A stretch of DNA of 64,000 nt, taken from Candidatus Aquidulcis sp. (GTDB lineage Bacteria > Chloroflexota > Anaerolineae > UBA4142). The position numbers and the translations under genes are program-made. Positions 1 to 64,000 of the stretch are shown here, piece by piece. The stretch spans positions 1-64,000 of the forward strand of contig DYJA01000023.1 in assembly GCA_020723345.1 (NCBI GenBank), read 5' to 3'. Position 1 is the stretch's first letter. Every line of letters begins with the position of its first letter. The notes under the pieces were generated by a model. The model was not told the origin of the DNA. It did no database searches and worked only from the letters and a program-made list of their open reading frames with translations.

Positions 1-309
1 TCCGGGGTAACGGCAAATCGCGCAAGTTCCTCACGCAGAACTTCGCGTATGATCTCTTTCAATTCGCGTCTTTCGATTGTAATTGTGTCGGCAGTCGCTG
101 GGTGAGTCATGCCATACCTCCACATAATCTTTTGCTTTCTTGAATTGGCAAGCCAATGTTCCGCAAAGCCCCCGTTCACCTCGCGGGACTGATTATATCA
201 CACTCGCCAAGCCAAAGCAACGCGCCGCGCCGAATTCACGTCACACGCATCACGGAACACGTCGGACTCGCGTCTTGCGCTCTATTGGAATCGGCTTATA
301 ATTTCAACC

Positions 310-1344
310 ATGAACGAACACCAACGTGATCGTTATTCGCGTCAAACAATTTTCGCGCCGTTCGGCGAAGCCGGACAGGCACGCTTGCTCGCTGCATGCG
401 TCGTGATCGTCGGCTGCGGCGCGAACGGCTCGATGATGGCGAGCACGCTCGCGCGCGCGGGCGTCGGCACACTCGTCATCGCCGATCGCGATTTCGTCGA
501 ACTGAAAAATTTGCAGCGGCAGATCCTCTTCGACGAAGACGACGTGGCGCGCGGCACGCCGAAAGCGATTGCCGCCGCCGAAAAATTGCGCCGCGCGAAT
601 TCGTCGATTCAGATCGAAGGGATCGTGACCGACGTGAACGCGGAGAACATCGAGGATTTGATCGCGGGCGCGACGCTCGTGATGGACGGCACCGACAATT
701 TCGAAACGCGCTTTTTGATCAACGACGCGTGCGTCAAACATTCGATTCCCTGGGTCTACGCGGGCGCGGTTGCAAGTTACGGCATGACGATGACGATTGT
801 GCCGCGCGAAACTGCGTGCCTGCGCTGCGTCTTTTCGCGCGCGCCTGCGCCCGGCACATTGCCAACCTGTGACACTGCCGGGATCATTCCGCCCATCGTC
901 AACGTGATGGCGTCCATCGCGAGCGCGGAAGCGATCAAATTCATCGCAGGCGCGGGGACACGCAACGCCGGCATCATCAACGTCGATCTGTGGGACAACT
1001 CGTACGAATCGTTTGCGATTGCGCGCCGGGACGATTGCCCTGCGTGCGGACACGCTCCGCGCAAATTCGAGTACCTCGACGGCGAGCGCGGCGGAACGAT
1101 GACCGCGTTTTTGTGCGGACGCAACGCGATCCAGGTGAATCCCGGACGCGGACACACGCTGGATCTCACCGCGCTTGCAGGACGGTTGCGCGAGGTAGGC
1201 AAGGTTGCCGAGAACGAATACCTGTTACGCTTTGAAGCGGATCGGTACGAGATTACGATTTTCCCCGACGCGCGCGCGATCATCAAAGGGACAGATGACG
1301 CGGCGGTGGCGCGCAGCGTCTATGCCAAGTATGTTGGCGTGTAG
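310..1344 (+). CDS. ThiF/MoeB/HesA-family adenylyltransferase (E1-like)
   Basis: N-terminal RYSRQ and GCGANGS nucleotide-binding motif, DGTDNFETRFLIND; CxxC pairs (CLRC, CPAC). Confidence 0.85.
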   Translation: MNEHQRDRYSRQTIFAPFGEAGQARLLAACVVIVGCGANGSMMASTLARAGVGTLVIADRDFVELKNLQRQILFDEDDVARGTPKAIAAAEKLRRANSSIQIEGIVTDVNAENIEDLIAGATLVMDGTDNFETRFLINDACVKHSIPWVYAGAVASYGMTMTIVPRETACLRCVFSRAPAPGTLPTCDTAGIIPPIVNVMASIASAEAIKFIAGAGTRNAGIINVDLWDNSYESFAIARRDDCPACGHAPRKFEYLDGERGGTMTAFLCGRNAIQVNPGRGHTLDLTALAGRLREVGKVAENEYLLRFEADRYEITIFPDARAIIKGTDDAAVARSVYAKYVGV

Positions 1345-1346
1345 CG

Positions 1347-1380
1347 GAGACCTGTTGGGCTTTAAGACCCAACAGGTCTC
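1347..1380 (+). terminator. Stem-loop GAGACCTGTTGGG/CCCAACAGGTCTC, followed by TTTCATT
   Basis: Perfect 13-bp inverted repeat between ORFs; also resembles a dispersed palindrome. Confidence 0.55.
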
Positions 1381-1449
1381 TTTCATTATGAAAAACACGG
1401 CGAAGATGATATAATAGAAGTACAACGGAATAGCATTCGGAGGCGACCA

Positions 1450-2727
1450 ATGTTAATTCCAGTGGACATTACTTTTCCCAGAATGGCTTGGGTGGAACAG
1501 CGCATCGCGACGCCGCGCGTGGACGATGTGCCGGGCGCGATCCGCGCGGAGATGCAGCGTCTCGGAGTTGCGACCAAAGTTCGCCCCGGCATGCGCGTCG
1601 CGATCACAGCCGGCAGTCGCGGCATCGCCGGCATCGTCACGATTTTGGCAACCGTCGTGGACGAATTGAAACGCCTGGGCGCGGACCCCTTCCTGATACC
1701 CGCGATGGGCAGCCATGGCGGCGCGACGGCGGAGGGTCAAGTGGCGGTGCTCAATTCGCTCGGCATTACCGAGCCAGCCATGGGCTGCCCGATTCATTCC
1801 TCGATGGAGACGACGCAAATTGGTCGAACGCCGGAGGGCATACCGGTGCTGATTGACCAGATCGCCGCGGGCGCGGATGGCATCATCGTCGTGAATCGCA
1901 TCAAGGCGCACACCGAGTACACGGGACCGGTCGAGAGCGGCTGGATGAAAATGCTGACGATCGGCTTGGGCAAGCATCGGGGCGCGCTGATGGCGCATCG
2001 CAACGCGGTGCAGTTGACCTATCGCGTCGCGATCGTCTCGGTCGCGCGCGAGATCATCCGCCGCGCGCCGCTCCTCTTCGGCTTGGGCGTGATCGAGAAC
2101 GCGTACGATCAGACCGCACAAGTCATCGCGGCGTGGCCCCCCGATTTCGAACCGATCGAACAAGCCGCGCTGCAACGCGCCAAGGAACTCATGCCCCGCT
2201 TGCCATTCCCCAAGTTGGACATTCTCATCGTTGACGAAATCGGCAAAGAGATCAGCGGCGCGGGATTGGATCCGAACGTCATCGGGCGGCGAATGGTTTT
2301 CGGCGAAGCCGAGCCGACCTCGCCTGTGATCACGCGCATCGTCGTGCGCGATCTCACCGACAAGACGTACGGCTGCGGCATCGGCTTGGGCTTGGCAGAT
2401 TTCGTCACGCAGCGCCTGGTGGACAAACTCGATCATCGCCCCACGTACATCAACTGCTTGACCGCGATGGCGCCGGAAAAGGGGCGCATTCCGATGACCG
2501 CGCCAACTGATCGCGCAGCCGTCGAGTGGGCGTTCGTCACCGCCGGCGCGGTCGAGCCGCCGCGCGCCAAGATCGTCCGCATCAAGAACACACTGCACCC
2601 CGAACGTTTTTTCGCCTCTGAAGGATTGCTGCCGGAAATTCAAACCAACTCGAATCTGCAGATCGTCGGAGAGTGGCAGCCCCTGTCGTTCGACGACGCG
2701 GGCGCGCTTCAACCGGAGCGGATGTAA
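1450..2727 (+). CDS. LarA-like / DUF2088 (lactate racemase N-terminal domain) protein
   Basis: MGSHGGATAEGQ and VNRIKAHTEYTGPVESGWMKMLTIGLGKHRGA motifs typical of LarA/DUF2088-like proteins. Confidence 0.65.
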   Translation: MLIPVDITFPRMAWVEQRIATPRVDDVPGAIRAEMQRLGVATKVRPGMRVAITAGSRGIAGIVTILATVVDELKRLGADPFLIPAMGSHGGATAEGQVAVLNSLGITEPAMGCPIHSSMETTQIGRTPEGIPVLIDQIAAGADGIIVVNRIKAHTEYTGPVESGWMKMLTIGLGKHRGALMAHRNAVQLTYRVAIVSVAREIIRRAPLLFGLGVIENAYDQTAQVIAAWPPDFEPIEQAALQRAKELMPRLPFPKLDILIVDEIGKEISGAGLDPNVIGRRMVFGEAEPTSPVITRIVVRDLTDKTYGCGIGLGLADFVTQRLVDKLDHRPTYINCLTAMAPEKGRIPMTAPTDRAAVEWAFVTAGAVEPPRAKIVRIKNTLHPERFFASEGLLPEIQTNSNLQIVGEWQPLSFDDAGALQPERM

Positions 2728-2730
2728 CTT

Positions 2731-2796
2731 TCCAAACCTTGCGAAGGTTGATCTCAAGATGTAATCCGGTTATAGGATGAACCTTCGCAAGGATGT
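2731..2796. repeat. Dispersed palindrome AACCTTGCGAAGGTT / AACCTTCGCAAGG pair
   Basis: Same 15-mer core recurs at about 12656-12675 and 12733-12755. Confidence 0.7.
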
Positions 2797-2823
2797 GAAC
2801 TCACAACGACGCGAGGAAAAACC

Positions 2824-4152
2824 ATGAGCGAACCGATTCCGCCCGACCGACTGACCACGCCCCGTTTCAAGCAACTCCTCAATCAATGTATTCATTGCGG
2901 GTTGTGCCTGCCGGCGTGCCCCACCTACGCCGTGTTTGGCACGGAAATGGACGCGCCGCGCGGACGCATCGCGTTGATGCGCGCCGCCTCCGAGGGGCGC
3001 GTCGCTTTGAACGGCGCGGTCGGCAAGCACATCAATCTCTGCCTGGCTTGCCGCGCGTGCGAGCCGGTGTGCCCCTCCGGCGTACAGTACGGCGCGCTCG
3101 TCGAGACGACGCGCATCGCGCTTGAAGCCGCGCGCCGATCGGGGGTGATCGAACGCGCGATCCGGCGTCTTGCGCTGCGCGAAATGATGCCGCATGTCCA
3201 GCGTTTGCGCTTCGTCACGGCGTGGATGCGACTCTACCAACTCATCGGCTTGCAAGGGCTGGTGCGCGCGCTCAACTTTTTGCCCAAGAATCTCAAGGCG
3301 ATGGAAACGTTGATGCCGCCGCTGCCCAAGAAATATCCCGATTACCGCCAACCCGCTCCGGCGCTTGGAGCAAAGCGCGGCGCGGTCGCATTTTTCTATG
3401 GCTGCATCCAGGACGCGTTCCTCGCCCAGGTGAATGAGGCGACGATTCGCGTGCTGCAACACAATGGATATGAAGTCCACTTTCCGGCGCTGCAGACGTG
3501 CTGCGGCGCGGCGCAGTTGCACGTCGGCGAGGAAGAACTGGCGCGCGATCTTGCGCGGCAGAATATCAACGCGTTTCTGACCCCCACCCCTGCCCCTCCC
3601 CCGTCAGCGACAGGAGAGGGATTCGACGCGATCGTGAACAACGCGGGCGGCTGCGGCGCGACGCTGAAAGAGTACGCGCACTTGCTCCAGGACGATCCGG
3701 CGTACGCCGAAAAGGCAAAACAATTCGTCGCCAAACTCAAAGACATTAATGAATTCCTCGTGGAGCATCTCAACGTCCCGCCGAAAGGGATCGTCAAGGC
3801 GCGCGCGACGTACGCCGATTCGTGTCATTTGCGAAACGTCCAAAAAGTGATCAAGCCGCCGCGCGATTTGTTGCAAGCCATTCCCGGCGTCGAACTGGTC
3901 GAACTCAAACAGCCCGATCGCTGCTGCGGCAGCGCGGGCGTCTACAACATCGTCCAGGTGGATACCGCCAATGCAATCTTGGATGCGAAGATGGCGGACA
4001 TCGCCAGCACGGGCGCGGATACCATTGTGGCGACGAATACCGGCTGCCATTTGCAGTTGATCGCCGGAGTCCGGCGCGCCAAACTCAACGCGCGCGTCGT
4101 TCACCTCGTCGAATTGCTCGATCAATCGTACGCGGCAGAAAGTAAAATGTGA
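2824..4152 (+). CDS. glcF: Glycolate/D-lactate oxidase iron-sulfur subunit GlcF
   Basis: Two 4Fe-4S motifs (CIHCGLCLPACP, CLACRACEPVCP) and CCG domains (CCGAAQ, CCGSAG); adjacent to GlcD/E. Confidence 0.88.
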   Translation: MSEPIPPDRLTTPRFKQLLNQCIHCGLCLPACPTYAVFGTEMDAPRGRIALMRAASEGRVALNGAVGKHINLCLACRACEPVCPSGVQYGALVETTRIALEAARRSGVIERAIRRLALREMMPHVQRLRFVTAWMRLYQLIGLQGLVRALNFLPKNLKAMETLMPPLPKKYPDYRQPAPALGAKRGAVAFFYGCIQDAFLAQVNEATIRVLQHNGYEVHFPALQTCCGAAQLHVGEEELARDLARQNINAFLTPTPAPPPSATGEGFDAIVNNAGGCGATLKEYAHLLQDDPAYAEKAKQFVAKLKDINEFLVEHLNVPPKGIVKARATYADSCHLRNVQKVIKPPRDLLQAIPGVELVELKQPDRCCGSAGVYNIVQVDTANAILDAKMADIASTGADTIVATNTGCHLQLIAGVRRAKLNARVVHLVELLDQSYAAESKM

Positions 4153-4208
4153 TACGTGATGCGTGAAGCGCCCTGAGCGAAGTCGAAGGGTCACGCATCA
4201 CGTGTCAC
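4149..4208. repeat. Palindromic heptad element GTGATACGTGATGCGTGA / TCACGCATCACGTGTCAC around a CCCTGAGCGAAGTCGAAGGG core
   Basis: 17/18 complementary arms read directly; core is a second palindromic repeat family. Confidence 0.8.
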
Positions 4209-4220
4209 TTGAGGTCTCCC

Positions 4221-6866
4221 ATGTCAAACCAAGATACACAACGATCACTGCAAAATGTTTTGTCCGCCAAGCAAGTCGTCACGGATCCGGTTGAACTGAT
4301 CACGTACGAAGTGGATGCCGGTCTCGACCGTGGCACGCCAGCGGCAGTCGCGCTGCCACAGACCCCGGACGATGTCGTGCGCTTGGCGCGCTGGGCGGCG
4401 GCAAATAATGTGCCGCTGATCGCGCGCGGCGCGGGCACCGGCTTGTCCGGCGGCGCGGTCGCCGAGCGCGGCGGCATCATCGTCTCCTTTGCGCGCATGA
4501 ATCGCCTCGTCGAACTGGACGCGCGCGGGCGCAGCGCGGTCGTCGAGCCGGGGATCGCCAATCTCGCGTTCGACGACCTTGCCAAGAAACAAGGTCTGTA
4601 CTTTCCGCCCGATCCTGCGAGCCAGCGCGCTTCGACCATCGGCGGGAACGCGGGAGAGAACGCCGGCGGACCGCACTGCTTCAAGTACGGCGTGATGGTA
4701 AACTATGTTACCGGGCTCCAAATCGTTCTCGCCGATGGCGGCACGCGACGCGTCGGCGGGCGCGCGTATGATTATCCCGAATACGATTTCGCCGGACTGA
4801 TCGTGGGGAGCGAAGGCACGCTGGGGATCATCACCTCGTTCGACGTGCGCCTCGTGCGCAATCCGCCGGGCGTTAAGACGATGATGGCAGTTTTCGATTC
4901 GGTCGAGCAAGCCGGGGTCGCGGTCTCCGCCGTGATCGCCGCCGGATTGGTGCCGGCGACGATGGAGATGATGGATCGGAACATTACGCGGATCATCGAA
5001 GAATACGCGCACGCGGGTTTGCCCGCCGACGCCGATGCGGTGCTGATCATCGAAGCCGACGGCTACCCCGCCAGTTTGGACACGCAGATCGAAGAAATCG
5101 CGGACATCATCCAAGCGAACGGTGGTCGCGATTTGCGGATCGCGCAGAGCGCGGACGAGCGCGACCGGATCTGGCTGGCGCGCAAGAGCGCGGCGGGCGC
5201 GATGACGCGGCTCGCTCCGGCGTACTATTTGGTGGACGTCACGGTCCCGCGCAGTCGCCTCGCGGAGACACTCGCGCAAGTCAATCAGGTATTCAATCGT
5301 TATGGTCTGCGCGTCGGTTACGTCTTTCACGCGGGCGACGGCAACCTGCATCCGTTGATTCTGATTCCGCGCCCCGATGATCGGGAATTGATCGAGACGG
5401 CAGTGCGCGCCGGACGAGAAACGGTTGAGATCGGCGTCGCGAAAGACGGCAGCATTACCGGCGAACACGGCGTCGGGATCGAAAAGCGCGAATTCATGGC
5501 GATGATGTACAGCGGCGCGGAACTCGCGGCGATGTGGGACGTCAAACAGGTCTTCGATCCGCGCGGGCTGATGAATCCGGGCAAGGTCTTTCCGACGAAA
5601 ATGCCTGAAGTTGCCCGCCGACTGCCGACTGCCGACCGCCGACTGCCAGGTGACATCTTCGCTCCGGCAACCGCCGAGGAAGCCGCACAAGGGCTTGTGG
5701 AACTTGGGAAAGCAAAACGCCCTGTCTACATCAGTCGGCAGTCGGCGGTCGGCGGTCGGTCGGCGGCGGTCGTTCTCTCTACGAGCGCGCTGTGCGGGAT
5801 CAAGAAATTCGCGCCGGAGGATCTGTACGTGACGGTCGGCGCGGGGACGCCGCTGGCAGACGTGCAGCAATTCCTCGAACGCGAAAAGAAACTCGCGCCG
5901 CTCGCCTCGCCGTGGGCGGGCGCGACGATTGGCGGGATCGTCGCGTCGAACTTGAACGCGCCACTGCGAATGCGCTACGGCAGCATCCGCGATCTCATGA
6001 TGTGCGCGACGGTCGTTCTCGCGGATGGGCGCGTGATCCGCGCCGGGCGTCCCGTCGTCAAGAACGTCGCGGGCTACGACATGCCCAAAGTGTTCGTCGG
6101 CTCGCACGGCACTTTGGGACTCATCGCCGATGTGACCTTCAAACTCACGCCGCTGCCGCGCGCGCGCCGCACGCTGCTCGCCCCGGTTGACGATCTCGCG
6201 CGCGGCTTGGAGTGGGCGGGCAAATGCTTGCCGCTGGCGTTGGTTGCGTCGGCGATTGTCCTTCTGAAGAATTCGAAATTCGATTTTCGAAATTCGAAAC
6301 CTGTGGTGAGCGAAGTCGGACCATTCGAAATTCCAATCTCTAATCTCCAATCTCCCTACGTGTTGGCATATTCCGCGGAAGGCATTCGCGAAGATGTGGC
6401 CGCGGAACTCGATCAGGTGAAGCAAGTGTTGCGCGCGTCCGGCGCGCCCACGCCGATTGAGGTTGACGCGCCAAGCGGCACCGATCTGTGGATGGCGTTA
6501 CTGGGAGATTCGTCCGCGCAAGCGTTGCGCGTGCGCGTCGGCGTTGCGCCGAAAGATTTGAGCGCGTACGTGAAGGCGCAGACCGCGCCGCTTGAATCCG
6601 GCGCGTTTCTCGCGGACGTCGCGAGCGGATTGGTGTATGCAGTCGCAACGTCGGAAGACGCGGCGCGCGCGCGCGCGTGGGTGGACGCGCTGCGAAAGCC
6701 CGCGCTGAGCGCGGGCGGCTACGCGGTCGTGTTGAACGCACCGGAGACATTGCGCGGCGCGCTCGACGTGTGGGGCTATCAGCCGCAAACGCTCGAGTTG
6801 ATGCGCGCGTTAAAGGCGCGGTGGGATCCGGCGGGGATTTTGAATTCGGGTGTGTTTGTCGCGTGA
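4221..6866 (+). CDS. Fused FAD-linked glycolate/lactate oxidase, GlcD domain followed by GlcE-like domain
   Basis: N-half GlcD (RGAGTGLSGGAV, GNAGENAGGPHCFKYG, GEHGVGIEK, DPRGLMNPGKVFP); C-half a second PCMH/GlcE-like FAD domain (GATIGGIVASN, PVVKNVAGYDMPKV, FDP-like WDPAGILNSG). ORF call begins at 4209; MSNQDTQ start preferred. Confidence 0.85.
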   Translation: MSNQDTQRSLQNVLSAKQVVTDPVELITYEVDAGLDRGTPAAVALPQTPDDVVRLARWAAANNVPLIARGAGTGLSGGAVAERGGIIVSFARMNRLVELDARGRSAVVEPGIANLAFDDLAKKQGLYFPPDPASQRASTIGGNAGENAGGPHCFKYGVMVNYVTGLQIVLADGGTRRVGGRAYDYPEYDFAGLIVGSEGTLGIITSFDVRLVRNPPGVKTMMAVFDSVEQAGVAVSAVIAAGLVPATMEMMDRNITRIIEEYAHAGLPADADAVLIIEADGYPASLDTQIEEIADIIQANGGRDLRIAQSADERDRIWLARKSAAGAMTRLAPAYYLVDVTVPRSRLAETLAQVNQVFNRYGLRVGYVFHAGDGNLHPLILIPRPDDRELIETAVRAGRETVEIGVAKDGSITGEHGVGIEKREFMAMMYSGAELAAMWDVKQVFDPRGLMNPGKVFPTKMPEVARRLPTADRRLPGDIFAPATAEEAAQGLVELGKAKRPVYISRQSAVGGRSAAVVLSTSALCGIKKFAPEDLYVTVGAGTPLADVQQFLEREKKLAPLASPWAGATIGGIVASNLNAPLRMRYGSIRDLMMCATVVLADGRVIRAGRPVVKNVAGYDMPKVFVGSHGTLGLIADVTFKLTPLPRARRTLLAPVDDLARGLEWAGKCLPLALVASAIVLLKNSKFDFRNSKPVVSEVGPFEIPISNLQSPYVLAYSAEGIREDVAAELDQVKQVLRASGAPTPIEVDAPSGTDLWMALLGDSSAQALRVRVGVAPKDLSAYVKAQTAPLESGAFLADVASGLVYAVATSEDAARARAWVDALRKPALSAGGYAVVLNAPETLRGALDVWGYQPQTLELMRALKARWDPAGILNSGVFVA
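5612..5775. repeat. Heptad array pair inside glcDE: (CGACTGC)4 and inverted (GTCGGCR)3
   Basis: Units start at 5619, 5626, 5633, 5640; inverse units at 5734, 5741, 5748; all exactly 7 nt. Confidence 0.85.
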
Positions 6867-7726
6867 TCCCCTCCATCTCCGTTCTCGGTCTCGGACTCAT
6901 GGGCCGCCCGATCGCGCGCGGTTTGCGCGCGGCGGGCTATGACGCGCGCGGGTGGAATCGCTCGCCGCTGCCGGAGGATTTGACGCGCGATCTTCCACTC
7001 TGCCGCGACCTCGCGCACGCCGCGCAAGCGGAGGTGTGTCTCTTGATGTTGTCCGATTCCGCCGCGGTGGACGCGGTGCTGGCGCAATTGGAGCCGCACC
7101 TCGCCGCCGGGCAATTGGTGCTCGATATGGGCACATCGGAGCCGCAGCGCCCGCGCGCGCACGCGCGAGCGCTGTCCGCAAAAGGCATCGGCTGGGTGGA
7201 CGCGCCGGTCTCCGGTGGACCGGAAGGCGCTGCCGCGCGCACGCTCACGATCATGGCGGGCGGCGCGGACGCGGATTTCGCGCGCGCCAAGCCGATCTTG
7301 GAAGCCGTCGGCAAAAACGTCACGCACGTCGGCGGACCCGGCGCGGGACACGTCGTCAAAATCATCAACCAACTGATCGTTGGGCTGACCATCGAAGCGG
7401 TGGCGGAAGCGCTGACGCTCGCGGAAAAATCCGGCATCGAGCCGCGTCTCGTGCAGCAAGCGCTGCAAGGCGGGTTCGCCGATTCTAAGATTCTGCAACT
7501 TCACGGCACACGCATGATCGAACGCGCGTACAAACCGGGCGCCAAAGTCACGACGCAACTCAAAGATTTGAAATTGGCGCGGGAATTGGCAAACGCGTTG
7601 TCCATCCAGTTGCCGCACCTCGAAAGCGCGCTCGCGCTGTACGAAACTCTGGTCGCGCGCGGAGATGGGGAACTCGATCACTCGGCGCCGCACAAGTTGT
7701 TGTGGTCTTGCGAAAGGGGGGAATAG
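6863..7726 (+). CDS. NAD-binding 3-hydroxyisobutyrate dehydrogenase-family protein
   Basis: GLGLMGRPIARGLRAAGYDARGWNRS; DAPVSGGPEGAAARTLTIMAGG; GAGHVVKIINQ; GTG start overlapping the glcDE stop. Confidence 0.85.
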   Translation: MIPSISVLGLGLMGRPIARGLRAAGYDARGWNRSPLPEDLTRDLPLCRDLAHAAQAEVCLLMLSDSAAVDAVLAQLEPHLAAGQLVLDMGTSEPQRPRAHARALSAKGIGWVDAPVSGGPEGAAARTLTIMAGGADADFARAKPILEAVGKNVTHVGGPGAGHVVKIINQLIVGLTIEAVAEALTLAEKSGIEPRLVQQALQGGFADSKILQLHGTRMIERAYKPGAKVTTQLKDLKLARELANALSIQLPHLESALALYETLVARGDGELDHSAPHKLLWSCERGE

Positions 7727-8752
7727 ATGGAGCGCCTGACCTCCAAACAACGATTCATGGCCGCGCTGCGCGGCGAACCGGTCGATCGTCCACCGGCGGC
7801 GAGCATCACGTCGGTCGCGAATTACGAATTGATGGACGTGGTCGGCGTCCATTTCCCCGCTGGCAACATCGAAGCGGAACCGATGGCGACGCTCGCGGCA
7901 GCCGCGCACGACGTGATGGGCTTTGACAGCGTGATGCCGATCTTCAGCATCGCGCAAGAAGCGACCGCGCTCGGCTGCTACGTCGAGTGGTCGGATCCGA
8001 CGACGATGCCGAACCCGGCGACGTTTCCCTGGCGCGATCCTGCCGCGGAGATGAAACTGCCGGATGGTTTTCCCGATTCGTTTCTGGAAGACCGCTACGT
8101 GCGCTGCGCGATTGACGCGATTCGGTTGCTCAAGAAGCATTTCGGCGACGCGGTAATGATTCTCGGCAAAGTGATGGGACCCTGGACGCTCTCGTATCAT
8201 CTCTGCAACGTGCAAGAGTTTTTGTACAACACACTGATGAACCCCGAGCGCGTGCGCGCGTCGCTGCACGCGCTGAAAGTCGTGCCGCTCGTCTTTGCCA
8301 AAGCGCAACTTGACGCCGGCGCGGACGCAATCGTGTGGGCGGATCACGCGACCGGCGACCTGATCCGCGCGACCATGTATCGCGATTTTCTCCTGCCGCT
8401 GCACAAGCAACTCGTCCCGCAAGTACGCGCGCCGGTCATTTTGCATTGTTGCGGCCCCACCGGCGATCGGATCAAATATTTCAGTCAAGTCGGCTTCGCC
8501 GCGTTTCACTTTGAATCCAAGGTTCCAGCGGAAAAGGCGGTGAGCGAAGCGGCGGGGCGACTCAAATTGGCGGGCAATGTCAACAATCCCGTGACGTTGA
8601 TGACGCGCGGTCCGGCAGAAGTGCGCGCCGAAGCCCAGCGCGCGATTGACGCCGGCGTGGACATCATCGCGCCGGAATGCGCCATCCCGCTGCAAACGCC
8701 GATCGCGAATCTGAAAGAAATCGTGCGGACATGCGAGGATAATCGCAAGTAG
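7727..8752 (+). CDS. Uroporphyrinogen decarboxylase / MtaA-CmuA family methyltransferase-like protein
   Basis: TSKQRFMAALRGEPVDRPPA; WADHATGDLIRATMYRDFLLP; HCCGPTGDRIKY; family-level similarity. Confidence 0.82.
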   Translation: MERLTSKQRFMAALRGEPVDRPPAASITSVANYELMDVVGVHFPAGNIEAEPMATLAAAAHDVMGFDSVMPIFSIAQEATALGCYVEWSDPTTMPNPATFPWRDPAAEMKLPDGFPDSFLEDRYVRCAIDAIRLLKKHFGDAVMILGKVMGPWTLSYHLCNVQEFLYNTLMNPERVRASLHALKVVPLVFAKAQLDAGADAIVWADHATGDLIRATMYRDFLLPLHKQLVPQVRAPVILHCCGPTGDRIKYFSQVGFAAFHFESKVPAEKAVSEAAGRLKLAGNVNNPVTLMTRGPAEVRAEAQRAIDAGVDIIAPECAIPLQTPIANLKEIVRTCEDNRK

Positions 8753-8816
8753 GGGTGAAGCATTTTTCTGATCCTTCGACTCCGCTCAGGATGAAAAATG
8801 CTTCGCCCTTTTTTTG
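8752..8816 (+). terminator. Intrinsic terminator with a palindromic CCTTCGACTCCGCTCAGG element in its loop
   Basis: GAAGCATTTTTC / GAAAAATGCTTC arms then TTTTTTT. Confidence 0.75.
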
Positions 8817-8819
8817 CCA

Positions 8820-10112
8820 TCACCCGCGGAAGAGTGGAAAAAACAGCACGTACAAAATAGTCGTGACCACACACGTCGCGAGCATCGTCGGCAAGCCGCG
8901 CTTGTTCCACAATGCCGAAGTGATCGGCGTCGACATTCGCTCAGAGAGCGAGGCGACTACGACATTCGCCGTGGCACCAATAATAGTTCCATTTCCCCCG
9001 AACCCCGCGCCAAAAGCCAACGCCCACCACAAGGGAGCCGCTTCCACACCAGCCGCGCCCAAGCCCTGAATCACCGGAATCAACGCAATCGTGATCGGCA
9101 CGTTGTCTACGACCGCCGACGCGAGAGCCACAACCCAGAGCACAATCACGCCGAACAGCACCATCGGCATCCCCTGGGCTTGCGCGACCAAACCGGCAAG
9201 CGCGTGCATCACACCTGCCGCTTCCAAGCCGCCCACCATCACAAACAATCCGGCAAAGAACATCAGCACACTCCATTCGATTCGCTTGAACAACTCGTGC
9301 ATGTTCGGGCGCGTCCAGGCGAGTGCCGCGGCTGCCGCGCCCAGCGCGATCAAAGCCGGCGTCAGGCGCAGGGGCTCTTGAACGAAAAAGAGCGCGACCG
9401 CTGCTCCCAGAATGATCAGCACGCGGCGCGCAGTCTTCCAGTCTTCGAGCGCTTCGGTCGGGTTCATTTTCATTACGGCTTCGAGATTAGCCGGAGGTGC
9501 GTCGAGTTCCGCGCGAAAGAGGTAGCGGAGAAGCCACAGCGCAACCAACCAAACCACTGCGACGAGCGGCAACGCATGGGTGAGAAAATCGTTGAAGGAG
9601 AGACCGGCGGCGGAGCCAATCAGCACATTCGGCGGGTCGCCAACCAGCGTGGCTACGCCGCCGACGTTCGAGAGGATTGCCTCGCCCAACAGGAATGGTA
9701 TCGCGCTCACTCCGAGAATTTCGGTGATCAGAACTGTCACCGGCGCGATCAACACGACCGTCGTCACGTTGTCCAAGAACATCGAGACCACTGAGGTCAA
9801 TGCGCCAAGCAACATGAATAACCACACAGGATTGCCGCGCGACAATCGCCCGGCGCTCACGGCGAGGTATTGAAAGAAACCGGTTGGCTCCAACATAGCG
9901 ACGATCATCATCATTCCAAGCAAGAGTCCAAGTGTGTTAAAGTCAATCGCCTTCAGGGCTTCCGCTTCGGAATAGAAATTCAGGATTTTCCCCACACCTA
10001 CAGCCACAACTGCGCCCACGATTGCCACAATCGTCCGATGGACTTTTTCGGACAGGATCAGACCGAGACTGACGGCGAAAATCAGAATGGAGAGGATCCC
10101 TGGGATCATCAT
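8820..10112 (-). CDS. ArsB/NhaD-type (P-protein-like) ion permease
   Basis: Many TM segments; SMFLDNVTTVVLIAPVTVLI and LVGDPPNVLIGSAAGLSFNDF signature of the IT superfamily. Confidence 0.85.
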   Translation of the reverse strand: MMIPGILSILIFAVSLGLILSEKVHRTIVAIVGAVVAVGVGKILNFYSEAEALKAIDFNTLGLLLGMMMIVAMLEPTGFFQYLAVSAGRLSRGNPVWLFMLLGALTSVVSMFLDNVTTVVLIAPVTVLITEILGVSAIPFLLGEAILSNVGGVATLVGDPPNVLIGSAAGLSFNDFLTHALPLVAVVWLVALWLLRYLFRAELDAPPANLEAVMKMNPTEALEDWKTARRVLIILGAAVALFFVQEPLRLTPALIALGAAAAALAWTRPNMHELFKRIEWSVLMFFAGLFVMVGGLEAAGVMHALAGLVAQAQGMPMVLFGVIVLWVVALASAVVDNVPITIALIPVIQGLGAAGVEAAPLWWALAFGAGFGGNGTIIGATANVVVASLSERMSTPITSALWNKRGLPTMLATCVVTTILYVLFFPLFRG

Positions 10113-10597
10113 GTGCCTCCCGTGGCAGTCGTGTTGGAAGAACGGGAAATACCCCAACTGACCAAGAGCGCAGCGCCAACATCCACGCGAGAGGCAATAC
10201 CGACGAGACGACCGTCATCCGCAACGATGGGCAGATCACGCAGGTTGTGCTGGCGCAACATGGCAACCGCGCGCAGTAGCCCTGCGGTCTCTTCAACCGA
10301 AACCGGCTTTTTCATTACCGCTGCCGTCGAGCGCGCCAGTATTGCCTGCGAGGGCTTTTGTGTTTCCACCGCGCCAAAGTCGTGGACGAAATCCAAATCC
10401 TCGATCATCCGCACAAAATCGGGCATGACCAATTCGAGTACGTCGCTGAGAAGCAACATACCGACCAGCCGGTTTGCTTCGTCCACCACCGGCAACGTCC
10501 CGATACGCCGCGCGACAAAGAGGTCAACCGCTTGACCGATTGTGGCTGACGCCGTAACCGAGACGACGTCACGTTTCATAATGTCACTGATTTTCAT
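10109..10597 (-). CDS. CBS-domain pair protein
   Basis: MKISDIMKRDVVSVTASATIGQAVDLFVARRIGTLPVVDE; second CBS MKKPVSVEETAG...DLPIVADDGRLVGIASRVD. Confidence 0.85.
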   Translation of the reverse strand: MKISDIMKRDVVSVTASATIGQAVDLFVARRIGTLPVVDEANRLVGMLLLSDVLELVMPDFVRMIEDLDFVHDFGAVETQKPSQAILARSTAAVMKKPVSVEETAGLLRAVAMLRQHNLRDLPIVADDGRLVGIASRVDVGAALLVSWGISRSSNTTATGGT

Positions 10598-10670
10598 ACG
10601 ACTCCAAACAGAACGGCATCCCCACAGGGCACAGGGATGCCGTTTTTCTTACGGGGTGTCGAACCGCCGT

Positions 10671-12179
10671 TTAGAACGTGATCAAGGGTGCCCCGGTGAA
10701 CTGCTTGACGATGAAGTTGAGGAAGAAGAACCCAAAGAACAGCACGTTCAGTAGCAGCACGACGTACGACCACCAGGGTGCTCTGGCGGGTTTGGGCAGT
10801 TTGCTGTTGAGGTACATCATGATGAATGGGAAGAAGAACGCCCCAAAGTTCGACATGTTGGCGGAAATGAGGATCAGTTCCGTCGGCAATGCTTGGAAGA
10901 TCAGGATGCTGATCAGGATACCCAGCACGATCATAAAGGGATAGTAGAAGCGCCGGGGATCGCCGTGAATCCACGAGCGGAACCGCTCACTGACCCCATA
11001 CGCCGCATCCACGAAATTCCGCACCAACATCTCAAAGAGCACCATTTGCGTCGAGAAGAGAATGAGGAACCCGGCGAACAGTGCCCAGTAGAAGAACACC
11101 GGTCCCGCGAGTTTGTTGAGTTGCATCGCGGCGTACACCGGCATGTTCGCCGTGGTCGCTTTCTCCGCGCCGGGGAGCGTTGCCAGGTACCCCACCAGGA
11201 TACTCGGCAGCATCATGCCCAGGATTGCGCCACCGAAGAAGACCACCCACTGGTCAATCGTCAGATAGCGGAACCAGCGCTTCCACAGCGCTGCGTTCTT
11301 CTCATTCTCTGGAAAGATCTTGCCGACCGCGAGGATTTTTTCCTGCTTACCGCCGACCATGCCCGCAATGAAGCCGACTTTGTGCCCCATGCCATAGCCC
11401 TTGTCCCGGTAGTAGTTGATAAGGAAGAAATTTAGACCGGAGGCAGTTGCCGTAAAGCCAGCCAGCGCGCCGAGGAGCGTGGGGTCGGAACCCTTGGGTG
11501 GCAGAGCGGGGGTGACGAGACTGACAAAGCCAGTGACCCAGCGATCCGGCGGCACCAAAAAGAGGACAAAGATGAAGAGTGAGACGAGGAGAAAAATCAC
11601 TTGAACCGCGTTAGCGATTTCCAGCGTTCTCGAGATCCTCTCCCCGAACAACACGATGAGGAACACGCCGCATAGCAACGCGATGCCAAGAAAGCGCACC
11701 GTCGCAATTTCCGCCGGTGCGTTGACCCGGCCGAAGATGATGGCGAAAAGCGCTTGACCGGCGCCGGCGACCCAGCCGCCCCAAACGAAAGCGAGGTAGA
11801 GGCAGAACACCGCCCAGGGAGTCCAGAATTTGAATCCGCCCGGCGTGCGTCCAAACGCCACCACCGGCACCTCGCCGGTCGCGATTGTGAAGCGACCGAT
11901 CTCGACGTTGTAGAACGTCTGGAGTACGGCTGACACGAGGATGATCCAGCCGATGCCGACAAAGCCGTAGGTCGCGACGTTGAGCGGACCCAGCAGCCAC
12001 TCGCCGCTTCCAATGGACACGCCCAGCGCGATCAGACTGGGACCGATCACGACTTTGATGATTTCCGCCGTGCCAATCTTCTTAACCTTGAAGACCTCTT
12101 CCGGGGTTGGCAAGTCGTCGAGTTCCAACGGCGGTCGGCTCACACCGATCTGAAGCGTCTTCGCTTCTTTCTCTGACAT
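10671..12179 (-). CDS. Nramp-family divalent metal transporter-like membrane protein
   Basis: GPSLIALGVSIGSGEWLLGP; multiple TM segments; Nramp-like organisation. Confidence 0.7.
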   Translation of the reverse strand: MSEKEAKTLQIGVSRPPLELDDLPTPEEVFKVKKIGTAEIIKVVIGPSLIALGVSIGSGEWLLGPLNVATYGFVGIGWIILVSAVLQTFYNVEIGRFTIATGEVPVVAFGRTPGGFKFWTPWAVFCLYLAFVWGGWVAGAGQALFAIIFGRVNAPAEIATVRFLGIALLCGVFLIVLFGERISRTLEIANAVQVIFLLVSLFIFVLFLVPPDRWVTGFVSLVTPALPPKGSDPTLLGALAGFTATASGLNFFLINYYRDKGYGMGHKVGFIAGMVGGKQEKILAVGKIFPENEKNAALWKRWFRYLTIDQWVVFFGGAILGMMLPSILVGYLATLPGAEKATTANMPVYAAMQLNKLAGPVFFYWALFAGFLILFSTQMVLFEMLVRNFVDAAYGVSERFRSWIHGDPRRFYYPFMIVLGILISILIFQALPTELILISANMSNFGAFFFPFIMMYLNSKLPKPARAPWWSYVVLLLNVLFFGFFFLNFIVKQFTGAPLITF

Positions 12180-12784
12180 TTTTCCCTCCTGTGAGTACTA
12201 GTCCGTACAAATTGATTAGGTCGTTCAGTGGTGGTGTTTTGTTGCTTTCGATCACCCCCTTCTGTTCATTGACTCGACCGGGGTAAAGGATCTCACAACC
12301 AACCATTCCCAGTCGGATCTGGTCAGGAAAGAGGGCGGATTGCAACCTGCGCGTGATGGGACCGATAAGGAGCAACGATGTAAACCCTGCAGGAAAACAG
12401 GCAACCTCGCCCGTTTACTCACACGCGTGCTAACCCGAAATTCGAAACGACCTAGGCACCTAACTAAGGAGGAAACAGAACTCTGCGCTGATCTAACTTG
12501 CCGAGAACCGCGCGCGAGTCCGGAGTCAACCCAAGTATAATCAACGGATATGCAAAAGTCAAATTCGGGGCTAACCGAATTCAGACCGAAATCTGACTAA
12601 ACGCGTACCCTCGCGCGATAAAATATCCGATGGACAAATTGGATTCGTAATCAGCCAACCTTGCGAAGGTTCGGCAGTCGTCTTCGATGCAATGCGCTTG
12701 CCCGTGCCAAAGGGTGTCATATTCACAGGTTTCTCACAACCTTCGCAAGGTTGAGTCGCTTGTATTCTTGAATCGAGGAAAAAA

Positions 12785-15700
12785 ATGGCAAGAACTAAAG
12801 TTACCCTAGACGCGAATGAAGCCGCGGCGTACGTCGCGCATCACTTGAGCGAAGTCATCGCGATTTACCCGATCACGCCGTCGTCCACGATGGGCGAATG
12901 GGCGGATCAATGGTCGGCGGAAGGCAAGCAAAACATTTGGGGCACGGTGCCGCTCGTCGTCGAAATGCAGAGCGAAGGCGGCGCGGCGGGCGCGGTTCAC
13001 GGCGCGCTGCAAACCGGCTCGCTCAGCACGACGTTTACCGCGAGTCAAGGTTTGCTCTTGATGATCCCGAACATGTTCAAGATCGCCGGCGAATTGACGC
13101 CGACGGTGTTTCACGTCAGCGCGCGCGCGCTTGCGGTGCAGGCGCTTTCGATCTTTGGCGATCACAGCGACGTGATGGCGGTGCGCCAGACCGGTTTCGC
13201 GATGCTCGCGTCGAACTCGGTGCAAGAAGTGATGGACACCGCGCTGATCGCGCACGCGGCGACGCTGCAATCGCGCGTTCCCTTTCTCCATTTCTTCGAC
13301 GGCTTTCGTACGTCCGCCGAAGTGATGAAAGTCGAACAACTCACCGACGACGACATGCGCGCGATGATCGATCAAGACCTAGTGCGCGCGCATCGCGCCC
13401 GCGCGCTCTCGCCCGACAATCCGGTGCTGCGCGGCACCGCGCAAAACCCGGACGTGTACTTCCAGGGACGCGAAACGGTCAATCCTTTTTATTTGAAAAC
13501 GCCGGAAATCGTTCAAAAGACGATGGATAAATTCGCGCAGGTCGTCGGACGCCAATATCATTTGTTCGATTACGTCGGCGCGCCGGACGCCGAGCGCGTG
13601 ATCGTCGTCATGTGCTCCGGCGCAGAAATCGCGCAAGAGACCGTCGAGTACTTGCTGCCGAAAGGCGAAAAAGTCGGCGTACTCAAAGTGCGCTTGTATC
13701 GTCCCTTCTCGGTCGAACATTTCGTCAAAGCGTTGCCTGCCACAGTCAAATCGCTTGCAGTTTTGGATCGCACCAAAGAGCCGGGCAGCATCGGCGAACC
13801 GCTCTACCAAGATGTGATCACCGCGCTCGCGGAATCTGTGGCAGCGGGCAGCCTGCCCGCCATGCCGCGCGTGATCGGCGGTCGCTACGGCTTGGCGTCG
13901 AAAGAATTCACGCCCGCGATGGTCAAAGCGGTTTTCGACGAATTGAAAAAAGCGCAGCCGAAAAACCATTTTACCGTCGGCATCAACGACGACGTGACGA
14001 ACACGAGTCTCGATTTCGATCCAACCTTCTCGACCGAAGGCAAGGAAATCGTACGCGCGATGTTCTACGGTCTCGGCGCGGACGGCACCGTCGGCGCGAA
14101 CAAGAACTCGATCAAGATCATCGGCGAAGACACCGACAATTTCGCGCAAGGATATTTCGTCTACGACTCGAAGAAATCGGGTCAGATGACGACATCGCAC
14201 TTGCGCTTTGGGCCCAAGCAGATTCGCTCGTCGTACCTCATCACATCCGCGAATTTTGTCGCGTGCCATCAATTCTCGTTCACCGAACGCTACGATCTGT
14301 TGAGCGCAGCCGATCCCGGCGCGGTCTTTTTGCTGAACGCGCCGTTCGGTCCCGACGAAGTGTGGGATCATTTGCCGCGCACGATGCAGAAACAAATCAT
14401 CGACAAGAAACTGAAATTCTATGTGATCGACGCGGTCAAAGTCGCAAAAGAAACCGGCATGGGCGGACGCATCAACACGATCATGCAGACGTGCTTTTTC
14501 GCGATCAGCGGCGTGCTCCCGCGCACCGAAGCCATCGACGCGATCAAACACGCGATTGAAAAGACGTACAGCAAGCGCGGCGAAGCGGTCGTGCAGAAAA
14601 ACTTTGCCGCCGTCGACGCGTCGCTCTCGAATCTGTACGAAGTGAAATATCCCAACAAGGTCACCAGCGCGTTCGATCTGCGCCCCGCGGTTCCCGCCGA
14701 AGCGCCCGCGTTCGTCCAAGACGTGCTCGCGCCGATTGTCGCCGGTAAAGGCGATACGCTGCCGGTCAGCAAAATGCCCATCGACGGCACGTTCCCGCTC
14801 GCGACGACACAGTGGGAACGCCGCAACATCGCAATCGATATTCCGGTGTGGGACGAGAAAATTTGTATTCAGTGCGGCAAGTGCGTTTTGGTTTGCCCGC
14901 ACGCGACGATCCGCTCCAAAGTGTACGACGAAAAATATCTCGCCAACGCGCCCGCGACGTTCAAGAGTACCGCCGCGCGCTGGAAAGAATTTTCGACGCA
15001 AAAGTACACGCTCCAAGTCGCGCCGGAAGATTGCACCGGTTGTTCGCTGTGCGTTGAAACGTGTCCGGTCAAGGACAAGAGCGACACCAAGCACAAAGCG
15101 ATCAACATGATGCCGCAACTCCCGCTCCGCGAGCCGGAAGCCAAGAACTGGGAATTTTTCCTCACGTTGCCGGAGATGGATCGCTCCAAAGTGAATGTCG
15201 GATTAGTCAAGGATTCGCAGTTGCTCGAGCCGCTGTTCGAATTCTCCGGCGCGTGCGGTGGCTGCGGCGAAACGCCGTACGTCAAACTCGTCAGCCAACT
15301 TTTTGGCGACCGCGCGCTCGTCGCGAACGCGACCGGCTGCTCCTCGATTTACGGCGGCAACCTGCCGACGACGCCGTGGGCGAAGAACAAGGACGGCCGC
15401 GGACCCACCTGGTCGAATTCGCTGTTCGAAGACAACGCAGAATTCGGACTCGGCTTCCGTTTGACGATTGACAAGCGACTCGAATACGCGCGCGAATTGT
15501 TACCCCAAGTTGCCAACCTTGTCGGCGCGGAACTTGTCGACGCGTTGCGCCAAGCCGATCAATCGAACGAAGCCGGCATTTTGCAGCAACGCGGACGCGT
15601 GCAGTTGCTCAAAGAGAAATTGCAAGGCAACAAATCGCTCATCGCGCAAGAACTGCTGAGCATCGCCGACGTGTTCGTGAAAAAGAGCGTGTGGATCATG

Positions 15701-16342
15701 GGCGGCGACGGCTGGGCGTACGACATCGGCTACGGCGGACTCGATCACGTGCTCGCGTCCGGTCGCAACGTCAACGTCCTCGTGCTCGACACCGAAGTGT
15801 ACTCGAACACCGGCGGGCAGATGAGCAAGTCGACGCCGCGCGGCGCGGTGGCGCGCTTTGCCGCGGGCGGCAAGCCGCTGCCGAAGAAAGACCTTGCGAT
15901 GATCGCGATGACGTACGGCAACATCTACGTCGCGCGCGTCGCGATGGGCGCGAACGACGCGCAGACGATCCGCGCGTTCATCGAAGCCGAAGCGTACGAT
16001 GGACCCTCGCTCATCGTCGCGTACTCGCACTGCATCGCGCACGGCATCGATCTGGCAAAGGGCATGGAACAGCAAAAACTCGCCGTGCAGACCGGATACT
16101 GGCCCCTCTTTCGCTACAATCCGAACCTGGCGAAGGAAGGCAAGAACCCGCTGACGCTCGATTCCAAAGCGCCGGCACTGCCGCTCGAAAAATACACGTA
16201 CAACGAAACGCGCTACACCCAGTTGATGCAGAGCAACGAGGAAGCCGCCGAGCGATTGCTCAAACTCGCGCAGGAAGACGTGAACAAACGTTGGAAGATG
16301 TACGAGAATTGGGCGAACGCGCCGGGGAATGGAAGCAAGTGA
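12785..16342 (+). CDS. nifJ: Pyruvate:ferredoxin (flavodoxin) oxidoreductase
   Basis: YPITPSSTMGEWADQW; two 4Fe-4S motifs (CIQCGKCVLVCP, CTGCSLCVETCP); GDGWAYDIGYGGLDHVLASGRNVNVLVLDTEVYSNTGGQ TPP domain; about 1185 aa. Confidence 0.95.
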   Translation: MARTKVTLDANEAAAYVAHHLSEVIAIYPITPSSTMGEWADQWSAEGKQNIWGTVPLVVEMQSEGGAAGAVHGALQTGSLSTTFTASQGLLLMIPNMFKIAGELTPTVFHVSARALAVQALSIFGDHSDVMAVRQTGFAMLASNSVQEVMDTALIAHAATLQSRVPFLHFFDGFRTSAEVMKVEQLTDDDMRAMIDQDLVRAHRARALSPDNPVLRGTAQNPDVYFQGRETVNPFYLKTPEIVQKTMDKFAQVVGRQYHLFDYVGAPDAERVIVVMCSGAEIAQETVEYLLPKGEKVGVLKVRLYRPFSVEHFVKALPATVKSLAVLDRTKEPGSIGEPLYQDVITALAESVAAGSLPAMPRVIGGRYGLASKEFTPAMVKAVFDELKKAQPKNHFTVGINDDVTNTSLDFDPTFSTEGKEIVRAMFYGLGADGTVGANKNSIKIIGEDTDNFAQGYFVYDSKKSGQMTTSHLRFGPKQIRSSYLITSANFVACHQFSFTERYDLLSAADPGAVFLLNAPFGPDEVWDHLPRTMQKQIIDKKLKFYVIDAVKVAKETGMGGRINTIMQTCFFAISGVLPRTEAIDAIKHAIEKTYSKRGEAVVQKNFAAVDASLSNLYEVKYPNKVTSAFDLRPAVPAEAPAFVQDVLAPIVAGKGDTLPVSKMPIDGTFPLATTQWERRNIAIDIPVWDEKICIQCGKCVLVCPHATIRSKVYDEKYLANAPATFKSTAARWKEFSTQKYTLQVAPEDCTGCSLCVETCPVKDKSDTKHKAINMMPQLPLREPEAKNWEFFLTLPEMDRSKVNVGLVKDSQLLEPLFEFSGACGGCGETPYVKLVSQLFGDRALVANATGCSSIYGGNLPTTPWAKNKDGRGPTWSNSLFEDNAEFGLGFRLTIDKRLEYARELLPQVANLVGAELVDALRQADQSNEAGILQQRGRVQLLKEKLQGNKSLIAQELLSIADVFVKKSVWIMGGDGWAYDIGYGGLDHVLASGRNVNVLVLDTEVYSNTGGQMSKSTPRGAVARFAAGGKPLPKKDLAMIAMTYGNIYVARVAMGANDAQTIRAFIEAEAYDGPSLIVAYSHCIAHGIDLAKGMEQQKLAVQTGYWPLFRYNPNLAKEGKNPLTLDSKAPALPLEKYTYNETRYTQLMQSNEEAAERLLKLAQEDVNKRWKMYENWANAPGNGSK

Positions 16343-16408
16343 CGTGTGAAACGTGAGACGTGAGACGTGATGCGTGGTGCGTGAAACGTGATGCTTGATC
16401 CGTAAGCG
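16343..16408. repeat. Heptad array, CGTGANN-type, left of the four-helix-bundle gene
   Basis: CGTG-type units start at 16352, 16359, 16366, 16373, 16380, 16387, 16394, 16401; each step 7 nt. Confidence 0.85.
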
Positions 16409-16421
16409 TTAAGGGAGCCGG

Positions 16422-16913
16422 GTGAATTACGAGGAATGGGAAAAGTCGGTTCCGGAGGCGATCAAAGGCGATACACTTTGGAAGGTGGAAGTGTATCGCC
16501 TCGGATTATTGCTTTCCGACCTGGCTTGGTACGACACGACCAAGTTGATGCGTGACAAACGCACACTCGACTTGGCAGGTCAGCTCTACGAAGCAGTCGG
16601 GTCGGTGAGCGCGAATGTTGCCGAAGGATATTCGCGCGGCTCGAACAAAGATCGCGCGCGATTCTATGAGTATTCCCTGGGCTCGGCTCGCGAAAGTCGC
16701 GACTGGTACTACAAAGGTCGGCACATCTTGGATGAGCAAGTCACAGACCACAGATTGCGCTTTCTCGTTTCGGTGATTCGTCTCTTGCTCAAGATGGTTC
16801 CTGAGGAGCGCGGTCATACACTCCACGACGAACGCGCCGATTATCAAATCAACGAAGAATGCGCGATCGCCGAGCTCAACGATCTACTACGCAACATCCC
16901 ACTCCCAGACTGA
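16422..16913 (+). CDS. Four-helix-bundle protein (S23/IVS-type, TIGR02436-like)
   Basis: LAGQLYEAVGSVSANVAEGYSRGSNKDRARFYEYSLGSARESRDWY motif characteristic of this family. Confidence 0.85.
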   Translation: MNYEEWEKSVPEAIKGDTLWKVEVYRLGLLLSDLAWYDTTKLMRDKRTLDLAGQLYEAVGSVSANVAEGYSRGSNKDRARFYEYSLGSARESRDWYYKGRHILDEQVTDHRLRFLVSVIRLLLKMVPEERGHTLHDERADYQINEECAIAELNDLLRNIPLPD

Positions 16914-16916
16914 TCG

Positions 16917-16954
16917 TCACGTATCACGTATCACGCATCACGTATCACGTACCA
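16917..16954. repeat. Heptad array (CACGTAT)n, inverted relative to 16343-16408
   Basis: CACG units start at 16918, 16925, 16932, 16939, 16946; exact 7-nt period. Confidence 0.88.
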
Positions 16955-16967
16955 AAGGAGTATTCCG

Positions 16968-17969
16968 ATGCTGGACTTGACTACCACCTATCTCGGCTTG
17001 AAACTCAAAAACCCCATCGTTCCATCGTCGTCGCCGCTGATGCAAAAAGTAGATAACATCAAACACTTGGAGGACGCCGGCGCGGCGGCGGTCGTCTTGC
17101 ATTCGTTGTTCGAAGAGCAGATCATCAAAGAAAGCAACATCCTCGATCACTATCTCAACTACGGCACCGAAGGTTTCTGGGAAGCGCTCTCGTTTTTCCC
17201 TGAGCAGAAAAGTTACAACATCGGCGCCGACGCGTACCTCGACCACATCCGCAAAGTCAAAGCCGCCGTCAAGATTCCGGTGCTCGCGAGTCTCAACGGC
17301 GTTTCGATCGGCGGCTGGATCAAGTACGCGCAAAAGATCGAACAAGCCGGAGCCGACGCGCTCGAATTGAATATGTACTATCTCGCCGCGGATCCGGCGC
17401 AAACCGGCGCGCAAGTCGAGCAAATGTATCTCGATCTCGTGCGCGCGGTCAAGGCGAGCGTCAAGATTCCGATTGCGGTGAAACTGAGTTTGCACTTTAG
17501 CGCGTTCGCCAACATCGCACAACAACTCGCGCAAGCCGGCGCGAACGGGCTAGTCGTCTTCAATCGTTTCTACCAGCCGGATTTCGATCTAGAAAATCTT
17601 GAAGTCGTTCATGATCTGGAACTGAGCACGCCCGACTTGCTGCGCGTGCGTCTACGCTGGGCGGCGATGCTGCACGGGAAAATCAACGCCGACCTCGCGG
17701 TCACCGGCGGCGTCCACACTGCCGAAGACGTCCTCAAGTGCATGATGGCGGGCGCGCGCGTCGCAATGATGACGTCCGCGCTGCTCGAACACGGCACGGA
17801 GCACGTCCGCGCGGTGCTGGGCGATCTGGCCGCGTGGATGCAGAAACACGAGTACGAATCCATCACGCAGATGCAAGGCAGCATGAGCCAAAAGTCGGTC
17901 GCGTATCCGGCGGCGTTCGAGCGCGCGAATTATATCAAGGTGCTGCAATCGTATCGCCCGGCGATTTAG
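16968..17969 (+). CDS. Dihydroorotate dehydrogenase-like protein
   Basis: [54 protein letters not shown]-barrel DHOD family. Confidence 0.85.
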
Positions 17970-18000
17970 TGTTTGTCCATGTTCAGATAAGGAGTCGCCA

Positions 18001-18345
18001 GTGATCATCAAAAAACTCGCGGACGTACCGTTCGCCGACTTGCGCGGCTACGACAAAGTGACCAAGCAAATCGTCATTGGACCCGCCGACGGATCTACTG
18101 AAATCGTAATGCGTTATTTTAGCATGGCGCCCGGTGGAACAACAGCGCATCACGCTCACGACTTTCCGCATCTGGTGGCAATTCAAGCCGGACGCGGTGT
18201 GGTCATAGACGCGGATGGCGTAGAACACCCGTTAAAGAAGGGCGACTATCTTTTTATTCGTGACAACGAAGCACACCACCTGGCGAATACCGGAACAGAA
18301 CCGTTTGATTTCATCTGCGTGGTGCCGCGCCGCGGCGAAGAATAA
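18001..18345 (+). CDS. Cupin-domain protein
   Basis: MAPGGTTAHHAHDFPHLVAIQAGRGVVIDADG...GDYLFIRDNEAHHLANTG double cupin motif. Confidence 0.85.
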   Translation: MIIKKLADVPFADLRGYDKVTKQIVIGPADGSTEIVMRYFSMAPGGTTAHHAHDFPHLVAIQAGRGVVIDADGVEHPLKKGDYLFIRDNEAHHLANTGTEPFDFICVVPRRGEE

Positions 18346-18352
18346 AAATTGG

Positions 18353-18392
18353 AAGACCTTCCAGGTTTCGGAAACCTGGAAGGTCTTTTTGT
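18353..18392. terminator. Bidirectional intrinsic terminator between convergent genes
   Basis: AAGACCTTCCAGGTTTC / GAAACCTGGAAGGTCTT followed by TTTTT, preceded by AAAAA. Confidence 0.85.
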
Positions 18393-19900
18393 TACTTGAT
18401 CTCAATCACCGGCACACTCGGCGTTGGCAGCACCTGACGCGCGCGCGTCGGTTGTCCCGTGTCGGAACTATAGCCGCCCCCCGGCTCGGAATATTGCGGC
18501 GGGCGACCGGTTTGCTGCTGCACCCATTTCGACAACGTGTCTTGATACGTCCGCATCAAGTCAGCGTCTTTCACCATTTGCGCTTCGTTCGTCAAGCGCG
18601 CGACCGCGCGCAAATCCTGCTCCAGCCGATACGCGACGTTCCACGCATCCTGGTACCGCTGCGCTTTGTAGAGCCGGTCGATTTCCTTCAACCCTTCGGC
18701 GGTGCGCTGAATCGTGACGTTCCGCAAAACTTCGACATCCCAGGTCGGATCGTAATTGTTCAACCGGCTCGCGTCGACCGCGACCGTTTGCGACATCGTC
18801 TCGTTGCGTTTCGAGAACAAATCTTGATAGCGCAACTCGACGGTCGCGAGCGAGCGGCGTCCACCCGCGCTCCCACTCACATTCAAGCGCGCGAGCACGA
18901 CCTGGCTGTCGCCGGTGCCCATATCGTGTAATTTCACTTGAATCGCGCCAGACGGAGGGCGACTGTCGTAGCCGGTTAGTCCATCAATGCTGACACCCGA
19001 CGCGGGCGTGATGATAACCGACACGTCACGCGCGGCTTGTTGCATCAAACCACTCACTTCTTTGCGAAAGACCTTGTCCATTTCCTGAGCCGAATCGACA
19101 TAGCTGTAGCCACCCTTGCCCTGGGTCGCCAAGCGACTGAGAAGCGGATCGTTGAAATCTTTGCCGAGTCCAATTGAGGACAAGTAAATCCCTTTGTCGT
19201 TGTACGCGCGCGCTGCATTCGCGATCGTGTTCGGATCGGTCGTGCCGACATTCGCGAGACCATCCGTCAGCAGGATGATGCAATTGTTGCGGCGCACGTC
19301 AAAGTTGCGATCCACCTCCTTAAAGCCCATCATCAAGCCGTCGTACAGATTCGTGCTGCCGCCGGGCTGCAAGCGATTGATCGCGTTTTCGATCCACGAT
19401 CCGTCGCCGACTTTGGTCGCAGGCACGAGCAGTTCCGCGCGATCGCTGAACGCAACAATCGCGACAATGTCGTTCGACGCGAGACTGCGGAGAAAGACGC
19501 GCAGCGATTGCTTGAGGTACGGCATTTTCTCCGGCGAATCCATCGAGCCGCTGCGATCAATCACGAGCGCGAGATTGAGCGGCGCGATGTCTTCGGCGGC
19601 AGACGACTTTGCCTGAATCCCGATTTGCAGCCACGCCGCCCCGCCTTCGACCGGCACTTGCGCGTTGCCAACTCGCAGATCCAAGCCGAGTGTCGTGTTG
19701 ACCGGCTGCGGAAAGTTTTGCTTGTAGTACTGCAAATACTCCGCGACGCGTAACTGGTCCGCCTGCACAATCTGACCGGATTCGATCTGGCTCCGGCTGA
19801 TCGCTTTCGCCGCGTCCGGTACCGGCGCCGCGCACGCGCCTAGCCCAATCGCCAGCGCGAGCAACAATGCAATTCCGAAAAGCATTTTTCGAGTGAACAT
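18392..19900 (-). CDS. VWA-domain lipoprotein (YfbK-like)
   Basis: Lipoprotein signal MFTRKMLFGIALLLALAIGLGACAAP; VIDRSGSMDSPEKM MIDAS motif; ILLTDGLANVG. Confidence 0.85.
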   Translation of the reverse strand: MFTRKMLFGIALLLALAIGLGACAAPVPDAAKAISRSQIESGQIVQADQLRVAEYLQYYKQNFPQPVNTTLGLDLRVGNAQVPVEGGAAWLQIGIQAKSSAAEDIAPLNLALVIDRSGSMDSPEKMPYLKQSLRVFLRSLASNDIVAIVAFSDRAELLVPATKVGDGSWIENAINRLQPGGSTNLYDGLMMGFKEVDRNFDVRRNNCIILLTDGLANVGTTDPNTIANAARAYNDKGIYLSSIGLGKDFNDPLLSRLATQGKGGYSYVDSAQEMDKVFRKEVSGLMQQAARDVSVIITPASGVSIDGLTGYDSRPPSGAIQVKLHDMGTGDSQVVLARLNVSGSAGGRRSLATVELRYQDLFSKRNETMSQTVAVDASRLNNYDPTWDVEVLRNVTIQRTAEGLKEIDRLYKAQRYQDAWNVAYRLEQDLRAVARLTNEAQMVKDADLMRTYQDTLSKWVQQQTGRPPQYSEPGGGYSSDTGQPTRARQVLPTPSVPVIEIK

Positions 19901-19938
19901 TTTCTCTTCTCCTTGTTGGACAAGTTTGCAAACTTGTC

Positions 19939-20904
19939 CTACGGTGTCGGCGGCTGACTCACTCCGCCGGGTTTGTTGCGTCCCAACCAGCGTTGGAGGC
20001 GGACAATCACCCAAATCACCGCGGCGGCGATCAGCGCGTACGGCAGCACCACGACGACAAGCCAGATCAGCAATTCGACGAGTGCGTGCATCAACGTCGT
20101 TTGCGCTTCCGTGGCTTGCCTCATCGTACGATTCGGATCCCAGACGACCGGCGTTGGCGTTGCGGTCGGCGTCGGCGTAAAGGTCGGCGTCGGCGTCGGT
20201 CGGGACTCACGCACTTCGACGGTGAGCGTCGAAAACGCGGAACGGTCGCCCAGATAATTCAATTTGCCTTTGATTGTTTCAATGTCTTTTTCAACTTGAC
20301 TCAATTGCTGATTGACTTTGAGCGCCTCCTCGACCGTTTGCGCTTTCTTGAGAAAATCGCGAATGCGATCCGCCGTCGCTTCGAGATTACGCACTTGCGA
20401 TTGGAGATCCACGTACTGATCGGTGACATCTTGTCCCGACGCGCTCTCCTGTTCGACTTTCTGCGCGATCCCGCGCACGCGCCGCAGCGTTTCCTCGAAC
20501 CGATCCACCGGCACGGCAAAAGTGACCGTCGCGGCTTTCAATCCGCCTTCAAAGAAGGTGCGCGAACTGGTAATGTAGCCGCCCATGTCGCCCGCGATGC
20601 CGGTGAGACGATCAACCGCCGTGTCCGTACTTTCGACCGTGAGCATCAAGTTCGCGTTCTTGATGATCTTGCGATTCGCGTCTACAATGCGCGCGGGCAC
20701 GCTCTGCCCACCAATCGATGCGACAGCCGTCGCGGCTGCGGGCGCGCTCGCTGGCGCAGGTGCAGAAGTTGGTCTCGCCGCGGCAGTCGGTACCGGCGCT
20801 TGCGCCGAGGACGCCCCAAACGTTGGCGTCGGCGCAGGGGAACACGCCGCACTCAATCCTACAATCAACAAACCGATTCCAAAGAGCAATTTTCGCGTCA
20901 ACAT
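19939..20904 (-). CDS. DUF4349-like lipoprotein
   Basis: Lipobox GLSAACSPAP; SASGQDVTDQYVDLQSQVRNLEATADRIRDFLKKAQTVEEALKVNQQLSQVEKDIE; C-terminal TM. Confidence 0.8.
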   Translation of the reverse strand: MLTRKLLFGIGLLIVGLSAACSPAPTPTFGASSAQAPVPTAAARPTSAPAPASAPAAATAVASIGGQSVPARIVDANRKIIKNANLMLTVESTDTAVDRLTGIAGDMGGYITSSRTFFEGGLKAATVTFAVPVDRFEETLRRVRGIAQKVEQESASGQDVTDQYVDLQSQVRNLEATADRIRDFLKKAQTVEEALKVNQQLSQVEKDIETIKGKLNYLGDRSAFSTLTVEVRESRPTPTPTFTPTPTATPTPVVWDPNRTMRQATEAQTTLMHALVELLIWLVVVVLPYALIAAAVIWVIVRLQRWLGRNKPGGVSQPPTP

Positions 20905-21083
20905 CTTTTCCTCCTTTTGAGATTTGCGTGCTTTCCACTCTATTGAAAAGACGCCTAGATGCGAACCAAGTTCCTTGACTAGCGAATTTCGCCCCTATTC
21001 TTACACGATCAATGTTGCAATTCAAGCCCCACTTGTGTTACACTTGAGCCAACGAGTGTTGCAATCCGTGTAACAGACTCGAC

Positions 21084-21116
21084 AGAAACCCGTTTTCTGC
21101 GAGAAAACGGGTTTCT
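21084..21116. repeat. Perfect inverted repeat AGAAACCCGTTTTCT GCG AGAAAACGGGTTTCT
   Basis: 15-bp perfect arms 10 nt upstream of the 21127 start; near-identical family member at 57956-57995. Confidence 0.85.
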
Positions 21117-21126
21117 CACGACGACT

Positions 21127-22617
21127 ATGCGTACCTTCGCCGAACTCCTTACCGAATTTACCGAACGCACCGGGATTAGCGACGCCGAACTCGCGCGCGT
21201 GCTCAACGTCAGCCGCCAGACGATTTTTCGCTGGAAAGAGGGCTTGGTCGAAAAGCCGCGCTATCGCGAAGATGTCCTGCGGATTGCCGACAAACTGCGC
21301 CTGACACCCGCCGAGCGCGATGCGTTGCTCCTCGCCGCCGGTTTCCCGCCCGAAACGCCCGTCGTCGCCGCGCCAGAAACCTTGCCGACGGTTCAACCCG
21401 CGCCGCCGGTCGAACTTGTCGAAGCGCCCACGCCGCGCGCGCCCGAATCGAAACGATTCCCCACGATTCCGCGTCCAGCGATCGCGCTTGTCGCCGCGCT
21501 CGCGGTGATCGTCGGCGGCGCGATCATTTTCGCGGCGATGGCAAGCCCGCGCGCGAATTTGCCTTCCGCTGCGCCCGGCGAAACCTTGGTCATTATCGCG
21601 CAGTTCGCCGACAGTTTCAAGCCACCGGCGCCAACGGCGGTCCGCCGCTTTGCCGAAACCGAGCCGGTCGCCGCGCTCGACGCGAGCAGCCGCCTCCAAG
21701 CCGCGCTGGAACGCGAAGTACGCGCCGCGCGTCTGGAACGCGTCCGCGTCGTCATTTTTCCTGAAACGATCCGCGATGCCGCGCGCGCGGAGCAAATTCG
21801 TCAACAGACGAAAGCGGCGATTGTCGTGTGGGGAACGCCGTCGGCTGAACACATCGCCGTTGGCTTGGCGGTCGCGCCCGCCGCGTCGCGCGCCGACGAT
21901 CTCGCGCTCGATGCGCTCGTGGCTACGCCGTGCGACGCGCCGATGAAAATCGCGAGCGCGTCGGCAGACGAAATGCAGGCGCTCGCGCTCGTCGCCCTGG
22001 CGCATTTGCAACTTGCCGACGGCGATTTCGGAATGGCGCGCGCCGCGCTCACGCAAGCATTATCGCGTCCGGTGCAAGAGCAAACGACGCAAGCGATTCT
22101 CAATTTGCACGCCGGTTATATCGCGCAAATGGCAAAGCCACCGGAACTCGGCGCGGCGATCCAATTCTACTCGCAGACGATCACGCTCGCGCCGGACTTG
22201 CCGACCGCGTATTTGAATCGCGGCGTCGCGACGATTCGCCTGAACGACGCGCGGCAGTGGCAGTCCGATTTGGCGCGCGTCCTCGCGCTTGCACCCGATC
22301 ATTCCGACGCGCGCCTCGCGCTCTGCTGGGCGCACGCGCTTGACAAGCAGCCGCAACTCGCGCTGCCGCATTGCGACGCGGCAGTGCATCGCGACGCGAA
22401 CGCGCGCAGCCGCGAAGCACGCGCGCTCGTGTACGCGCAACTCGGGCGATTGCCGAACGCGGCGAATGATTTGCAAGCGTTTCTCGATTGGCTCGCGCGG
22501 CAGCCGGAGCGTTTACGCGCGCGCTACGCCTCGACGCGCGCGGAGTGGCTGCAAGCACTCAAAGCAGGAAAAAATCCTTTTGACGATGCGACACTCGAAA
22601 GATTGCGAAGAGAGTAG
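21127..22617 (+). CDS. HTH (XRE-like) / single TM / TPR-repeat protein
   Basis: N-terminal AELARVLNVSRQTIFRWKEG HTH; TM RPAIALVAALAVIVGGAIIFAAM; C-terminal TPR-like repeats. Confidence 0.75.
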   Translation: MRTFAELLTEFTERTGISDAELARVLNVSRQTIFRWKEGLVEKPRYREDVLRIADKLRLTPAERDALLLAAGFPPETPVVAAPETLPTVQPAPPVELVEAPTPRAPESKRFPTIPRPAIALVAALAVIVGGAIIFAAMASPRANLPSAAPGETLVIIAQFADSFKPPAPTAVRRFAETEPVAALDASSRLQAALEREVRAARLERVRVVIFPETIRDAARAEQIRQQTKAAIVVWGTPSAEHIAVGLAVAPAASRADDLALDALVATPCDAPMKIASASADEMQALALVALAHLQLADGDFGMARAALTQALSRPVQEQTTQAILNLHAGYIAQMAKPPELGAAIQFYSQTITLAPDLPTAYLNRGVATIRLNDARQWQSDLARVLALAPDHSDARLALCWAHALDKQPQLALPHCDAAVHRDANARSREARALVYAQLGRLPNAANDLQAFLDWLARQPERLRARYASTRAEWLQALKAGKNPFDDATLERLRRE

Positions 22618-22618
22618 G

Positions 22619-22676
22619 AGTTCGTAGTGTGCGCTTCGAGCGCGCAAGACCGCTGAAGCGGTTACTACGAATAGCG
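22619..22676. repeat. Palindromic element TTCGTAGTGTGCGCTTCGAGCGC...GCTGAAGCGGTTACTACGAA
   Basis: Inverted TTCGTAGT/ACTACGAA ends; related copy GTAGTATGCGCTTCAGCGC...CCACTACGA at about 54258-54304. Confidence 0.65.
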
Positions 22677-22717
22677 TGACGTTCTCTGTGAATAACCAAA
22701 TTTGCAAAGGAAGATCA

Positions 22718-23872
22718 ATGATTTACGATTTCGACACTTGTCCAGAACGACGCGGTACGAATTGCGAAAAGTGGGATCATTATGCAGCGGACGCGTTACC
22801 GTTGTGGGTTGCCGATATGGATTTTGTTTCGCCGGAGCCGGTCGTGCGCGCACTGCGCGAGCGCGCCGCGCACGGCGTTTTCGGCTACGGCGCAGAGCCG
22901 CGCGAATTGCGCGATCTGATCGTCGCGCGGATGGCGGAGCGATACGCGTGGCAGATTCAGCGCGACGATATTGTTTTCACGCCGGGCGTGATTCGCGGTT
23001 TCAACCTGGCTTGCCACACCGCCGGCGCGCCGGGTGACGGCGTGCTGGTTCAACCGCCGGTCTATCCGCCGATGTTGAGCGCGGCAAGTCTCGCCGGAAT
23101 GATTCACCAAGAAGCGCAACTCGCGCGCGCGGCAGACGGAGCGTACTCCATCGATTGGGACGTGTTCGACGCCGCGCTTACCGAGCAGACGCGCTTGTTT
23201 ATTCTATGCAATCCACACAATCCGGTCGGACGCGTGTTTCGCCGTGACGAGTTGGTGTGCCTGGCGGAAAAATGTCTGCGGCGCGGCGTCGTGGTCTGCT
23301 CCGACGAAATTCATTGCGACCTGGTTTATTCCGGCTATCGGCATATTCCCATCGCCTCGCTCGATCCGGAGATCGCGCGCAACACAATCACGTTGATGGC
23401 GCCGAGCAAGACTTTCAACATCGCCGGGCTGGATTGCGCGTTCGCGATCATTCAAAACGAAGAATTGCGAAAGCGCTACAAACACGCGTCGCGCGGTTTA
23501 ATGGGCGGGATCAACATTATGGGCTGGGTCGGCGCGGTCGCGGCGTATCGCGACGGACAGGAATGGCTGACGCAAGCGCTGGCGTATCTGGAATCGAATC
23601 GCGATTACGTGTACGCGTTCGTCGAAAATGAAATGCCCGGTCTCACCGTCACGAAACTTGAAGCGACGTACTTGGCATGGCTCGATTGCCGCGCGGCGGG
23701 GCTGGATCATCCGCACGAATTCTTTTTGCAAAACGCGCGCGTCGCGTTGAACGACGGCGCGACGTTCGGGCGCGGCGGCGAAGGATTTGTGCGTTTGAAT
23801 TTCGGCTGTCCGCGTTCGATTCTGCGCGAGGCGTTGGAACGGATGAAGACCGCGCTGACAGGAAATTGTTAG
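22718..23872 (+). CDS. PLP-dependent aminotransferase, MalY/PatB (C-S beta-lyase) family
   Basis: DRRGTNCEKWDHY-like start, LWVADMDF, HNPVGRVFRRDEL, SDEIHCDLVY, PSKTFNIAGLDCAF. Confidence 0.9.
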   Translation: MIYDFDTCPERRGTNCEKWDHYAADALPLWVADMDFVSPEPVVRALRERAAHGVFGYGAEPRELRDLIVARMAERYAWQIQRDDIVFTPGVIRGFNLACHTAGAPGDGVLVQPPVYPPMLSAASLAGMIHQEAQLARAADGAYSIDWDVFDAALTEQTRLFILCNPHNPVGRVFRRDELVCLAEKCLRRGVVVCSDEIHCDLVYSGYRHIPIASLDPEIARNTITLMAPSKTFNIAGLDCAFAIIQNEELRKRYKHASRGLMGGINIMGWVGAVAAYRDGQEWLTQALAYLESNRDYVYAFVENEMPGLTVTKLEATYLAWLDCRAAGLDHPHEFFLQNARVALNDGATFGRGGEGFVRLNFGCPRSILREALERMKTALTGNC

Positions 23873-23889
23873 GGTTTTATCACGCGCTC

Positions 23890-24015
23890 GTGTCATTGCG
23901 AGGAGCATCCTGAGCGGAGCAGCGTAGTTTGCTGTGAAGTCGAAGGATGCGACGAAGCAATCCCCGAGTAACTTGGGGATTGCTTCGTCGCGCAAAACGC
24001 TCCTCGCAATGACAA
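23890..24015. repeat. Composite palindromic element TCATTGCGAGGAGC...GCTCCTCGCAATGA with GGGATTGCTTCGTC inner repeat
   Basis: Long inverted repeat: CATTGCGAGGAGC near 23894, GCTCCTCGCAATG near 24000; inner GCAATCCCCGAGTAACTTGGGGATTGC. Confidence 0.8.
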
Positions 24016-24044
24016 TCACCTAGTCATAAAAATCGTAAAGACAG

Positions 24045-24073
24045 TTGACTTTTTGCGCGAATCGGCATATACT
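24045..24073 (+). promoter_or_regulatory. Sigma70-type promoter TTGACT-17-TATACT
   Basis: -35 at 24045-24050, -10 at 24068-24073, 17-nt spacer. Confidence 0.75.
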
Positions 24074-24102
24074 ATCAGTGGAATTGAGGAGATTGATTCG
24101 CC

Positions 24103-24165
24103 ATGAGTGGATTATCTGCCCGCGCCGAAGGGGACTCGCTTTCATCTGCAATCATCAAGCACTAG
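24103..24165 (+). CDS. Putative 20-aa leader peptide MSGLSARAEGDSLSSAIIKH
   Basis: ATG 12 nt after GAGGAG; stop TAG lies inside the downstream terminator stem. Confidence 0.45.
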   Translation: MSGLSARAEGDSLSSAIIKH

Positions 24166-24194
24166 ACGCGCCTGCGCGTTTGGTGCTTTTGTTT
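24157..24194 (+). terminator. Intrinsic terminator/attenuator in the leader of the SWIM-motif gene
   Basis: AAGCACTAGACGCG CCTG CGCGTTTGGTGCTT stem (with G-U pairs) followed by TTGTTTT. Confidence 0.75.
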
Positions 24195-24244
24195 TCCCAA
24201 AATTCGGCACGGGCGTCAGCCCAAATTCCAGTCAGGAGGATGTA

Positions 24245-24544
24245 ATGGACTCCAGCATGATCGGCAAGATCGAGAAGGCGAAGCGGTACGCCGCAGAAGC
24301 GAATCGCCGCGTCGTCTTCAATCAGTTCCGCGTCAGGATCGAAGGGGACAACAACACCTGGGACGTGACCTTCGAGCGCGGGCACTGGGCGTGCGGCTGC
24401 CACTATTTCTCGACGCACGGCTTGTGCCAACACACCATGGCGATGGAACGCGTGCTGGGCAGTATGCTCCCGCCATCGCCCGAACATTTCGTTACGGTCG
24501 GCGGCGACAACCAACTGAATACGCGATTGGCCCCAGTAGCATAA
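24245..24544 (+). CDS. Small SWIM-type zinc-finger protein
   Basis: WACGCHYFSTHGLCQHTMAME matches the CxCxnCxH SWIM pattern; RBS AGGAGG upstream. Confidence 0.7.
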   Translation: MDSSMIGKIEKAKRYAAEANRRVVFNQFRVRIEGDNNTWDVTFERGHWACGCHYFSTHGLCQHTMAMERVLGSMLPPSPEHFVTVGGDNQLNTRLAPVA

Positions 24545-24617
24545 CCCCCTTCGACTTCGCTCAGGGCAAGCCCTTGTGGGCGACGCCGACAAGCGGCTAT
24601 GCTACAAACCTTGCAAT

Positions 24618-24658
24618 GGCGAGACATCAAGAACGGCGGATGTCTCGCCACTTTATTT
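24618..24658 (+). terminator. Intrinsic terminator after the SWIM-motif gene
   Basis: GGCGAGACATC (24618-24628) / GATGTCTCGCC (24639-24649) then T-rich tract. Confidence 0.9.
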
Positions 24659-24694
24659 TTTGCGGAATGTGTGTTATGATTGCTGGGACGAAAT

Positions 24695-25672
24695 ATGCCG
24701 AAGCAAAAACGTTTCTGGGTTGGCTTGTTGGTTAGTCTGGTTTTATTGGTTTTTGTTTTTTATCAAACCGATCCGTCGAAAATCTGGGACTCGTTACAAC
24801 AAGCGCAGTACATTTACTTGCTGCCCGCGCTCGCGCTTTATTTTATTGGCGTGGGCGTGCGCGCGGCGCGCTGGCATTTTTTGCTCCGCGCGCTCAAGCC
24901 GATTCCGACCCGCGCGCTCTTTCCGCCGGTCGTCATCGGCTACATGGCGAACGATATTTTGCCGGCGCGCATGGGCGAAATCGTCCGGGCGTACGTGCTG
25001 GGACGACAGGAAAACGTCAGCAAAGCCGCGACGCTCGTCACCATCGTCGTCGAGCGCATCTTCGACGGCTTGACGATGCTGACCTTCATCGTCGCCGGAT
25101 CGTTCGTGCTGAATTTTGCCGACGCGGAATTGACCGCGCGGCTGCGTTTGGTCGGCGCGCTCTTCAGCGCGGCAATCGTCGCGCTCGCGCTCTTCGCCGG
25201 AATGCCGCGCCGCGTCGAGCGGCTCGCCGATTTTTTCATCCAGCGCGTTCCGTCCGAAGCGCTGCGCGCGCGCGCGGCGGCGCTGACGCATTCGCTGCTC
25301 GCGGGCTTGGGCGTGCTCCGCAGTCCCGCCGATTCGTGCGCGGTGTACGCGCTGTCGATTCTCGCGTGGCTGTTCGAGACCGGGATGTACGTCGTGATCG
25401 CGTGGGGCTTTGACATCGTTTTGCCGTTGCCGGTCTTTCTCGTCGCGTGCGCGTTCGCCAACCTGGTGACGATTGCGCCCAGCACGCCGGGGTACGTCGG
25501 CGTGTTCGATGCGCCGGTCATCTACGTGCTGACGACTTTCGGAATCGAACCGAACTTGGCGACGAGTTACACGTTGGTCTTGCACGCGGCGCTGATTTTG
25601 CCTGTAACGTTGTTGGGAATTTTCTATGTGTGGCGCGCGGGATTGTCGTTGACCCAAATGACGCGCGCGTAA
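24695..25672 (+). CDS. Flippase-like / lysylphosphatidylglycerol synthase TM region (UPF0104) protein
   Basis: Multi-TM; GVRAARWHFLLRAL, NDILPARMGEIVRAYVLGR, VVERIFDGLTML motifs. Confidence 0.85.
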   Translation: MPKQKRFWVGLLVSLVLLVFVFYQTDPSKIWDSLQQAQYIYLLPALALYFIGVGVRAARWHFLLRALKPIPTRALFPPVVIGYMANDILPARMGEIVRAYVLGRQENVSKAATLVTIVVERIFDGLTMLTFIVAGSFVLNFADAELTARLRLVGALFSAAIVALALFAGMPRRVERLADFFIQRVPSEALRARAAALTHSLLAGLGVLRSPADSCAVYALSILAWLFETGMYVVIAWGFDIVLPLPVFLVACAFANLVTIAPSTPGYVGVFDAPVIYVLTTFGIEPNLATSYTLVLHAALILPVTLLGIFYVWRAGLSLTQMTRA

Positions 25673-25683
25673 GGAAATTTGCT

Positions 25684-27945
25684 ATGAGCAGCAAATCCGA
25701 CCACGAACTAATCAACGAAATGCGCGAAGGGCGGCGCGGCGCGTTGGGCGAATTGTTCGACCGGAACAGCCCGCCGCTGTACGAATTCATCTACCGGATT
25801 ATCGGCGACCGCGATCAAACCGCGCGCCTGTTGGAAGAAACCTTCGCGCGCGTGCCGGCCGGCGTTTCGACGTTGGACGATCAAATTTCGGTGCGCGGCT
25901 GGCTGTACGGACTGGCGCGCGAAGTTTCGCTCGGTTTTCTCCGCCAAAAGGGCTGGCTCGATTCGCTGCCGCCTTCCTCCGAGCCGAGCGTCTCCGGTTT
26001 AGCCGGCGACATTTGGCGCGCCGCGCGCGCGATTCCCGCGTTTCATCGCGCGGTCCTCGTCGTCGAAGAACTCCACGGACTCTCGCCCACCGAAAAAGCG
26101 CACGCGCTCGGCATCGCGCGCACCGATTTCACGCGCCTGCTCGAGGAAGCCCGGCGTTTGTTCAACGCGCAATTCGATTCGCAAGCGCGCTCACAAAGCC
26201 GACCGGTGTCGAGCCAAATCGATCCGGAACACATTTGGGGAATGCACCGCCGCCTCGGTTCGGGCGGCTCGCTCTTTGGCTATTTGCCCGTGTTCGTCTT
26301 GCCGGATTCGCTCGCGGCGACTGTGCGCGCGCGCGTGCTTTCGTCGGCGCGGATGATCGCCGCCGCGCCGCACGTCGCCCAAAGCGTCCTCGCCGAAAGT
26401 GTGCCTGCCGAGCCACCGGCGCGCGCGCCGCTCTTCACCGAAACCGGATCGCTCTTCGAGGGCTGCGCGTGGCAATGGATCGGCACCGCGTTTCTCGTCG
26501 CGCTCGGCATCATCGCGATCGCGCTCGGCATCGGCTTTTTGATGACGCGCGACACAGCCATGCCGGTTATTTCGCGCGTCGAACCAACCGGCGATTCGAC
26601 CATCCCGTACAATCCAAGTCCGGGCGGCACGCTGACGCGCGTCACCATCCGGACGACCTATCGCGATGAGCGCGCGGTCGATCTGCGCTCGATCAAACTC
26701 GTCGTCGACGGACTCGACGTGACCCGGCAAGCCATCGTCGGCGACACGACCACGACCTTCGCCGCCGATTTCGAGCCGGGCACGCACGTCGTTCTTTTCG
26801 AATTGCGCGATACGGCGGGCAACAAAGCATCGCGCGGGTGGCAGTTTAGCATCGGCGCGGCGCCTGAGCCGACTCCGTTTCCGACCGCGACGCCGACGCT
26901 ACGCCCGACGATCCTGCCGACTCTGCTGCCCACACCCACCGGGACCGTCACCCCGTTCCCGCCGCCGACGATCACGATGTTCACCGCCAATCCGTCGACG
27001 ATTGCGCGCGGCGCGCCGTCGCTGCTGCAATGGAATGTGACCAACGCGGATCAAGTTTTTCTCAATCAAGAAAAAGTCGATCCGGCGAGTTCGCGTTTGG
27101 TTTCGCCCACCGCGACGACGACGTACTATTTGATCGCGAACAATCCCGGCGGCACCACCACTCAGACCGTGACGATCACCGTGCAAGACTTGCCCGATCT
27201 CACCGTCACCGATATTACGCTAACTCCCAACAATCAAGTTATCTACACCGTCCGCAACATCGGCGGCGGCGATGTGACGCGCACATTCCTGATCCAAGTC
27301 ACGGTCAACAGCGTCGTCGTTCAATCCGACCGCCCCGTCACGTCACTGCCATCGCAACAAGAAGCGCGGCTCGTCGTACCGAACTTTACGCTGCTCGGCA
27401 CGCAGAGCGTTAGCGTGAATGTGAACGTGCTGCAAGAAGTTCAAGAATCGAATTACAACAACAACATCCTGGTTCGCACGTTGGTCGGTCCCACTCCAAC
27501 TCCGACGCTCACGCCGACGAATACGCCCACGCTCACGCCGACAAACACGCCGACGAATACGCCGACAAACACACCAACAAATACGCCGACGAACACGCCG
27601 ACGCCGACGAACACGCCGACCGCGACTTCGGTGCCGGGCATCGTCACGAGCGCGATCGCGAATGTCAATCCGGTGGTGTACACCGGCGCGTGCCCCGCGA
27701 CGTTCAACTTTACCGGTTCGATCACGATGAACGGACCCGGCACAGTGACCTATCGGTGGGAGCGCAGCGACGGCGTGAGCAAACCGTCCCAAGTGCTGAC
27801 CTTCACCGCTGCCGGGACGCAAAGTATCGCCGATCAATGGGCATCACTGCCGATCACGGTGACCAACGGCTGGGAACGGATTCACGTCGGCTCCCCCAAC
27901 GATCTGTTCTCGAATCAAGCGGTCTTTACGAATAGCTGCAAATAG
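25684..27945 (+). CDS. ECF sigma-factor-like N-terminus, TM helix, Ig/CARDB-like extracytoplasmic C-terminus
   Basis: Sigma2-like [22 protein letters not shown] and sigma4-like [76 protein letters not shown]...NYNNNI CARDB-like; Thr-Pro-Asn linker. Confidence 0.72.
27490..27625 (+). repeat. Coding microsatellite-like tract, (ACGCCGACRAAY)n, encoding [10 protein letters not shown]
   Basis: Direct reading of sequence and translation. Confidence 0.85.
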
Positions 27946-27952
27946 AAACGAA

Positions 27953-27983
27953 GAATCCTGGTTTCGTAGAGAAACCAGGATTC
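27953..27983. terminator. Stem-loop GAATCCTGGTTTC / GAAACCAGGATTC between convergent genes
   Basis: Perfect 13-bp arms. Confidence 0.6.
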
Positions 27984-27989
27984 CCATTC

Positions 27990-28832
27990 CTACGCGCGTA
28001 TGCTCGTGGCTCTCTCCCGCAGCCGCTCCACAACCTCGAACGGCACATCCACGTCCCCAAGATTACTCAAGTGCGCCATTTTTTTCAAGCCGTGAAAATC
28101 ACTCCCGCCGGTCACAAGCAGATCGTACCGCTTTGCCCAGCGAACGAGATCATCGCGCATCATTTCATCGTACGCGCCATAGCGCGCTTCCAAGCCGATC
28201 AACCCAACCTTGACCAGCGGTTCGATCCAGTGCGTCACGTCGCGTGGATGCGCGAGCACCGGCACACCGCCCGCGCGCAACACCAATGTCACCGCGTCTT
28301 CCGGCGTCAAGCGAAAACGTTCGACGTACGCCGGACCAGTACGCCCGATGTACCGGTCGAACGCTTCGGATATCGTCGCGACGTGTCTCGCTTCGACGAG
28401 CGCCTGCGCGACGTGCGGTCGTCCCAGCGACGCGTCTCCGGCAATCTGCTTGACGCGCTCGAACGAAATCGGCGCGCCGAGCGCGGTCAATTTCTTGGCC
28501 ATCTTCTCCGCGCGCCCGTATCGCCCATCGCGAAACTTGACGAGCATTCCTTCAAAACTTGGATCGTGCCAGTCCACGAAATAGCCCAGCACGTGGACTT
28601 CGGTCTGCGGCACGTCGCAGGACAGTTCCACGCCGGGTACGATTTCCAGCGTGGTTCCGCGCGCCGCATCGATCGCCGCGTCGATGCCGTCGACCGTGTC
28701 GTGATCGGTCAACGCGAGCGCGGACAAACCGCGTTCGCACGCATAGCGCACCAAGTCTGCCGGAGACAACTCGCCATCGGACGCGGTGGAGTGCGCGTGC
28801 AAATCTACACGCGCCGAAAAAGGATCAGGCAT
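27990..28832 (-). CDS. PHP-domain phosphoesterase (YciV/RNase AM-like)
   Basis: VDLHAHSTASDGELSPADLV, ALTDHDTVDGI, VPGVELSCD, VLAHPRDV, GGSDFHG. Confidence 0.9.
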   Translation of the reverse strand: MPDPFSARVDLHAHSTASDGELSPADLVRYACERGLSALALTDHDTVDGIDAAIDAARGTTLEIVPGVELSCDVPQTEVHVLGYFVDWHDPSFEGMLVKFRDGRYGRAEKMAKKLTALGAPISFERVKQIAGDASLGRPHVAQALVEARHVATISEAFDRYIGRTGPAYVERFRLTPEDAVTLVLRAGGVPVLAHPRDVTHWIEPLVKVGLIGLEARYGAYDEMMRDDLVRWAKRYDLLVTGGSDFHGLKKMAHLSNLGDVDVPFEVVERLRERATSIRA

Positions 28833-28879
28833 ATTGATTATGACGGGTTGGGGACGCGGGCGTCAACGTCCCCAACCAA

Positions 28880-29191
28880 TTATTCGGGCTTTGGCGGTGG
28901 GGGTACTTCGACCTTGGGTGTGAACGTGCCGCGCACCTCCACCAACATCTTGACCGCCGTCCGTTCCTCGCCGCTCACGTCCACTTCGACGAACGTCGGC
29001 ACGCAAGCGATGTCCAACCCATCGCGTTCGAGATAACCGCGCGCGATGGCGATCGCTTTGATCGCTTGATTGACCGCGCCCGCGCCAATCGCCTGAACCT
29101 CCGCGTGTTTGTGCTCGCGGATGACTCCGGCAATTGCGCCCGCGACCGCCGTGGAGCGCGATTTGGCTGAGACCTTGATCGTGTCTACCAT
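28880..29191 (-). CDS. spoVS: Stage V sporulation protein S family
   Basis: IKVSAKSRSTAVAGAIAGVIREHKHAEVQAIGAGAVNQAIKAIAIARGYL. Confidence 0.92.
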   Translation of the reverse strand: MVDTIKVSAKSRSTAVAGAIAGVIREHKHAEVQAIGAGAVNQAIKAIAIARGYLERDGLDIACVPTFVEVDVSGEERTAVKMLVEVRGTFTPKVEVPPPPKPE

Positions 29192-29426
29192 GGGATCCCT
29201 CCTGTGACGCCGAACCGCTTGAGAACGTTTGACTCTGAGTGCGATTCTCCCGCGTGTGTGCGTCCCGCGCGTTCACGCGATCCCTTGCCTCGCGCGAACG
29301 CGCAATCGTGTTGCGTGATGACCACCGGATTCAACAGAGTCGGATGATGTCTCGGGATTGTTAAACAGGGATCGAAAACGATTGCGTTCGCTTCCGCCGC
29401 CGCGGCGCGGCGGAAGCCGAATGATT

Positions 29427-30965
29427 TTATTTCGCGTACTCGACCGAGCGCATTTCGCGAATGACGGTCACTTTGATCTGACCGGGATATTCCAAATTAT
29501 CTTCGACTTTGCGCGCGATCTGCTTGCTCAAGTTGATCGAACCCAGATCATCGATTTCTTCGGGCTTGACAATGATACGTATTTCACGCCCGGCTTGGAT
29601 TGCATACGACTGCTGCACTCCTTGGAACGCGTTTGCCATCTGCTCCAACGCTTCGACGCGTTTCAAGTACTGTTCCAACGATTCGCGCCGCGCGCCCGGA
29701 CGCGCCCCGCTGATCGCATCCGCCGCGACGACGAGCACACATTCGAGCGATTGCGATTCGTCCTCGCCGTGGTGCGCCGAAACGATGTTGCAGATCGGTT
29801 CGCTGACGCCGTACTTGCGCACGATGTCCGCGCCGGTCAACGCGTGCGCGCCGCCAACTTCGTGCGACACGGCTTTGCCGATGTCGTGCAGTAACGCGCC
29901 GGTTTTGGTGATCGCGACGTTCGCCTTCAACTCCGACGCCATCATTCCGGCGAGGTGCGCGGTCTCAATCGAATGCGCCAGCACGTTCTGCCCGTACGAC
30001 GTGCGGAATTTCAACTGCCCCAACAATTTGATCAGTTCGGGATGCAATCCGGTCACGCCGACTTCGAGCGCGGCTTGCTCGCCCGCTTCGAGAATTTGCG
30101 CGTTGACCTCTTCTTCCGCCTTCTCGACGATTTTTTCGATCCGCCCCGGATGAATCCGCCCATCGTTGATCAATTTGTTCAAGGCGAGCCGCGCCACTTC
30201 GCGCCGCACCGGATTGTGGCTAGATAATATCACGGCTTCAGGTGTATCGTCAACCACCAGATCGACGCCGGTCGCGACCTCAATCGCACGGATGTTCCGC
30301 CCCTGGCGCCCGATGATGCGCCCCTTCATTTCGTCGTTCGGCAACGGCACGAGCGAAACCGTCGTCTCGGCGACCTGATCGGACGCGACGCGCTCAATCG
30401 CGGTGGTGATGATTTCGCGCGCGCGATGATCGCCTTCCTCGCGCGCTTGCTGTTCGATTTCGCGGATCAGCCGCGCAGCATCTCCGCGCGTATCCTTTTC
30501 GACTTGTTGCAACAAGATTGCCTTGGCATCCTCCACGCTCAAGCCGGAGATGCGCTGCAACTCTTGAAGTTGTTTCGCTTCATTCTGCTGCAAGTTCTCG
30601 CGAATGCGATCCAGGTCTTTTTCCTTGCGTTCCAATTTTTTCTCGCGCTGTTCCAACGATTCTTGCCGTCGGTCGAACGCTTCGCGCCGGTGCCGCAAGC
30701 GCTCGTCCTCTCGCTGCAAGTCCTGGCGTTTCTTCTTCAGATCGTTGTCGACTTCGTCATGGTACTTGAGCGCCTCGTCCTTGGCTTTCAAAACGATGTC
30801 TTTGGCTTTCGCCTCGGCTTCCGCCAACGTTTTGCGCGCCTCCGCGACTTGCGCCTTGATCTGCGCGCTCGCAAAATTCTTTTGGATGACGTACCCGACC
30901 ACGAACGCGATGGCACCAGCTCCAAAAATCAAAACTAACTCAATCAACATGTCCATACTACCCAT
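29427..30965 (-). CDS. rny: Ribonuclease Y
   Basis: N-terminal TM, coiled-coil, KH ([15 protein letters not shown]), HD ([34 protein letters not shown]); C-terminal EMRSVEYAK. Confidence 0.95.
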
Positions 30966-30973
30966 CCTCCATC

Positions 30974-31621
30974 TCAGCGAGGCGTCTCCACCTCGGAATC
31001 TTGCGCGTGACATTCATTCCACGCGCGCGTCGCGGCCTCCTTTGCCACGTCGTATGCAAATCCGCGCCGAACCAGGAACGCGATCAGTTTTTCCAGAAAC
31101 GCGCGCCGCTCTAAATTACGCCAACGCTGCGCGCGCGCCAGTCCGGCGCGGTACGCGCTTTCGCTTTCGTCGATTTCGCCGACCGCTTCCGCAATGGCGG
31201 CATTGCCCAAGCCCTTGCGCTTTAGTTCAAAGCGCAGCGCGCGCGCGGCGCGCGGCTTGAACTGCTCGCGATTTTCGACCCAGTATTTGGCGAACGCGGC
31301 GTCGTCGAGCAGACCCGCGTCCGTCAAACGCGCGATCACTTGCGCGATCACCTCTGCCGCGATTTTTTTCTTGGCGAGGTGCTGTTTCACTTCCGCCGCG
31401 CTGCGCGGACGCGGTTCCAAAAATCGCAGCGCTTTTTCGCGCGCAGTTTCAAACGCCTCCTCGGCTTCGAGCCGCTTGAGATCGTCGGCAGTCAGCGCTT
31501 GACCGACGCGTAATTTCGCGGCGACCAATGCAGACACGCCCAGCGCGAATTGATCGTCCACGTACAGATTGAACCGATTCGCGTGTTTGACTTGCGGTTC
31601 CAGCGCAGTTATCTTTCCCAT
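30974..31621 (-). CDS. recX: Regulatory protein RecX
   Basis: [38 protein letters not shown]; directly downstream of recA. Confidence 0.88.
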
Positions 31622-32108
31622 ATCAAAACAAAATCGCCGCAGGAATTTCCCACGGCGATTCGCAGATCACGCGTCAACACGCGTGTCATCACAGACAGCA
31701 GATCGGGGTTATGTGATTGTCCGAATCAATTCAGACGTGTCGGCGCAATCCTTCGACTCTGCGACGCAAAGCGTCGCTTCGCACAGAAATCACGCCGATG
31801 TTTGAACAACGCGTCTAGCACAAAATGGAAAAGACAAAGCAAGCGGTCGCCAGCGCACTGCCGTACCGCGCCAAATCAAATACCACTGTCGGCGATTGAA
31901 ATTCGCCCCAGGGTCAGTCTGGATTATTACACTCGTTTGCAAATCCATTTACGCGTTTTCGGAACCGAGTTTCCCGTTGCCAATCCAAATTGCGGCACGA
32001 TTGGCAAATGCCGTCCAAGTGTCGAATCGTGTGGGAACGCCGCGCCGAACATTTGTGCGGGCGCGGCAATTACGACGATGCGCTCGCGTGAAGCGAGCGC
32101 ATCATGTT

Positions 32109-33215
32109 TTACTTTTCTGATTCCTCGTTGTCGTCTTCGTCGTCTTCATCGTCGGGATCGTCTTCGCCGCGCGCATCCTCGAGACTCTTGGGCACTGCGC
32201 CGTGCAAGCCCGCCTTCTCGCGAATCGCCGCGTAGAGCCGATCCATCATTTCAGAATTCTGTCTCAAATACTCGCGCGCGTTCTCGCGCCCCTGCCCCAA
32301 GCGCGTCCCTTCGACCGAATAGAACGCGCCTTTTTTGTCGATGATGTTCATCTCGACGCCCAAGTCCAGCACGTCCCCTTCGCGCGAGATGCCCTCGTTG
32401 TGCAAAATGTCGAACTCGGCTTTGCGGAACGGCGGCGCGACTTTGTTTTTCTTGACGCGCGCGCGCGTGCGATTGCCGATCACGTCCTCGCCGCTTTTGA
32501 TCGCGTCGACCGGGCGCACGTCGAGGCGCACCGACGCGTAGAATTTGAGCGCCATGCCGCCGGTCGTCGTTTCCGGATTGCCGAACATCACGCCGATTTT
32601 CTGGCGCAGTTGATTCGTAAAGATGACCGCCGTGTTCGATTTTTTGATCGCACCGGAAAGTTTGCGGAGCGCCTGACTCATCAAGCGCGCCTGCAAGCCC
32701 ATGTGCGAATCGCCCATCTCGCCTTCGATTTCGGCGCGCGGCACGAGCGCGGCGACCGAATCGATCACGACGAGATCGACTGCGCCGGAGCGCACGAGCG
32801 CTTCCGCGATTTCGAGGGCTTGTTCGCCGGTATCGGGTTGGGAAATAAGCAATTCGCCCGTGTTCACGCCGCAGCGCGCGGCATATTGCGGATCGAGCGC
32901 GTGCTCGACATCGATGAACGCCGCCACGCCGCCCATCTTTTGGGCTTCGGCGATGATGTGCTGACAAATCGTCGTTTTGCCGGACGCCTCGGGTCCGTAA
33001 ATTTCGGTTACGCGTCCGCGCGGAATTCCACCGATACCGAGCGCGAGATCGAGCGAGATCGAACCCGTCGGAATGGCATCAATTTTCATGCTCGTCGCAT
33101 CGCCCAACTTCATGATCGCCCCTTCGCCGTAGCGTTTTTTGAGGGACGCGAGAGTGGTTTCGAGTGCTTTGGTTTTACCGGTTTCGCTTGGCATTTTGGT
33201 CTCCTTGGCTGCCAC
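32109..33215 (-). CDS. recA: Recombinase RecA
   Basis: [56 protein letters not shown]. Confidence 0.98.
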
Positions 33216-33356
33216 TCTACCACAAGTTCGTGGGATTAGTTTACATCAAGTAGGCGCAAAACGCAAGCCCGCGCACGTTAGACGGATTCGGAAGAGCGGC
33301 AGAGAAATTTGATTAGATTACCCGGCGCGCCGCGCGGTTCAACTTGATGCGGGGAT

Positions 33357-33385
33357 ATTATAACAGAACAAGTGTTCGGAGTCAA
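33357..33385 (-). promoter_or_regulatory. recA promoter TTGACT-17-TATAAT with SOS (LexA/Cheo-type) box in the spacer
   Basis: GAACAAGTGTTC at 33366-33377 matches the Gram-positive-type GAAC-N4-GTTC SOS box; -35 and -10 flank it exactly. Confidence 0.78.
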
Positions 33386-33406
33386 GTCCGGTACTAAAGA
33401 GGGGGA

Positions 33407-33435
33407 TTGAGAAAAATATTTTTCTGGTGTATAAT
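33407..33435 (+). promoter_or_regulatory. Promoter TTGAGA-17-TATAAT for the LysM gene
   Basis: -35 33407-33412, -10 33430-33435; palindrome GAAAAATATTTTTC overlapping. Confidence 0.65.
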
Positions 33436-33527
33436 GGCGGTACATAAGACAGTTACATAGGGCTAAATATCCCAACTGACCGCTTTTCGCCGACGCGAGA
33501 GGCGGCATCGCCAAAGGAGGTTGAAGA

Positions 33528-34016
33528 ATGCGCAAGATTATCGTGCTATCGCTCGTCGCTCTCTTCGCGGTGTTGGTGCTGACCGCGGCTAATCCCAGCC
33601 CAACATCCGCCGCCGCGCCGGTATCGTATTACGTCGTTCGCTATGGCGACACGATGGCTGGCATCGCCTGGCGCTACGGCGTGAGTTCCTGGGCGCTCGC
33701 GCGCGCGAATGGGGTTTGGGATCCCAACCACATCTACGCGGGACAGGTGTTGTACATCCCGTGCGCCGGTTGTTGGTATCCGCCTTATCCTTGCCCGAGT
33801 TGCTACAAGCCGTACCCGCAACCGTACCCGAAGCCGCATCCGTACCCAGGTCCAATCTACCGCTGCTCGTATCAAGTCCGGTACGGCGATACGATGAGCG
33901 GCATCGCGTGGCGCTTGGGCACGAATGCGTGGACGCTCGCGCGCTACAACGGCATTTACAACTTGAACTGGATTTACGCCGGGCAGTGGCTGCGCGTGCC
34001 GGGCTGCTATCTCTAG
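33528..34016 (+). CDS. Secreted protein with two LysM domains and a Pro/Tyr-rich linker
   Basis: Signal peptide; VVRYGDTMAGIAWRYGVSSWALARANG and QVRYGDTMSGIAWRLGTNAWTLARYNG. Confidence 0.92.
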   Translation: MRKIIVLSLVALFAVLVLTAANPSPTSAAAPVSYYVVRYGDTMAGIAWRYGVSSWALARANGVWDPNHIYAGQVLYIPCAGCWYPPYPCPSCYKPYPQPYPKPHPYPGPIYRCSYQVRYGDTMSGIAWRLGTNAWTLARYNGIYNLNWIYAGQWLRVPGCYL

Positions 34017-34030
34017 ATCCGACGCGCATC

Positions 34031-34069
34031 AAAAAACGAGGACTCGCGGGGGCGAGTCCTCGTTTTTTT
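34031..34069. terminator. Bidirectional intrinsic terminator
   Basis: AAAAAACGAGGACTCGC / GCGAGTCCTCGTTTTTTT between convergent genes. Confidence 0.92.
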
Positions 34070-34075
34070 GCCGCG

Positions 34076-34585
34076 CTACGTTTTCCGCTTTTGGATGTCC
34101 GCGCGATGAAACTTGTCGTGGATCACCAAAATCCGCAGCATCCCTCTGACCGATTGGCTACCCCAAACCGCGTGCTCGCCGGTGCGATCCAATTGCGCTG
34201 GCGAAAGCGTCGCGAGCCACGCGAGCGTGTCCGCGCGCGCGTCGTCTAGCGCCGCGCTGATTTCCTCCAGCGATTTGGCGCGCCAGCGTTCCGTCATCCA
34301 CGCGTTGAACTTGTCGAGTTCGAACGCGCCGGGAAAATCGGGATACTCGGCAGCGAACTCGCGCAGTTGCAGCGGCGCGTCTTGCGCCACCATCATTTTC
34401 GCAAATTTGACGTTGACCGCTTCCGCCATCGCGACGTGCGCGAGAATGTCTTTGATCGACCAATCGCCGTTGCCGAACGGGCGCAGCATCACCTCGCGCG
34501 GCATGTCCGCAATCGCGTCCAGCAATTTCGCGCGTTCGGTTTCCAATTTGGTTTTGATTTCCGCAATGGTTTCGGGCGTCGCCAT
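34076..34585 (-). CDS. DinB-like superfamily protein
   Basis: GDWSIKDILAHVAMAEA and VIHDKFHRADI conserved His pattern. Confidence 0.7.
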   Translation of the reverse strand: MATPETIAEIKTKLETERAKLLDAIADMPREVMLRPFGNGDWSIKDILAHVAMAEAVNVKFAKMMVAQDAPLQLREFAAEYPDFPGAFELDKFNAWMTERWRAKSLEEISAALDDARADTLAWLATLSPAQLDRTGEHAVWGSQSVRGMLRILVIHDKFHRADIQKRKT

Positions 34586-34670
34586 CTCGTCTCCTCCATT
34601 TCCGTTTCGCCATTATACTTGGCGCGCCGCCATTGCGCAAGACGTGTGACGCGCGTATAATCGGGAGGAA

Positions 34671-34698
34671 GATGAAAGATGAGAGATGAGAGATGAAA
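34671..34698. repeat. Heptad array (GATGARA)4 overlapping the start codon of the xdhC-like gene
   Basis: Units at 34671, 34678, 34685, 34692. Confidence 0.85.
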
Positions 34699-35766
34699 GA
34701 GGACTTGATAGCAACGATTGACGCGTGGCGCGCGCGTGGCGACGCGGTTGCGCTCGCGACCGTCGTAAAAACGGGCGGCGCGACGCCGCGTCCGCTTGGT
34801 GCGAAGATGATCGTCAACGCGCGCGGCGAATTCGCAGGCAGCGTCAGCGGCGGCTGCGTCGAAGGCGCGGTGATCGAGGAAGCGCGGCGCGTCCTGAAAA
34901 CGGGCAAGCCCAAGTTGTTGAAATACGGCATTGCGGACGAGACCGCGTGGGATGTGGGATTGAGTTGCGGCGGGATGATTGAAGTCTGGTTGGAAATTGG
35001 AAGTTGGAAATTGGAGGTTGGAAAACCAGGTTGGCTGGACGAGATCGAGCGCGCAATTGAATTGGATGAGTTGTGCGCGCTTGCAACGATTGTCAGCGGC
35101 GCGAACGTTGGCGCGCAGATGATCGTGTACGCCGACGGTCGCACGTCTGGCGATTTGGGAGACGCGGCGCTGACCGCGCAAGTCGCGCGCGACGCGCAGC
35201 GCGCGATGGAACATGAAATGCCGGAGAATCGCGCGTATGGCGACGCGGAGATTTTCATCGACGTGTTCGCGCCGAAACCGAAACTCGTCATCTTCGGCGG
35301 TGTGCATACCGCGATTCCACTGACGCAGTTCGCGCAGACGCTCGGTTTCCGCGTGACGATTGTGGACGGGCGCGAACGCTTTGCGAACCGCGAACGCTTT
35401 CCGACTGCCGACGAAATCATCGTCGAGTGGCCCCAGGACGCGCTCGCGCAAATCAAGATCGACGCGTCCACGTACATCGCGATCCTCACGCACGATCCCA
35501 AATTCGACCTGCCCGCGCTCGCCGCGCTGTCGAAAACCGCGCCACCGCGCTACATCGGCGCGATGGGTTCGCGCGCGACGCGCGCGCAACACTTCGCGGA
35601 ACTGCGCGCGCAAGGCGTCTCGGAAGAATTTTTATCGCGCGTGCACGGACCAATCGGCTTGGACTTGGGCGCGCGCACGCCGGAGGAAATCGCGCTCGCG
35701 ATCATCGCGGAGGTGATAGCGGTGCGATACGGGAAGAAAGGCAGAAGGATGAAGGATGAAGGATGA
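34693..35766 (+). CDS. XdhC/CoxI-family protein
   Basis: GDAVALATVVKTGGATPRPLGAKM; VSGGCVEGAV; IGAMGSRATRAQHF; GLDLGARTPEEIALAIIAEVIA. Confidence 0.9.
   Translation: MKEDLIATIDAWRARGDAVALATVVKTGGATPRPLGAKMIVNARGEFAGSVSGGCVEGAVIEEARRVLKTGKPKLLKYGIADETAWDVGLSCGGMIEVWLEIGSWKLEVGKPGWLDEIERAIELDELCALATIVSGANVGAQMIVYADGRTSGDLGDAALTAQVARDAQRAMEHEMPENRAYGDAEIFIDVFAPKPKLVIFGGVHTAIPLTQFAQTLGFRVTIVDGRERFANRERFPTADEIIVEWPQDALAQIKIDASTYIAILTHDPKFDLPALAALSKTAPPRYIGAMGSRATRAQHFAELRAQGVSEEFLSRVHGPIGLDLGARTPEEIALAIIAEVIAVRYGKKGRRMKDEG
34985..35027. repeat. In-frame heptad array (RRTTGGA)5 inside the xdhC-like gene, encoding WLEIGSWKLEVGKPGW
   Basis: GGTTGGAAATTGGAAGTTGGAAATTGGAGGTTGGA, 7-nt period. Confidence 0.85.
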
Positions 35767-35816
35767 AGGATGAAGGATGAAGCAATTTTTCATCCTTCAT
35801 CCTTCATCCTTCATAC
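35747..35816. repeat. Heptad inverted pair (GGATGAA)5 / (TTCATCC)4
   Basis: Units 35747, 35754, 35761, 35768, 35775; inverse 35789, 35796, 35803, 35810. Confidence 0.95.
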
Positions 35817-35821
35817 TTTGA

Positions 35822-36376
35822 TTACACGCCCAGCGTCGGCGCGACTTCCTTCAACGCCGCCAACACATTCCCAATGTGCTCGTCCAGCGGCACGCCGAGC
35901 GCGTCCGCGCCTTTCGCAATGTCCTCGCGATTCACGCCGCGCGCGAACGCCTTGTCCTTCCATTTTTTCTTCACCGAAGAAACTTCCAGATCGGCGAGTT
36001 TCTTCGAAGGACGCACGAGCGCGACGGCGATCACCAGCCCCGTCAATTCGTCCACTGCGTAGAGCGTTTTCTCCAGCGGCGTCACGCGTGGAATATCGAG
36101 CGCGTCGCCGTGCGACCAGATGGCGCGCACCCATTCCTCGGGAAAGCCGAGTTCGCGCAAAATCTCGCCGTCCTTCTGCGGATGCTGATCGGGAAACTTT
36201 TCGTACGCAAAATCGTGGACGAGTCCAATGTTGCCCCACAAGTTTTCGTCCTCGCCGAACTTGCGCGCGTACCATTTCATCGCGGCTTCTACGGCGAGAC
36301 AATGCTTGCGAAGTAAATCGCTCTGCGTGTACTCGCAGAGGAGTTGCCAGATTTCGTCACGGTTGAGTGGATTCAT
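35822..36376 (-). CDS. HD-domain hydrolase
   Basis: RKHCLAVEAAMKWYARKFGEDENLWGNIGLVHDFAYEKFP; AIWSHGDAL. Confidence 0.82.
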   Translation of the reverse strand: MNPLNRDEIWQLLCEYTQSDLLRKHCLAVEAAMKWYARKFGEDENLWGNIGLVHDFAYEKFPDQHPQKDGEILRELGFPEEWVRAIWSHGDALDIPRVTPLEKTLYAVDELTGLVIAVALVRPSKKLADLEVSSVKKKWKDKAFARGVNREDIAKGADALGVPLDEHIGNVLAALKEVAPTLGV

Positions 36377-36816
36377 TCTGCCTCATTTATGATTTCTGAT
36401 TTCTGATTTAGGATTTCGAGAAACTGCGCGGGCGTTACAATTTTGACGCGGCGATGCTGTTTGAGATCGAGCAAATGCTGATTGCCCGAAACGAGATAAT
36501 CTGCGCCGCCTTCGGCCGCGCACGCAAGTACCAGGTTATCGGGTGGATCCTGCGGAATGAGGTTTTCCACTTGATGAACGACAATCATTCTTGCGCTGTT
36601 GCGATGACGGTTGATGAAGCCAGTGATTGTTTCTTCATCTAGATTATATTTGCGCTGGATATGTCTCCGATGCAAGGCGTCACGCGCTTCATCAAGAATA
36701 GCTTCGCATGTCACTAACTCAAATTCCGTTGGACGCGCGAGAATCTGGGCTGGTTTTCCGACGGGTTTGATCAAGGCGCTCACAAAGACATTAGCATCCA
36801 AGACGATGGCAATCAT
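36373..36816 (-). CDS. PIN-domain toxin
   Basis: VLDANVFVSALIKPVGKPAQIL; DPPDNLVLACAAEGGADYLVSGNQHLLDL. Confidence 0.9.
   Translation of the reverse strand: MIAIVLDANVFVSALIKPVGKPAQILARPTEFELVTCEAILDEARDALHRRHIQRKYNLDEETITGFINRHRNSARMIVVHQVENLIPQDPPDNLVLACAAEGGADYLVSGNQHLLDLKQHRRVKIVTPAQFLEILNQKSEIINEAE
36383..36420. repeat. Heptad array (GATTTCT)n encoding the C-terminus of the PIN ORF (QKSEIINEAE)
   Basis: TTTATGATTTCTGATTTCTGATTTAGGATTTCG, 7-nt period. Confidence 0.75.
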
Positions 36817-37226
36817 TGGCGTTTCCGTTTACGTGTCTTGTATACTGTTTTTGATTCCGCCGCTATTTTCCTGGCTTTTTCCGCGCGCACTTCGGCAATG
36901 GCTAGAGCAATGTCACGGTCAACTTCTTCTTCGGGATAATCAGGCATCGTCGCGTGAACCTGTTCGAGAAACTCAGCAAGATCACGGCGAGCTTGCGCGC
37001 GGCGACTTGCCTCGTCAACCTTTTGCGCTACCTCAGGCGAGGCGCTGCCTGCATGCACAAGTTGTTGATAATCCGCCATCGGAATAATTGCGACGACGGG
37101 AATGCCGCTTTTCTCCACGATTAAATGTTCATTCGCTGCGTACGCGTGCTTGATGATTTCGCCGAACTTGTTTTTCGCTTCCGTCGCGCTCACGACGCGC
37201 ACCGTTGGGGCGTTCTTCATGCTCAC
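36813..37226 (-). CDS. Phd/YefM-type antitoxin
   Basis: VSATEAKNKFGEIIKHAYAANEHLIVEKSGIPVVAIIPMADYQQL; ATGA overlap with the PIN gene. Confidence 0.9.
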   Translation of the reverse strand: MSMKNAPTVRVVSATEAKNKFGEIIKHAYAANEHLIVEKSGIPVVAIIPMADYQQLVHAGSASPEVAQKVDEASRRAQARRDLAEFLEQVHATMPDYPEEEVDRDIALAIAEVRAEKARKIAAESKTVYKTRKRKRQ

Positions 37227-37232
37227 CTCCGA

Positions 37233-37278
37233 TTAGCCAATCTTGGCTAATTATAGCCAATGTTAGGCGGTGCGTCAA
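37233..37278 (-). promoter_or_regulatory. TA promoter TTGACG-17-TATAAT and operator TTAGCCAA-TC-TTGGCTAA
   Basis: Minus-strand -35 at 37273-37278, -10 at 37250-37255; perfect 8-bp palindrome at 37233-37250. Confidence 0.75.
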
Positions 37279-37408
37279 GAACAACGGACAAGTGCGGATT
37301 AAACGGACGGAACATCGCGCGCGGTCTGTCCGTTCAATTCGATTCAGTCCGTCGTCATCCCCCGATTACAACGGACAACACCGAAAAGCAACGGACACAT
37401 CCACTTGT

Positions 37409-40400
37409 TCACGAATTACGTTTGCGCGCACGCCCCCGTCCGTTTGTTTTCGCCTTTGTCCGTTGTACTCCCTTCCGCCTTGTGCGTTTAATCCGCTTTT
37501 GCCCGTTGTCCACCTCCGCGTACCTCAAATTTCCCACCACCTCTTTGAGCGCGCGATATGCGGCACCCCGAACAATATCTTCTTTATCATTTGCCAATTC
37601 AAGCAACGCAAGCGCAATATATCCCTCTTTCGTACCCAACTGCCCCAACGCTCGCATGGCGTCGCGTCGCACGCGCGAATCTACTTGCACATCTCGCACC
37701 AACTCCAAAAGAATTTTCGCCGCTTCGTCCACGCGTCCCAGTTGCGCCAACGCATGTGCAGCGCCGCCGCGCCCCCCAGCATCCACTTTCGCGTCTTGCG
37801 CCGATGCCAAGAGCGCATTCACTACGACCTCATCGGCGCGTCCTAGTTGCCTCAACTCCCGCGCGGCTTCGCGTCGCACATACCAATCTACTTGCACATC
37901 TTGCGCCAACGCCAAGAGAATTCTCGTCGCTTCGTCTACGCGGCCCAGTTGCCCTAATATCAATGCGTCGAGGAATCGCTCCCAGGCATCTACTTTTTCG
38001 TCCTGCGCCAACGCCAAGAGAATTTTCGCCGCTTCGTCTACGCGCCCCAGTTCCCCTAACACTGATGCGTCGAGGATTCGCTCCAAGGCGTCTACTCTTT
38101 CGTCTTGCACCGACGCCAAGAATGAATTCACCACGACCTCATCGGCACATCCCAGTTGCCTTAACGCCTGCGCGGCGTCGCGTCGCACGTGACAATCTGC
38201 TTGCACATCCTGCGCTAAAGCCAAGAGTGCATTCACTATGACCACATCGCCACGACTCAGTTGCCCTAACACCCGCACGGCGGCACATCGGACCTGGTAA
38301 TACACTTTTTTGTCTTGCGCCAAAGCCAAAAGCACATTCACCATAACCGCATCACCGCGACCAAGTTGCCCTAACGCTTGCACGGCAGTGCACCGCACCT
38401 GGTAATATGCTTTTTCGTCTTGCACTAAGGCCAAGAGTGCATTCACTATGACTTTATCGCCGCGCTCCAGTTGCCCTAACGCTTGCGCGGCAGCGCATCG
38501 CACCTGGTAATATACTTTTTCGTCTTGCGCCAAAGCCAAGAGCGCATTCACCATAACCTCATCGCCGCGACCCAATTGCCCTAACGCTTGCGCGGCGGCG
38601 TGTTGCACCTCGTAGTATACTTTTCCGTTTTGCGCCAAAGCCAAGAGCGCATTCACTATGACTCCATCGCTGCGACCCAGTTGCTCTAACGCGTGCACGG
38701 CAGCATGTTGCACCTGGTAATCCACTCTTTCGCCTTGTGCCAACACCAAGAGACCTTTGGCTACGCGCGGATTGCCCCGCAAAGTACCGAGTGCCTGAAT
38801 TGAATCATTACAGAGGGAATCATATTGAGAGTGTTTGGCACCTACAAATTCGAGCAACGTATCTACAATCTTATTTTGCAATGTCTTGTGTACTTTCACG
38901 CCATCCGCCAAACACCGCGCCGCCAGAAACAAATCACGGTGAATCACCTCGTCAAACTTGTCGTGCTCACGCAGAATTTTTTCAACGATGATGCTTGGCG
39001 TATCGCCCTCATCGTTCAAACGACCGAGCAAAAGCAGAATTACTTCCAGCCAGCGCGAGTCGTAGAGATGCGGTTGAATCGCTTGCCACAACGCATCAGG
39101 CGTTTTGCGGTAACGCCAATACAAATCGGACGCCGCAAAATATTCTTGGAAGGTCAGGTGAATGAAACTCACCGCGCCTTGCTCTCGCTCAACCAAGATA
39201 CCTGTGCGGCTCGTCACCAGCGCAACAAACTGTTTCGCCTCGATGCGCGCGGTATCCTCGGAAAGATTCAGCGTCTTGTCCTCGACCAAAAACTCGGCAA
39301 CCTTCATTTCCAATGCGTGCTTGGATATTTGCGCGACATCCGCTTCTTGCGATTCGATGTGCATCCAGTACGCGGCGCGCTCCAATAATCGCCGCCGCAG
39401 TCGGTAATACGGTCGCTCACGGTCTTCAGGCGCGAGTCCTTTCCACTTGTCCCATTCCTCAATCAACGTCTCGGCGCAACGGTCGTACAGTTCGACCCGC
39501 GCATCGGGCAATTTGCCTTGCGCGCGCTGATGCACGAGCGCGATAATCGTGAGCGTCAACGGGTTCTCCGCCAATTTCATCAATCGCTCGTTCGCTTTGA
39601 GGTCATCGAACAAATTTGCCGCGCGCGTTTTGGCTTGTTCGGGTTCTCGTTCCCGCGCCGCGTACCATTTCTCGACAAACGATTGAATTTCGCTTTTGCC
39701 GAACGGCACGATGGTGTGATGCGCGAACGCGCGTTTATCGAGCGATGTGCTATCGTACCCCGCCACGCGCGAGGTGACGACGAACCGATTGCGTGGATAG
39801 CGACTGGCGAGCGCAGTAATTGCATTGCGAACATCGATGCGCTGTGCTGACTGGGACACTTCGTCCAAGCCATCCAAGCAAACGATTACCTGTCCATCTT
39901 CCAGCGCGCGCTCGAAAAACTTCTTGCCGAGCGAAACGTGCAACTGTTTCTCGGCGTAGGATTCAAAATACTCGACGAACGATTGTCCCGACCGCGCGAA
40001 ACTGCTCAGGCGAATCAGAATGGGCAAACCAAGTTCTCGACGAAGGACGAACGACGAACGACCAAAGTCTTCTGTCTCGCGAAGCGGTCCTTCGTCCTTC
40101 GTCGCGGTTTCCGCCGCCACCAACGTCAAGTACCGCAACAACGTGGACTTGCCTGCGCCTGGGTCGCCAAGAATCATCAGATTGCGATGCTCGCGGAGTG
40201 CTTGGTCAATCGTCACGCGGCGCGTGATTTTGGTTGGACGTTCGCGCTCGCGTTTCTCTTTCGGTTGGCGTTCGTCGCGCTCTTCCACTTCTTCCGCCGC
40301 GCTCAAAGCGATGTAAATGTCTTGTAGTTTGGGGCGTTCTTGCTCACCTGAATCCACAATGCCCGCGAGTTCAAGCAATTCCGTCTGCGCCACCAGCGCA

Positions 40401-40837
40401 TCGAGGTACGCTTGGCGTTGATACTTTTGTACCTCCGCGTCCAGCGCGCGGCGAATATCAGGGAGATGGCTGACCAATTCGTCAGTCGTTTTGAACGATT
40501 GGCATTTGTGCGTGGGATAAAGTTCTTCGGTGATAAATTTCGTCAGCGCGGGTTCGCGTTCGGCGCAATCCTTGAGGTAAATCAAAATCGGCTTGCCCAA
40601 TCGCCGCGCTTCGTGGTACTCGTCAACTGTCGGCTGGCTATAGATGTTGGCAAAGATGCCGAGGTACACGTCACATTCCGCAACGTGTTTCAGAAATACC
40701 TCGCGCACGGAATCAGGAAACGCGCCCGCAAATTCGATGGTGAAATTGTCCCATTCGGGTGATTGGAGCGCGTGATGCAACCCCGCGCGTTCAGGATCAA
40801 GCTCGCCTTGTTTGGAACTGACGAAGACTTTGGTCAT
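37409..40837 (-). CDS. DUF4062-like N-terminus / NACHT NTPase / HEAT-like repeat protein
   Basis: MTKVFVSSKQGELDPERAGLHHAL...; Walker A LMILGDPGAGKSTLLRYL; Walker B VIVCLDGLDEV; exact 35-aa HEAT-like repeats. Confidence 0.85.
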   Translation of the reverse strand: MTKVFVSSKQGELDPERAGLHHALQSPEWDNFTIEFAGAFPDSVREVFLKHVAECDVYLGIFANIYSQPTVDEYHEARRLGKPILIYLKDCAEREPALTKFITEELYPTHKCQSFKTTDELVSHLPDIRRALDAEVQKYQRQAYLDALVAQTELLELAGIVDSGEQERPKLQDIYIALSAAEEVEERDERQPKEKRERERPTKITRRVTIDQALREHRNLMILGDPGAGKSTLLRYLTLVAAETATKDEGPLRETEDFGRSSFVLRRELGLPILIRLSSFARSGQSFVEYFESYAEKQLHVSLGKKFFERALEDGQVIVCLDGLDEVSQSAQRIDVRNAITALASRYPRNRFVVTSRVAGYDSTSLDKRAFAHHTIVPFGKSEIQSFVEKWYAAREREPEQAKTRAANLFDDLKANERLMKLAENPLTLTIIALVHQRAQGKLPDARVELYDRCAETLIEEWDKWKGLAPEDRERPYYRLRRRLLERAAYWMHIESQEADVAQISKHALEMKVAEFLVEDKTLNLSEDTARIEAKQFVALVTSRTGILVEREQGAVSFIHLTFQEYFAASDLYWRYRKTPDALWQAIQPHLYDSRWLEVILLLLGRLNDEGDTPSIIVEKILREHDKFDEVIHRDLFLAARCLADGVKVHKTLQNKIVDTLLEFVGAKHSQYDSLCNDSIQALGTLRGNPRVAKGLLVLAQGERVDYQVQHAAVHALEQLGRSDGVIVNALLALAQNGKVYYEVQHAAAQALGQLGRGDEVMVNALLALAQDEKVYYQVRCAAAQALGQLERGDKVIVNALLALVQDEKAYYQVRCTAVQALGQLGRGDAVMVNVLLALAQDKKVYYQVRCAAVRVLGQLSRGDVVIVNALLALAQDVQADCHVRRDAAQALRQLGCADEVVVNSFLASVQDERVDALERILDASVLGELGRVDEAAKILLALAQDEKVDAWERFLDALILGQLGRVDEATRILLALAQDVQVDWYVRREAARELRQLGRADEVVVNALLASAQDAKVDAGGRGGAAHALAQLGRVDEAAKILLELVRDVQVDSRVRRDAMRALGQLGTKEGYIALALLELANDKEDIVRGAAYRALKEVVGNLRYAEVDNGQKRIKRTRRKGVQRTKAKTNGRGRARKRNS
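38122..38770 (-). repeat. 105-bp coding tandem repeat (35-aa HEAT units)
   Basis: GYGCATTCACYATRACY anchor at 38227, 38332, 38437, 38542, 38647; exact 105-bp steps. Confidence 0.92.
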
Positions 40838-40916
40838 TGTCCACATTATCGCCCAAACCACTCTTGGCGTCAAAGTCGCGCGAACACAGGACAACTCCAG
40901 GTAGGGTATCCCCCCA

Positions 40917-40946
40917 TTGACACACAAAATAGTCTTAGTGTATGAT
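40917..40946 (+). promoter_or_regulatory. Promoter TTGACA-18-TATGAT upstream of the ACIII operon
   Basis: Direct match; 64 nt upstream of the first gene. Confidence 0.55.
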
Positions 40947-41009
40947 CGTTGCCGGGCTGAGACCTGACAGCCGTTCCTCGATTTCGCCTCGGACAAATAG
41001 GGAGGAGAT

Positions 41010-41546
41010 ATGCGCGCCACAATGAAGTCGTTTCGCGTACGCTTGATCGCCTTTGGAATTTTCGTCGTCGTGATTCTGCTCCTGGCGGGCGGAGTCTTCG
41101 TCGTTCAGGCACAGGCGCAAGCCACACCGCAACAGCCCGTCCCATTCCCTCACGTGAATATGGTTCAATCGGGCATCCCGTGCCTGTTCTGCCACGCCGA
41201 CGCGATCCGTTCCCCCACTGCCGGCATCCCCAGCGTCGAAAAATGTATGGGCTGCCACAAATTCATCGCCACGAATACGCCGGCGATCCAAAAAGTCGCC
41301 GATTATTATCAGCGCGGACAACCGATTCCCTGGGTGCGCGTGAATCGATTGCCGCGCTTTGTTTATTTTTCGCATCAAGTCCACGTCGTCGCGGGCGCGC
41401 TGAATTGCGAACGCTGCCACGGCGATGTGGGACGCATGACCGAATTTCAACCCGTGGCAAGGATGACGATGGGCTGGTGTCTCAATTGTCACAACGCGCA
41501 ACCCGAAGCGGATCGGTTGAAAGATTGCGTCGTCTGTCATCGGTAA
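41010..41546 (+). CDS. actA: Pentaheme cytochrome c, ActA-like subunit of alternative complex III
   Basis: Five CxxCH motifs (CLFCH, CMGCH, CERCH, CLNCH, CVVCH), N-terminal TM, operon context. Confidence 0.85.
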   Translation: MRATMKSFRVRLIAFGIFVVVILLLAGGVFVVQAQAQATPQQPVPFPHVNMVQSGIPCLFCHADAIRSPTAGIPSVEKCMGCHKFIATNTPAIQKVADYYQRGQPIPWVRVNRLPRFVYFSHQVHVVAGALNCERCHGDVGRMTEFQPVARMTMGWCLNCHNAQPEADRLKDCVVCHR

Positions 41547-41639
41547 AGCAATTTTCCCCGCCGATGGAAAGGAACACGGATGGCAAAAATAATTCAGTGT
41601 TCTTTTCGATCAGTCGGGAAACTCCCATAGGAGGCGTTT

Positions 41640-43892
41640 ATGACGCGCGGAATCACTCGTCGCGAATTCATCAGGATCGGCGTGGTCGGCGCGGCGGCGG
41701 CTGTGCTGACCGGTTGTCTGCCCCCGCGTGCCTGGGTCGTTCTGGAACCGTACGTGCGCCCGCCGGAGGAACAGTTAGCCGGGGTCGCGACGTGGTACGC
41801 GAGCACGTGTCGCCAATGTCCAGCGGGCTGCGGCATCGTCGTTCGGATCATGAACGGGCGCGCGCTCAAGATCGAAGGCAACCCGGAACATCCGCTCAAT
41901 CGCGGCAAACTCTGCGCACGCGGTCAAGCCGGAGTGCAACTCCTCTATCATCCGGATCGTCTTTCTGGTCCGGCGCAACAAACGCAACGCGGCACGCGCC
42001 AATTCAAATCCCTCTCCTGGAACGATGCGCTCAATCTGCTTTATTCGAAATTGCAAGCCGCCGGGAGCGCGACCGCCGTGTGGGGCGATTCCACGATGTC
42101 CGGTCATCTCGCCGATATTTTTGCGCGCTATACCAAAGCGATTAGCGCGCCCGCGCCGATCTTTTTCGATCTGTACACGCTGTTCAACGGCTATTCGGTC
42201 TTGAGCAAAACGAACCAGCAATTGTTTGGCAGCAGCGCGCTGCCGATTTATGATCTCGCGCATGCCGATGTCGTCTTTTCGTTCGGCGCGGATTTTCTCT
42301 CCGCCGCGCTTTCGCAAACGCGTTACGGCGTCGAGTACGGCGCGTTCCGCAGTCAGCCGCTCGGCAAGCGCGGTTTCCTCGTTCAACTCGAACCGCGCAT
42401 GACGATCACTGGCGCGAAAGCAGATCGTTGGCACGCGATCAAGCCCGGCGCGGAAGGACTGATCGCGCAAGCGATCGCGTCGATCATCGCCGATCAGAAA
42501 CTAGGATCGGTGGAGCGGCAAACGCGCGCGCAAACAGTCGCAGCGAGAGTCGACGTGAACAGCGTCGCCGCCGCGAGCGGTTTATCCGTGGACGATTTGA
42601 CGAACCTCGCGCGCATTTTTGCGGCGGCAGATCACCCGATCGCAATTCCCGGTGCCGCGCTCAACGGACAGAACAACGTCGCGCAAGCCGCGAGCGCGGT
42701 GCAAGCGTTGAATATCATCGCGGGAAACATCGCGCAGCCGGGCGGAATGGGAATGTCGGCAAGCGCGCCCGCCGGATTGATCAAGCCGACGCCGTCTTCA
42801 TTCGCCGACGCGCAAGCACTGGTCGAGCAAATGCGCGCGGGAAGAATTCAGGCGCTGCTCGTTCACGGCGCGAATCCCGCCTTCGATTTGCCGGACAAGA
42901 TCGGTTTTGCCGACGCGGTGAAAAATGTTCCGTTCGTCGTTTCGTTTGCGCCCATCGTCGACGAGACCGCGCGCTACGCCGATTTGATTTTACCGGATCG
43001 AACGTATCTGGAATCGTGGGGGTACGATGTCGTCGCGCCGAGTTTCGGACAACCGATTGTCAGTGGGCAGCAGCCGGTTGTCACGCCGGTCTTCGACGCG
43101 CGCGCAACCGCCGATGTGATGCTGACGGTCGCGCGCGGAATCCCCGCCGCCGCGCGCGCGCTCCCGTACGCCGACGAAGTCGCGTTCCTTAAAGAAACCG
43201 TCGCGGCATTGGGTTCCGGCGCGGCGGGCGGCGCGGGCGCGGATGTTTTGTGGGCGCGCTTTCAGCAACACGGCGGCTGGTGGCAATCGACCATTCCTGC
43301 GGCAACGCCACTACAATCGAAAATCACCGCGCCGATCACAGTTTCTTCGACGCAATTTCAAGGTGACGAAAAAGAGTACCCGTACTTTTTGCATCTCTTC
43401 CTTTCGGATTTGTTGAGCGACGGGCGCGGCGCGAAATTGCCGTGGCTGCAAGGTTCGCCGGATCCGATGACGACGATTGCGTGGCAAACCTGGGTCGAGA
43501 TGCACCCGGAGACCGCGCAAAAACTCGGCATCACGAGCGCGCAGGTCGAAGTCGGATTTCAGCGCGGCACGCTGATCTCCGATGTCGTACAAGTGACGTC
43601 GCCGTTCGGCGCAATCGAAGCGCCGGTGTACGCGCATCCCGGCATTCGTCCCGACACGATTGCGATTCCGATTGGACAAGGGCACACGGACGACGGACGA
43701 TACGCGCGTGATCGCGGCGCAAACGCGCTGCGACTTGTCGGCGCGCAAGCCGACGCGACCGGCAGTAGTTTGTTGTGGGCGGGTGTGCGCGTCAAGATCG
43801 CACGTACCGGCAGACAAATTTCGCTCGCGACGTTTGAATTTACGCCGGGGGTGACGCGGGGCTTTATCAACGCGGCGTTTCCAGGTCAATGA
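41640..43892 (+). CDS. actB: Molybdopterin-oxidoreductase-like ACIII subunit (ActB1-type)
   Basis: Tat-like RREF signal and lipobox; CRQCPAGCGIVVRIMNGRALKIEGNPEHPLNRGKLCARGQA. Confidence 0.85.
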   Translation: MTRGITRREFIRIGVVGAAAAVLTGCLPPRAWVVLEPYVRPPEEQLAGVATWYASTCRQCPAGCGIVVRIMNGRALKIEGNPEHPLNRGKLCARGQAGVQLLYHPDRLSGPAQQTQRGTRQFKSLSWNDALNLLYSKLQAAGSATAVWGDSTMSGHLADIFARYTKAISAPAPIFFDLYTLFNGYSVLSKTNQQLFGSSALPIYDLAHADVVFSFGADFLSAALSQTRYGVEYGAFRSQPLGKRGFLVQLEPRMTITGAKADRWHAIKPGAEGLIAQAIASIIADQKLGSVERQTRAQTVAARVDVNSVAAASGLSVDDLTNLARIFAAADHPIAIPGAALNGQNNVAQAASAVQALNIIAGNIAQPGGMGMSASAPAGLIKPTPSSFADAQALVEQMRAGRIQALLVHGANPAFDLPDKIGFADAVKNVPFVVSFAPIVDETARYADLILPDRTYLESWGYDVVAPSFGQPIVSGQQPVVTPVFDARATADVMLTVARGIPAAARALPYADEVAFLKETVAALGSGAAGGAGADVLWARFQQHGGWWQSTIPAATPLQSKITAPITVSSTQFQGDEKEYPYFLHLFLSDLLSDGRGAKLPWLQGSPDPMTTIAWQTWVEMHPETAQKLGITSAQVEVGFQRGTLISDVVQVTSPFGAIEAPVYAHPGIRPDTIAIPIGQGHTDDGRYARDRGANALRLVGAQADATGSSLLWAGVRVKIARTGRQISLATFEFTPGVTRGFINAAFPGQ

Positions 43893-43975
43893 ACGGATGT
43901 AAAGCGGATGAATGGACGCGCAGACAAACACCGATAAATTTCATCTGCGTTCATCTGCGTTCATCTGCGTCCAAA
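43889..43975. repeat. Decamer element: (TCATCTGCGT)3 and degenerate inverted arm
   Basis: Units exactly at 43941, 43951, 43961; inverted ACGGATG/GCGGATGAA near 43892-43915. Confidence 0.8.
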
Positions 43976-44017
43976 TCAAATGATCTTGTTTCTGACTTGT
44001 TTGAACTAGGAGGATAC

Positions 44018-44734
44018 ATGGCAAAAACTCCCCATCGCGAATGGGCGATGATCATAGATCTCGACAAGTGTACGGGGTGCGGCGCGTGCGTCGTCGCGTG
44101 TCACGCCGAAAACAACGTGCCGATTCAGACGGAGCAGGAAATCGCGCGCGGACGCGGAATCCATTGGATTCACATCGAGCGATACTGGGAAGGCGCGTTC
44201 CCGCGCGTCAAAGCGAACTTTTTGCCGCTGCTCTGCCAGCAATGCGAGCGCGCGCCGTGCGAGCCGGTGTGTCCGGTGTACGCCTCGGTTCGCAGCGATC
44301 GCGAGAACTTGAATCTCCAAGTTTACAATCGGTGCGTCGGGACGCGCTATTGCCAGAACAACGATCCGTACAAGGTACGCTTTTTCAATTGGTTCGAGCC
44401 GGTCTTTGACGAACCGCTCAATCAACAACTCAATCCCGATGTGACGGTCCGCAGCGCGGGCGTGATGGAAAAGTGTACGTTCTGCGTTCAGCGCATCCGC
44501 CGCGCCGAGGAACGCGCGCTCGCGGAAAATCGCGCGCTGCGCGACGGCGAAGTAATTCCGGCGTGCGTGCAAACCTGTCCGCCCTCCGCGCTCGTCTTTG
44601 GCGATCTCGCCGATCCGAACAGCGCGGTCGCCAAACTCGCCGGCGACCGCCGCAAATTCAAATTGCTCGAACACTTGGGGACCGAACCGGCGATTGTCTA
44701 CCTGAAAGGCGGTGAGTCCAATGTCAGAGCGTAA
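44018..44734 (+). CDS. Four-cluster ferredoxin-like ACIII subunit (ActB2-type)
   Basis: CTGCGACVVACH, CQQCERAPCEPVCP, CTFC, C...CPPSAL cysteine motifs. Confidence 0.88.
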   Translation: MAKTPHREWAMIIDLDKCTGCGACVVACHAENNVPIQTEQEIARGRGIHWIHIERYWEGAFPRVKANFLPLLCQQCERAPCEPVCPVYASVRSDRENLNLQVYNRCVGTRYCQNNDPYKVRFFNWFEPVFDEPLNQQLNPDVTVRSAGVMEKCTFCVQRIRRAEERALAENRALRDGEVIPACVQTCPPSALVFGDLADPNSAVAKLAGDRRKFKLLEHLGTEPAIVYLKGGESNVRA

Positions 44735-46175
44735 AACCGATCAGGCATTTTGGCGACGCCCCGCGATCGCCGACGAGACCGAGGCGCACCAGATCGAAGA
44801 CGTCCGCCAGCAACATCTCTTGCTCGATCCGCGCTATCCTCTGGATTCCGATCGCGATGTGCTCGATCCAATGTATCGTTCGAGCAAACGCTATTGGTTT
44901 TTCTTCGCGCTGTTCGCCGGACTCGTCTTGATGATGTTTACGACGTGGACGGTGCAAATGTGGCTGGGGCTGGGCATCACCGGCTTGAAACGTCCGACGA
45001 TGTGGGCGCTGTACATCGTGAACTTTGTGTACTTTATCGGCATCGGGCACGCGGGCACATTCATCTCCGCCGCGCTGCGCGTCCTCAAAGTCGAATGGCG
45101 CCGCCCGATCAGCCGCGCCGCAGAACTCGTGACCGTGTTCGGGTTGATGACTGCCGCGCTCTTTCCGCTGATCCACCTGGGACGGACGTGGAAATTCTAC
45201 TGGCTGATCCCGTATCCCAACGAGCGGCAACTGTGGCCCAGTTTTCATTCGCCGCTGCTGTGGGACTTGACTGCGATCACGACGTATCTCTCGTGCAGCA
45301 TTCTGTTCGCGTACATCAGTCTGCTGCCGGATCTCGCGATGGCGCGCGATCACACCAGCGGTTGGCGGCACATTTTGTACAGCGTCTTGGCGCTCGGCTG
45401 GCGCGGCACCGAGCGCGAGTGGAGCAATCACGAAACCGCGCTCAACATCTTTTCGTATGCGATCATCCCGGTCATGTTCTCGGTGCATACCATCGTCTCG
45501 TGGGATTTTGCGATGGCGATCCAACCGGGCTGGCACAGCACGATCTTCGGTCCGTACTTTGTCGTCGGCGCGCTCTTCTCCGGCGCGGGCGCGGTGATCA
45601 TCGCGCTGACGATCATTCGCAAAGCGATGCGCCTGCAATACTTTTTACGCACCGAACATCTCGAAGGCATGGCGAAGTTGATGCTGCTCCTCTCGTTCGC
45701 GTGGGACTATTTCTACTTTAACGATGTGCTCGTGCCGTGGTACGGGCAAGCGCCGGTCGAAAAGTCGCTGTTCGCGTTGTTCGCCAGCGGGCGCGTCGCG
45801 CCGCTCTTCTACCTGATGATCTTTGCGAACGCGATCGTGCCGGTGACGCTGGTGTTCAAGCGCGTCCGAACTTCGATTGTCGGGCTGTTCATCGTTTCGC
45901 TCTTCATCCAGATCGGAATGTACATCGAACGCTTTCTCATCGTGCCGGTCGGACTGGGACAAAACGAGATACCGTTCGCGTGGGGCGTGTACGTGCCGTA
46001 CTTGCCGGAGAGTTTGATCAGCATCGGCGCGTTCGGGCTGGTGATCTTTTTGTTCTTCCTCATCTCGCGCTTCTTCCCGCTGATTCCGTCTTGGGAAGTG
46101 TACGAGGGACAGGTGTTGCAAGGATTGCGCCGCATCGGTCGCGCGATCTTGCCCACGCGCGCCGAGCCGGATTAG
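44721..46175 (+). CDS. actC: NrfD/PsrC-like membrane subunit, ActC
   Basis: About 10 TM; position after ActB2; NrfD-like. Confidence 0.82.
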   Translation: MSERKTDQAFWRRPAIADETEAHQIEDVRQQHLLLDPRYPLDSDRDVLDPMYRSSKRYWFFFALFAGLVLMMFTTWTVQMWLGLGITGLKRPTMWALYIVNFVYFIGIGHAGTFISAALRVLKVEWRRPISRAAELVTVFGLMTAALFPLIHLGRTWKFYWLIPYPNERQLWPSFHSPLLWDLTAITTYLSCSILFAYISLLPDLAMARDHTSGWRHILYSVLALGWRGTEREWSNHETALNIFSYAIIPVMFSVHTIVSWDFAMAIQPGWHSTIFGPYFVVGALFSGAGAVIIALTIIRKAMRLQYFLRTEHLEGMAKLMLLLSFAWDYFYFNDVLVPWYGQAPVEKSLFALFASGRVAPLFYLMIFANAIVPVTLVFKRVRTSIVGLFIVSLFIQIGMYIERFLIVPVGLGQNEIPFAWGVYVPYLPESLISIGAFGLVIFLFFLISRFFPLIPSWEVYEGQVLQGLRRIGRAILPTRAEPD

Positions 46176-46184
46176 GAGGGGAGG

Positions 46185-47273
46185 ATGGCGAAAAATCTTT
46201 TGATCGGATTATTCCACGAAGCCACGCCGACGGCGGACACGCTCGCGCAGTTGCGCGAACTCGGCATACCCGATGACTGCGTGACGGTGATGTCCGGCAT
46301 ACCGTACCGTCCGGAATGGCTGGGGCGTCCGCCCGTGCGCGGGCGCGTGCCGATGTTCGCGTTGATCGGCGCGGGGCTGGGCTTGGTGACCGCGTTCGTG
46401 CTCACCTGGGGACTGTGGCTGCTGTATCCGTTGAATCAAGGCGGTCAGGGCATCACACCGGTGCCGCCGACGCTCATCATTCTGTTCGAAGTGACGATGC
46501 TGGGAACGATGTGGGCGGCGTTCGTCGGGTTGCTCTTGGAAAATCGCTTTCCGATTTTCAAATCGCAACTCTACGATCCGCGCATCACCGAAGGACATAT
46601 CGGCGTACTCGCGGAGGTCGACGCGGAACTCGCGGATAAAGCGGAGGCGATCTTGAAAGCGAACGGCGCGCATCACTTGCAACGCGTCGAAGAAAAGTAT
46701 CCGCTGTTCGCGCGCCCCGGCAATCTTTTGGATCGACTCAAGGCACGCGTCACTACGCTCTTCGGTCCCGATTTGCTCCAGCGTCCATTTTGGTTGGTCG
46801 TCGCCGTCGGCATCGTCGTTTTGCTGGCAGTCGGTGCGTTCATTCCGTACGGGATCTTTCCGGTCGCCATTCCCACGCAGATGGAGCACCAGGTTTCCAT
46901 CGGCTTTCAGCAAGGACCGCGACTCGCCGCGCCCGCCGCCGCAGTGCCGGTGCAGGGACCCGTTCTCATCGCCGGGCAACCCGCGTCGACGCCGTATCCC
47001 GCGACTGCCGATTCGCTTCAGCGCGGCAAGGTGTTGTACGATTTGACGTGCGTCGTTTGCCACGGCGCGTCCGGCGATGGGAATGGAAGATTGAGCGGAT
47101 TCTTCGTTCCCAAACCAGCCGACCTGACGAGCGCGCGCACGCAAGCATTTTCCGACAGTCAGATCTTTCTCGTGATCACGCAAGGATTTGGAGCGATGCC
47201 TAGTCTCGCCGAAAACTTGGACGTTCAAAATCGGTGGGATGTAATCAACTACGTTCGCTCGTTGAAGAAATAG
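46185..47273 (+). CDS. DUF3341 (ActD-like) membrane protein fused to C-terminal monoheme cytochrome c
   Basis: LIGLFHEATPTADTLAQLRELGI; two TM; then CVVCHGASGDGNGRLSGFFVPKPADLT cytochrome c domain. Confidence 0.85.
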   Translation: MAKNLLIGLFHEATPTADTLAQLRELGIPDDCVTVMSGIPYRPEWLGRPPVRGRVPMFALIGAGLGLVTAFVLTWGLWLLYPLNQGGQGITPVPPTLIILFEVTMLGTMWAAFVGLLLENRFPIFKSQLYDPRITEGHIGVLAEVDAELADKAEAILKANGAHHLQRVEEKYPLFARPGNLLDRLKARVTTLFGPDLLQRPFWLVVAVGIVVLLAVGAFIPYGIFPVAIPTQMEHQVSIGFQQGPRLAAPAAAVPVQGPVLIAGQPASTPYPATADSLQRGKVLYDLTCVVCHGASGDGNGRLSGFFVPKPADLTSARTQAFSDSQIFLVITQGFGAMPSLAENLDVQNRWDVINYVRSLKK

Positions 47274-47281
47274 AGGAAAAC

Positions 47282-47734
47282 ATGTCAACACGAATCTCAG
47301 CAACGATCGTCGTGATTTTGGGGATCGCGCTTGGACTAATCGGCTGCGCGAATCCCAATCCGCAGCCGCCGGGCTTGACGCCGATTCCCTCGCTCGCGCC
47401 GGTCGCGACCGGTACACTTGTCCCCGCGCTTCAACCGTCACCGGCGGCGACGAAACCCGCGGTCACGCTCAATCCAGCCGCCGCGGCAGGCGAACAACTC
47501 TACGCGCAAAACTGCGCGACGTGTCACGGCGCGCGCGGGGAAGGCGTGACAGGACTTGGCGCCGCGCTGCGAAACAGCCAGTACATCAAGACCGCCGGAG
47601 ATCAAGCGATCTTCGCGACCATCGCGCAAGGTCGCAAGGGCACGGCGATGCCGGCGTGGCTGCAAGCGAATGGGGGAAAACTAACCGAAACGCAGATCAA
47701 CAACATCATCACGTTTCTCAAGACGCTGCAATGA
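47282..47734 (+). CDS. Class I monoheme cytochrome c lipoprotein
   Basis: Lipobox LGLIGCANP; CATCHGARGEGVTG; PAWLQANGGKLTETQINNIITFLKTL. Confidence 0.88.
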   Translation: MSTRISATIVVILGIALGLIGCANPNPQPPGLTPIPSLAPVATGTLVPALQPSPAATKPAVTLNPAAAAGEQLYAQNCATCHGARGEGVTGLGAALRNSQYIKTAGDQAIFATIAQGRKGTAMPAWLQANGGKLTETQINNIITFLKTLQ

Positions 47735-47798
47735 CAAACAAGCGGTTAGAAACCGCAGCAACAACAGCACAAAGCCGACCTGCGTCGGCTGAACGGCA

Positions 47799-48674
47799 TC
47801 ACTCCAAACGGATTCCTTCAAACAAATCGCGTTCGATGCGCGCGGGCGGCTGAGCCGGAACCGCGCGCATAAACGTTTCCTCGTTCGCAAACAATTTCTG
47901 GAACACGCGCGCGAGCGCGCCGCCCATGCTCGACAGTTGACTCGAATGGCACGCGGCGGCGCGCTCTTTTTGTTCCAACGCGTCGCCAATCGAAATGCGC
48001 GCGTGAACCGGGAAATCAAACTCGACGAGCGATTCCAGATCGATGTCGCCGTTTTTGCCAAAATGCCGTGGATCGCGTCCCAGCAATTTCAGCAAGCGCA
48101 CCGCCAGCCGCAAAAATCCGCGCGGGAATGTGGAAAAATAAAGTTTCTGCGGCGCGTGCGCCTCCCAATTCCCAATTACCACTCCCTCATCTCCCGCCAT
48201 CCGAAACGCCTCCACCGTCGCGCGATGAATCGCGATGTGATCGGGATGGCGATAGCCGCCAATCGGATCGAAGGTGATGACGACTTGCGGCTTTACGCGG
48301 CGGATGTGCGCGGCGATTTTGCGCGCGACTTGATCCGTCGGCGCGGCGGCGAGCGCGTCGGGATGATCGTTGTCCGGCGAGCCGGGCATTCCCGAATCGC
48401 GATAGCCGAGAAAATCGACCGACGCCAAACCGAGACAACCTGCCGCGCATTGCAATTCGTTCGTCCGCATCTCCGCGACCGACGCAAACCCTTTCAAATC
48501 TGGCGGCGCTTCGCCGACTTCGCCGCGCGTCGCGCAAATCAAATGCGTGCCGACGCCGTGCCGCGCGTAATGTGCGAGCGTGCCACCGGCGGCGAGTTCG
48601 TCGTCGGGATGCGCGTAGACCGCGAGCAAGACCCGACGACCGACGGCTGACCGCTGACCAAGAATGTTTGTCAT
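47799..48674 (-). CDS. PIG-L/LmbE-family deacetylase
   Basis: VYAHPDDELAAGGTLAHYARHG; GYRHPDHIAIHRATVEAF. Confidence 0.9.
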   Translation of the reverse strand: MTNILGQRSAVGRRVLLAVYAHPDDELAAGGTLAHYARHGVGTHLICATRGEVGEAPPDLKGFASVAEMRTNELQCAAGCLGLASVDFLGYRDSGMPGSPDNDHPDALAAAPTDQVARKIAAHIRRVKPQVVITFDPIGGYRHPDHIAIHRATVEAFRMAGDEGVVIGNWEAHAPQKLYFSTFPRGFLRLAVRLLKLLGRDPRHFGKNGDIDLESLVEFDFPVHARISIGDALEQKERAAACHSSQLSSMGGALARVFQKLFANEETFMRAVPAQPPARIERDLFEGIRLE

Positions 48675-48701
48675 CCGTCCTCCGTCGGCGGTCGGCGGTC
48701 G
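48636..48701. repeat. Heptad inverted pair (ACNGNTG)/(GTCGGCG)
   Basis: ACGACCGACGGCTGACCGCTGACC ... CCGTCGGCGGTCGGCGGTCGG. Confidence 0.75.
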
Positions 48702-49147
48702 GAATATCGTCTCATCACGATACCGCGGCCACCGGCGATGCGCGCGAAGATATTGACAACGCGAATGATCTTGCGAAAATATGGCGTCATTTCTTTCTTG
48801 TCAACCTTGCGAAAACCAAAACGCGCGTAGAACGATTTCAACTCATCGCGGCAGATGAGATACACATCGCCCTGCTCTTTGGCAAGCAGCGCGCGAATAA
48901 TTTCGCTCGCGACGCCTTGGCGTTGTCGTTCGGGGATCACCGCGATCGACGCGAGTTCGCGCGAGCCGTCGTCGTGCGGTTTGACCTGACCCACGCCGAC
49001 TATCATCCTGAGCGAAGTCGAAGGATCGTCATCTTCCGCGACGACAAAGCGTCGCCAGTCCAACGACATCGGATTGATCCCCGCGTCGCGGATGATGTGG
49101 TTGATCGGCGGTTGATCGGCTTGGGTGGCAGGACGGATGTGGAACAT
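48671..49147 (-). CDS. GNAT-family N-acetyltransferase
   Basis: LASIAVIPERQRQGVASEIIRALLAKEQG; FYARFGFRKVDK. Confidence 0.85.
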   Translation of the reverse strand: MFHIRPATQADQPPINHIIRDAGINPMSLDWRRFVVAEDDDPSTSLRMIVGVGQVKPHDDGSRELASIAVIPERQRQGVASEIIRALLAKEQGDVYLICRDELKSFYARFGFRKVDKKEMTPYFRKIIRVVNIFARIAGGRGIVMRRYSDRRPPTEDG

Positions 49148-49154
49148 GAATCAA

Positions 49155-49227
49155 TGTATGAAGGCGGAAGTATGAAGCATGATCTTGGCTTTATGCTTCT
49201 GCCTTCATACTTCATCCTTCATACTTT
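49155..49227. repeat. Heptad inverted pair (TATGAAG)/(CTTCATA)
   Basis: GTATGAAGGCGGAAGTATGAAGCATGATC ... CTTTATGCTTCTGCCTTCATACTTCATCCTTCATAC. Confidence 0.85.
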
Positions 49228-51060
49228 AACCGCAAACGCCATCGTGTACAAATCAAAGTACTGTCCGCGCTTTTGCAACAACTCCGCGTGCGTCCCGGCT
49301 TCCGTAATGCGCCCTTTGTCGATCACGATGATCTTGTCCGCGCGCGTGATCGTGGACAAGCGATGCGCGATCACGAACGACGTGCGATCTTTCAGCAAGC
49401 GTTCGAGCGCGGCTTGGATCACGCGCTCGGTTTGCGTGTCAACGGACGACGTCGCTTCGTCGAGAATCAGGATGCGCGGATCGGCGAGGAGCGCGCGCGC
49501 GAACGAAATCAACTGCCGCTGCCCGCCCGACAAAATCGCGCCGCCTTCGCCGACCAGCGTATCGTAGCCCTTCTCCAAGTTCATGATGAACTCGTGCGCG
49601 CCGACGGCTTGCGCGGCATCGATGATCGCGTCATCTTTTGCATCCAACGCGCCGTAGCCGATGTTGTCTTTGATCGTTCCCGAAAACAGAAACGGGTCTT
49701 GCAGGACAATGCCCATTTGGCGGCGCAAAGAATTTTGTGTGACGGTACGAATGTCGATGCCGTCGATCAACACCGCGCCCTCGGTCACATCGTAGAAACG
49801 ACTGACGAGCCGCGCGAACGTGGACTTGCCCGCGCCCGTTTCGCCGACGAGCGCGATCGTCTGCCCCGGCTCGACGCGCAGGACGATGTCTTGCAACACC
49901 GGCGTCGGATCGTCCGAGTAGTGAAAGCCGACGTGATCGAACACGACTTGGCCGCGAATCGTCGGCATTTCGCGCGCATCGGGCGCGTCCTTGACTTCGA
50001 TGGGCGTGTCGAGCAGTTCAAAGATGCGCTCGGACGACGCCATCGCGGCTTGGAAATTATTGTAGCGCTGCGCGAGATCGCGAATCGGGTTGAAAAAGCG
50101 ATCGATGTACAGCGCGAACGCGACGAGCGTACCGGCGGTGAACGTCGTACCGATGCCAAACGCGCCCAGCACCGCGAGTCCGCCGACGTAAACCACTAGT
50201 CCAAGCGCGACCGTGCCGATGAAATCCACCGTCGGGAAAAAAACGGAGATGGTTAGCGCGGCGACGTTGGACGCGCGCAAATGATTGCCATTCACTTCGC
50301 GCGCAAAGACCTCGTAGTTGTAATCCTCGCGCGAGAACGATTGCACGACGCGCACGCCGACGATGTTTTCGTTCAGCACCGCGTTCACCCAGCCAACGGC
50401 GGAGCGCACCTTGCGATAATTCTCGCGCGCGCGGCGACGAAAGATTTCGGTCGCGACTGCCATCAGCGGCAAGACGATCAGCGAAAGCAAGGTCAATTGC
50501 CAATTGAGGAAGAACATCGCCGCGAGCGTGCCGAAGAGATCGAAGAAATCGCGCGCGACCGCGACGACTGCCCACGTGATCAACTCGCGCAGAACATTAA
50601 CGTCGTTGATGACGCGCGAGATGAGCCGCCCGACCGCGTAGCGGCTGAAAAAGCCGAGCGAAAGTACCTGCAAGTGATCGAACAACTCGCGGCGCAGATC
50701 GAAGATGACGCTCTGCCCCGTGACCGCCATCGTCCGCACGCGAAAGAACGTGCCGATCCAGAACGCGACGGACGACAGCAAGTACAGCGCGACCGCTTGT
50801 TGCAGCACGCCGACGTTGCCCGCCGCGATGCCGCCGTCGAGCGCGACTTTGATGAGATACGGTCCTGCGATGTACACGCTCATCGCGAAAAACATCCACG
50901 CGAGCGCGCCGATGACTTGCCATTTGTACGGCAGCAAATAGCGTGCCAGCCGCCGCGCGAGTTTGGGATCGTACGCCTTGCCGATGATGCTATCTTCGTC
51001 AGGGCGCGCGGGGAGGGAGCGGGGCTTGGGTTTTGGTTGGGTGGTGGTTGCAATGGTCAT
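49219..51060 (-). CDS. ABC transporter, fused permease/ATPase (exporter type)
   Basis: ABC TM domain; GETGAGKSTFARLVSRFYD, LSGGQRQLISFARALLADPRILILDEATSSVD. Confidence 0.93.
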   Translation of the reverse strand: MTIATTTQPKPKPRSLPARPDEDSIIGKAYDPKLARRLARYLLPYKWQVIGALAWMFFAMSVYIAGPYLIKVALDGGIAAGNVGVLQQAVALYLLSSVAFWIGTFFRVRTMAVTGQSVIFDLRRELFDHLQVLSLGFFSRYAVGRLISRVINDVNVLRELITWAVVAVARDFFDLFGTLAAMFFLNWQLTLLSLIVLPLMAVATEIFRRRARENYRKVRSAVGWVNAVLNENIVGVRVVQSFSREDYNYEVFAREVNGNHLRASNVAALTISVFFPTVDFIGTVALGLVVYVGGLAVLGAFGIGTTFTAGTLVAFALYIDRFFNPIRDLAQRYNNFQAAMASSERIFELLDTPIEVKDAPDAREMPTIRGQVVFDHVGFHYSDDPTPVLQDIVLRVEPGQTIALVGETGAGKSTFARLVSRFYDVTEGAVLIDGIDIRTVTQNSLRRQMGIVLQDPFLFSGTIKDNIGYGALDAKDDAIIDAAQAVGAHEFIMNLEKGYDTLVGEGGAILSGGQRQLISFARALLADPRILILDEATSSVDTQTERVIQAALERLLKDRTSFVIAHRLSTITRADKIIVIDKGRITEAGTHAELLQKRGQYFDLYTMAFAVKV

Positions 51061-51276
51061 GGTTGGTTGCCAACAATCATTGCGCCGAGTCCTTCCGCGT
51101 ATTCGAGAAAAGTCTGTAGCTCGAGGTCACCGTAGTGGAAAACCCTCTGGAATACTTGGTCTTGCTCTGGCGTCAATGGAAATCGGTCACTGACACTTTC
51201 AAAAGAATCGCTTGGTCGGATAGAACGCACAGGGATCACTTTCACTTGATCAAATAGACTTTATCGGCAATAATTT

Positions 51277-51353
51277 TGGACACTGATAAACACAGATGCA
51301 CACAGATTGAAAACCTAGAGATCAGTGTTAATCAGTGTTAATCTGTGTCCAAA
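51277..51353. repeat. Decamer element (ATCAGTGTTA)n with inverted arm
   Basis: ATCAGTGTTA at 51321, 51331, ATCTGTGTCC at 51341; inverted GGACACTGATAAACACAGATGCACACAGATTG. Confidence 0.85.
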
Positions 51354-51593
51354 TTCTGGATTGGGTTTATTTCCGATAATGTCTAATTTATACCAGACAG
51401 CAGTCGAGAAATTTGTGAATCCGTAGCTACCAGAGATCCCAAATTTCAAGCCATCTTCGCTTCTTACAATTGCCCCCGAAAGCGAATTACACCCGACCAC
51501 TCAAGGGACAATATCAAAATTACAAACAGCCATCAACGACATTGCGCTAATGGCTGTCTGCCTCGTGAAGCTCTGCCTAGATCAATGAATGAA

Positions 51594-51806
51594 TCAGGCC
51601 ACTTTCACTACGTTCGCGGCTTGTGGTCCCTTCGGGCTTTCTTCGATGACGAATTCCACCTTGTCCCCTTCACTCAAGGACTTGTACCCTTCCGACTGGA
51701 TCGCGGAAAAATGGACGAACACGTCTTTCCCGCCGTCGTGGGCGATAAAGCCATAGCCCTTGGAGTTGTTGAACCACTTGACCGTACCCTGGATACGATC
51801 CGCCAT
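51594..51806 (-). CDS. Cold-shock (CspA-family) protein
   Basis: [60 protein letters not shown]. Confidence 0.95.
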
Positions 51807-51854
51807 GCTGACTAACACCCCCCTCTGCGAAAAGTTGGAAAAGATGAGATAAAT

Positions 51855-51902
51855 ACAAAACAAAACTCGCCAAGGCACATACTGTCTCTCTGCCTTGGCG
51901 AG
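51855..51902 (-). terminator. Intrinsic terminator/attenuator hairpin in the csp leader
   Basis: CTCGCCAAGGCA (51866-51877) / TGCCTTGGCGAG (51891-51902); minus strand continues TTTTGTTTTGTATTT. Confidence 0.85.
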
Positions 51903-51949
51903 CCAAACGATCACAACACCAGACGCGCGACGAGCATCCTTGCGTCTGC

Positions 51950-51978
51950 ATTATCACACAAACCCAGGTCGATGTCAA
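51950..51978 (-). promoter_or_regulatory. csp promoter TTGACA-17-(TGT)GATAAT
   Basis: -35 51973-51978, -10 51950-51955 with extended -10 TG. Confidence 0.8.
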
Positions 51979-52009
51979 GGATTTTTAGGTTTAATTATTT
52001 TAACCTTGA

Positions 52010-52900
52010 TTACCCTTTGCTCTCCCCCGCTGTTTCCGCCGCATAGCCGATGAACGGCTTGAGCAAGTTGGTAAATTCCGCCGGGAAAATGAACTTGGTC
52101 GCGGGACTCGCGCCCAACGCTTTGAGCGTCTCCAAATATTGGAGCGACATCGTCTTGGCGTCAATCCCCTTCGCCGCGCTAAAGATTTGCTCCAGCGCTT
52201 GCGAGTACCCTTGCGCCGCGAGAATGCGCGCTTGCTTTTCGCCTTCCGCGCGCAAAATCGCCGATTGCTTGTCACCTTCCGCGACGGTGACGGTCGCCTG
52301 CTTCTTGCCTTCGGCTTCGGTCACGACGGCGCGGCGCGTTCGTTCCGCCGACATCTGCCGCGTCATCGCTTCCTGAATCTCGCGCGGCGGCAAGATCTCG
52401 CGAATTTCGACCGCGGTCACTTTGTTGCCCCAACGCCCGGTCACTTCGTCGAGTTTGGTGCGGAGGACGGTGTTGATATGCTCGCGCTGCGCCAGCACAT
52501 CGTCCAGCATAATGTCGCCGATCACCGCGCGCAGCGTCGTCGTCGCGATGCCTTGTGACGCGCCGGCAAAGTTGCCGACTTGCACCACGCTCGCGACCGG
52601 ATCAACCACCTTCCAGTAAATCAGGAAATCAACCGAGATGTTCGCGTTGTCCCGGGTGATCGTTGACTGCGCGGGCACTTCGAGAAATTGCTCACGCAAA
52701 TCCACCCACTGCGCGGTCTCGATGAACGGGACCAGAAAGACCAGCCCGGGTCCCCGCGCGCCCACGCACTTGCCCAGCCGAAACACGACCAAGCGTTGAT
52801 ACTCGCGCACGATCTTGATCGCCATCGCGAACAGCATAATCGCGAACAAGACGAGAAAAACGCCGCTGCACGATAAAAGTGTAGCCGTCTGCGCGTTCAT
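52010..52900 (-). CDS. SPFH/band-7 (slipin/stomatin-like) protein
   Basis: REYQRLVVFRLGKCVGARGPGLVFLVPFIE; TRDNANISVDFLIYWKVVDP; slipin-type organisation. Confidence 0.93.
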   Translation of the reverse strand: MNAQTATLLSCSGVFLVLFAIMLFAMAIKIVREYQRLVVFRLGKCVGARGPGLVFLVPFIETAQWVDLREQFLEVPAQSTITRDNANISVDFLIYWKVVDPVASVVQVGNFAGASQGIATTTLRAVIGDIMLDDVLAQREHINTVLRTKLDEVTGRWGNKVTAVEIREILPPREIQEAMTRQMSAERTRRAVVTEAEGKKQATVTVAEGDKQSAILRAEGEKQARILAAQGYSQALEQIFSAAKGIDAKTMSLQYLETLKALGASPATKFIFPAEFTNLLKPFIGYAAETAGESKG

Positions 52901-52944
52901 AAGTGAATCCTCCTTTGGGATGTAGGGCAAGTTTGAAACTTGCC

Positions 52945-54330
52945 CTACTTTTTCACGACTTTGAGTCGCAGTCCTTCGACTTGAACGACCTTGACTGGCT
53001 CGCCTTTCTGGATCGAACCTTCCTGCGCTTCGGCAGACCAATCCTCTCCCTTCACATACGCCAGTCCGCTCGGCGCAATGTCCGTGAGCGCGGTGCCCGT
53101 CGCGCCGATCAGCGCTTCCGCGCCGCTCAAAACCGGATACCGATGCCCGCGCACCGCCGCGCCGAGAATGAACAGGAAGAACGCGGTCATCGCGCCCGCC
53201 ATTACCAAAATAAACCACGGCGAAACCGAAATCGCCGGCATCGTCGGCGGCTGCGGCGTCAACGGCATAAAGAGCAGCATCGCGCCGAGCACGAACATCA
53301 CGACCGCGCCGCCGGTCAACACGACGCTGTTCACTTTCACATCAATCGCAAACGTGATCACCGAGAGAATGATCAGAATCACGCCGCCCCAATTGAAGGG
53401 CAGACTGCCGAGCGCGACCGACGCAAAGACCAAACAGATCACGCCGACGACCGCCGGAAACGTCGCGCCGGGATTGTACACCTCGACGACGAGCGCGAGC
53501 AGACCCAGACTGAGCAAGAACGCCGCGATAGTTGGATCGACGAGCGTGTGCAGGATGAGTTCCGGAATGTTCATGTCAACGGGATTAATTCCGGCGCGCC
53601 GCGTGTTCAAAGTTAGTTCGCCTGCCGCCGTCTTGACCGACTTGCCATCGATTTTGTTCAACAGGTCGTTCAAATCGTTCGCGATCAGATCGATGACCTT
53701 GAGATCGAGCGCTTCCTGCGCGGTTGCCGCGAGACTATCTTTGACCGCTCTGCCCGCCCAATCCGCGTTGCGTCCGCGCTGTTTGGCGATGCCTTGAATG
53801 ATCGATACGGAAAAATTCGTGACCTTGTCGCGCGCGTCGCCTTCGATATCCTGCCCGCTCGAACTAACCGGATGCGCCGCGCCAATCGTCGTGCCCGGCG
53901 CCATCGCCGCGATATTCGCCGCCATCGTGATAAACGTTCCCGCCGACCCCGCCCACGCGCCTTGCGGATGAACAAAGACGACGATGGGCACACGCGCGTT
54001 CAACATTCGCGTGGTGATGTTCTGCGTCGCGTTGAGCGCGCCGCCGGGCGTGTTCAAGACGATCACCAGCGCTTGCGCGCCATCTTGTTCCGCCAACCCG
54101 ATCCCGCGATTGATGTACGCGTCGATCCACGTGTCAATCGCCCCGGTCACCGTGATCACGTCGACGTGCGCGCCGGTCTGCGCGCGCGCGATAGTCGGCA
54201 GCGCGAACGCCAGCGCGATCAAGCCAATAGCAACTCCGATCCAGAAACGTGCGTTCGTAGTATGCGCTTCAGCGCACGGGGTGGCGATGAATCGCCCACT
54301 ACGAGCGCGCGAGTTTCGTGGCGCTAACAT
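52945..54330 (-). CDS. NfeD-family membrane-bound serine protease
   Basis: DVITVTGAIDTWIDAYINRGI, LNTPGGALNATQNI, GAWAGSAGTFITMAA; C-terminal NfeD OB domain; next to SPFH. Confidence 0.9.
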   Translation of the reverse strand: MLAPRNSRARSGRFIATPCAEAHTTNARFWIGVAIGLIALAFALPTIARAQTGAHVDVITVTGAIDTWIDAYINRGIGLAEQDGAQALVIVLNTPGGALNATQNITTRMLNARVPIVVFVHPQGAWAGSAGTFITMAANIAAMAPGTTIGAAHPVSSSGQDIEGDARDKVTNFSVSIIQGIAKQRGRNADWAGRAVKDSLAATAQEALDLKVIDLIANDLNDLLNKIDGKSVKTAAGELTLNTRRAGINPVDMNIPELILHTLVDPTIAAFLLSLGLLALVVEVYNPGATFPAVVGVICLVFASVALGSLPFNWGGVILIILSVITFAIDVKVNSVVLTGGAVVMFVLGAMLLFMPLTPQPPTMPAISVSPWFILVMAGAMTAFFLFILGAAVRGHRYPVLSGAEALIGATGTALTDIAPSGLAYVKGEDWSAEAQEGSIQKGEPVKVVQVEGLRLKVVKK

Positions 54331-54404
54331 ACCACCGCGCGATATGAATTCTCGCCATAACTTTTGCATCAGGCACCTCAAGCGCGAAACGCAAAACACC
54401 TTCG

Positions 54405-54434
54405 CATCTCACGCATCACGCAACACGCAATACG
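54405..54434. repeat. Heptad array (CACGCAW)n
   Basis: Units at 54410, 54417, 54424, 54431. Confidence 0.75.
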
Positions 54435-54436
54435 TT

Positions 54437-55762
54437 TCACTGCACCTTCTGCCAATCGATCACAATATGACAGCCCTTGACATTCGCGCCGGGATAATAG
54501 ACGAGCGTATCTTCCGAGATCGGTGTTTTGTTGTCCGCGCCTAAAAGGACGACGTGCAACACGCGCGGGTCTTTGCCCAACACAAACTGGTATTGCCCGT
54601 TCGCGTTCGTGCGCGTACTGACGAGCGGAATATCGTCCGTGGAATAACCGACCACTACATTCGCCAGCGGACGCCCCAACGCGTCGCGCACAGTGCCGGT
54701 CAGATCGCCCACGCCGGTACAGGGCTTGTCCGTCGCCGTCGAAGTTTTCCGCGAGTAACTCTCCGGCGCCGCCGTGCCGCTCGGGACTGGCGTGACGCCG
54801 GAGGCGGGCGTGCCTGCCGGCAAAAGCGTGCCCGTCGGTGTGGGCGTCGTCAGTTTCTTGCAAATCGTCTGCGCTTGCGCGCGTTTCTGCGCGATTTGTG
54901 GATCATTGGTCAGCGCGAGCGCGCCGTCGTATTCGCGCTGCGCCAGCGCCCACGCGCCTTCCTTGCACGCCTTGTCGCCGTACTGCAAATGCGCGTCGAA
55001 CAATTTGCGCTTGACGTCGTCGTAATTCGGATCTTGCTGATAGAGCGCGGAAAATTTCTGCACCGCGGTCTGCCAATTAAAGCCGACGGCTTGCTGCCCT
55101 TCGAGGTACAACTCCGCCATATCGCGTTGCCGCTTGACTTCGGGATCGTTGTTGCGAATCGCCAGTGCCGATTCAAAACGCTCGCGCGCGATTTCGATCT
55201 GTCCGGACGCGACAGCGGCTTTGCCGGAATTGACGTACGCCTCGTACAACAAATCGTTCACTTCGCTTTGGCGATAACCGGCTTGGAGCGTCCGCAGTTG
55301 TTCCAAGCGTGTGATCGCGTCGCTCCACTGCTTTTGCGCGATCAAACCGCGCGCTTCGTCGAACATCGCGGCGACGACGCGATCTTGCTGGGGCGCGCCG
55401 GGCGTACCGCCGCCGTTCGGTTTCTGCAATTCGCTCAGTTTTTGCCGCGCCGGTTCGTACGCCGCATCGTACTTGAGCGCGATTTCAAATTCGCTGCGCG
55501 CGAGTTCAGGATATTTTTCGGCGAGATAACCCAAGCCGCGATTGAAATGGATGATCGCGGCTTCGTGATTTTGCGCCTGTAATTCTTGATAACCGACGAT
55601 CGCGCCCAATCCGCCGGGCACCACCACCGCGCTCGTCACGCACACGAATAATCCCACCAGCAAAACCGCGGCGACATTCAAGCCGCGCCGCCTAGGCGCG
55701 GAGAACCTGCCAAAGTGTGATTCGGTTTCCAAAACGGAATCGCTCTGCATCTTTGAAATCAA
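54437..55762 (-). CDS. TPR-repeat membrane protein with C-terminal carboxypeptidase-regulatory-like domain
   Basis: HFNRGLGYLAEKYPELARSEFEIALKYDAAYEPA TPR; DLTGTVRDALGRPLANVVVGYSTDDIPLVSTRTNANGQYQF. Confidence 0.82.
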   Translation of the reverse strand: MISKMQSDSVLETESHFGRFSAPRRRGLNVAAVLLVGLFVCVTSAVVVPGGLGAIVGYQELQAQNHEAAIIHFNRGLGYLAEKYPELARSEFEIALKYDAAYEPARQKLSELQKPNGGGTPGAPQQDRVVAAMFDEARGLIAQKQWSDAITRLEQLRTLQAGYRQSEVNDLLYEAYVNSGKAAVASGQIEIARERFESALAIRNNDPEVKRQRDMAELYLEGQQAVGFNWQTAVQKFSALYQQDPNYDDVKRKLFDAHLQYGDKACKEGAWALAQREYDGALALTNDPQIAQKRAQAQTICKKLTTPTPTGTLLPAGTPASGVTPVPSGTAAPESYSRKTSTATDKPCTGVGDLTGTVRDALGRPLANVVVGYSTDDIPLVSTRTNANGQYQFVLGKDPRVLHVVLLGADNKTPISEDTLVYYPGANVKGCHIVIDWQKVQ

Positions 55763-55853
55763 TTATAGCCCTTATCGCACAAATACGCAATTGGCGGCAA
55801 GTTGAATTTTTGACATGCGACGCGCTGTGGAATACAATGAAGATGACTCCTCC

Positions 55854-56873
55854 ATGTTACTCGTCCTTGTCTTTGCCATTGGATTTCTGATCGCACTCGT
55901 CCTCACGCCACTCACTGCGCGCCTCGCCTTGCGCACCGGCGCAGTCGACCGACCACGCAACCGCCATCGGCACGCCCAGCCCACGCCGAAACTCGGCGGA
56001 TTGCCGCTCTTTGTCGCATTGTGCGCGGCGATTGGCGTTTCGCTGCTGTACCCGCGTACCGACGCGTACGAAATGCCGCGCCTCGCCGGACTTTTCCTCG
56101 GCAGCGCGCTGATGTTCATGGTCGGCGCGTACGACGATCACCGCGAACTTTCGGCATTGCCACAACTCGTCGCGCAAACGATCGCGGCGGGCATCGCCGT
56201 CGCATCCGGCGTGTTGATCCGCGAAATTTCCAATCCCTTCGACGGGCAACCGATTCCTTTCGAAACCTGGTTTGCCGCGCTGATCACGCTCTTTTGGCTC
56301 GTCGGCATGATCAACACGATCAATTGGCTCGACGGGATCGACGGGCTCGCGGCGGGCGTCGTCGTCATTGCGGGCTTTATGCTTTTCGTCCACACGTTTC
56401 ACCTGGGACAAAACTCGCTCGCGCTGTTGGCGCTCGCGCTGATCGGCAGTGTGTTGGGTTTTCTCCTTTTCAATTTCTATCCGGCGCAGATGTTCATGGG
56501 TGGCGCGGGCGCGAACGTGTTGGGATTCGCGCTCGGCGCGCTCTCGATCATCGGCGGCGCGAAAGTGGGCACCGCGCTCCTCGTGCTCGGCATTCCGATT
56601 CTCGACGTCGCGTGGCAAATCATCAATCGACTGCGCGCGGGCAAGTCGCCTTTTTCGGCGGACCGGGGACACTTGCACCATCGCCTGCTCGATTTGGGCG
56701 TACCGCAGCGCGCGATCGTTTTTTTCTATTACGCGCTCTCCGGTCTTTTCGGCGCGCTCGCGCTGATTCTGCCCAGCGGCATTTACAAATTGATCGCGCT
56801 CGGCGTGATCGGCACGGGCGCCGTGTTGTTATTAATCAATCTCAGCAGCCATTCGCCTCGTCGAGTCGATTGA
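55854..56873 (+). CDS. MraY/WecA-like UDP-GlcNAc-type glycosyl-1-phosphate transferase
   Basis: TPKLGGLPLF; GAYDDHREL; NTINWLDGIDGLAAGVVVIA; DRGHLHHRLLDLG. Confidence 0.92.
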   Translation: MLLVLVFAIGFLIALVLTPLTARLALRTGAVDRPRNRHRHAQPTPKLGGLPLFVALCAAIGVSLLYPRTDAYEMPRLAGLFLGSALMFMVGAYDDHRELSALPQLVAQTIAAGIAVASGVLIREISNPFDGQPIPFETWFAALITLFWLVGMINTINWLDGIDGLAAGVVVIAGFMLFVHTFHLGQNSLALLALALIGSVLGFLLFNFYPAQMFMGGAGANVLGFALGALSIIGGAKVGTALLVLGIPILDVAWQIINRLRAGKSPFSADRGHLHHRLLDLGVPQRAIVFFYYALSGLFGALALILPSGIYKLIALGVIGTGAVLLLINLSSHSPRRVD

Positions 56874-56890
56874 GTAGGAGTCCATTCCTA

Positions 56891-56919
56891 TTGTGGCAAC
56901 GCAGAAGGAAAAGTATAAT
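56891..56919 (+). promoter_or_regulatory. Candidate promoter TTGTGG-17-TATAAT upstream of the tandem riboswitch
   Basis: Consensus -10 at 56914-56919. Confidence 0.55.
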
Positions 56920-56949
56920 GCAAGCATAAAGATTTCATAGACCTGCTTC

Positions 56950-57034
56950 GATAAATGGCAAATCCATCGAAAGGTGGAGACGCAAAGCTACGGGCCTAAG
57001 GTCGCAAGACGATGGCCGCCGGGTTGCCGAAAAG
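56950..57034 (+). ncRNA. Cyclic di-GMP-I (GEMM) riboswitch, copy 1
   Basis: GGCAAATCCATCGAAAGGTGGAGACGCAAAGCTACGGGCCTAAGG...ATGGCCGCCGGGTTGCCG matches the GEMM-I core. Confidence 0.9.
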
Positions 57035-57049
57035 CACGCGCGAATGGTT

Positions 57050-57101
57050 TGATCCTCCTTTGCGTGCCCGCTTCGGTAACCCGAGGCGGGTCTCTTTTTA
57101 A
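57050..57101 (+). terminator. Terminator between the two riboswitch copies
   Basis: CCCGCTTCGGTAACCCGAGGCGGG then TCTCTTTTT. Confidence 0.75.
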
Positions 57102-57123
57102 CAACGTTTCAGTTGCCGCTCCA

Positions 57124-57207
57124 CGATAATGGCAAACCCATCGAAAGGGGGGGACGCAAAGCTACGGGCCTAAGGTCGCAAGACGATGGCCGCCGAGCCG
57201 CCGAATG
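57124..57207 (+). ncRNA. Cyclic di-GMP-I (GEMM) riboswitch, copy 2 (P1 appears weaker)
   Basis: GGCAAACCCATCGAAAGGGGGGGACGCAAAGCTACGGGCCTAAGGTCGCAAGACGATGGCCGCCGAGCCGCCG. Confidence 0.85.
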
Positions 57208-57272
57208 GAGACCAGACACTTGTCGTGACTGATCTTCGCCCTTCGCGGAGTGCACATTTTGAGAGGTGTCTG

Positions 57273-57932
57273 ATGAAACGCAATTTGTTCTTGGCGGTGG
57301 GGGTATTTTGCGCGCTGATCCTCGCGCTCAACGCGCCCGCGGTAATAACCGCCGACTACCCGCTCGCGCCAATTCCGGTAACCGATACGCCGCCAAGCGG
57401 CACGATGACCGGATTTATCCAAGCCGCTGCAATTCCCTCGCTCGATCAATTTTCCGCCGCGCTCAACAAAGGTCAACCTAATATCGTCGCGGGCGCGTAC
57501 GCGCCGAATCTGTTCGCGCTGCGCGTCGTCAAACAGGTCATGGACAATCCCGCGTACGTTTCCCCCATCAACGGCACGGTCACCCAATTCGGGCTTGCCA
57601 ACCAATACGGGACGATTGGCTTGCTCGCGCACAATTATCTTTCCGGCGCGCACTTTTCTAAACTGGCGCTGGGTCAAGAAATCGCTATCGTCAACGGCGA
57701 TGGCGCAGTCCGCCGCTTTGCGGTCACTAGCATCCGTCGTTTCCAGGCGCTCAATCCGAGCAGCCCCTATTCCAACTTTCTCGATCTCGACAACACCGGC
57801 GCGCAACTTTCCAGCACGGATCTCTTCAATCAAATCTATACGGGCAGCAACAAAGTCGTCTTCCAGACGTGCATCAACGCTAACGGCAATTGGTCGTGGG
57901 GGCGTCTCTTCGTCATCGCCACGGCGCGCTAG
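57273..57932 (+). CDS. Secreted sortase-like protein
   Basis: Signal peptide; TIGLLAHNYLSGAHFSKLALGQEIAIVNGDG, VVFQTC, WGRLFVIATAR: His/Cys/Arg arrangement of a sortase fold. Confidence 0.65.
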   Translation: MKRNLFLAVGVFCALILALNAPAVITADYPLAPIPVTDTPPSGTMTGFIQAAAIPSLDQFSAALNKGQPNIVAGAYAPNLFALRVVKQVMDNPAYVSPINGTVTQFGLANQYGTIGLLAHNYLSGAHFSKLALGQEIAIVNGDGAVRRFAVTSIRRFQALNPSSPYSNFLDLDNTGAQLSSTDLFNQIYTGSNKVVFQTCINANGNWSWGRLFVIATAR

Positions 57933-57955
57933 TAACCCATCCCCTTCAACGTGCA

Positions 57956-57998
57956 AGAAACCCGTTCTCTCCGAGTGGAGAAAACGGGTTTCTTGTTT
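57956..57998 (+). terminator. Intrinsic terminator AAGAAACCCGTTCTCTCC / GGAGAAAACGGGTTTCTT
   Basis: Stem-loop after the sortase-like gene; family shared with 21084-21116. Confidence 0.75.
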
Positions 57999-58000
57999 GC

Positions 58001-58558
58001 TCAGCGCGCCGCCAGCACAAATGTCCCCGGATAATCTACCGACGTTTCGGCGCGCCCATTCACAATCGTAGTTGCCACCTCTGACCAATCGCCCAAGCCG
58101 CTCTCAAGTTTCAAGTTCCAATACAAAATCGTTAGGGTACGATTGGCGACCGCTGTAGGCACACTGAACGATATCGTCGCCTTTTTATCCAAACCCCAAT
58201 TCCCGACCAGCGCGTCTCCTTTAATCACATTGATCGCCAGACAAGAAACAAATCGATCACCGCGCGCCAATGTAACCGGCAGAGTTTCTTCCGGCACCGC
58301 TTCGAGAACCGCGATGTCGGCGACGCCGCACGGCAAGCGAACTTGATCGCCGTTCCGCAATTGCATGACGACGGGCGCTTGATCCGCGCGGCACCTCAAT
58401 TCGGCGCGCGGCGTATCGCCGGTGATGGGGATACCCACTGGATTCGGCGCAGCGCAAGCAAACGACAGAACCGCGCAGAGAACTAGCGCGGCGACGACGA
58501 GGACGCGCCCCGGCTTGTTTGCTTGCCGCAGCCAACGATTTTTTCTTTCCGCCATTTT
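58001..58558 (-). CDS. Hypothetical lipoprotein
   Basis: Lipobox VLSFACAAPNP; good coding frame. Confidence 0.6.
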   Translation of the reverse strand, partial: KMAERKNRWLRQANKPGRVLVVAALVLCAVLSFACAAPNPVGIPITGDTPRAELRCRADQAPVVMQLRNGDQVRLPCGVADIAVLEAVPEETLPVTLARGDRFVSCLAINVIKGDALVGNWGLDKKATISFSVPTAVANRTLTILYWNLKLESGLGDWSEVATTIVNGRAETSVDYPGTFVLAAR

Positions 58559-58564
58559 CATTCC

Positions 58565-59314
58565 TCACTTCCGCCGCACCCGATACTCGACGCGCTTGCC
58601 GCTGAGACGACCGAGCGTCTGCTCAAGAATCCACAGCACGATCGCGATCGCGCCGTTGACGATCACCGCCAGCCCCAGCGCGAACGTGAGCGCGTCGAGC
58701 CAATTGCGCGCGAGTGCCACCAGATCCGGCGGGATGCGCGGCGTCCATCCCAGCACAAACAAAATCGCGACGCCCAAGCCGAAAAACGTGATGACCGGTC
58801 CCCACGGCTCGCGGTCCGATTCGCTCGGAATCATCGCGGTACTGACCGCGAAGATCAAGTACAGATCGAGCCAGGTCGTCCAGTCGTTCGAATATTCGCG
58901 CACGCGCTGAAAAAACAGTTCCAGCGACGCGCCGGCTTGCGGCAGCACGTCGAATCCCCACGCCGCGATCAGCCAGATCGCCCCTACGCCGAACGCGAAC
59001 GGCGCGACGCCGATCACACTCTCGCGGAGCGGATCCGTGCGCTCGATGTTCACCGAGCCGAGCGAGACGCGTTTGGCGCGCGGATTCCCTAGCCCGATTT
59101 GAAGATTGCCCGTCCGCACCAACAACAACTTGGCGACGACGTAATGACTCAGTTCGTGCAAAATTACGCCGGGCAGGAGCAAATAGAAAAGCACTCGCAG
59201 CCCGCAGCCCGCGTTGCCCGTCAACGCCAGCGCGAATCCTTGAATATGTTGGTGCAACCACCGCTGAAGCAGGATGGTCAGCACGAAGACGATGAGAAAG
59301 AGGAGAATGGACAT
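58565..59314 (-). CDS. Membrane protein with HExxH (M50-like) motif
   Basis: LPGVILHELSHYVVAKLL; several TM segments. Confidence 0.6.
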   Translation of the reverse strand: MSILLFLIVFVLTILLQRWLHQHIQGFALALTGNAGCGLRVLFYLLLPGVILHELSHYVVAKLLLVRTGNLQIGLGNPRAKRVSLGSVNIERTDPLRESVIGVAPFAFGVGAIWLIAAWGFDVLPQAGASLELFFQRVREYSNDWTTWLDLYLIFAVSTAMIPSESDREPWGPVITFFGLGVAILFVLGWTPRIPPDLVALARNWLDALTFALGLAVIVNGAIAIVLWILEQTLGRLSGKRVEYRVRRK

Positions 59315-59321
59315 TTATACG

Positions 59322-59380
59322 CGACGGAACACGCAACACGCATCACGCTCTCTGCCGTGTTCCGTGTTGCGTATTCCGTT
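59322..59380. repeat. Heptad inverted pair (CACGCAA)3 / (CGTGTTC)n
   Basis: CACG at 59330, 59337, 59344; CGT at 59356, 59363, 59370, 59377. Confidence 0.85.
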
Positions 59381-60148
59381 TTACTCGACGGCGGCTTTAC
59401 AAATCGCGATGAAATCCGCCGCGACGAGACTTGCGCCGCCGACGAGCGCGCCGTCGATCTCCGGCTGCGCGAAAAATTCGGCGACGTTTTTCGGCGTGAC
59501 GCTGCCGCCGTACTGCACACGGATCGCCTGCGCGGTCGCTTCGTCGTACAGATCGGCGAGCGCGCCGCGGATCGTCAAGCCGATCACCGCGTTCGCGCCG
59601 GGTCCGCTCGCGGCTTTGCCGGTGCCAATCGCCCAAATCGGTTCGTATGCGATGACGATGCCGCGCGCGTCGTCGCGCGAAATTTCCTTGAATGCCGCGC
59701 GCACTTGCGCGCCGACGACGGCTTGGGTTTGTCCCGCTTCGTTCTGCTGCAAATTCTCGCCGACGCACACAATCGGTATCAAGTGGTGCGCGAGCGCGGC
59801 TTGTACCTTCTTGTTCACGCTCTCGTCCGTTTCGCCAAAATATTGCCGTCGTTCCGAATGACCGATAATCACATAATCGCACACTTCGTTCAGCATCGTC
59901 GGCGCGACTTCGCCCGTGAACGCGCCCTTGACTTCCCAAAACAGATTCTGCGCGCCAACTTTGATCGGCGTGTCCTTAACCAGCGCGGCGACTTGTGGAA
60001 TCGCGATAAACGGCGGACACAAGACGACTTGCGCCTTGCCGCTCGCCGCGACGCGCGTCAATTCGTCGCGCAGCGCGTTGACCAGTTCGCGCGCCTCCGC
60101 AATCGTCTTGTTCATTTTCCAGTTACCGGCTACGATCGGTGTTCGCAT
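59381..60148 (-). CDS. tpiA: Triosephosphate isomerase
   Basis: RTPIVAGNWKMNKT; VIIGHSERRQYF; AYEPIWAIGTGKAASGP; VQYGGSVTPKN. Confidence 0.98.
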   Translation of the reverse strand: MRTPIVAGNWKMNKTIAEARELVNALRDELTRVAASGKAQVVLCPPFIAIPQVAALVKDTPIKVGAQNLFWEVKGAFTGEVAPTMLNEVCDYVIIGHSERRQYFGETDESVNKKVQAALAHHLIPIVCVGENLQQNEAGQTQAVVGAQVRAAFKEISRDDARGIVIAYEPIWAIGTGKAASGPGANAVIGLTIRGALADLYDEATAQAIRVQYGGSVTPKNVAEFFAQPEIDGALVGGASLVAADFIAICKAAVE

Positions 60149-60167
60149 TCAACCCCCAGGGTTCAGA

Positions 60168-60238
60168 GTTCAGTATTCAGTGTTCAGTATTCAGCGTTCA
60201 GATGACTGAATACTGAACACTGGATACTGAATACTGCT
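60168..60238. repeat. Heptad inverted pair (GTATTCA)4 / (CTGAATA)4
   Basis: CAGTATTCAGTGTTCAGTATTCAGCGTTCAGATGACTGAATACTGAACACTGGATACTGAATACTG. Confidence 0.95.
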
Positions 60239-60925
60239 TTAGTGATCTGCGATCCAGCGCAAGTGCCACGCGTACGCGGCAATCGCCAGCGTCCACAAGT
60301 ACAGTCCGCGCCCGTACACGTGTAAGCCCAGCAAACCCTGTTGCGCTGCGGGCGTGATTTCGAGATGATAGAGATCGAGCAAGAACAGCGCGCCGCCGAC
60401 GAATAGAATGATCAGTCCCACGCCCAGCGATGCCGTAATCACTTTGAGCGGCTGAACATGATCGGGTGTTTGGTAGAGAAAAGTCACGTGGCGGACGTAC
60501 AACAACAAGCCGTGAAAAAAAATCATGGCAAAAAAAGTGTACACGTAAACATCGCGCAACAGCGTATAACTCGCGACCAAATCGAAATTCGCCAGATACA
60601 ATAGCAACCCAAATTCAATCACGTTGAGCGCAATCGTGATCCCGATCGACCAGATGGTCACATTGCTGAACACACCCCACGCGCGCGGATGATCCCAAGT
60701 ATCGCGCACCAACAACGGCGGCACGAAAAACGAAATGAGATAACCGACGAGAGCCAGCAAGGTCATCGTCACGATCAGCGTCAACGCTTCGTCGAAAGAG
60801 CGGCGGGACCAAAAATTGTAACTTGCCCACCCCAGTTCGGCGTACATCAGCGCCAAGCCCACCGACGAGAGAACCGCAAACGGACGATGTTGCTTCAAGA
60901 TGGGCCACAGAGCGAGTGCGGACAC
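60239..60925 (-). CDS. Hypothetical multi-TM membrane protein
   Basis: Hydrophobic segments, plausible coding. Confidence 0.6.
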   Translation of the reverse strand: MSALALWPILKQHRPFAVLSSVGLALMYAELGWASYNFWSRRSFDEALTLIVTMTLLALVGYLISFFVPPLLVRDTWDHPRAWGVFSNVTIWSIGITIALNVIEFGLLLYLANFDLVASYTLLRDVYVYTFFAMIFFHGLLLYVRHVTFLYQTPDHVQPLKVITASLGVGLIILFVGGALFLLDLYHLEITPAAQQGLLGLHVYGRGLYLWTLAIAAYAWHLRWIADH

Positions 60926-61021
60926 GCCAACCTCCTACGCGGCATTATAGCATCGACGCGGCGAAAAACAAAAACGGGCAAACCGCTTGCGCGATTCGCC
61001 CGCTCTCGGCTGGCAACTGTT

Positions 61022-61396
61022 TTATGCGGACGGGGCGCGTTTGGCTTTCTCGGCTTCCAAGCGCGCCATTAATTCATCGCGCTTTTTCGCGGCGGCTTGC
61101 TTGCCTTCATCCAACGCGTCCTGCAATCGCTCGCGTTGCTCTTCCAGCGCAAGTCGACCGCGTTCCTGCGCCTCCGCCGCGCGCTGACGCGCATCGGCTG
61201 CCAATTCTTCGGCGCGCTTGCGACCCTGCTCGGACAATTCCGTGGCGCGTCCTTTCAATTCGATGCCCCGCTCGCGAATTTGCTCACGCGTTTCCTCGCC
61301 GGATTGCGGCGCCAACAAGAGCGCCGCGGCAGCGCCGACGACCGCACCCAGCAGAAAACCCGTCAAGAATTCCCAACCCCGACTGTCATCTGACAT
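61022..61396 (-). CDS. YtxH-domain protein
   Basis: FLTGFLLGAVVGAAAALLLAPQSGEETREQIRERG then Lys/Glu/Ala coiled-coil. Confidence 0.85.
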   Translation of the reverse strand: MSDDSRGWEFLTGFLLGAVVGAAAALLLAPQSGEETREQIRERGIELKGRATELSEQGRKRAEELAADARQRAAEAQERGRLALEEQRERLQDALDEGKQAAAKKRDELMARLEAEKAKRAPSA

Positions 61397-61466
61397 TGAT
61401 GTGCTCCTTTCCCTCACGCGACTCGCGCGTAATTTATTGAACGTTACTCGATGGATCGACGATCAT

Positions 61467-61799
61467 TCATCTGTGTTTTGTCAAAATCCGCAGAGCTTGC
61501 GCGACGCCCGATACAAAACCCGACGCGCGCACCATCGGGTTGACGAACGTGTCGCTCACAAACACCGTCGTACCGCGCACCGTGCGCGCGGTTTCATCGG
61601 CGGATTCCAGGATCGGCTTGATTTCTTCGCGCAGCAATTTCGCCAAGTTCCGAATTTCCCAGACCAAAACGATCAGCACAGCGCCGATGATCAGCGACTC
61701 GACGGCGAGCAGGATGATTGCCAGATCGCGCACTAGAGCCACGGTGACTTGTACCTCACTTTCGCCAGCGATTATAACACAGTTTACAACAACGCGCAA
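61467..61799 (-). CDS. Small membrane protein, DUF948-like
   Basis: Single TM then EIRNLAKLLREEIKPILESADETARTVRGTT; pairs with YtxH. Confidence 0.55.
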   Translation of the reverse strand: MRVVVNCVIIAGESEVQVTVALVRDLAIILLAVESLIIGAVLIVLVWEIRNLAKLLREEIKPILESADETARTVRGTTVFVSDTFVNPMVRASGFVSGVAQALRILTKHR

Positions 61800-61829
61800 T
61801 CGTCGGGTGGGACAATTTTGAAAATTGCC

Positions 61830-62081
61830 CTACGCGCGCCGCCAGACGCGCATCGTCCACAAACCCAGCCAACTGACAACCGTTCCCTCCACCACGCGCA
61901 ATTCGCCGATGTTGAAGATCGCGAGTCCCAGCAATCCCGCGACCCAGTGTCCCAGGAAGAATGCGCCGATACTCACCAGCCAATAGAAAACCAGGCGCAG
62001 CCATCCGCGTCCAAAGATTACGTAGAAGGCAAATCCGTAGAGTGAGGCGAGAACAAAACCGAAAATGGTTGCAGGTGACAT
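61830..62081 (-). CDS. Hypothetical small membrane protein
   Basis: 83 aa with three hydrophobic segments. Confidence 0.5.
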   Translation of the reverse strand: MSPATIFGFVLASLYGFAFYVIFGRGWLRLVFYWLVSIGAFFLGHWVAGLLGLAIFNIGELRVVEGTVVSWLGLWTMRVWRRA

Positions 62082-62118
62082 GGCTACGTAGTCGACTAGT
62101 CAATCAGGCAATCAGTAG

Positions 62119-63327
62119 TCAGTTGGCTGATCGCCCGATTGCCTGGTCACTGGTTGCCTGAATTGTCCCGCCGCCGAGACATACATCGCCATCATAAAAC
62201 ACGACGGCTTGCCCCGGCGTAATGTCGCGCAGAGGATCATCGAAAACGACGCGCGCCGTTGTCCCTTCCCCGGACGGAATCGGGGAAGGGTTAGGGTGGG
62301 AGTCTCCCTCCCCTGACCAAGTCGGGGGAGGGTTGGGGTGGGGGTAAATCATCGCGGCAACTTCGCTTGCGCGATACCTGATCTTCGCGGTGACACGCGT
62401 TTCGCCGCGCGGTGGTTCGCCTGCGATCCAATTCACCGCGCCCGCGATCAGTTCGCGCTTGCCCAATTCCTCCGCGCGCCCGACGATCACGCGGTTGCGC
62501 GCCGCGTCCAGCGCGATGACGAACAGCGGCTCGCCGACCGCGATGCCCAAGCCCTTGCGCTGACCGATCGTGTAATTCGCCAATCCATCGTGCCGCGCCA
62601 CAACATTGCCGCGCGTGTCCACAATGTCGCCGGGTTGCAACGCGTTCGGCATGTTCCGCCGCAAAAAATTTCGATAGTCGCCGTCCGCGACGAAACACAA
62701 ATCCTGGCTCTCGGCTTTCTCCGACACGCGCAGATCGAACTTGCGCGCGAGTTCGCGCGTCTCCTCTTTCGTGTAACTGCCGAGCGGAAACAGCACGCGC
62801 GCCAAATGCGCTTGGTTCAACAAACAAAGCGCGTACGATTGATCCTTTTTCGCGTCCACGCCGCGCAACAATTCAAATCTGCCCCCGCGCTCGCGCACGC
62901 GCGCGTAATGTCCCGTCGCCAAAAAATCCGCGCCGAGCGCGCGCGCTTTATCGAGCAACACGCCAAACTTGAGCGCGCGATTGCATTCCAAGCACGGATT
63001 CGGCGTGACGCCACGCGCGTAACTCGCGACGAAATAATCCACGACGCGCGTTTTGAACTCGGCTTCAAAGTTGAGCAGATAAAACGGGATACCCAGTTTC
63101 GCGCACACCGCGCGCGCGTCGGCAACGGATTCGGGAGAGCAACAGCGGTTACCCCCATCCCCATCCCTTCCCCCGTCCAACAGGGGAAGGGTGAACAGCG
63201 GAGGTTCGCTCCACAACCGCATCATCATCCCGATGACATTGTAACCGCGCTCGACCAAGAGCGCGGCAACTGTCGAACTATCTACGCCGCCGCTCAGCGC
63301 GACGACGACGGTTTGCCCATTCATCAT
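62119..63327 (-). CDS. mnmA: tRNA-specific 2-thiouridylase MnmA with repeat-encoded insertions
   Basis: VVVALSGGVDSSTVAALL; NPCLECNRALKFG; ATGHYARV; QSQDLCFVADGDYRNFLRR; insertions LLDGGRDGDGGN and PHPNPPPTWSGEGDSHPNPSPIPSGEG. Confidence 0.95.
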   Translation of the reverse strand: MMNGQTVVVALSGGVDSSTVAALLVERGYNVIGMMMRLWSEPPLFTLPLLDGGRDGDGGNRCCSPESVADARAVCAKLGIPFYLLNFEAEFKTRVVDYFVASYARGVTPNPCLECNRALKFGVLLDKARALGADFLATGHYARVRERGGRFELLRGVDAKKDQSYALCLLNQAHLARVLFPLGSYTKEETRELARKFDLRVSEKAESQDLCFVADGDYRNFLRRNMPNALQPGDIVDTRGNVVARHDGLANYTIGQRKGLGIAVGEPLFVIALDAARNRVIVGRAEELGKRELIAGAVNWIAGEPPRGETRVTAKIRYRASEVAAMIYPHPNPPPTWSGEGDSHPNPSPIPSGEGTTARVVFDDPLRDITPGQAVVFYDGDVCLGGGTIQATSDQAIGRSAN

Positions 63328-63764
63328 GTATTTCCGCTCTTTAACTTGGGGTGGGCTTGACGATGGGTAACTATTGCTACGATCTCTTCAGCACACAACT
63401 CGACGTCGTTTTTTACTTCGTGCTGCCACACACGGATGACCTGCCAACCCATCCGACGCAACTTGGCGAAATTTCGTCGGTCACGTTGACGATTTTCACT
63501 GATCTTGTTCTTCCAGAAAGCAGTCAGTTTTCGTTGCCAAGATGGGAAACGATAGCCATGCCAAAAATCACCATCCACAAATACAGCCACCATCTCTTCG
63601 ACAAAAACGATATCCGGCGTTCCCGGAAGTGCCTTGATGTGTTTACGAAATCGCAGTCCTCTTCTTCGCAAAGCGGATCCAACTGCTTTCTCCAGAGGAC
63701 CGTTTTTGAGCTTGACATTAGCCATCGCCCGATGACGTTGTTCAAGTGTTAAATGGTCAACCAT
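63324..63764 (-). CDS. vsr: Very short patch repair endonuclease (Vsr)
   Basis: RHRAMANVKLKNGPLEKAVGSALRRRGLRFRKHIKALPGTPDIVFVEEMVAVFVDGDFWHGY. Confidence 0.92.
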   Translation of the reverse strand: MVDHLTLEQRHRAMANVKLKNGPLEKAVGSALRRRGLRFRKHIKALPGTPDIVFVEEMVAVFVDGDFWHGYRFPSWQRKLTAFWKNKISENRQRDRRNFAKLRRMGWQVIRVWQHEVKNDVELCAEEIVAIVTHRQAHPKLKSGNT

Positions 63765-63779
63765 ATCGTAACATGATGC

Positions 63780-64000
63780 TCAAAGATCAAGATGTTTTGC
63801 AATGCTTTGCGCGATGACCCGTGCTAGTCGTACCGGCACAGCATTACCAATATGTCTGGCCAGAGTACCAATCGAAAAATCTTCGTTCTCGACGAAACGA
63901 TAGTTCCGTGGAAAGGTTTGCAAGAGCGCCCCCTCTCTTAGCGAAATCGCTCGATCTTGATCGGGATGTCCAAAGCGTCCGCTTCCGATGCCATGAAACT
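63780..64000 (-). CDS. C5-cytosine DNA methyltransferase, C-terminal part (runs off the window)
   Basis: Own translation of the minus strand: FHGIGSGRFGHPDQDRAISLREGALLQTFPRNYRFVENEDFSIGTLARHIGNAVPVRLARVIAQSIAKHLDL*. Confidence 0.85.
   Translation of the reverse strand, partial: FHGIGSGRFGHPDQDRAISLREGALLQTFPRNYRFVENEDFSIGTLARHIGNAVPVRLARVIAQSIAKHLDL

Follow-up and report, generated by a model that had tools for sequence, protein, structure and literature searches.

Arrays and genes of the window

The window, the whole 64,000-nucleotide stretch of Candidatus Aquidulcis sp. DNA analysed here, holds an S23 gene set between two inverted heptad arrays, together with a scatter of further short-period arrays. 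Scanning with TRF and by lag matching recovered every array of the original prediction to within a few bases and revealed clusters absent from its list at 6270-6355 and 40039-40103. The features are given below, with a strand where one is assigned.

4139-4170: weak solo array of CGTGATR (lag-7 score 11.8)
5617-5647 and 5732-5766: inverted pair CCGACTG / CAGTCGG, in frame within ORF 4209-6866 (predicted fold of 5612-5775, -98.1 kcal/mol)
6270-6355: arrays of AATTCGA and CCAATCT, in frame within ORF 4209-6866 (TRF/lag scan)
16339-16413, + strand: upstream array of the S23 element, CGTGANN, starting at the stop codon of the pyruvate:ferredoxin oxidoreductase (PFOR) gene (lag-7 score 26.2)
16422-16913, + strand: S23 / 23S_rRNA_IVP four-helix-bundle gene, 163 aa (PF05635, E 1.6e-13, 51.3 bits against a cut-off of 33.8)
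16917-16954, - strand: downstream inverted array of the S23 element, TCACGYA, ahead of the DHO_dh-like gene 16968-17969 (lag-7 score 24.4)
34669-34703: solo array of GATGARA (TRF/lag scan)
34990-35022: solo array of TTGGARR (TRF/lag scan)
35738-35782 and 35789-35818: solo hairpin of inverted GGATGAA arrays (predicted fold of 35738-35818, -50.9 kcal/mol)
36385-36416: solo array of GATTTCT (TRF/lag scan)
40039-40103: inverted pair CGACGAA / TTCGTCC (TRF/lag scan)
48670-48702, with partner 48633-48659: inverted pair of CCGACGG-type arrays (lag-7 scan)
49158-49226: inverted pair TATGAAG / CTTCATA, right arm 49196-49226, left arm at 49158 weak (predicted fold, -37.2 kcal/mol)
54409-54434: solo array of TCACGCA, in the unit family of the window's S23 element
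59324-59348 and 59355-59382: solo hairpin ACGCAAC / CCGTGTT, downstream of the triosephosphate isomerase gene (lag-7 scan)
60157-60236: solo hairpin TTCAGTR / ACTGAAT, upstream of the triosephosphate isomerase gene (predicted fold of 60155-60238, -46.7 kcal/mol)

Several of these arrays are perfect or near-perfect hairpins in predicted folds, and about 9 of the 14 window clusters have an inverted partner with a strong predicted stem, in line with the earlier view that most form inverted pairs. At a score of at least 12, lag 7 yields 19 segments in the window. Lag 14, being a multiple of 7, yields 13, and every other lag between 4 and 15 yields 0-3; mononucleotide shuffles contain none at lag 7. 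A wider sample, 464 kb of the 6.34-Mb genome with the window included, gave 108 lag-7 segments where an order-1 Markov simulation produced 2, and no lag outside the multiples of 7 exceeded 22. The units are unrelated, as had been proposed: the 104 solo lag-7 arrays of this sample use 52 different canonical heptamers. The arrays have a period in common without a common sequence; they do not descend from one consensus, and some register is imposed on them. Their placement is not always intergenic, as the clusters at 5617-5766 and 6270-6355 lie in frame within, and are translated as part of, ORF 4209-6866. This 885-aa ORF has two FAD_binding_4 matches and looks like GlcD-like and GlcE-like genes joined in frame.

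The S23 gene belongs to PF05635 by a profile match above the curated cut-off and fits exactly between the CGTGANN array and its inverted partner TCACGYA. It is the sole gene of the element, which encodes no member of a known transposase or recombinase family. A single-sequence structure model of the protein was unusable (pLDDT 43). Six genes in the genome exceed the family cut-off, and inverted short-period arrays flank every one of them, the unit differing from gene to gene: TTCAGTR, TAGTGCRA (8 nt), GACCGCC, AAGGATG, GAAGGCNGA (9 nt) and CGTGANN. The unit of the GGATGAA hairpin at 35738-35818, with at least 80 matches across the genome among the matches listed, falls in the family of S23 gene C115:20413 of the same genome, and that of the TTCAGTR hairpin at 60157-60236 in the family of S23 gene C102:30867. 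Four weaker PF05635 hits adjoin reverse transcriptases and look like Avd genes of diversity-generating retroelements (DGRs); these loci (C9:292, C116:280, C116:24658 and C66:272293, L015-L018) are likely several such retroelements, and the lag scan found no heptad arrays bracketing their Avd-like genes.

S23 genes and their arrays across bacteria

We gathered S23 loci by protein or profile similarity, disregarding arrays. The sets comprise 57 named loci, 30 from relatives, 30 from the genomes behind the named loci and 10 from cyanobacterial plasmids; the collection scan used a single S23 protein as query, the six-row S23 alignment being too diverse. An array lies within 200 bp on at least one side of 95% of the 41 testable named loci and on both sides of 68%, compared with 18% and 2.6% of 266 control ORFs, which are long ORFs from the same contigs. 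P values are optimistic because the S23 loci are phylogenetically related. Arrays accompany 131 of 143 distinct S23 genes, with a period of 7 in 97, 8 in 30, 9 in three and 10 in one; periods of 5, 6, 11 and 12 are absent among the 143. The strict 7-nt period of the original prediction is to be relaxed, since the 8-nt and the few 9-nt arrays are the same phenomenon.

The two flanks of S23 genes are inverted copies of each other. Upstream flanks align to the reverse complement of downstream flanks with a median local score of 19.5, against 9.0 for the direct comparison; unrelated loci score 8.5. Across 83 S23 loci, the median array start lies at -2 nt relative to the stop codon of the upstream gene, and 84 of 102 upstream neighbours are co-oriented with S23 by crude gene calls. 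We also considered a rule of five fixed and two adjacent variable bases per unit and rejected it, as the two most variable columns are adjacent in 26 of 69 arrays, about the chance level.

As named by their records, the hosts belong to about nine phyla: Chloroflexota, Bacteroidota, Planctomycetota, Verrucomicrobiota, Kiritimatiellota, Acidobacteriota, Marinimicrobia, Chlorobiota and Cyanobacteria. S23 genes of Nostoc and Trichormus carry inverted arrays of 7-9 nt, so that the comparison with cyanobacterial heptamers made in the original prediction proved a good lead. In a Pseudanabaena galeata plasmid (NZ_CP112875.1, 46268-46627; L204), an S23 element with long AAAGCTA arrays sits between cas6 and cas4 of a type I-D CRISPR operon. 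At L200 (Oscillatoria plasmid NC_019730.1), L056 and L042, the arrays exceed 200 bp and contain nested inverted blocks, which suggests recent expansion.

Unit and period agree with the S23 tree rather than with the host genome, and therefore travel with the protein. The k-mer overlap between units is 0.39 for close S23 proteins in different genomes and 0.06, equal to background, for distant S23 proteins within one genome. Along the S23 tree, switches between periods 7 and 8 number 12, compared with 27 after shuffling (minimum 22).

The dependence extends to whole genomes. With S23 surroundings excluded, lag-7 arrays number 18.8 per 100 kb in twelve S23-positive relatives and 0.7 in twelve S23-negative relatives, a difference of about 27-fold, and the lag-8 densities are 8.7 and 0. 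Solo arrays favour the S23 units of their own genome: ranked by likeness to the solo arrays of the window genome, its six S23 units take places 2, 3, 5, 6, 15 and 25 of 131 (p 9e-7). CAGTNNT arrays, counted where a genome has at least two matches, were surveyed in 60 genomes: they are present in 18 of 21 that carry the cognate S23 type, in 4 of 21 whose S23 are all of other types, and in 1 of the 18 that gave no hit to this S23. Some observations run against the mobile-element reading proposed below. Genome G012 has 35 CAGTNNT arrays without a cognate S23, and the units of the six resident S23 genes match 26 of the 104 solo arrays (39 at a looser cut); the others would require drivers that are lost, unassembled or unrecognised. 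Most solo array families of the window genome lack a cognate S23 in the assembly, the abundant AAAATTC, AAAATCG and AATCTCC among them.

Orthologous gaps and empty sites

A natural experiment is offered by the gap between the PFOR and DHO_dh genes. It holds S23 in the window genome and is free of it in the 19 further genomes compared; in 18 of these the gap itself could be seen directly. In most readable S23-bearing relatives the gap contains a short hairpin without S23, mostly of a different unit (for example GTTCAAG, ACGTAAA, AAGTAAA, TTGGAGG or GGATGAA); in a few it is just 14-45 bp long, and the two S23-negative genomes examined have no array there. The two gaps around the triosephosphate isomerase gene behave similarly. 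Downstream of the gene, at the site of 59324-59382, other genomes have a different unit or no array, while the upstream site at 60157-60236 has the same unit in a congener and no array in G009 and G011.

Two insertion events on cyanobacterial plasmids could be read against their empty sites, and in both the arrays and the gene were inserted as one unit with a target-site duplication, as for a transposable element. Plasmids of Trichormus variabilis and Scytonema have the filled site ...AAAAA GTAAT (AAATCAG..S23..TTCTTT) GTAAT TAACAAA..., and the matching sites in Nostoc carneum, Tolypothrix and Aulosira plasmids (about 97% identity) read ...AAAAA GTAAT TAACAAA... In Nostoc ATCC 53789 the filled site is GG TTCTA (AATCAGG..S23..CTGGA) TTCTA GTTATG, and two other Nostoc plasmids lack the insertion. 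The duplications, GTAAT and TTCTA, are both 5 bp long and overlap the stop codon of the upstream gene. Both duplications were observed on cyanobacterial plasmids and none in Chloroflexota, where intergenic flanks are too diverged for those of solo hairpins to be read; the other cyanobacterial plasmid pairs compared gave no clean empty site.

The same plasmids show variation within elements. Two copies of the GTAAT element differ by 14 bp, or two heptads, and a Tolypothrix plasmid has a gene-less loop between the same arms as the S23 element. Three related Nostoc plasmids (L259, L262 and L263) were compared in the gap that precedes their S23 site: two share the left arm of a solo hairpin and differ in the loop, and the third lacks that hairpin, which suggests loop replacement or insertion into loops.

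Proposed small mobile elements encoding S23

We propose that the arrays are very probably the ends of a family of tiny mobile elements that carry S23 as their sole gene, together with derivatives that have lost the gene. In this reading a full element consists of a short-period array, a ribosome-binding site and S23 ORF, and an inverted array, spanning about 400-620 bp in the cases seen. Its insertion duplicates 5 bp of the target and mostly takes place at the stop codon of a gene read in the same direction, which allows co-transcription of S23. The unit and period are specific to the S23 lineage, and gene-less inverted pairs of the same unit, forming MITE- or REPIN-like hairpins, outnumber the S23 copies and turn over fast between species.

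S23 has no recognised transposase domain. We infer that S23 itself recognises the heptads and is needed for movement; the main argument for recognition is that unit and period are inherited with the protein. Q36, E50 and E74 are invariant in the 143 S23 proteins, with N47 and S43 nearly so, a pattern that looks like a functional site. The solved homologues 2rld and 2gsc have five chains per entry each, which leads us to suspect a pentamer and would account for a fixed step; an oligomeric S23 that reads several units at such a step is the likely reason for the register. A further step is possible, although we hold it to be doubtful: S23 might be the founding member of a novel class of transposition proteins, a small four-helix protein, apparently pentameric, which reads several heptads or octads at the ends of its element in register and, by itself or aided by host enzymes, inserts the element with a 5-bp stagger. 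The STRR, TAACTGA and GGGAATC heptamers, the 23S rRNA intervening sequences (IVS) and the window arrays would then form one superfamily across much of the bacterial domain.

Four other explanations were weighed. S23 could act like the Avd of DGRs, recruiting a reverse transcriptase to hairpin RNA so that the element moves through cDNA, which we regard as unlikely. Both S23 and Avd match PF05635, the match of the Avd-like genes (L015-L018) being weak, and share a four-helix fold, and the host has four reverse transcriptase loci beside Avd-like genes. Yet Avd adjoins its reverse transcriptase, whereas no reverse transcriptase lies beside the S23 elements examined, and heptad arrays do not bracket the Avd-like genes. 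The adjacent reverse transcriptase with template and variable repeats that marks a DGR has no counterpart at S23, the reverse transcriptase loci of this genome lying only beside the weak Avd-like hits. RVT_1 was also not detectable in S23-rich relatives such as G002 (14 S23 matches), G013 (9), G035 and G041 (93-97% complete), a point weakened by incomplete assemblies.

It is quite unlikely that the arrays arose by ordinary slippage, were retained because they act as terminators or RNA-stability hairpins, and receive S23 genes as passengers. Strong stems at gene 3' ends, PFOR gap hairpins without S23 in most relatives and the difference of two heptads between copies of one element would all fit. 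Against it stand the empty sites that lack both arrays and S23, the inheritance of unit and period with S23 instead of the host, and the enrichment of a genome's own S23 units among its solo arrays.

The free-standing activity of the original prediction, templating or synthesis with a 7-nt register that writes arrays de novo and needs no element, appears very unlikely. It would explain a common period without common sequence, the in-register drift from one unit to another within some arrays, and the different units that one gap carries in different genomes. The last of these counts against the S23 element, as in-situ rewriting of hairpins could also fit. However, arrays and S23 are gained or lost as one insertion with a 5-bp duplication, an S23 insertion that brought its own arrays to an array-free site was seen twice, the period may be 8 or 9 and follows the S23 lineage, and S23-negative relatives nearly lack arrays. 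The inheritance of unit and period with S23 and the joint insertion of array and gene make a shared protein family a better explanation of the register than a templating enzyme.

Movement of the hairpins in trans by a Y1 (HUH) transposase is scarcely credible, as no Y1_Tnp hit was found in G009 (11 S23 matches, 94% complete), G005 or G006, and 5-bp target duplications are not expected from HUH single-stranded DNA transposition. As a general requirement, RVT_1 and the Y1 transposase were both rejected, being undetected in several S23-rich relatives, most of whose assemblies are incomplete.

The S23 elements share the logic of REPIN/RAYT systems, with few protein genes flanked by short inverted repeats that are also scattered as many gene-less hairpins of matching sequence (PMC3116915). 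They differ in that the flanked gene is S23, which is not an HUH transposase, and an S23-rich genome gave no PF01797 hit; their ends are 7- or 8-nt arrays with lineage-specific units, and they make 5-bp target duplications. In the IVS of 23S rRNA, for example in Coxiella burnetii, an S23 ORF lies within terminal inverted repeats, and the IVS is considered a selfish element of unclear origin and mobility (PMC4990558). The S23 elements likewise place an S23-family ORF inside inverted terminal repeats that form a long stem. An IVS is further marked by its place in a 23S rRNA gene and its excision by RNase III. Unlike the IVS, the window element lies between the PFOR and DHO_dh genes and not inside a 23S rRNA gene, and more generally the elements occupy protein-gene operons, end in heptad or octad arrays, duplicate their target and have more gene-less copies than S23 copies.

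For decades, bacterial heptamers have been described as regulatory sites, quadruplexes or markers, and no general explanation has covered them. GGGAATC of Xanthomonas and GGGGAYT of Nostoc were reported as quadruplexes, and the Xanthomonas arrays are often inverted pairs with variable positions (GGGANTN) (PMC4692102). The TAACTGA repeats of Beggiatoaceae were described as possible regulatory repeats (PMC4679880). These repeats are intergenic heptamer arrays like those described here, and the STRR of heterocystous cyanobacteria are heptamer arrays that may be comparable. The Xanthomonas, Nostoc and Beggiatoaceae repeats were treated as G-quadruplexes or regulatory sites. A link to S23 in those species is our prediction; the searched text of PMC4692102 and PMC4679880 does not mention S23 or four-helix proteins, and our literature searches found no paper connecting S23 with heptamer arrays.

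S23 proteins and IVS have had no known function or mode of movement, and a tie between S23 and heptamers would explain both sides and predict where each occurs, for example around XCC0516 in Xanthomonas. XCC0516 (PDB 2gsc) is one of the two solved S23 homologues and comes from what we take to be the same Xanthomonas species as the GGGAATC arrays. The tie would also offer a model in which a DNA array appears to take its unit and period from the lineage of a very small protein. Should S23 prove to perform the insertion, it would represent a transposition protein of a new kind.

The window contains other repeats. Tandem 102/105-bp repeats of about 78-87% identity occupy 37902-38752 within a 1203-aa ORF (37409-41020, - strand), which probably encodes a helical-repeat protein. 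At 27490-27626, coding repeats of 12, 18 and 36 bp (CCGACGAACACG type) lie in a long ORF and have no relation to the heptads.
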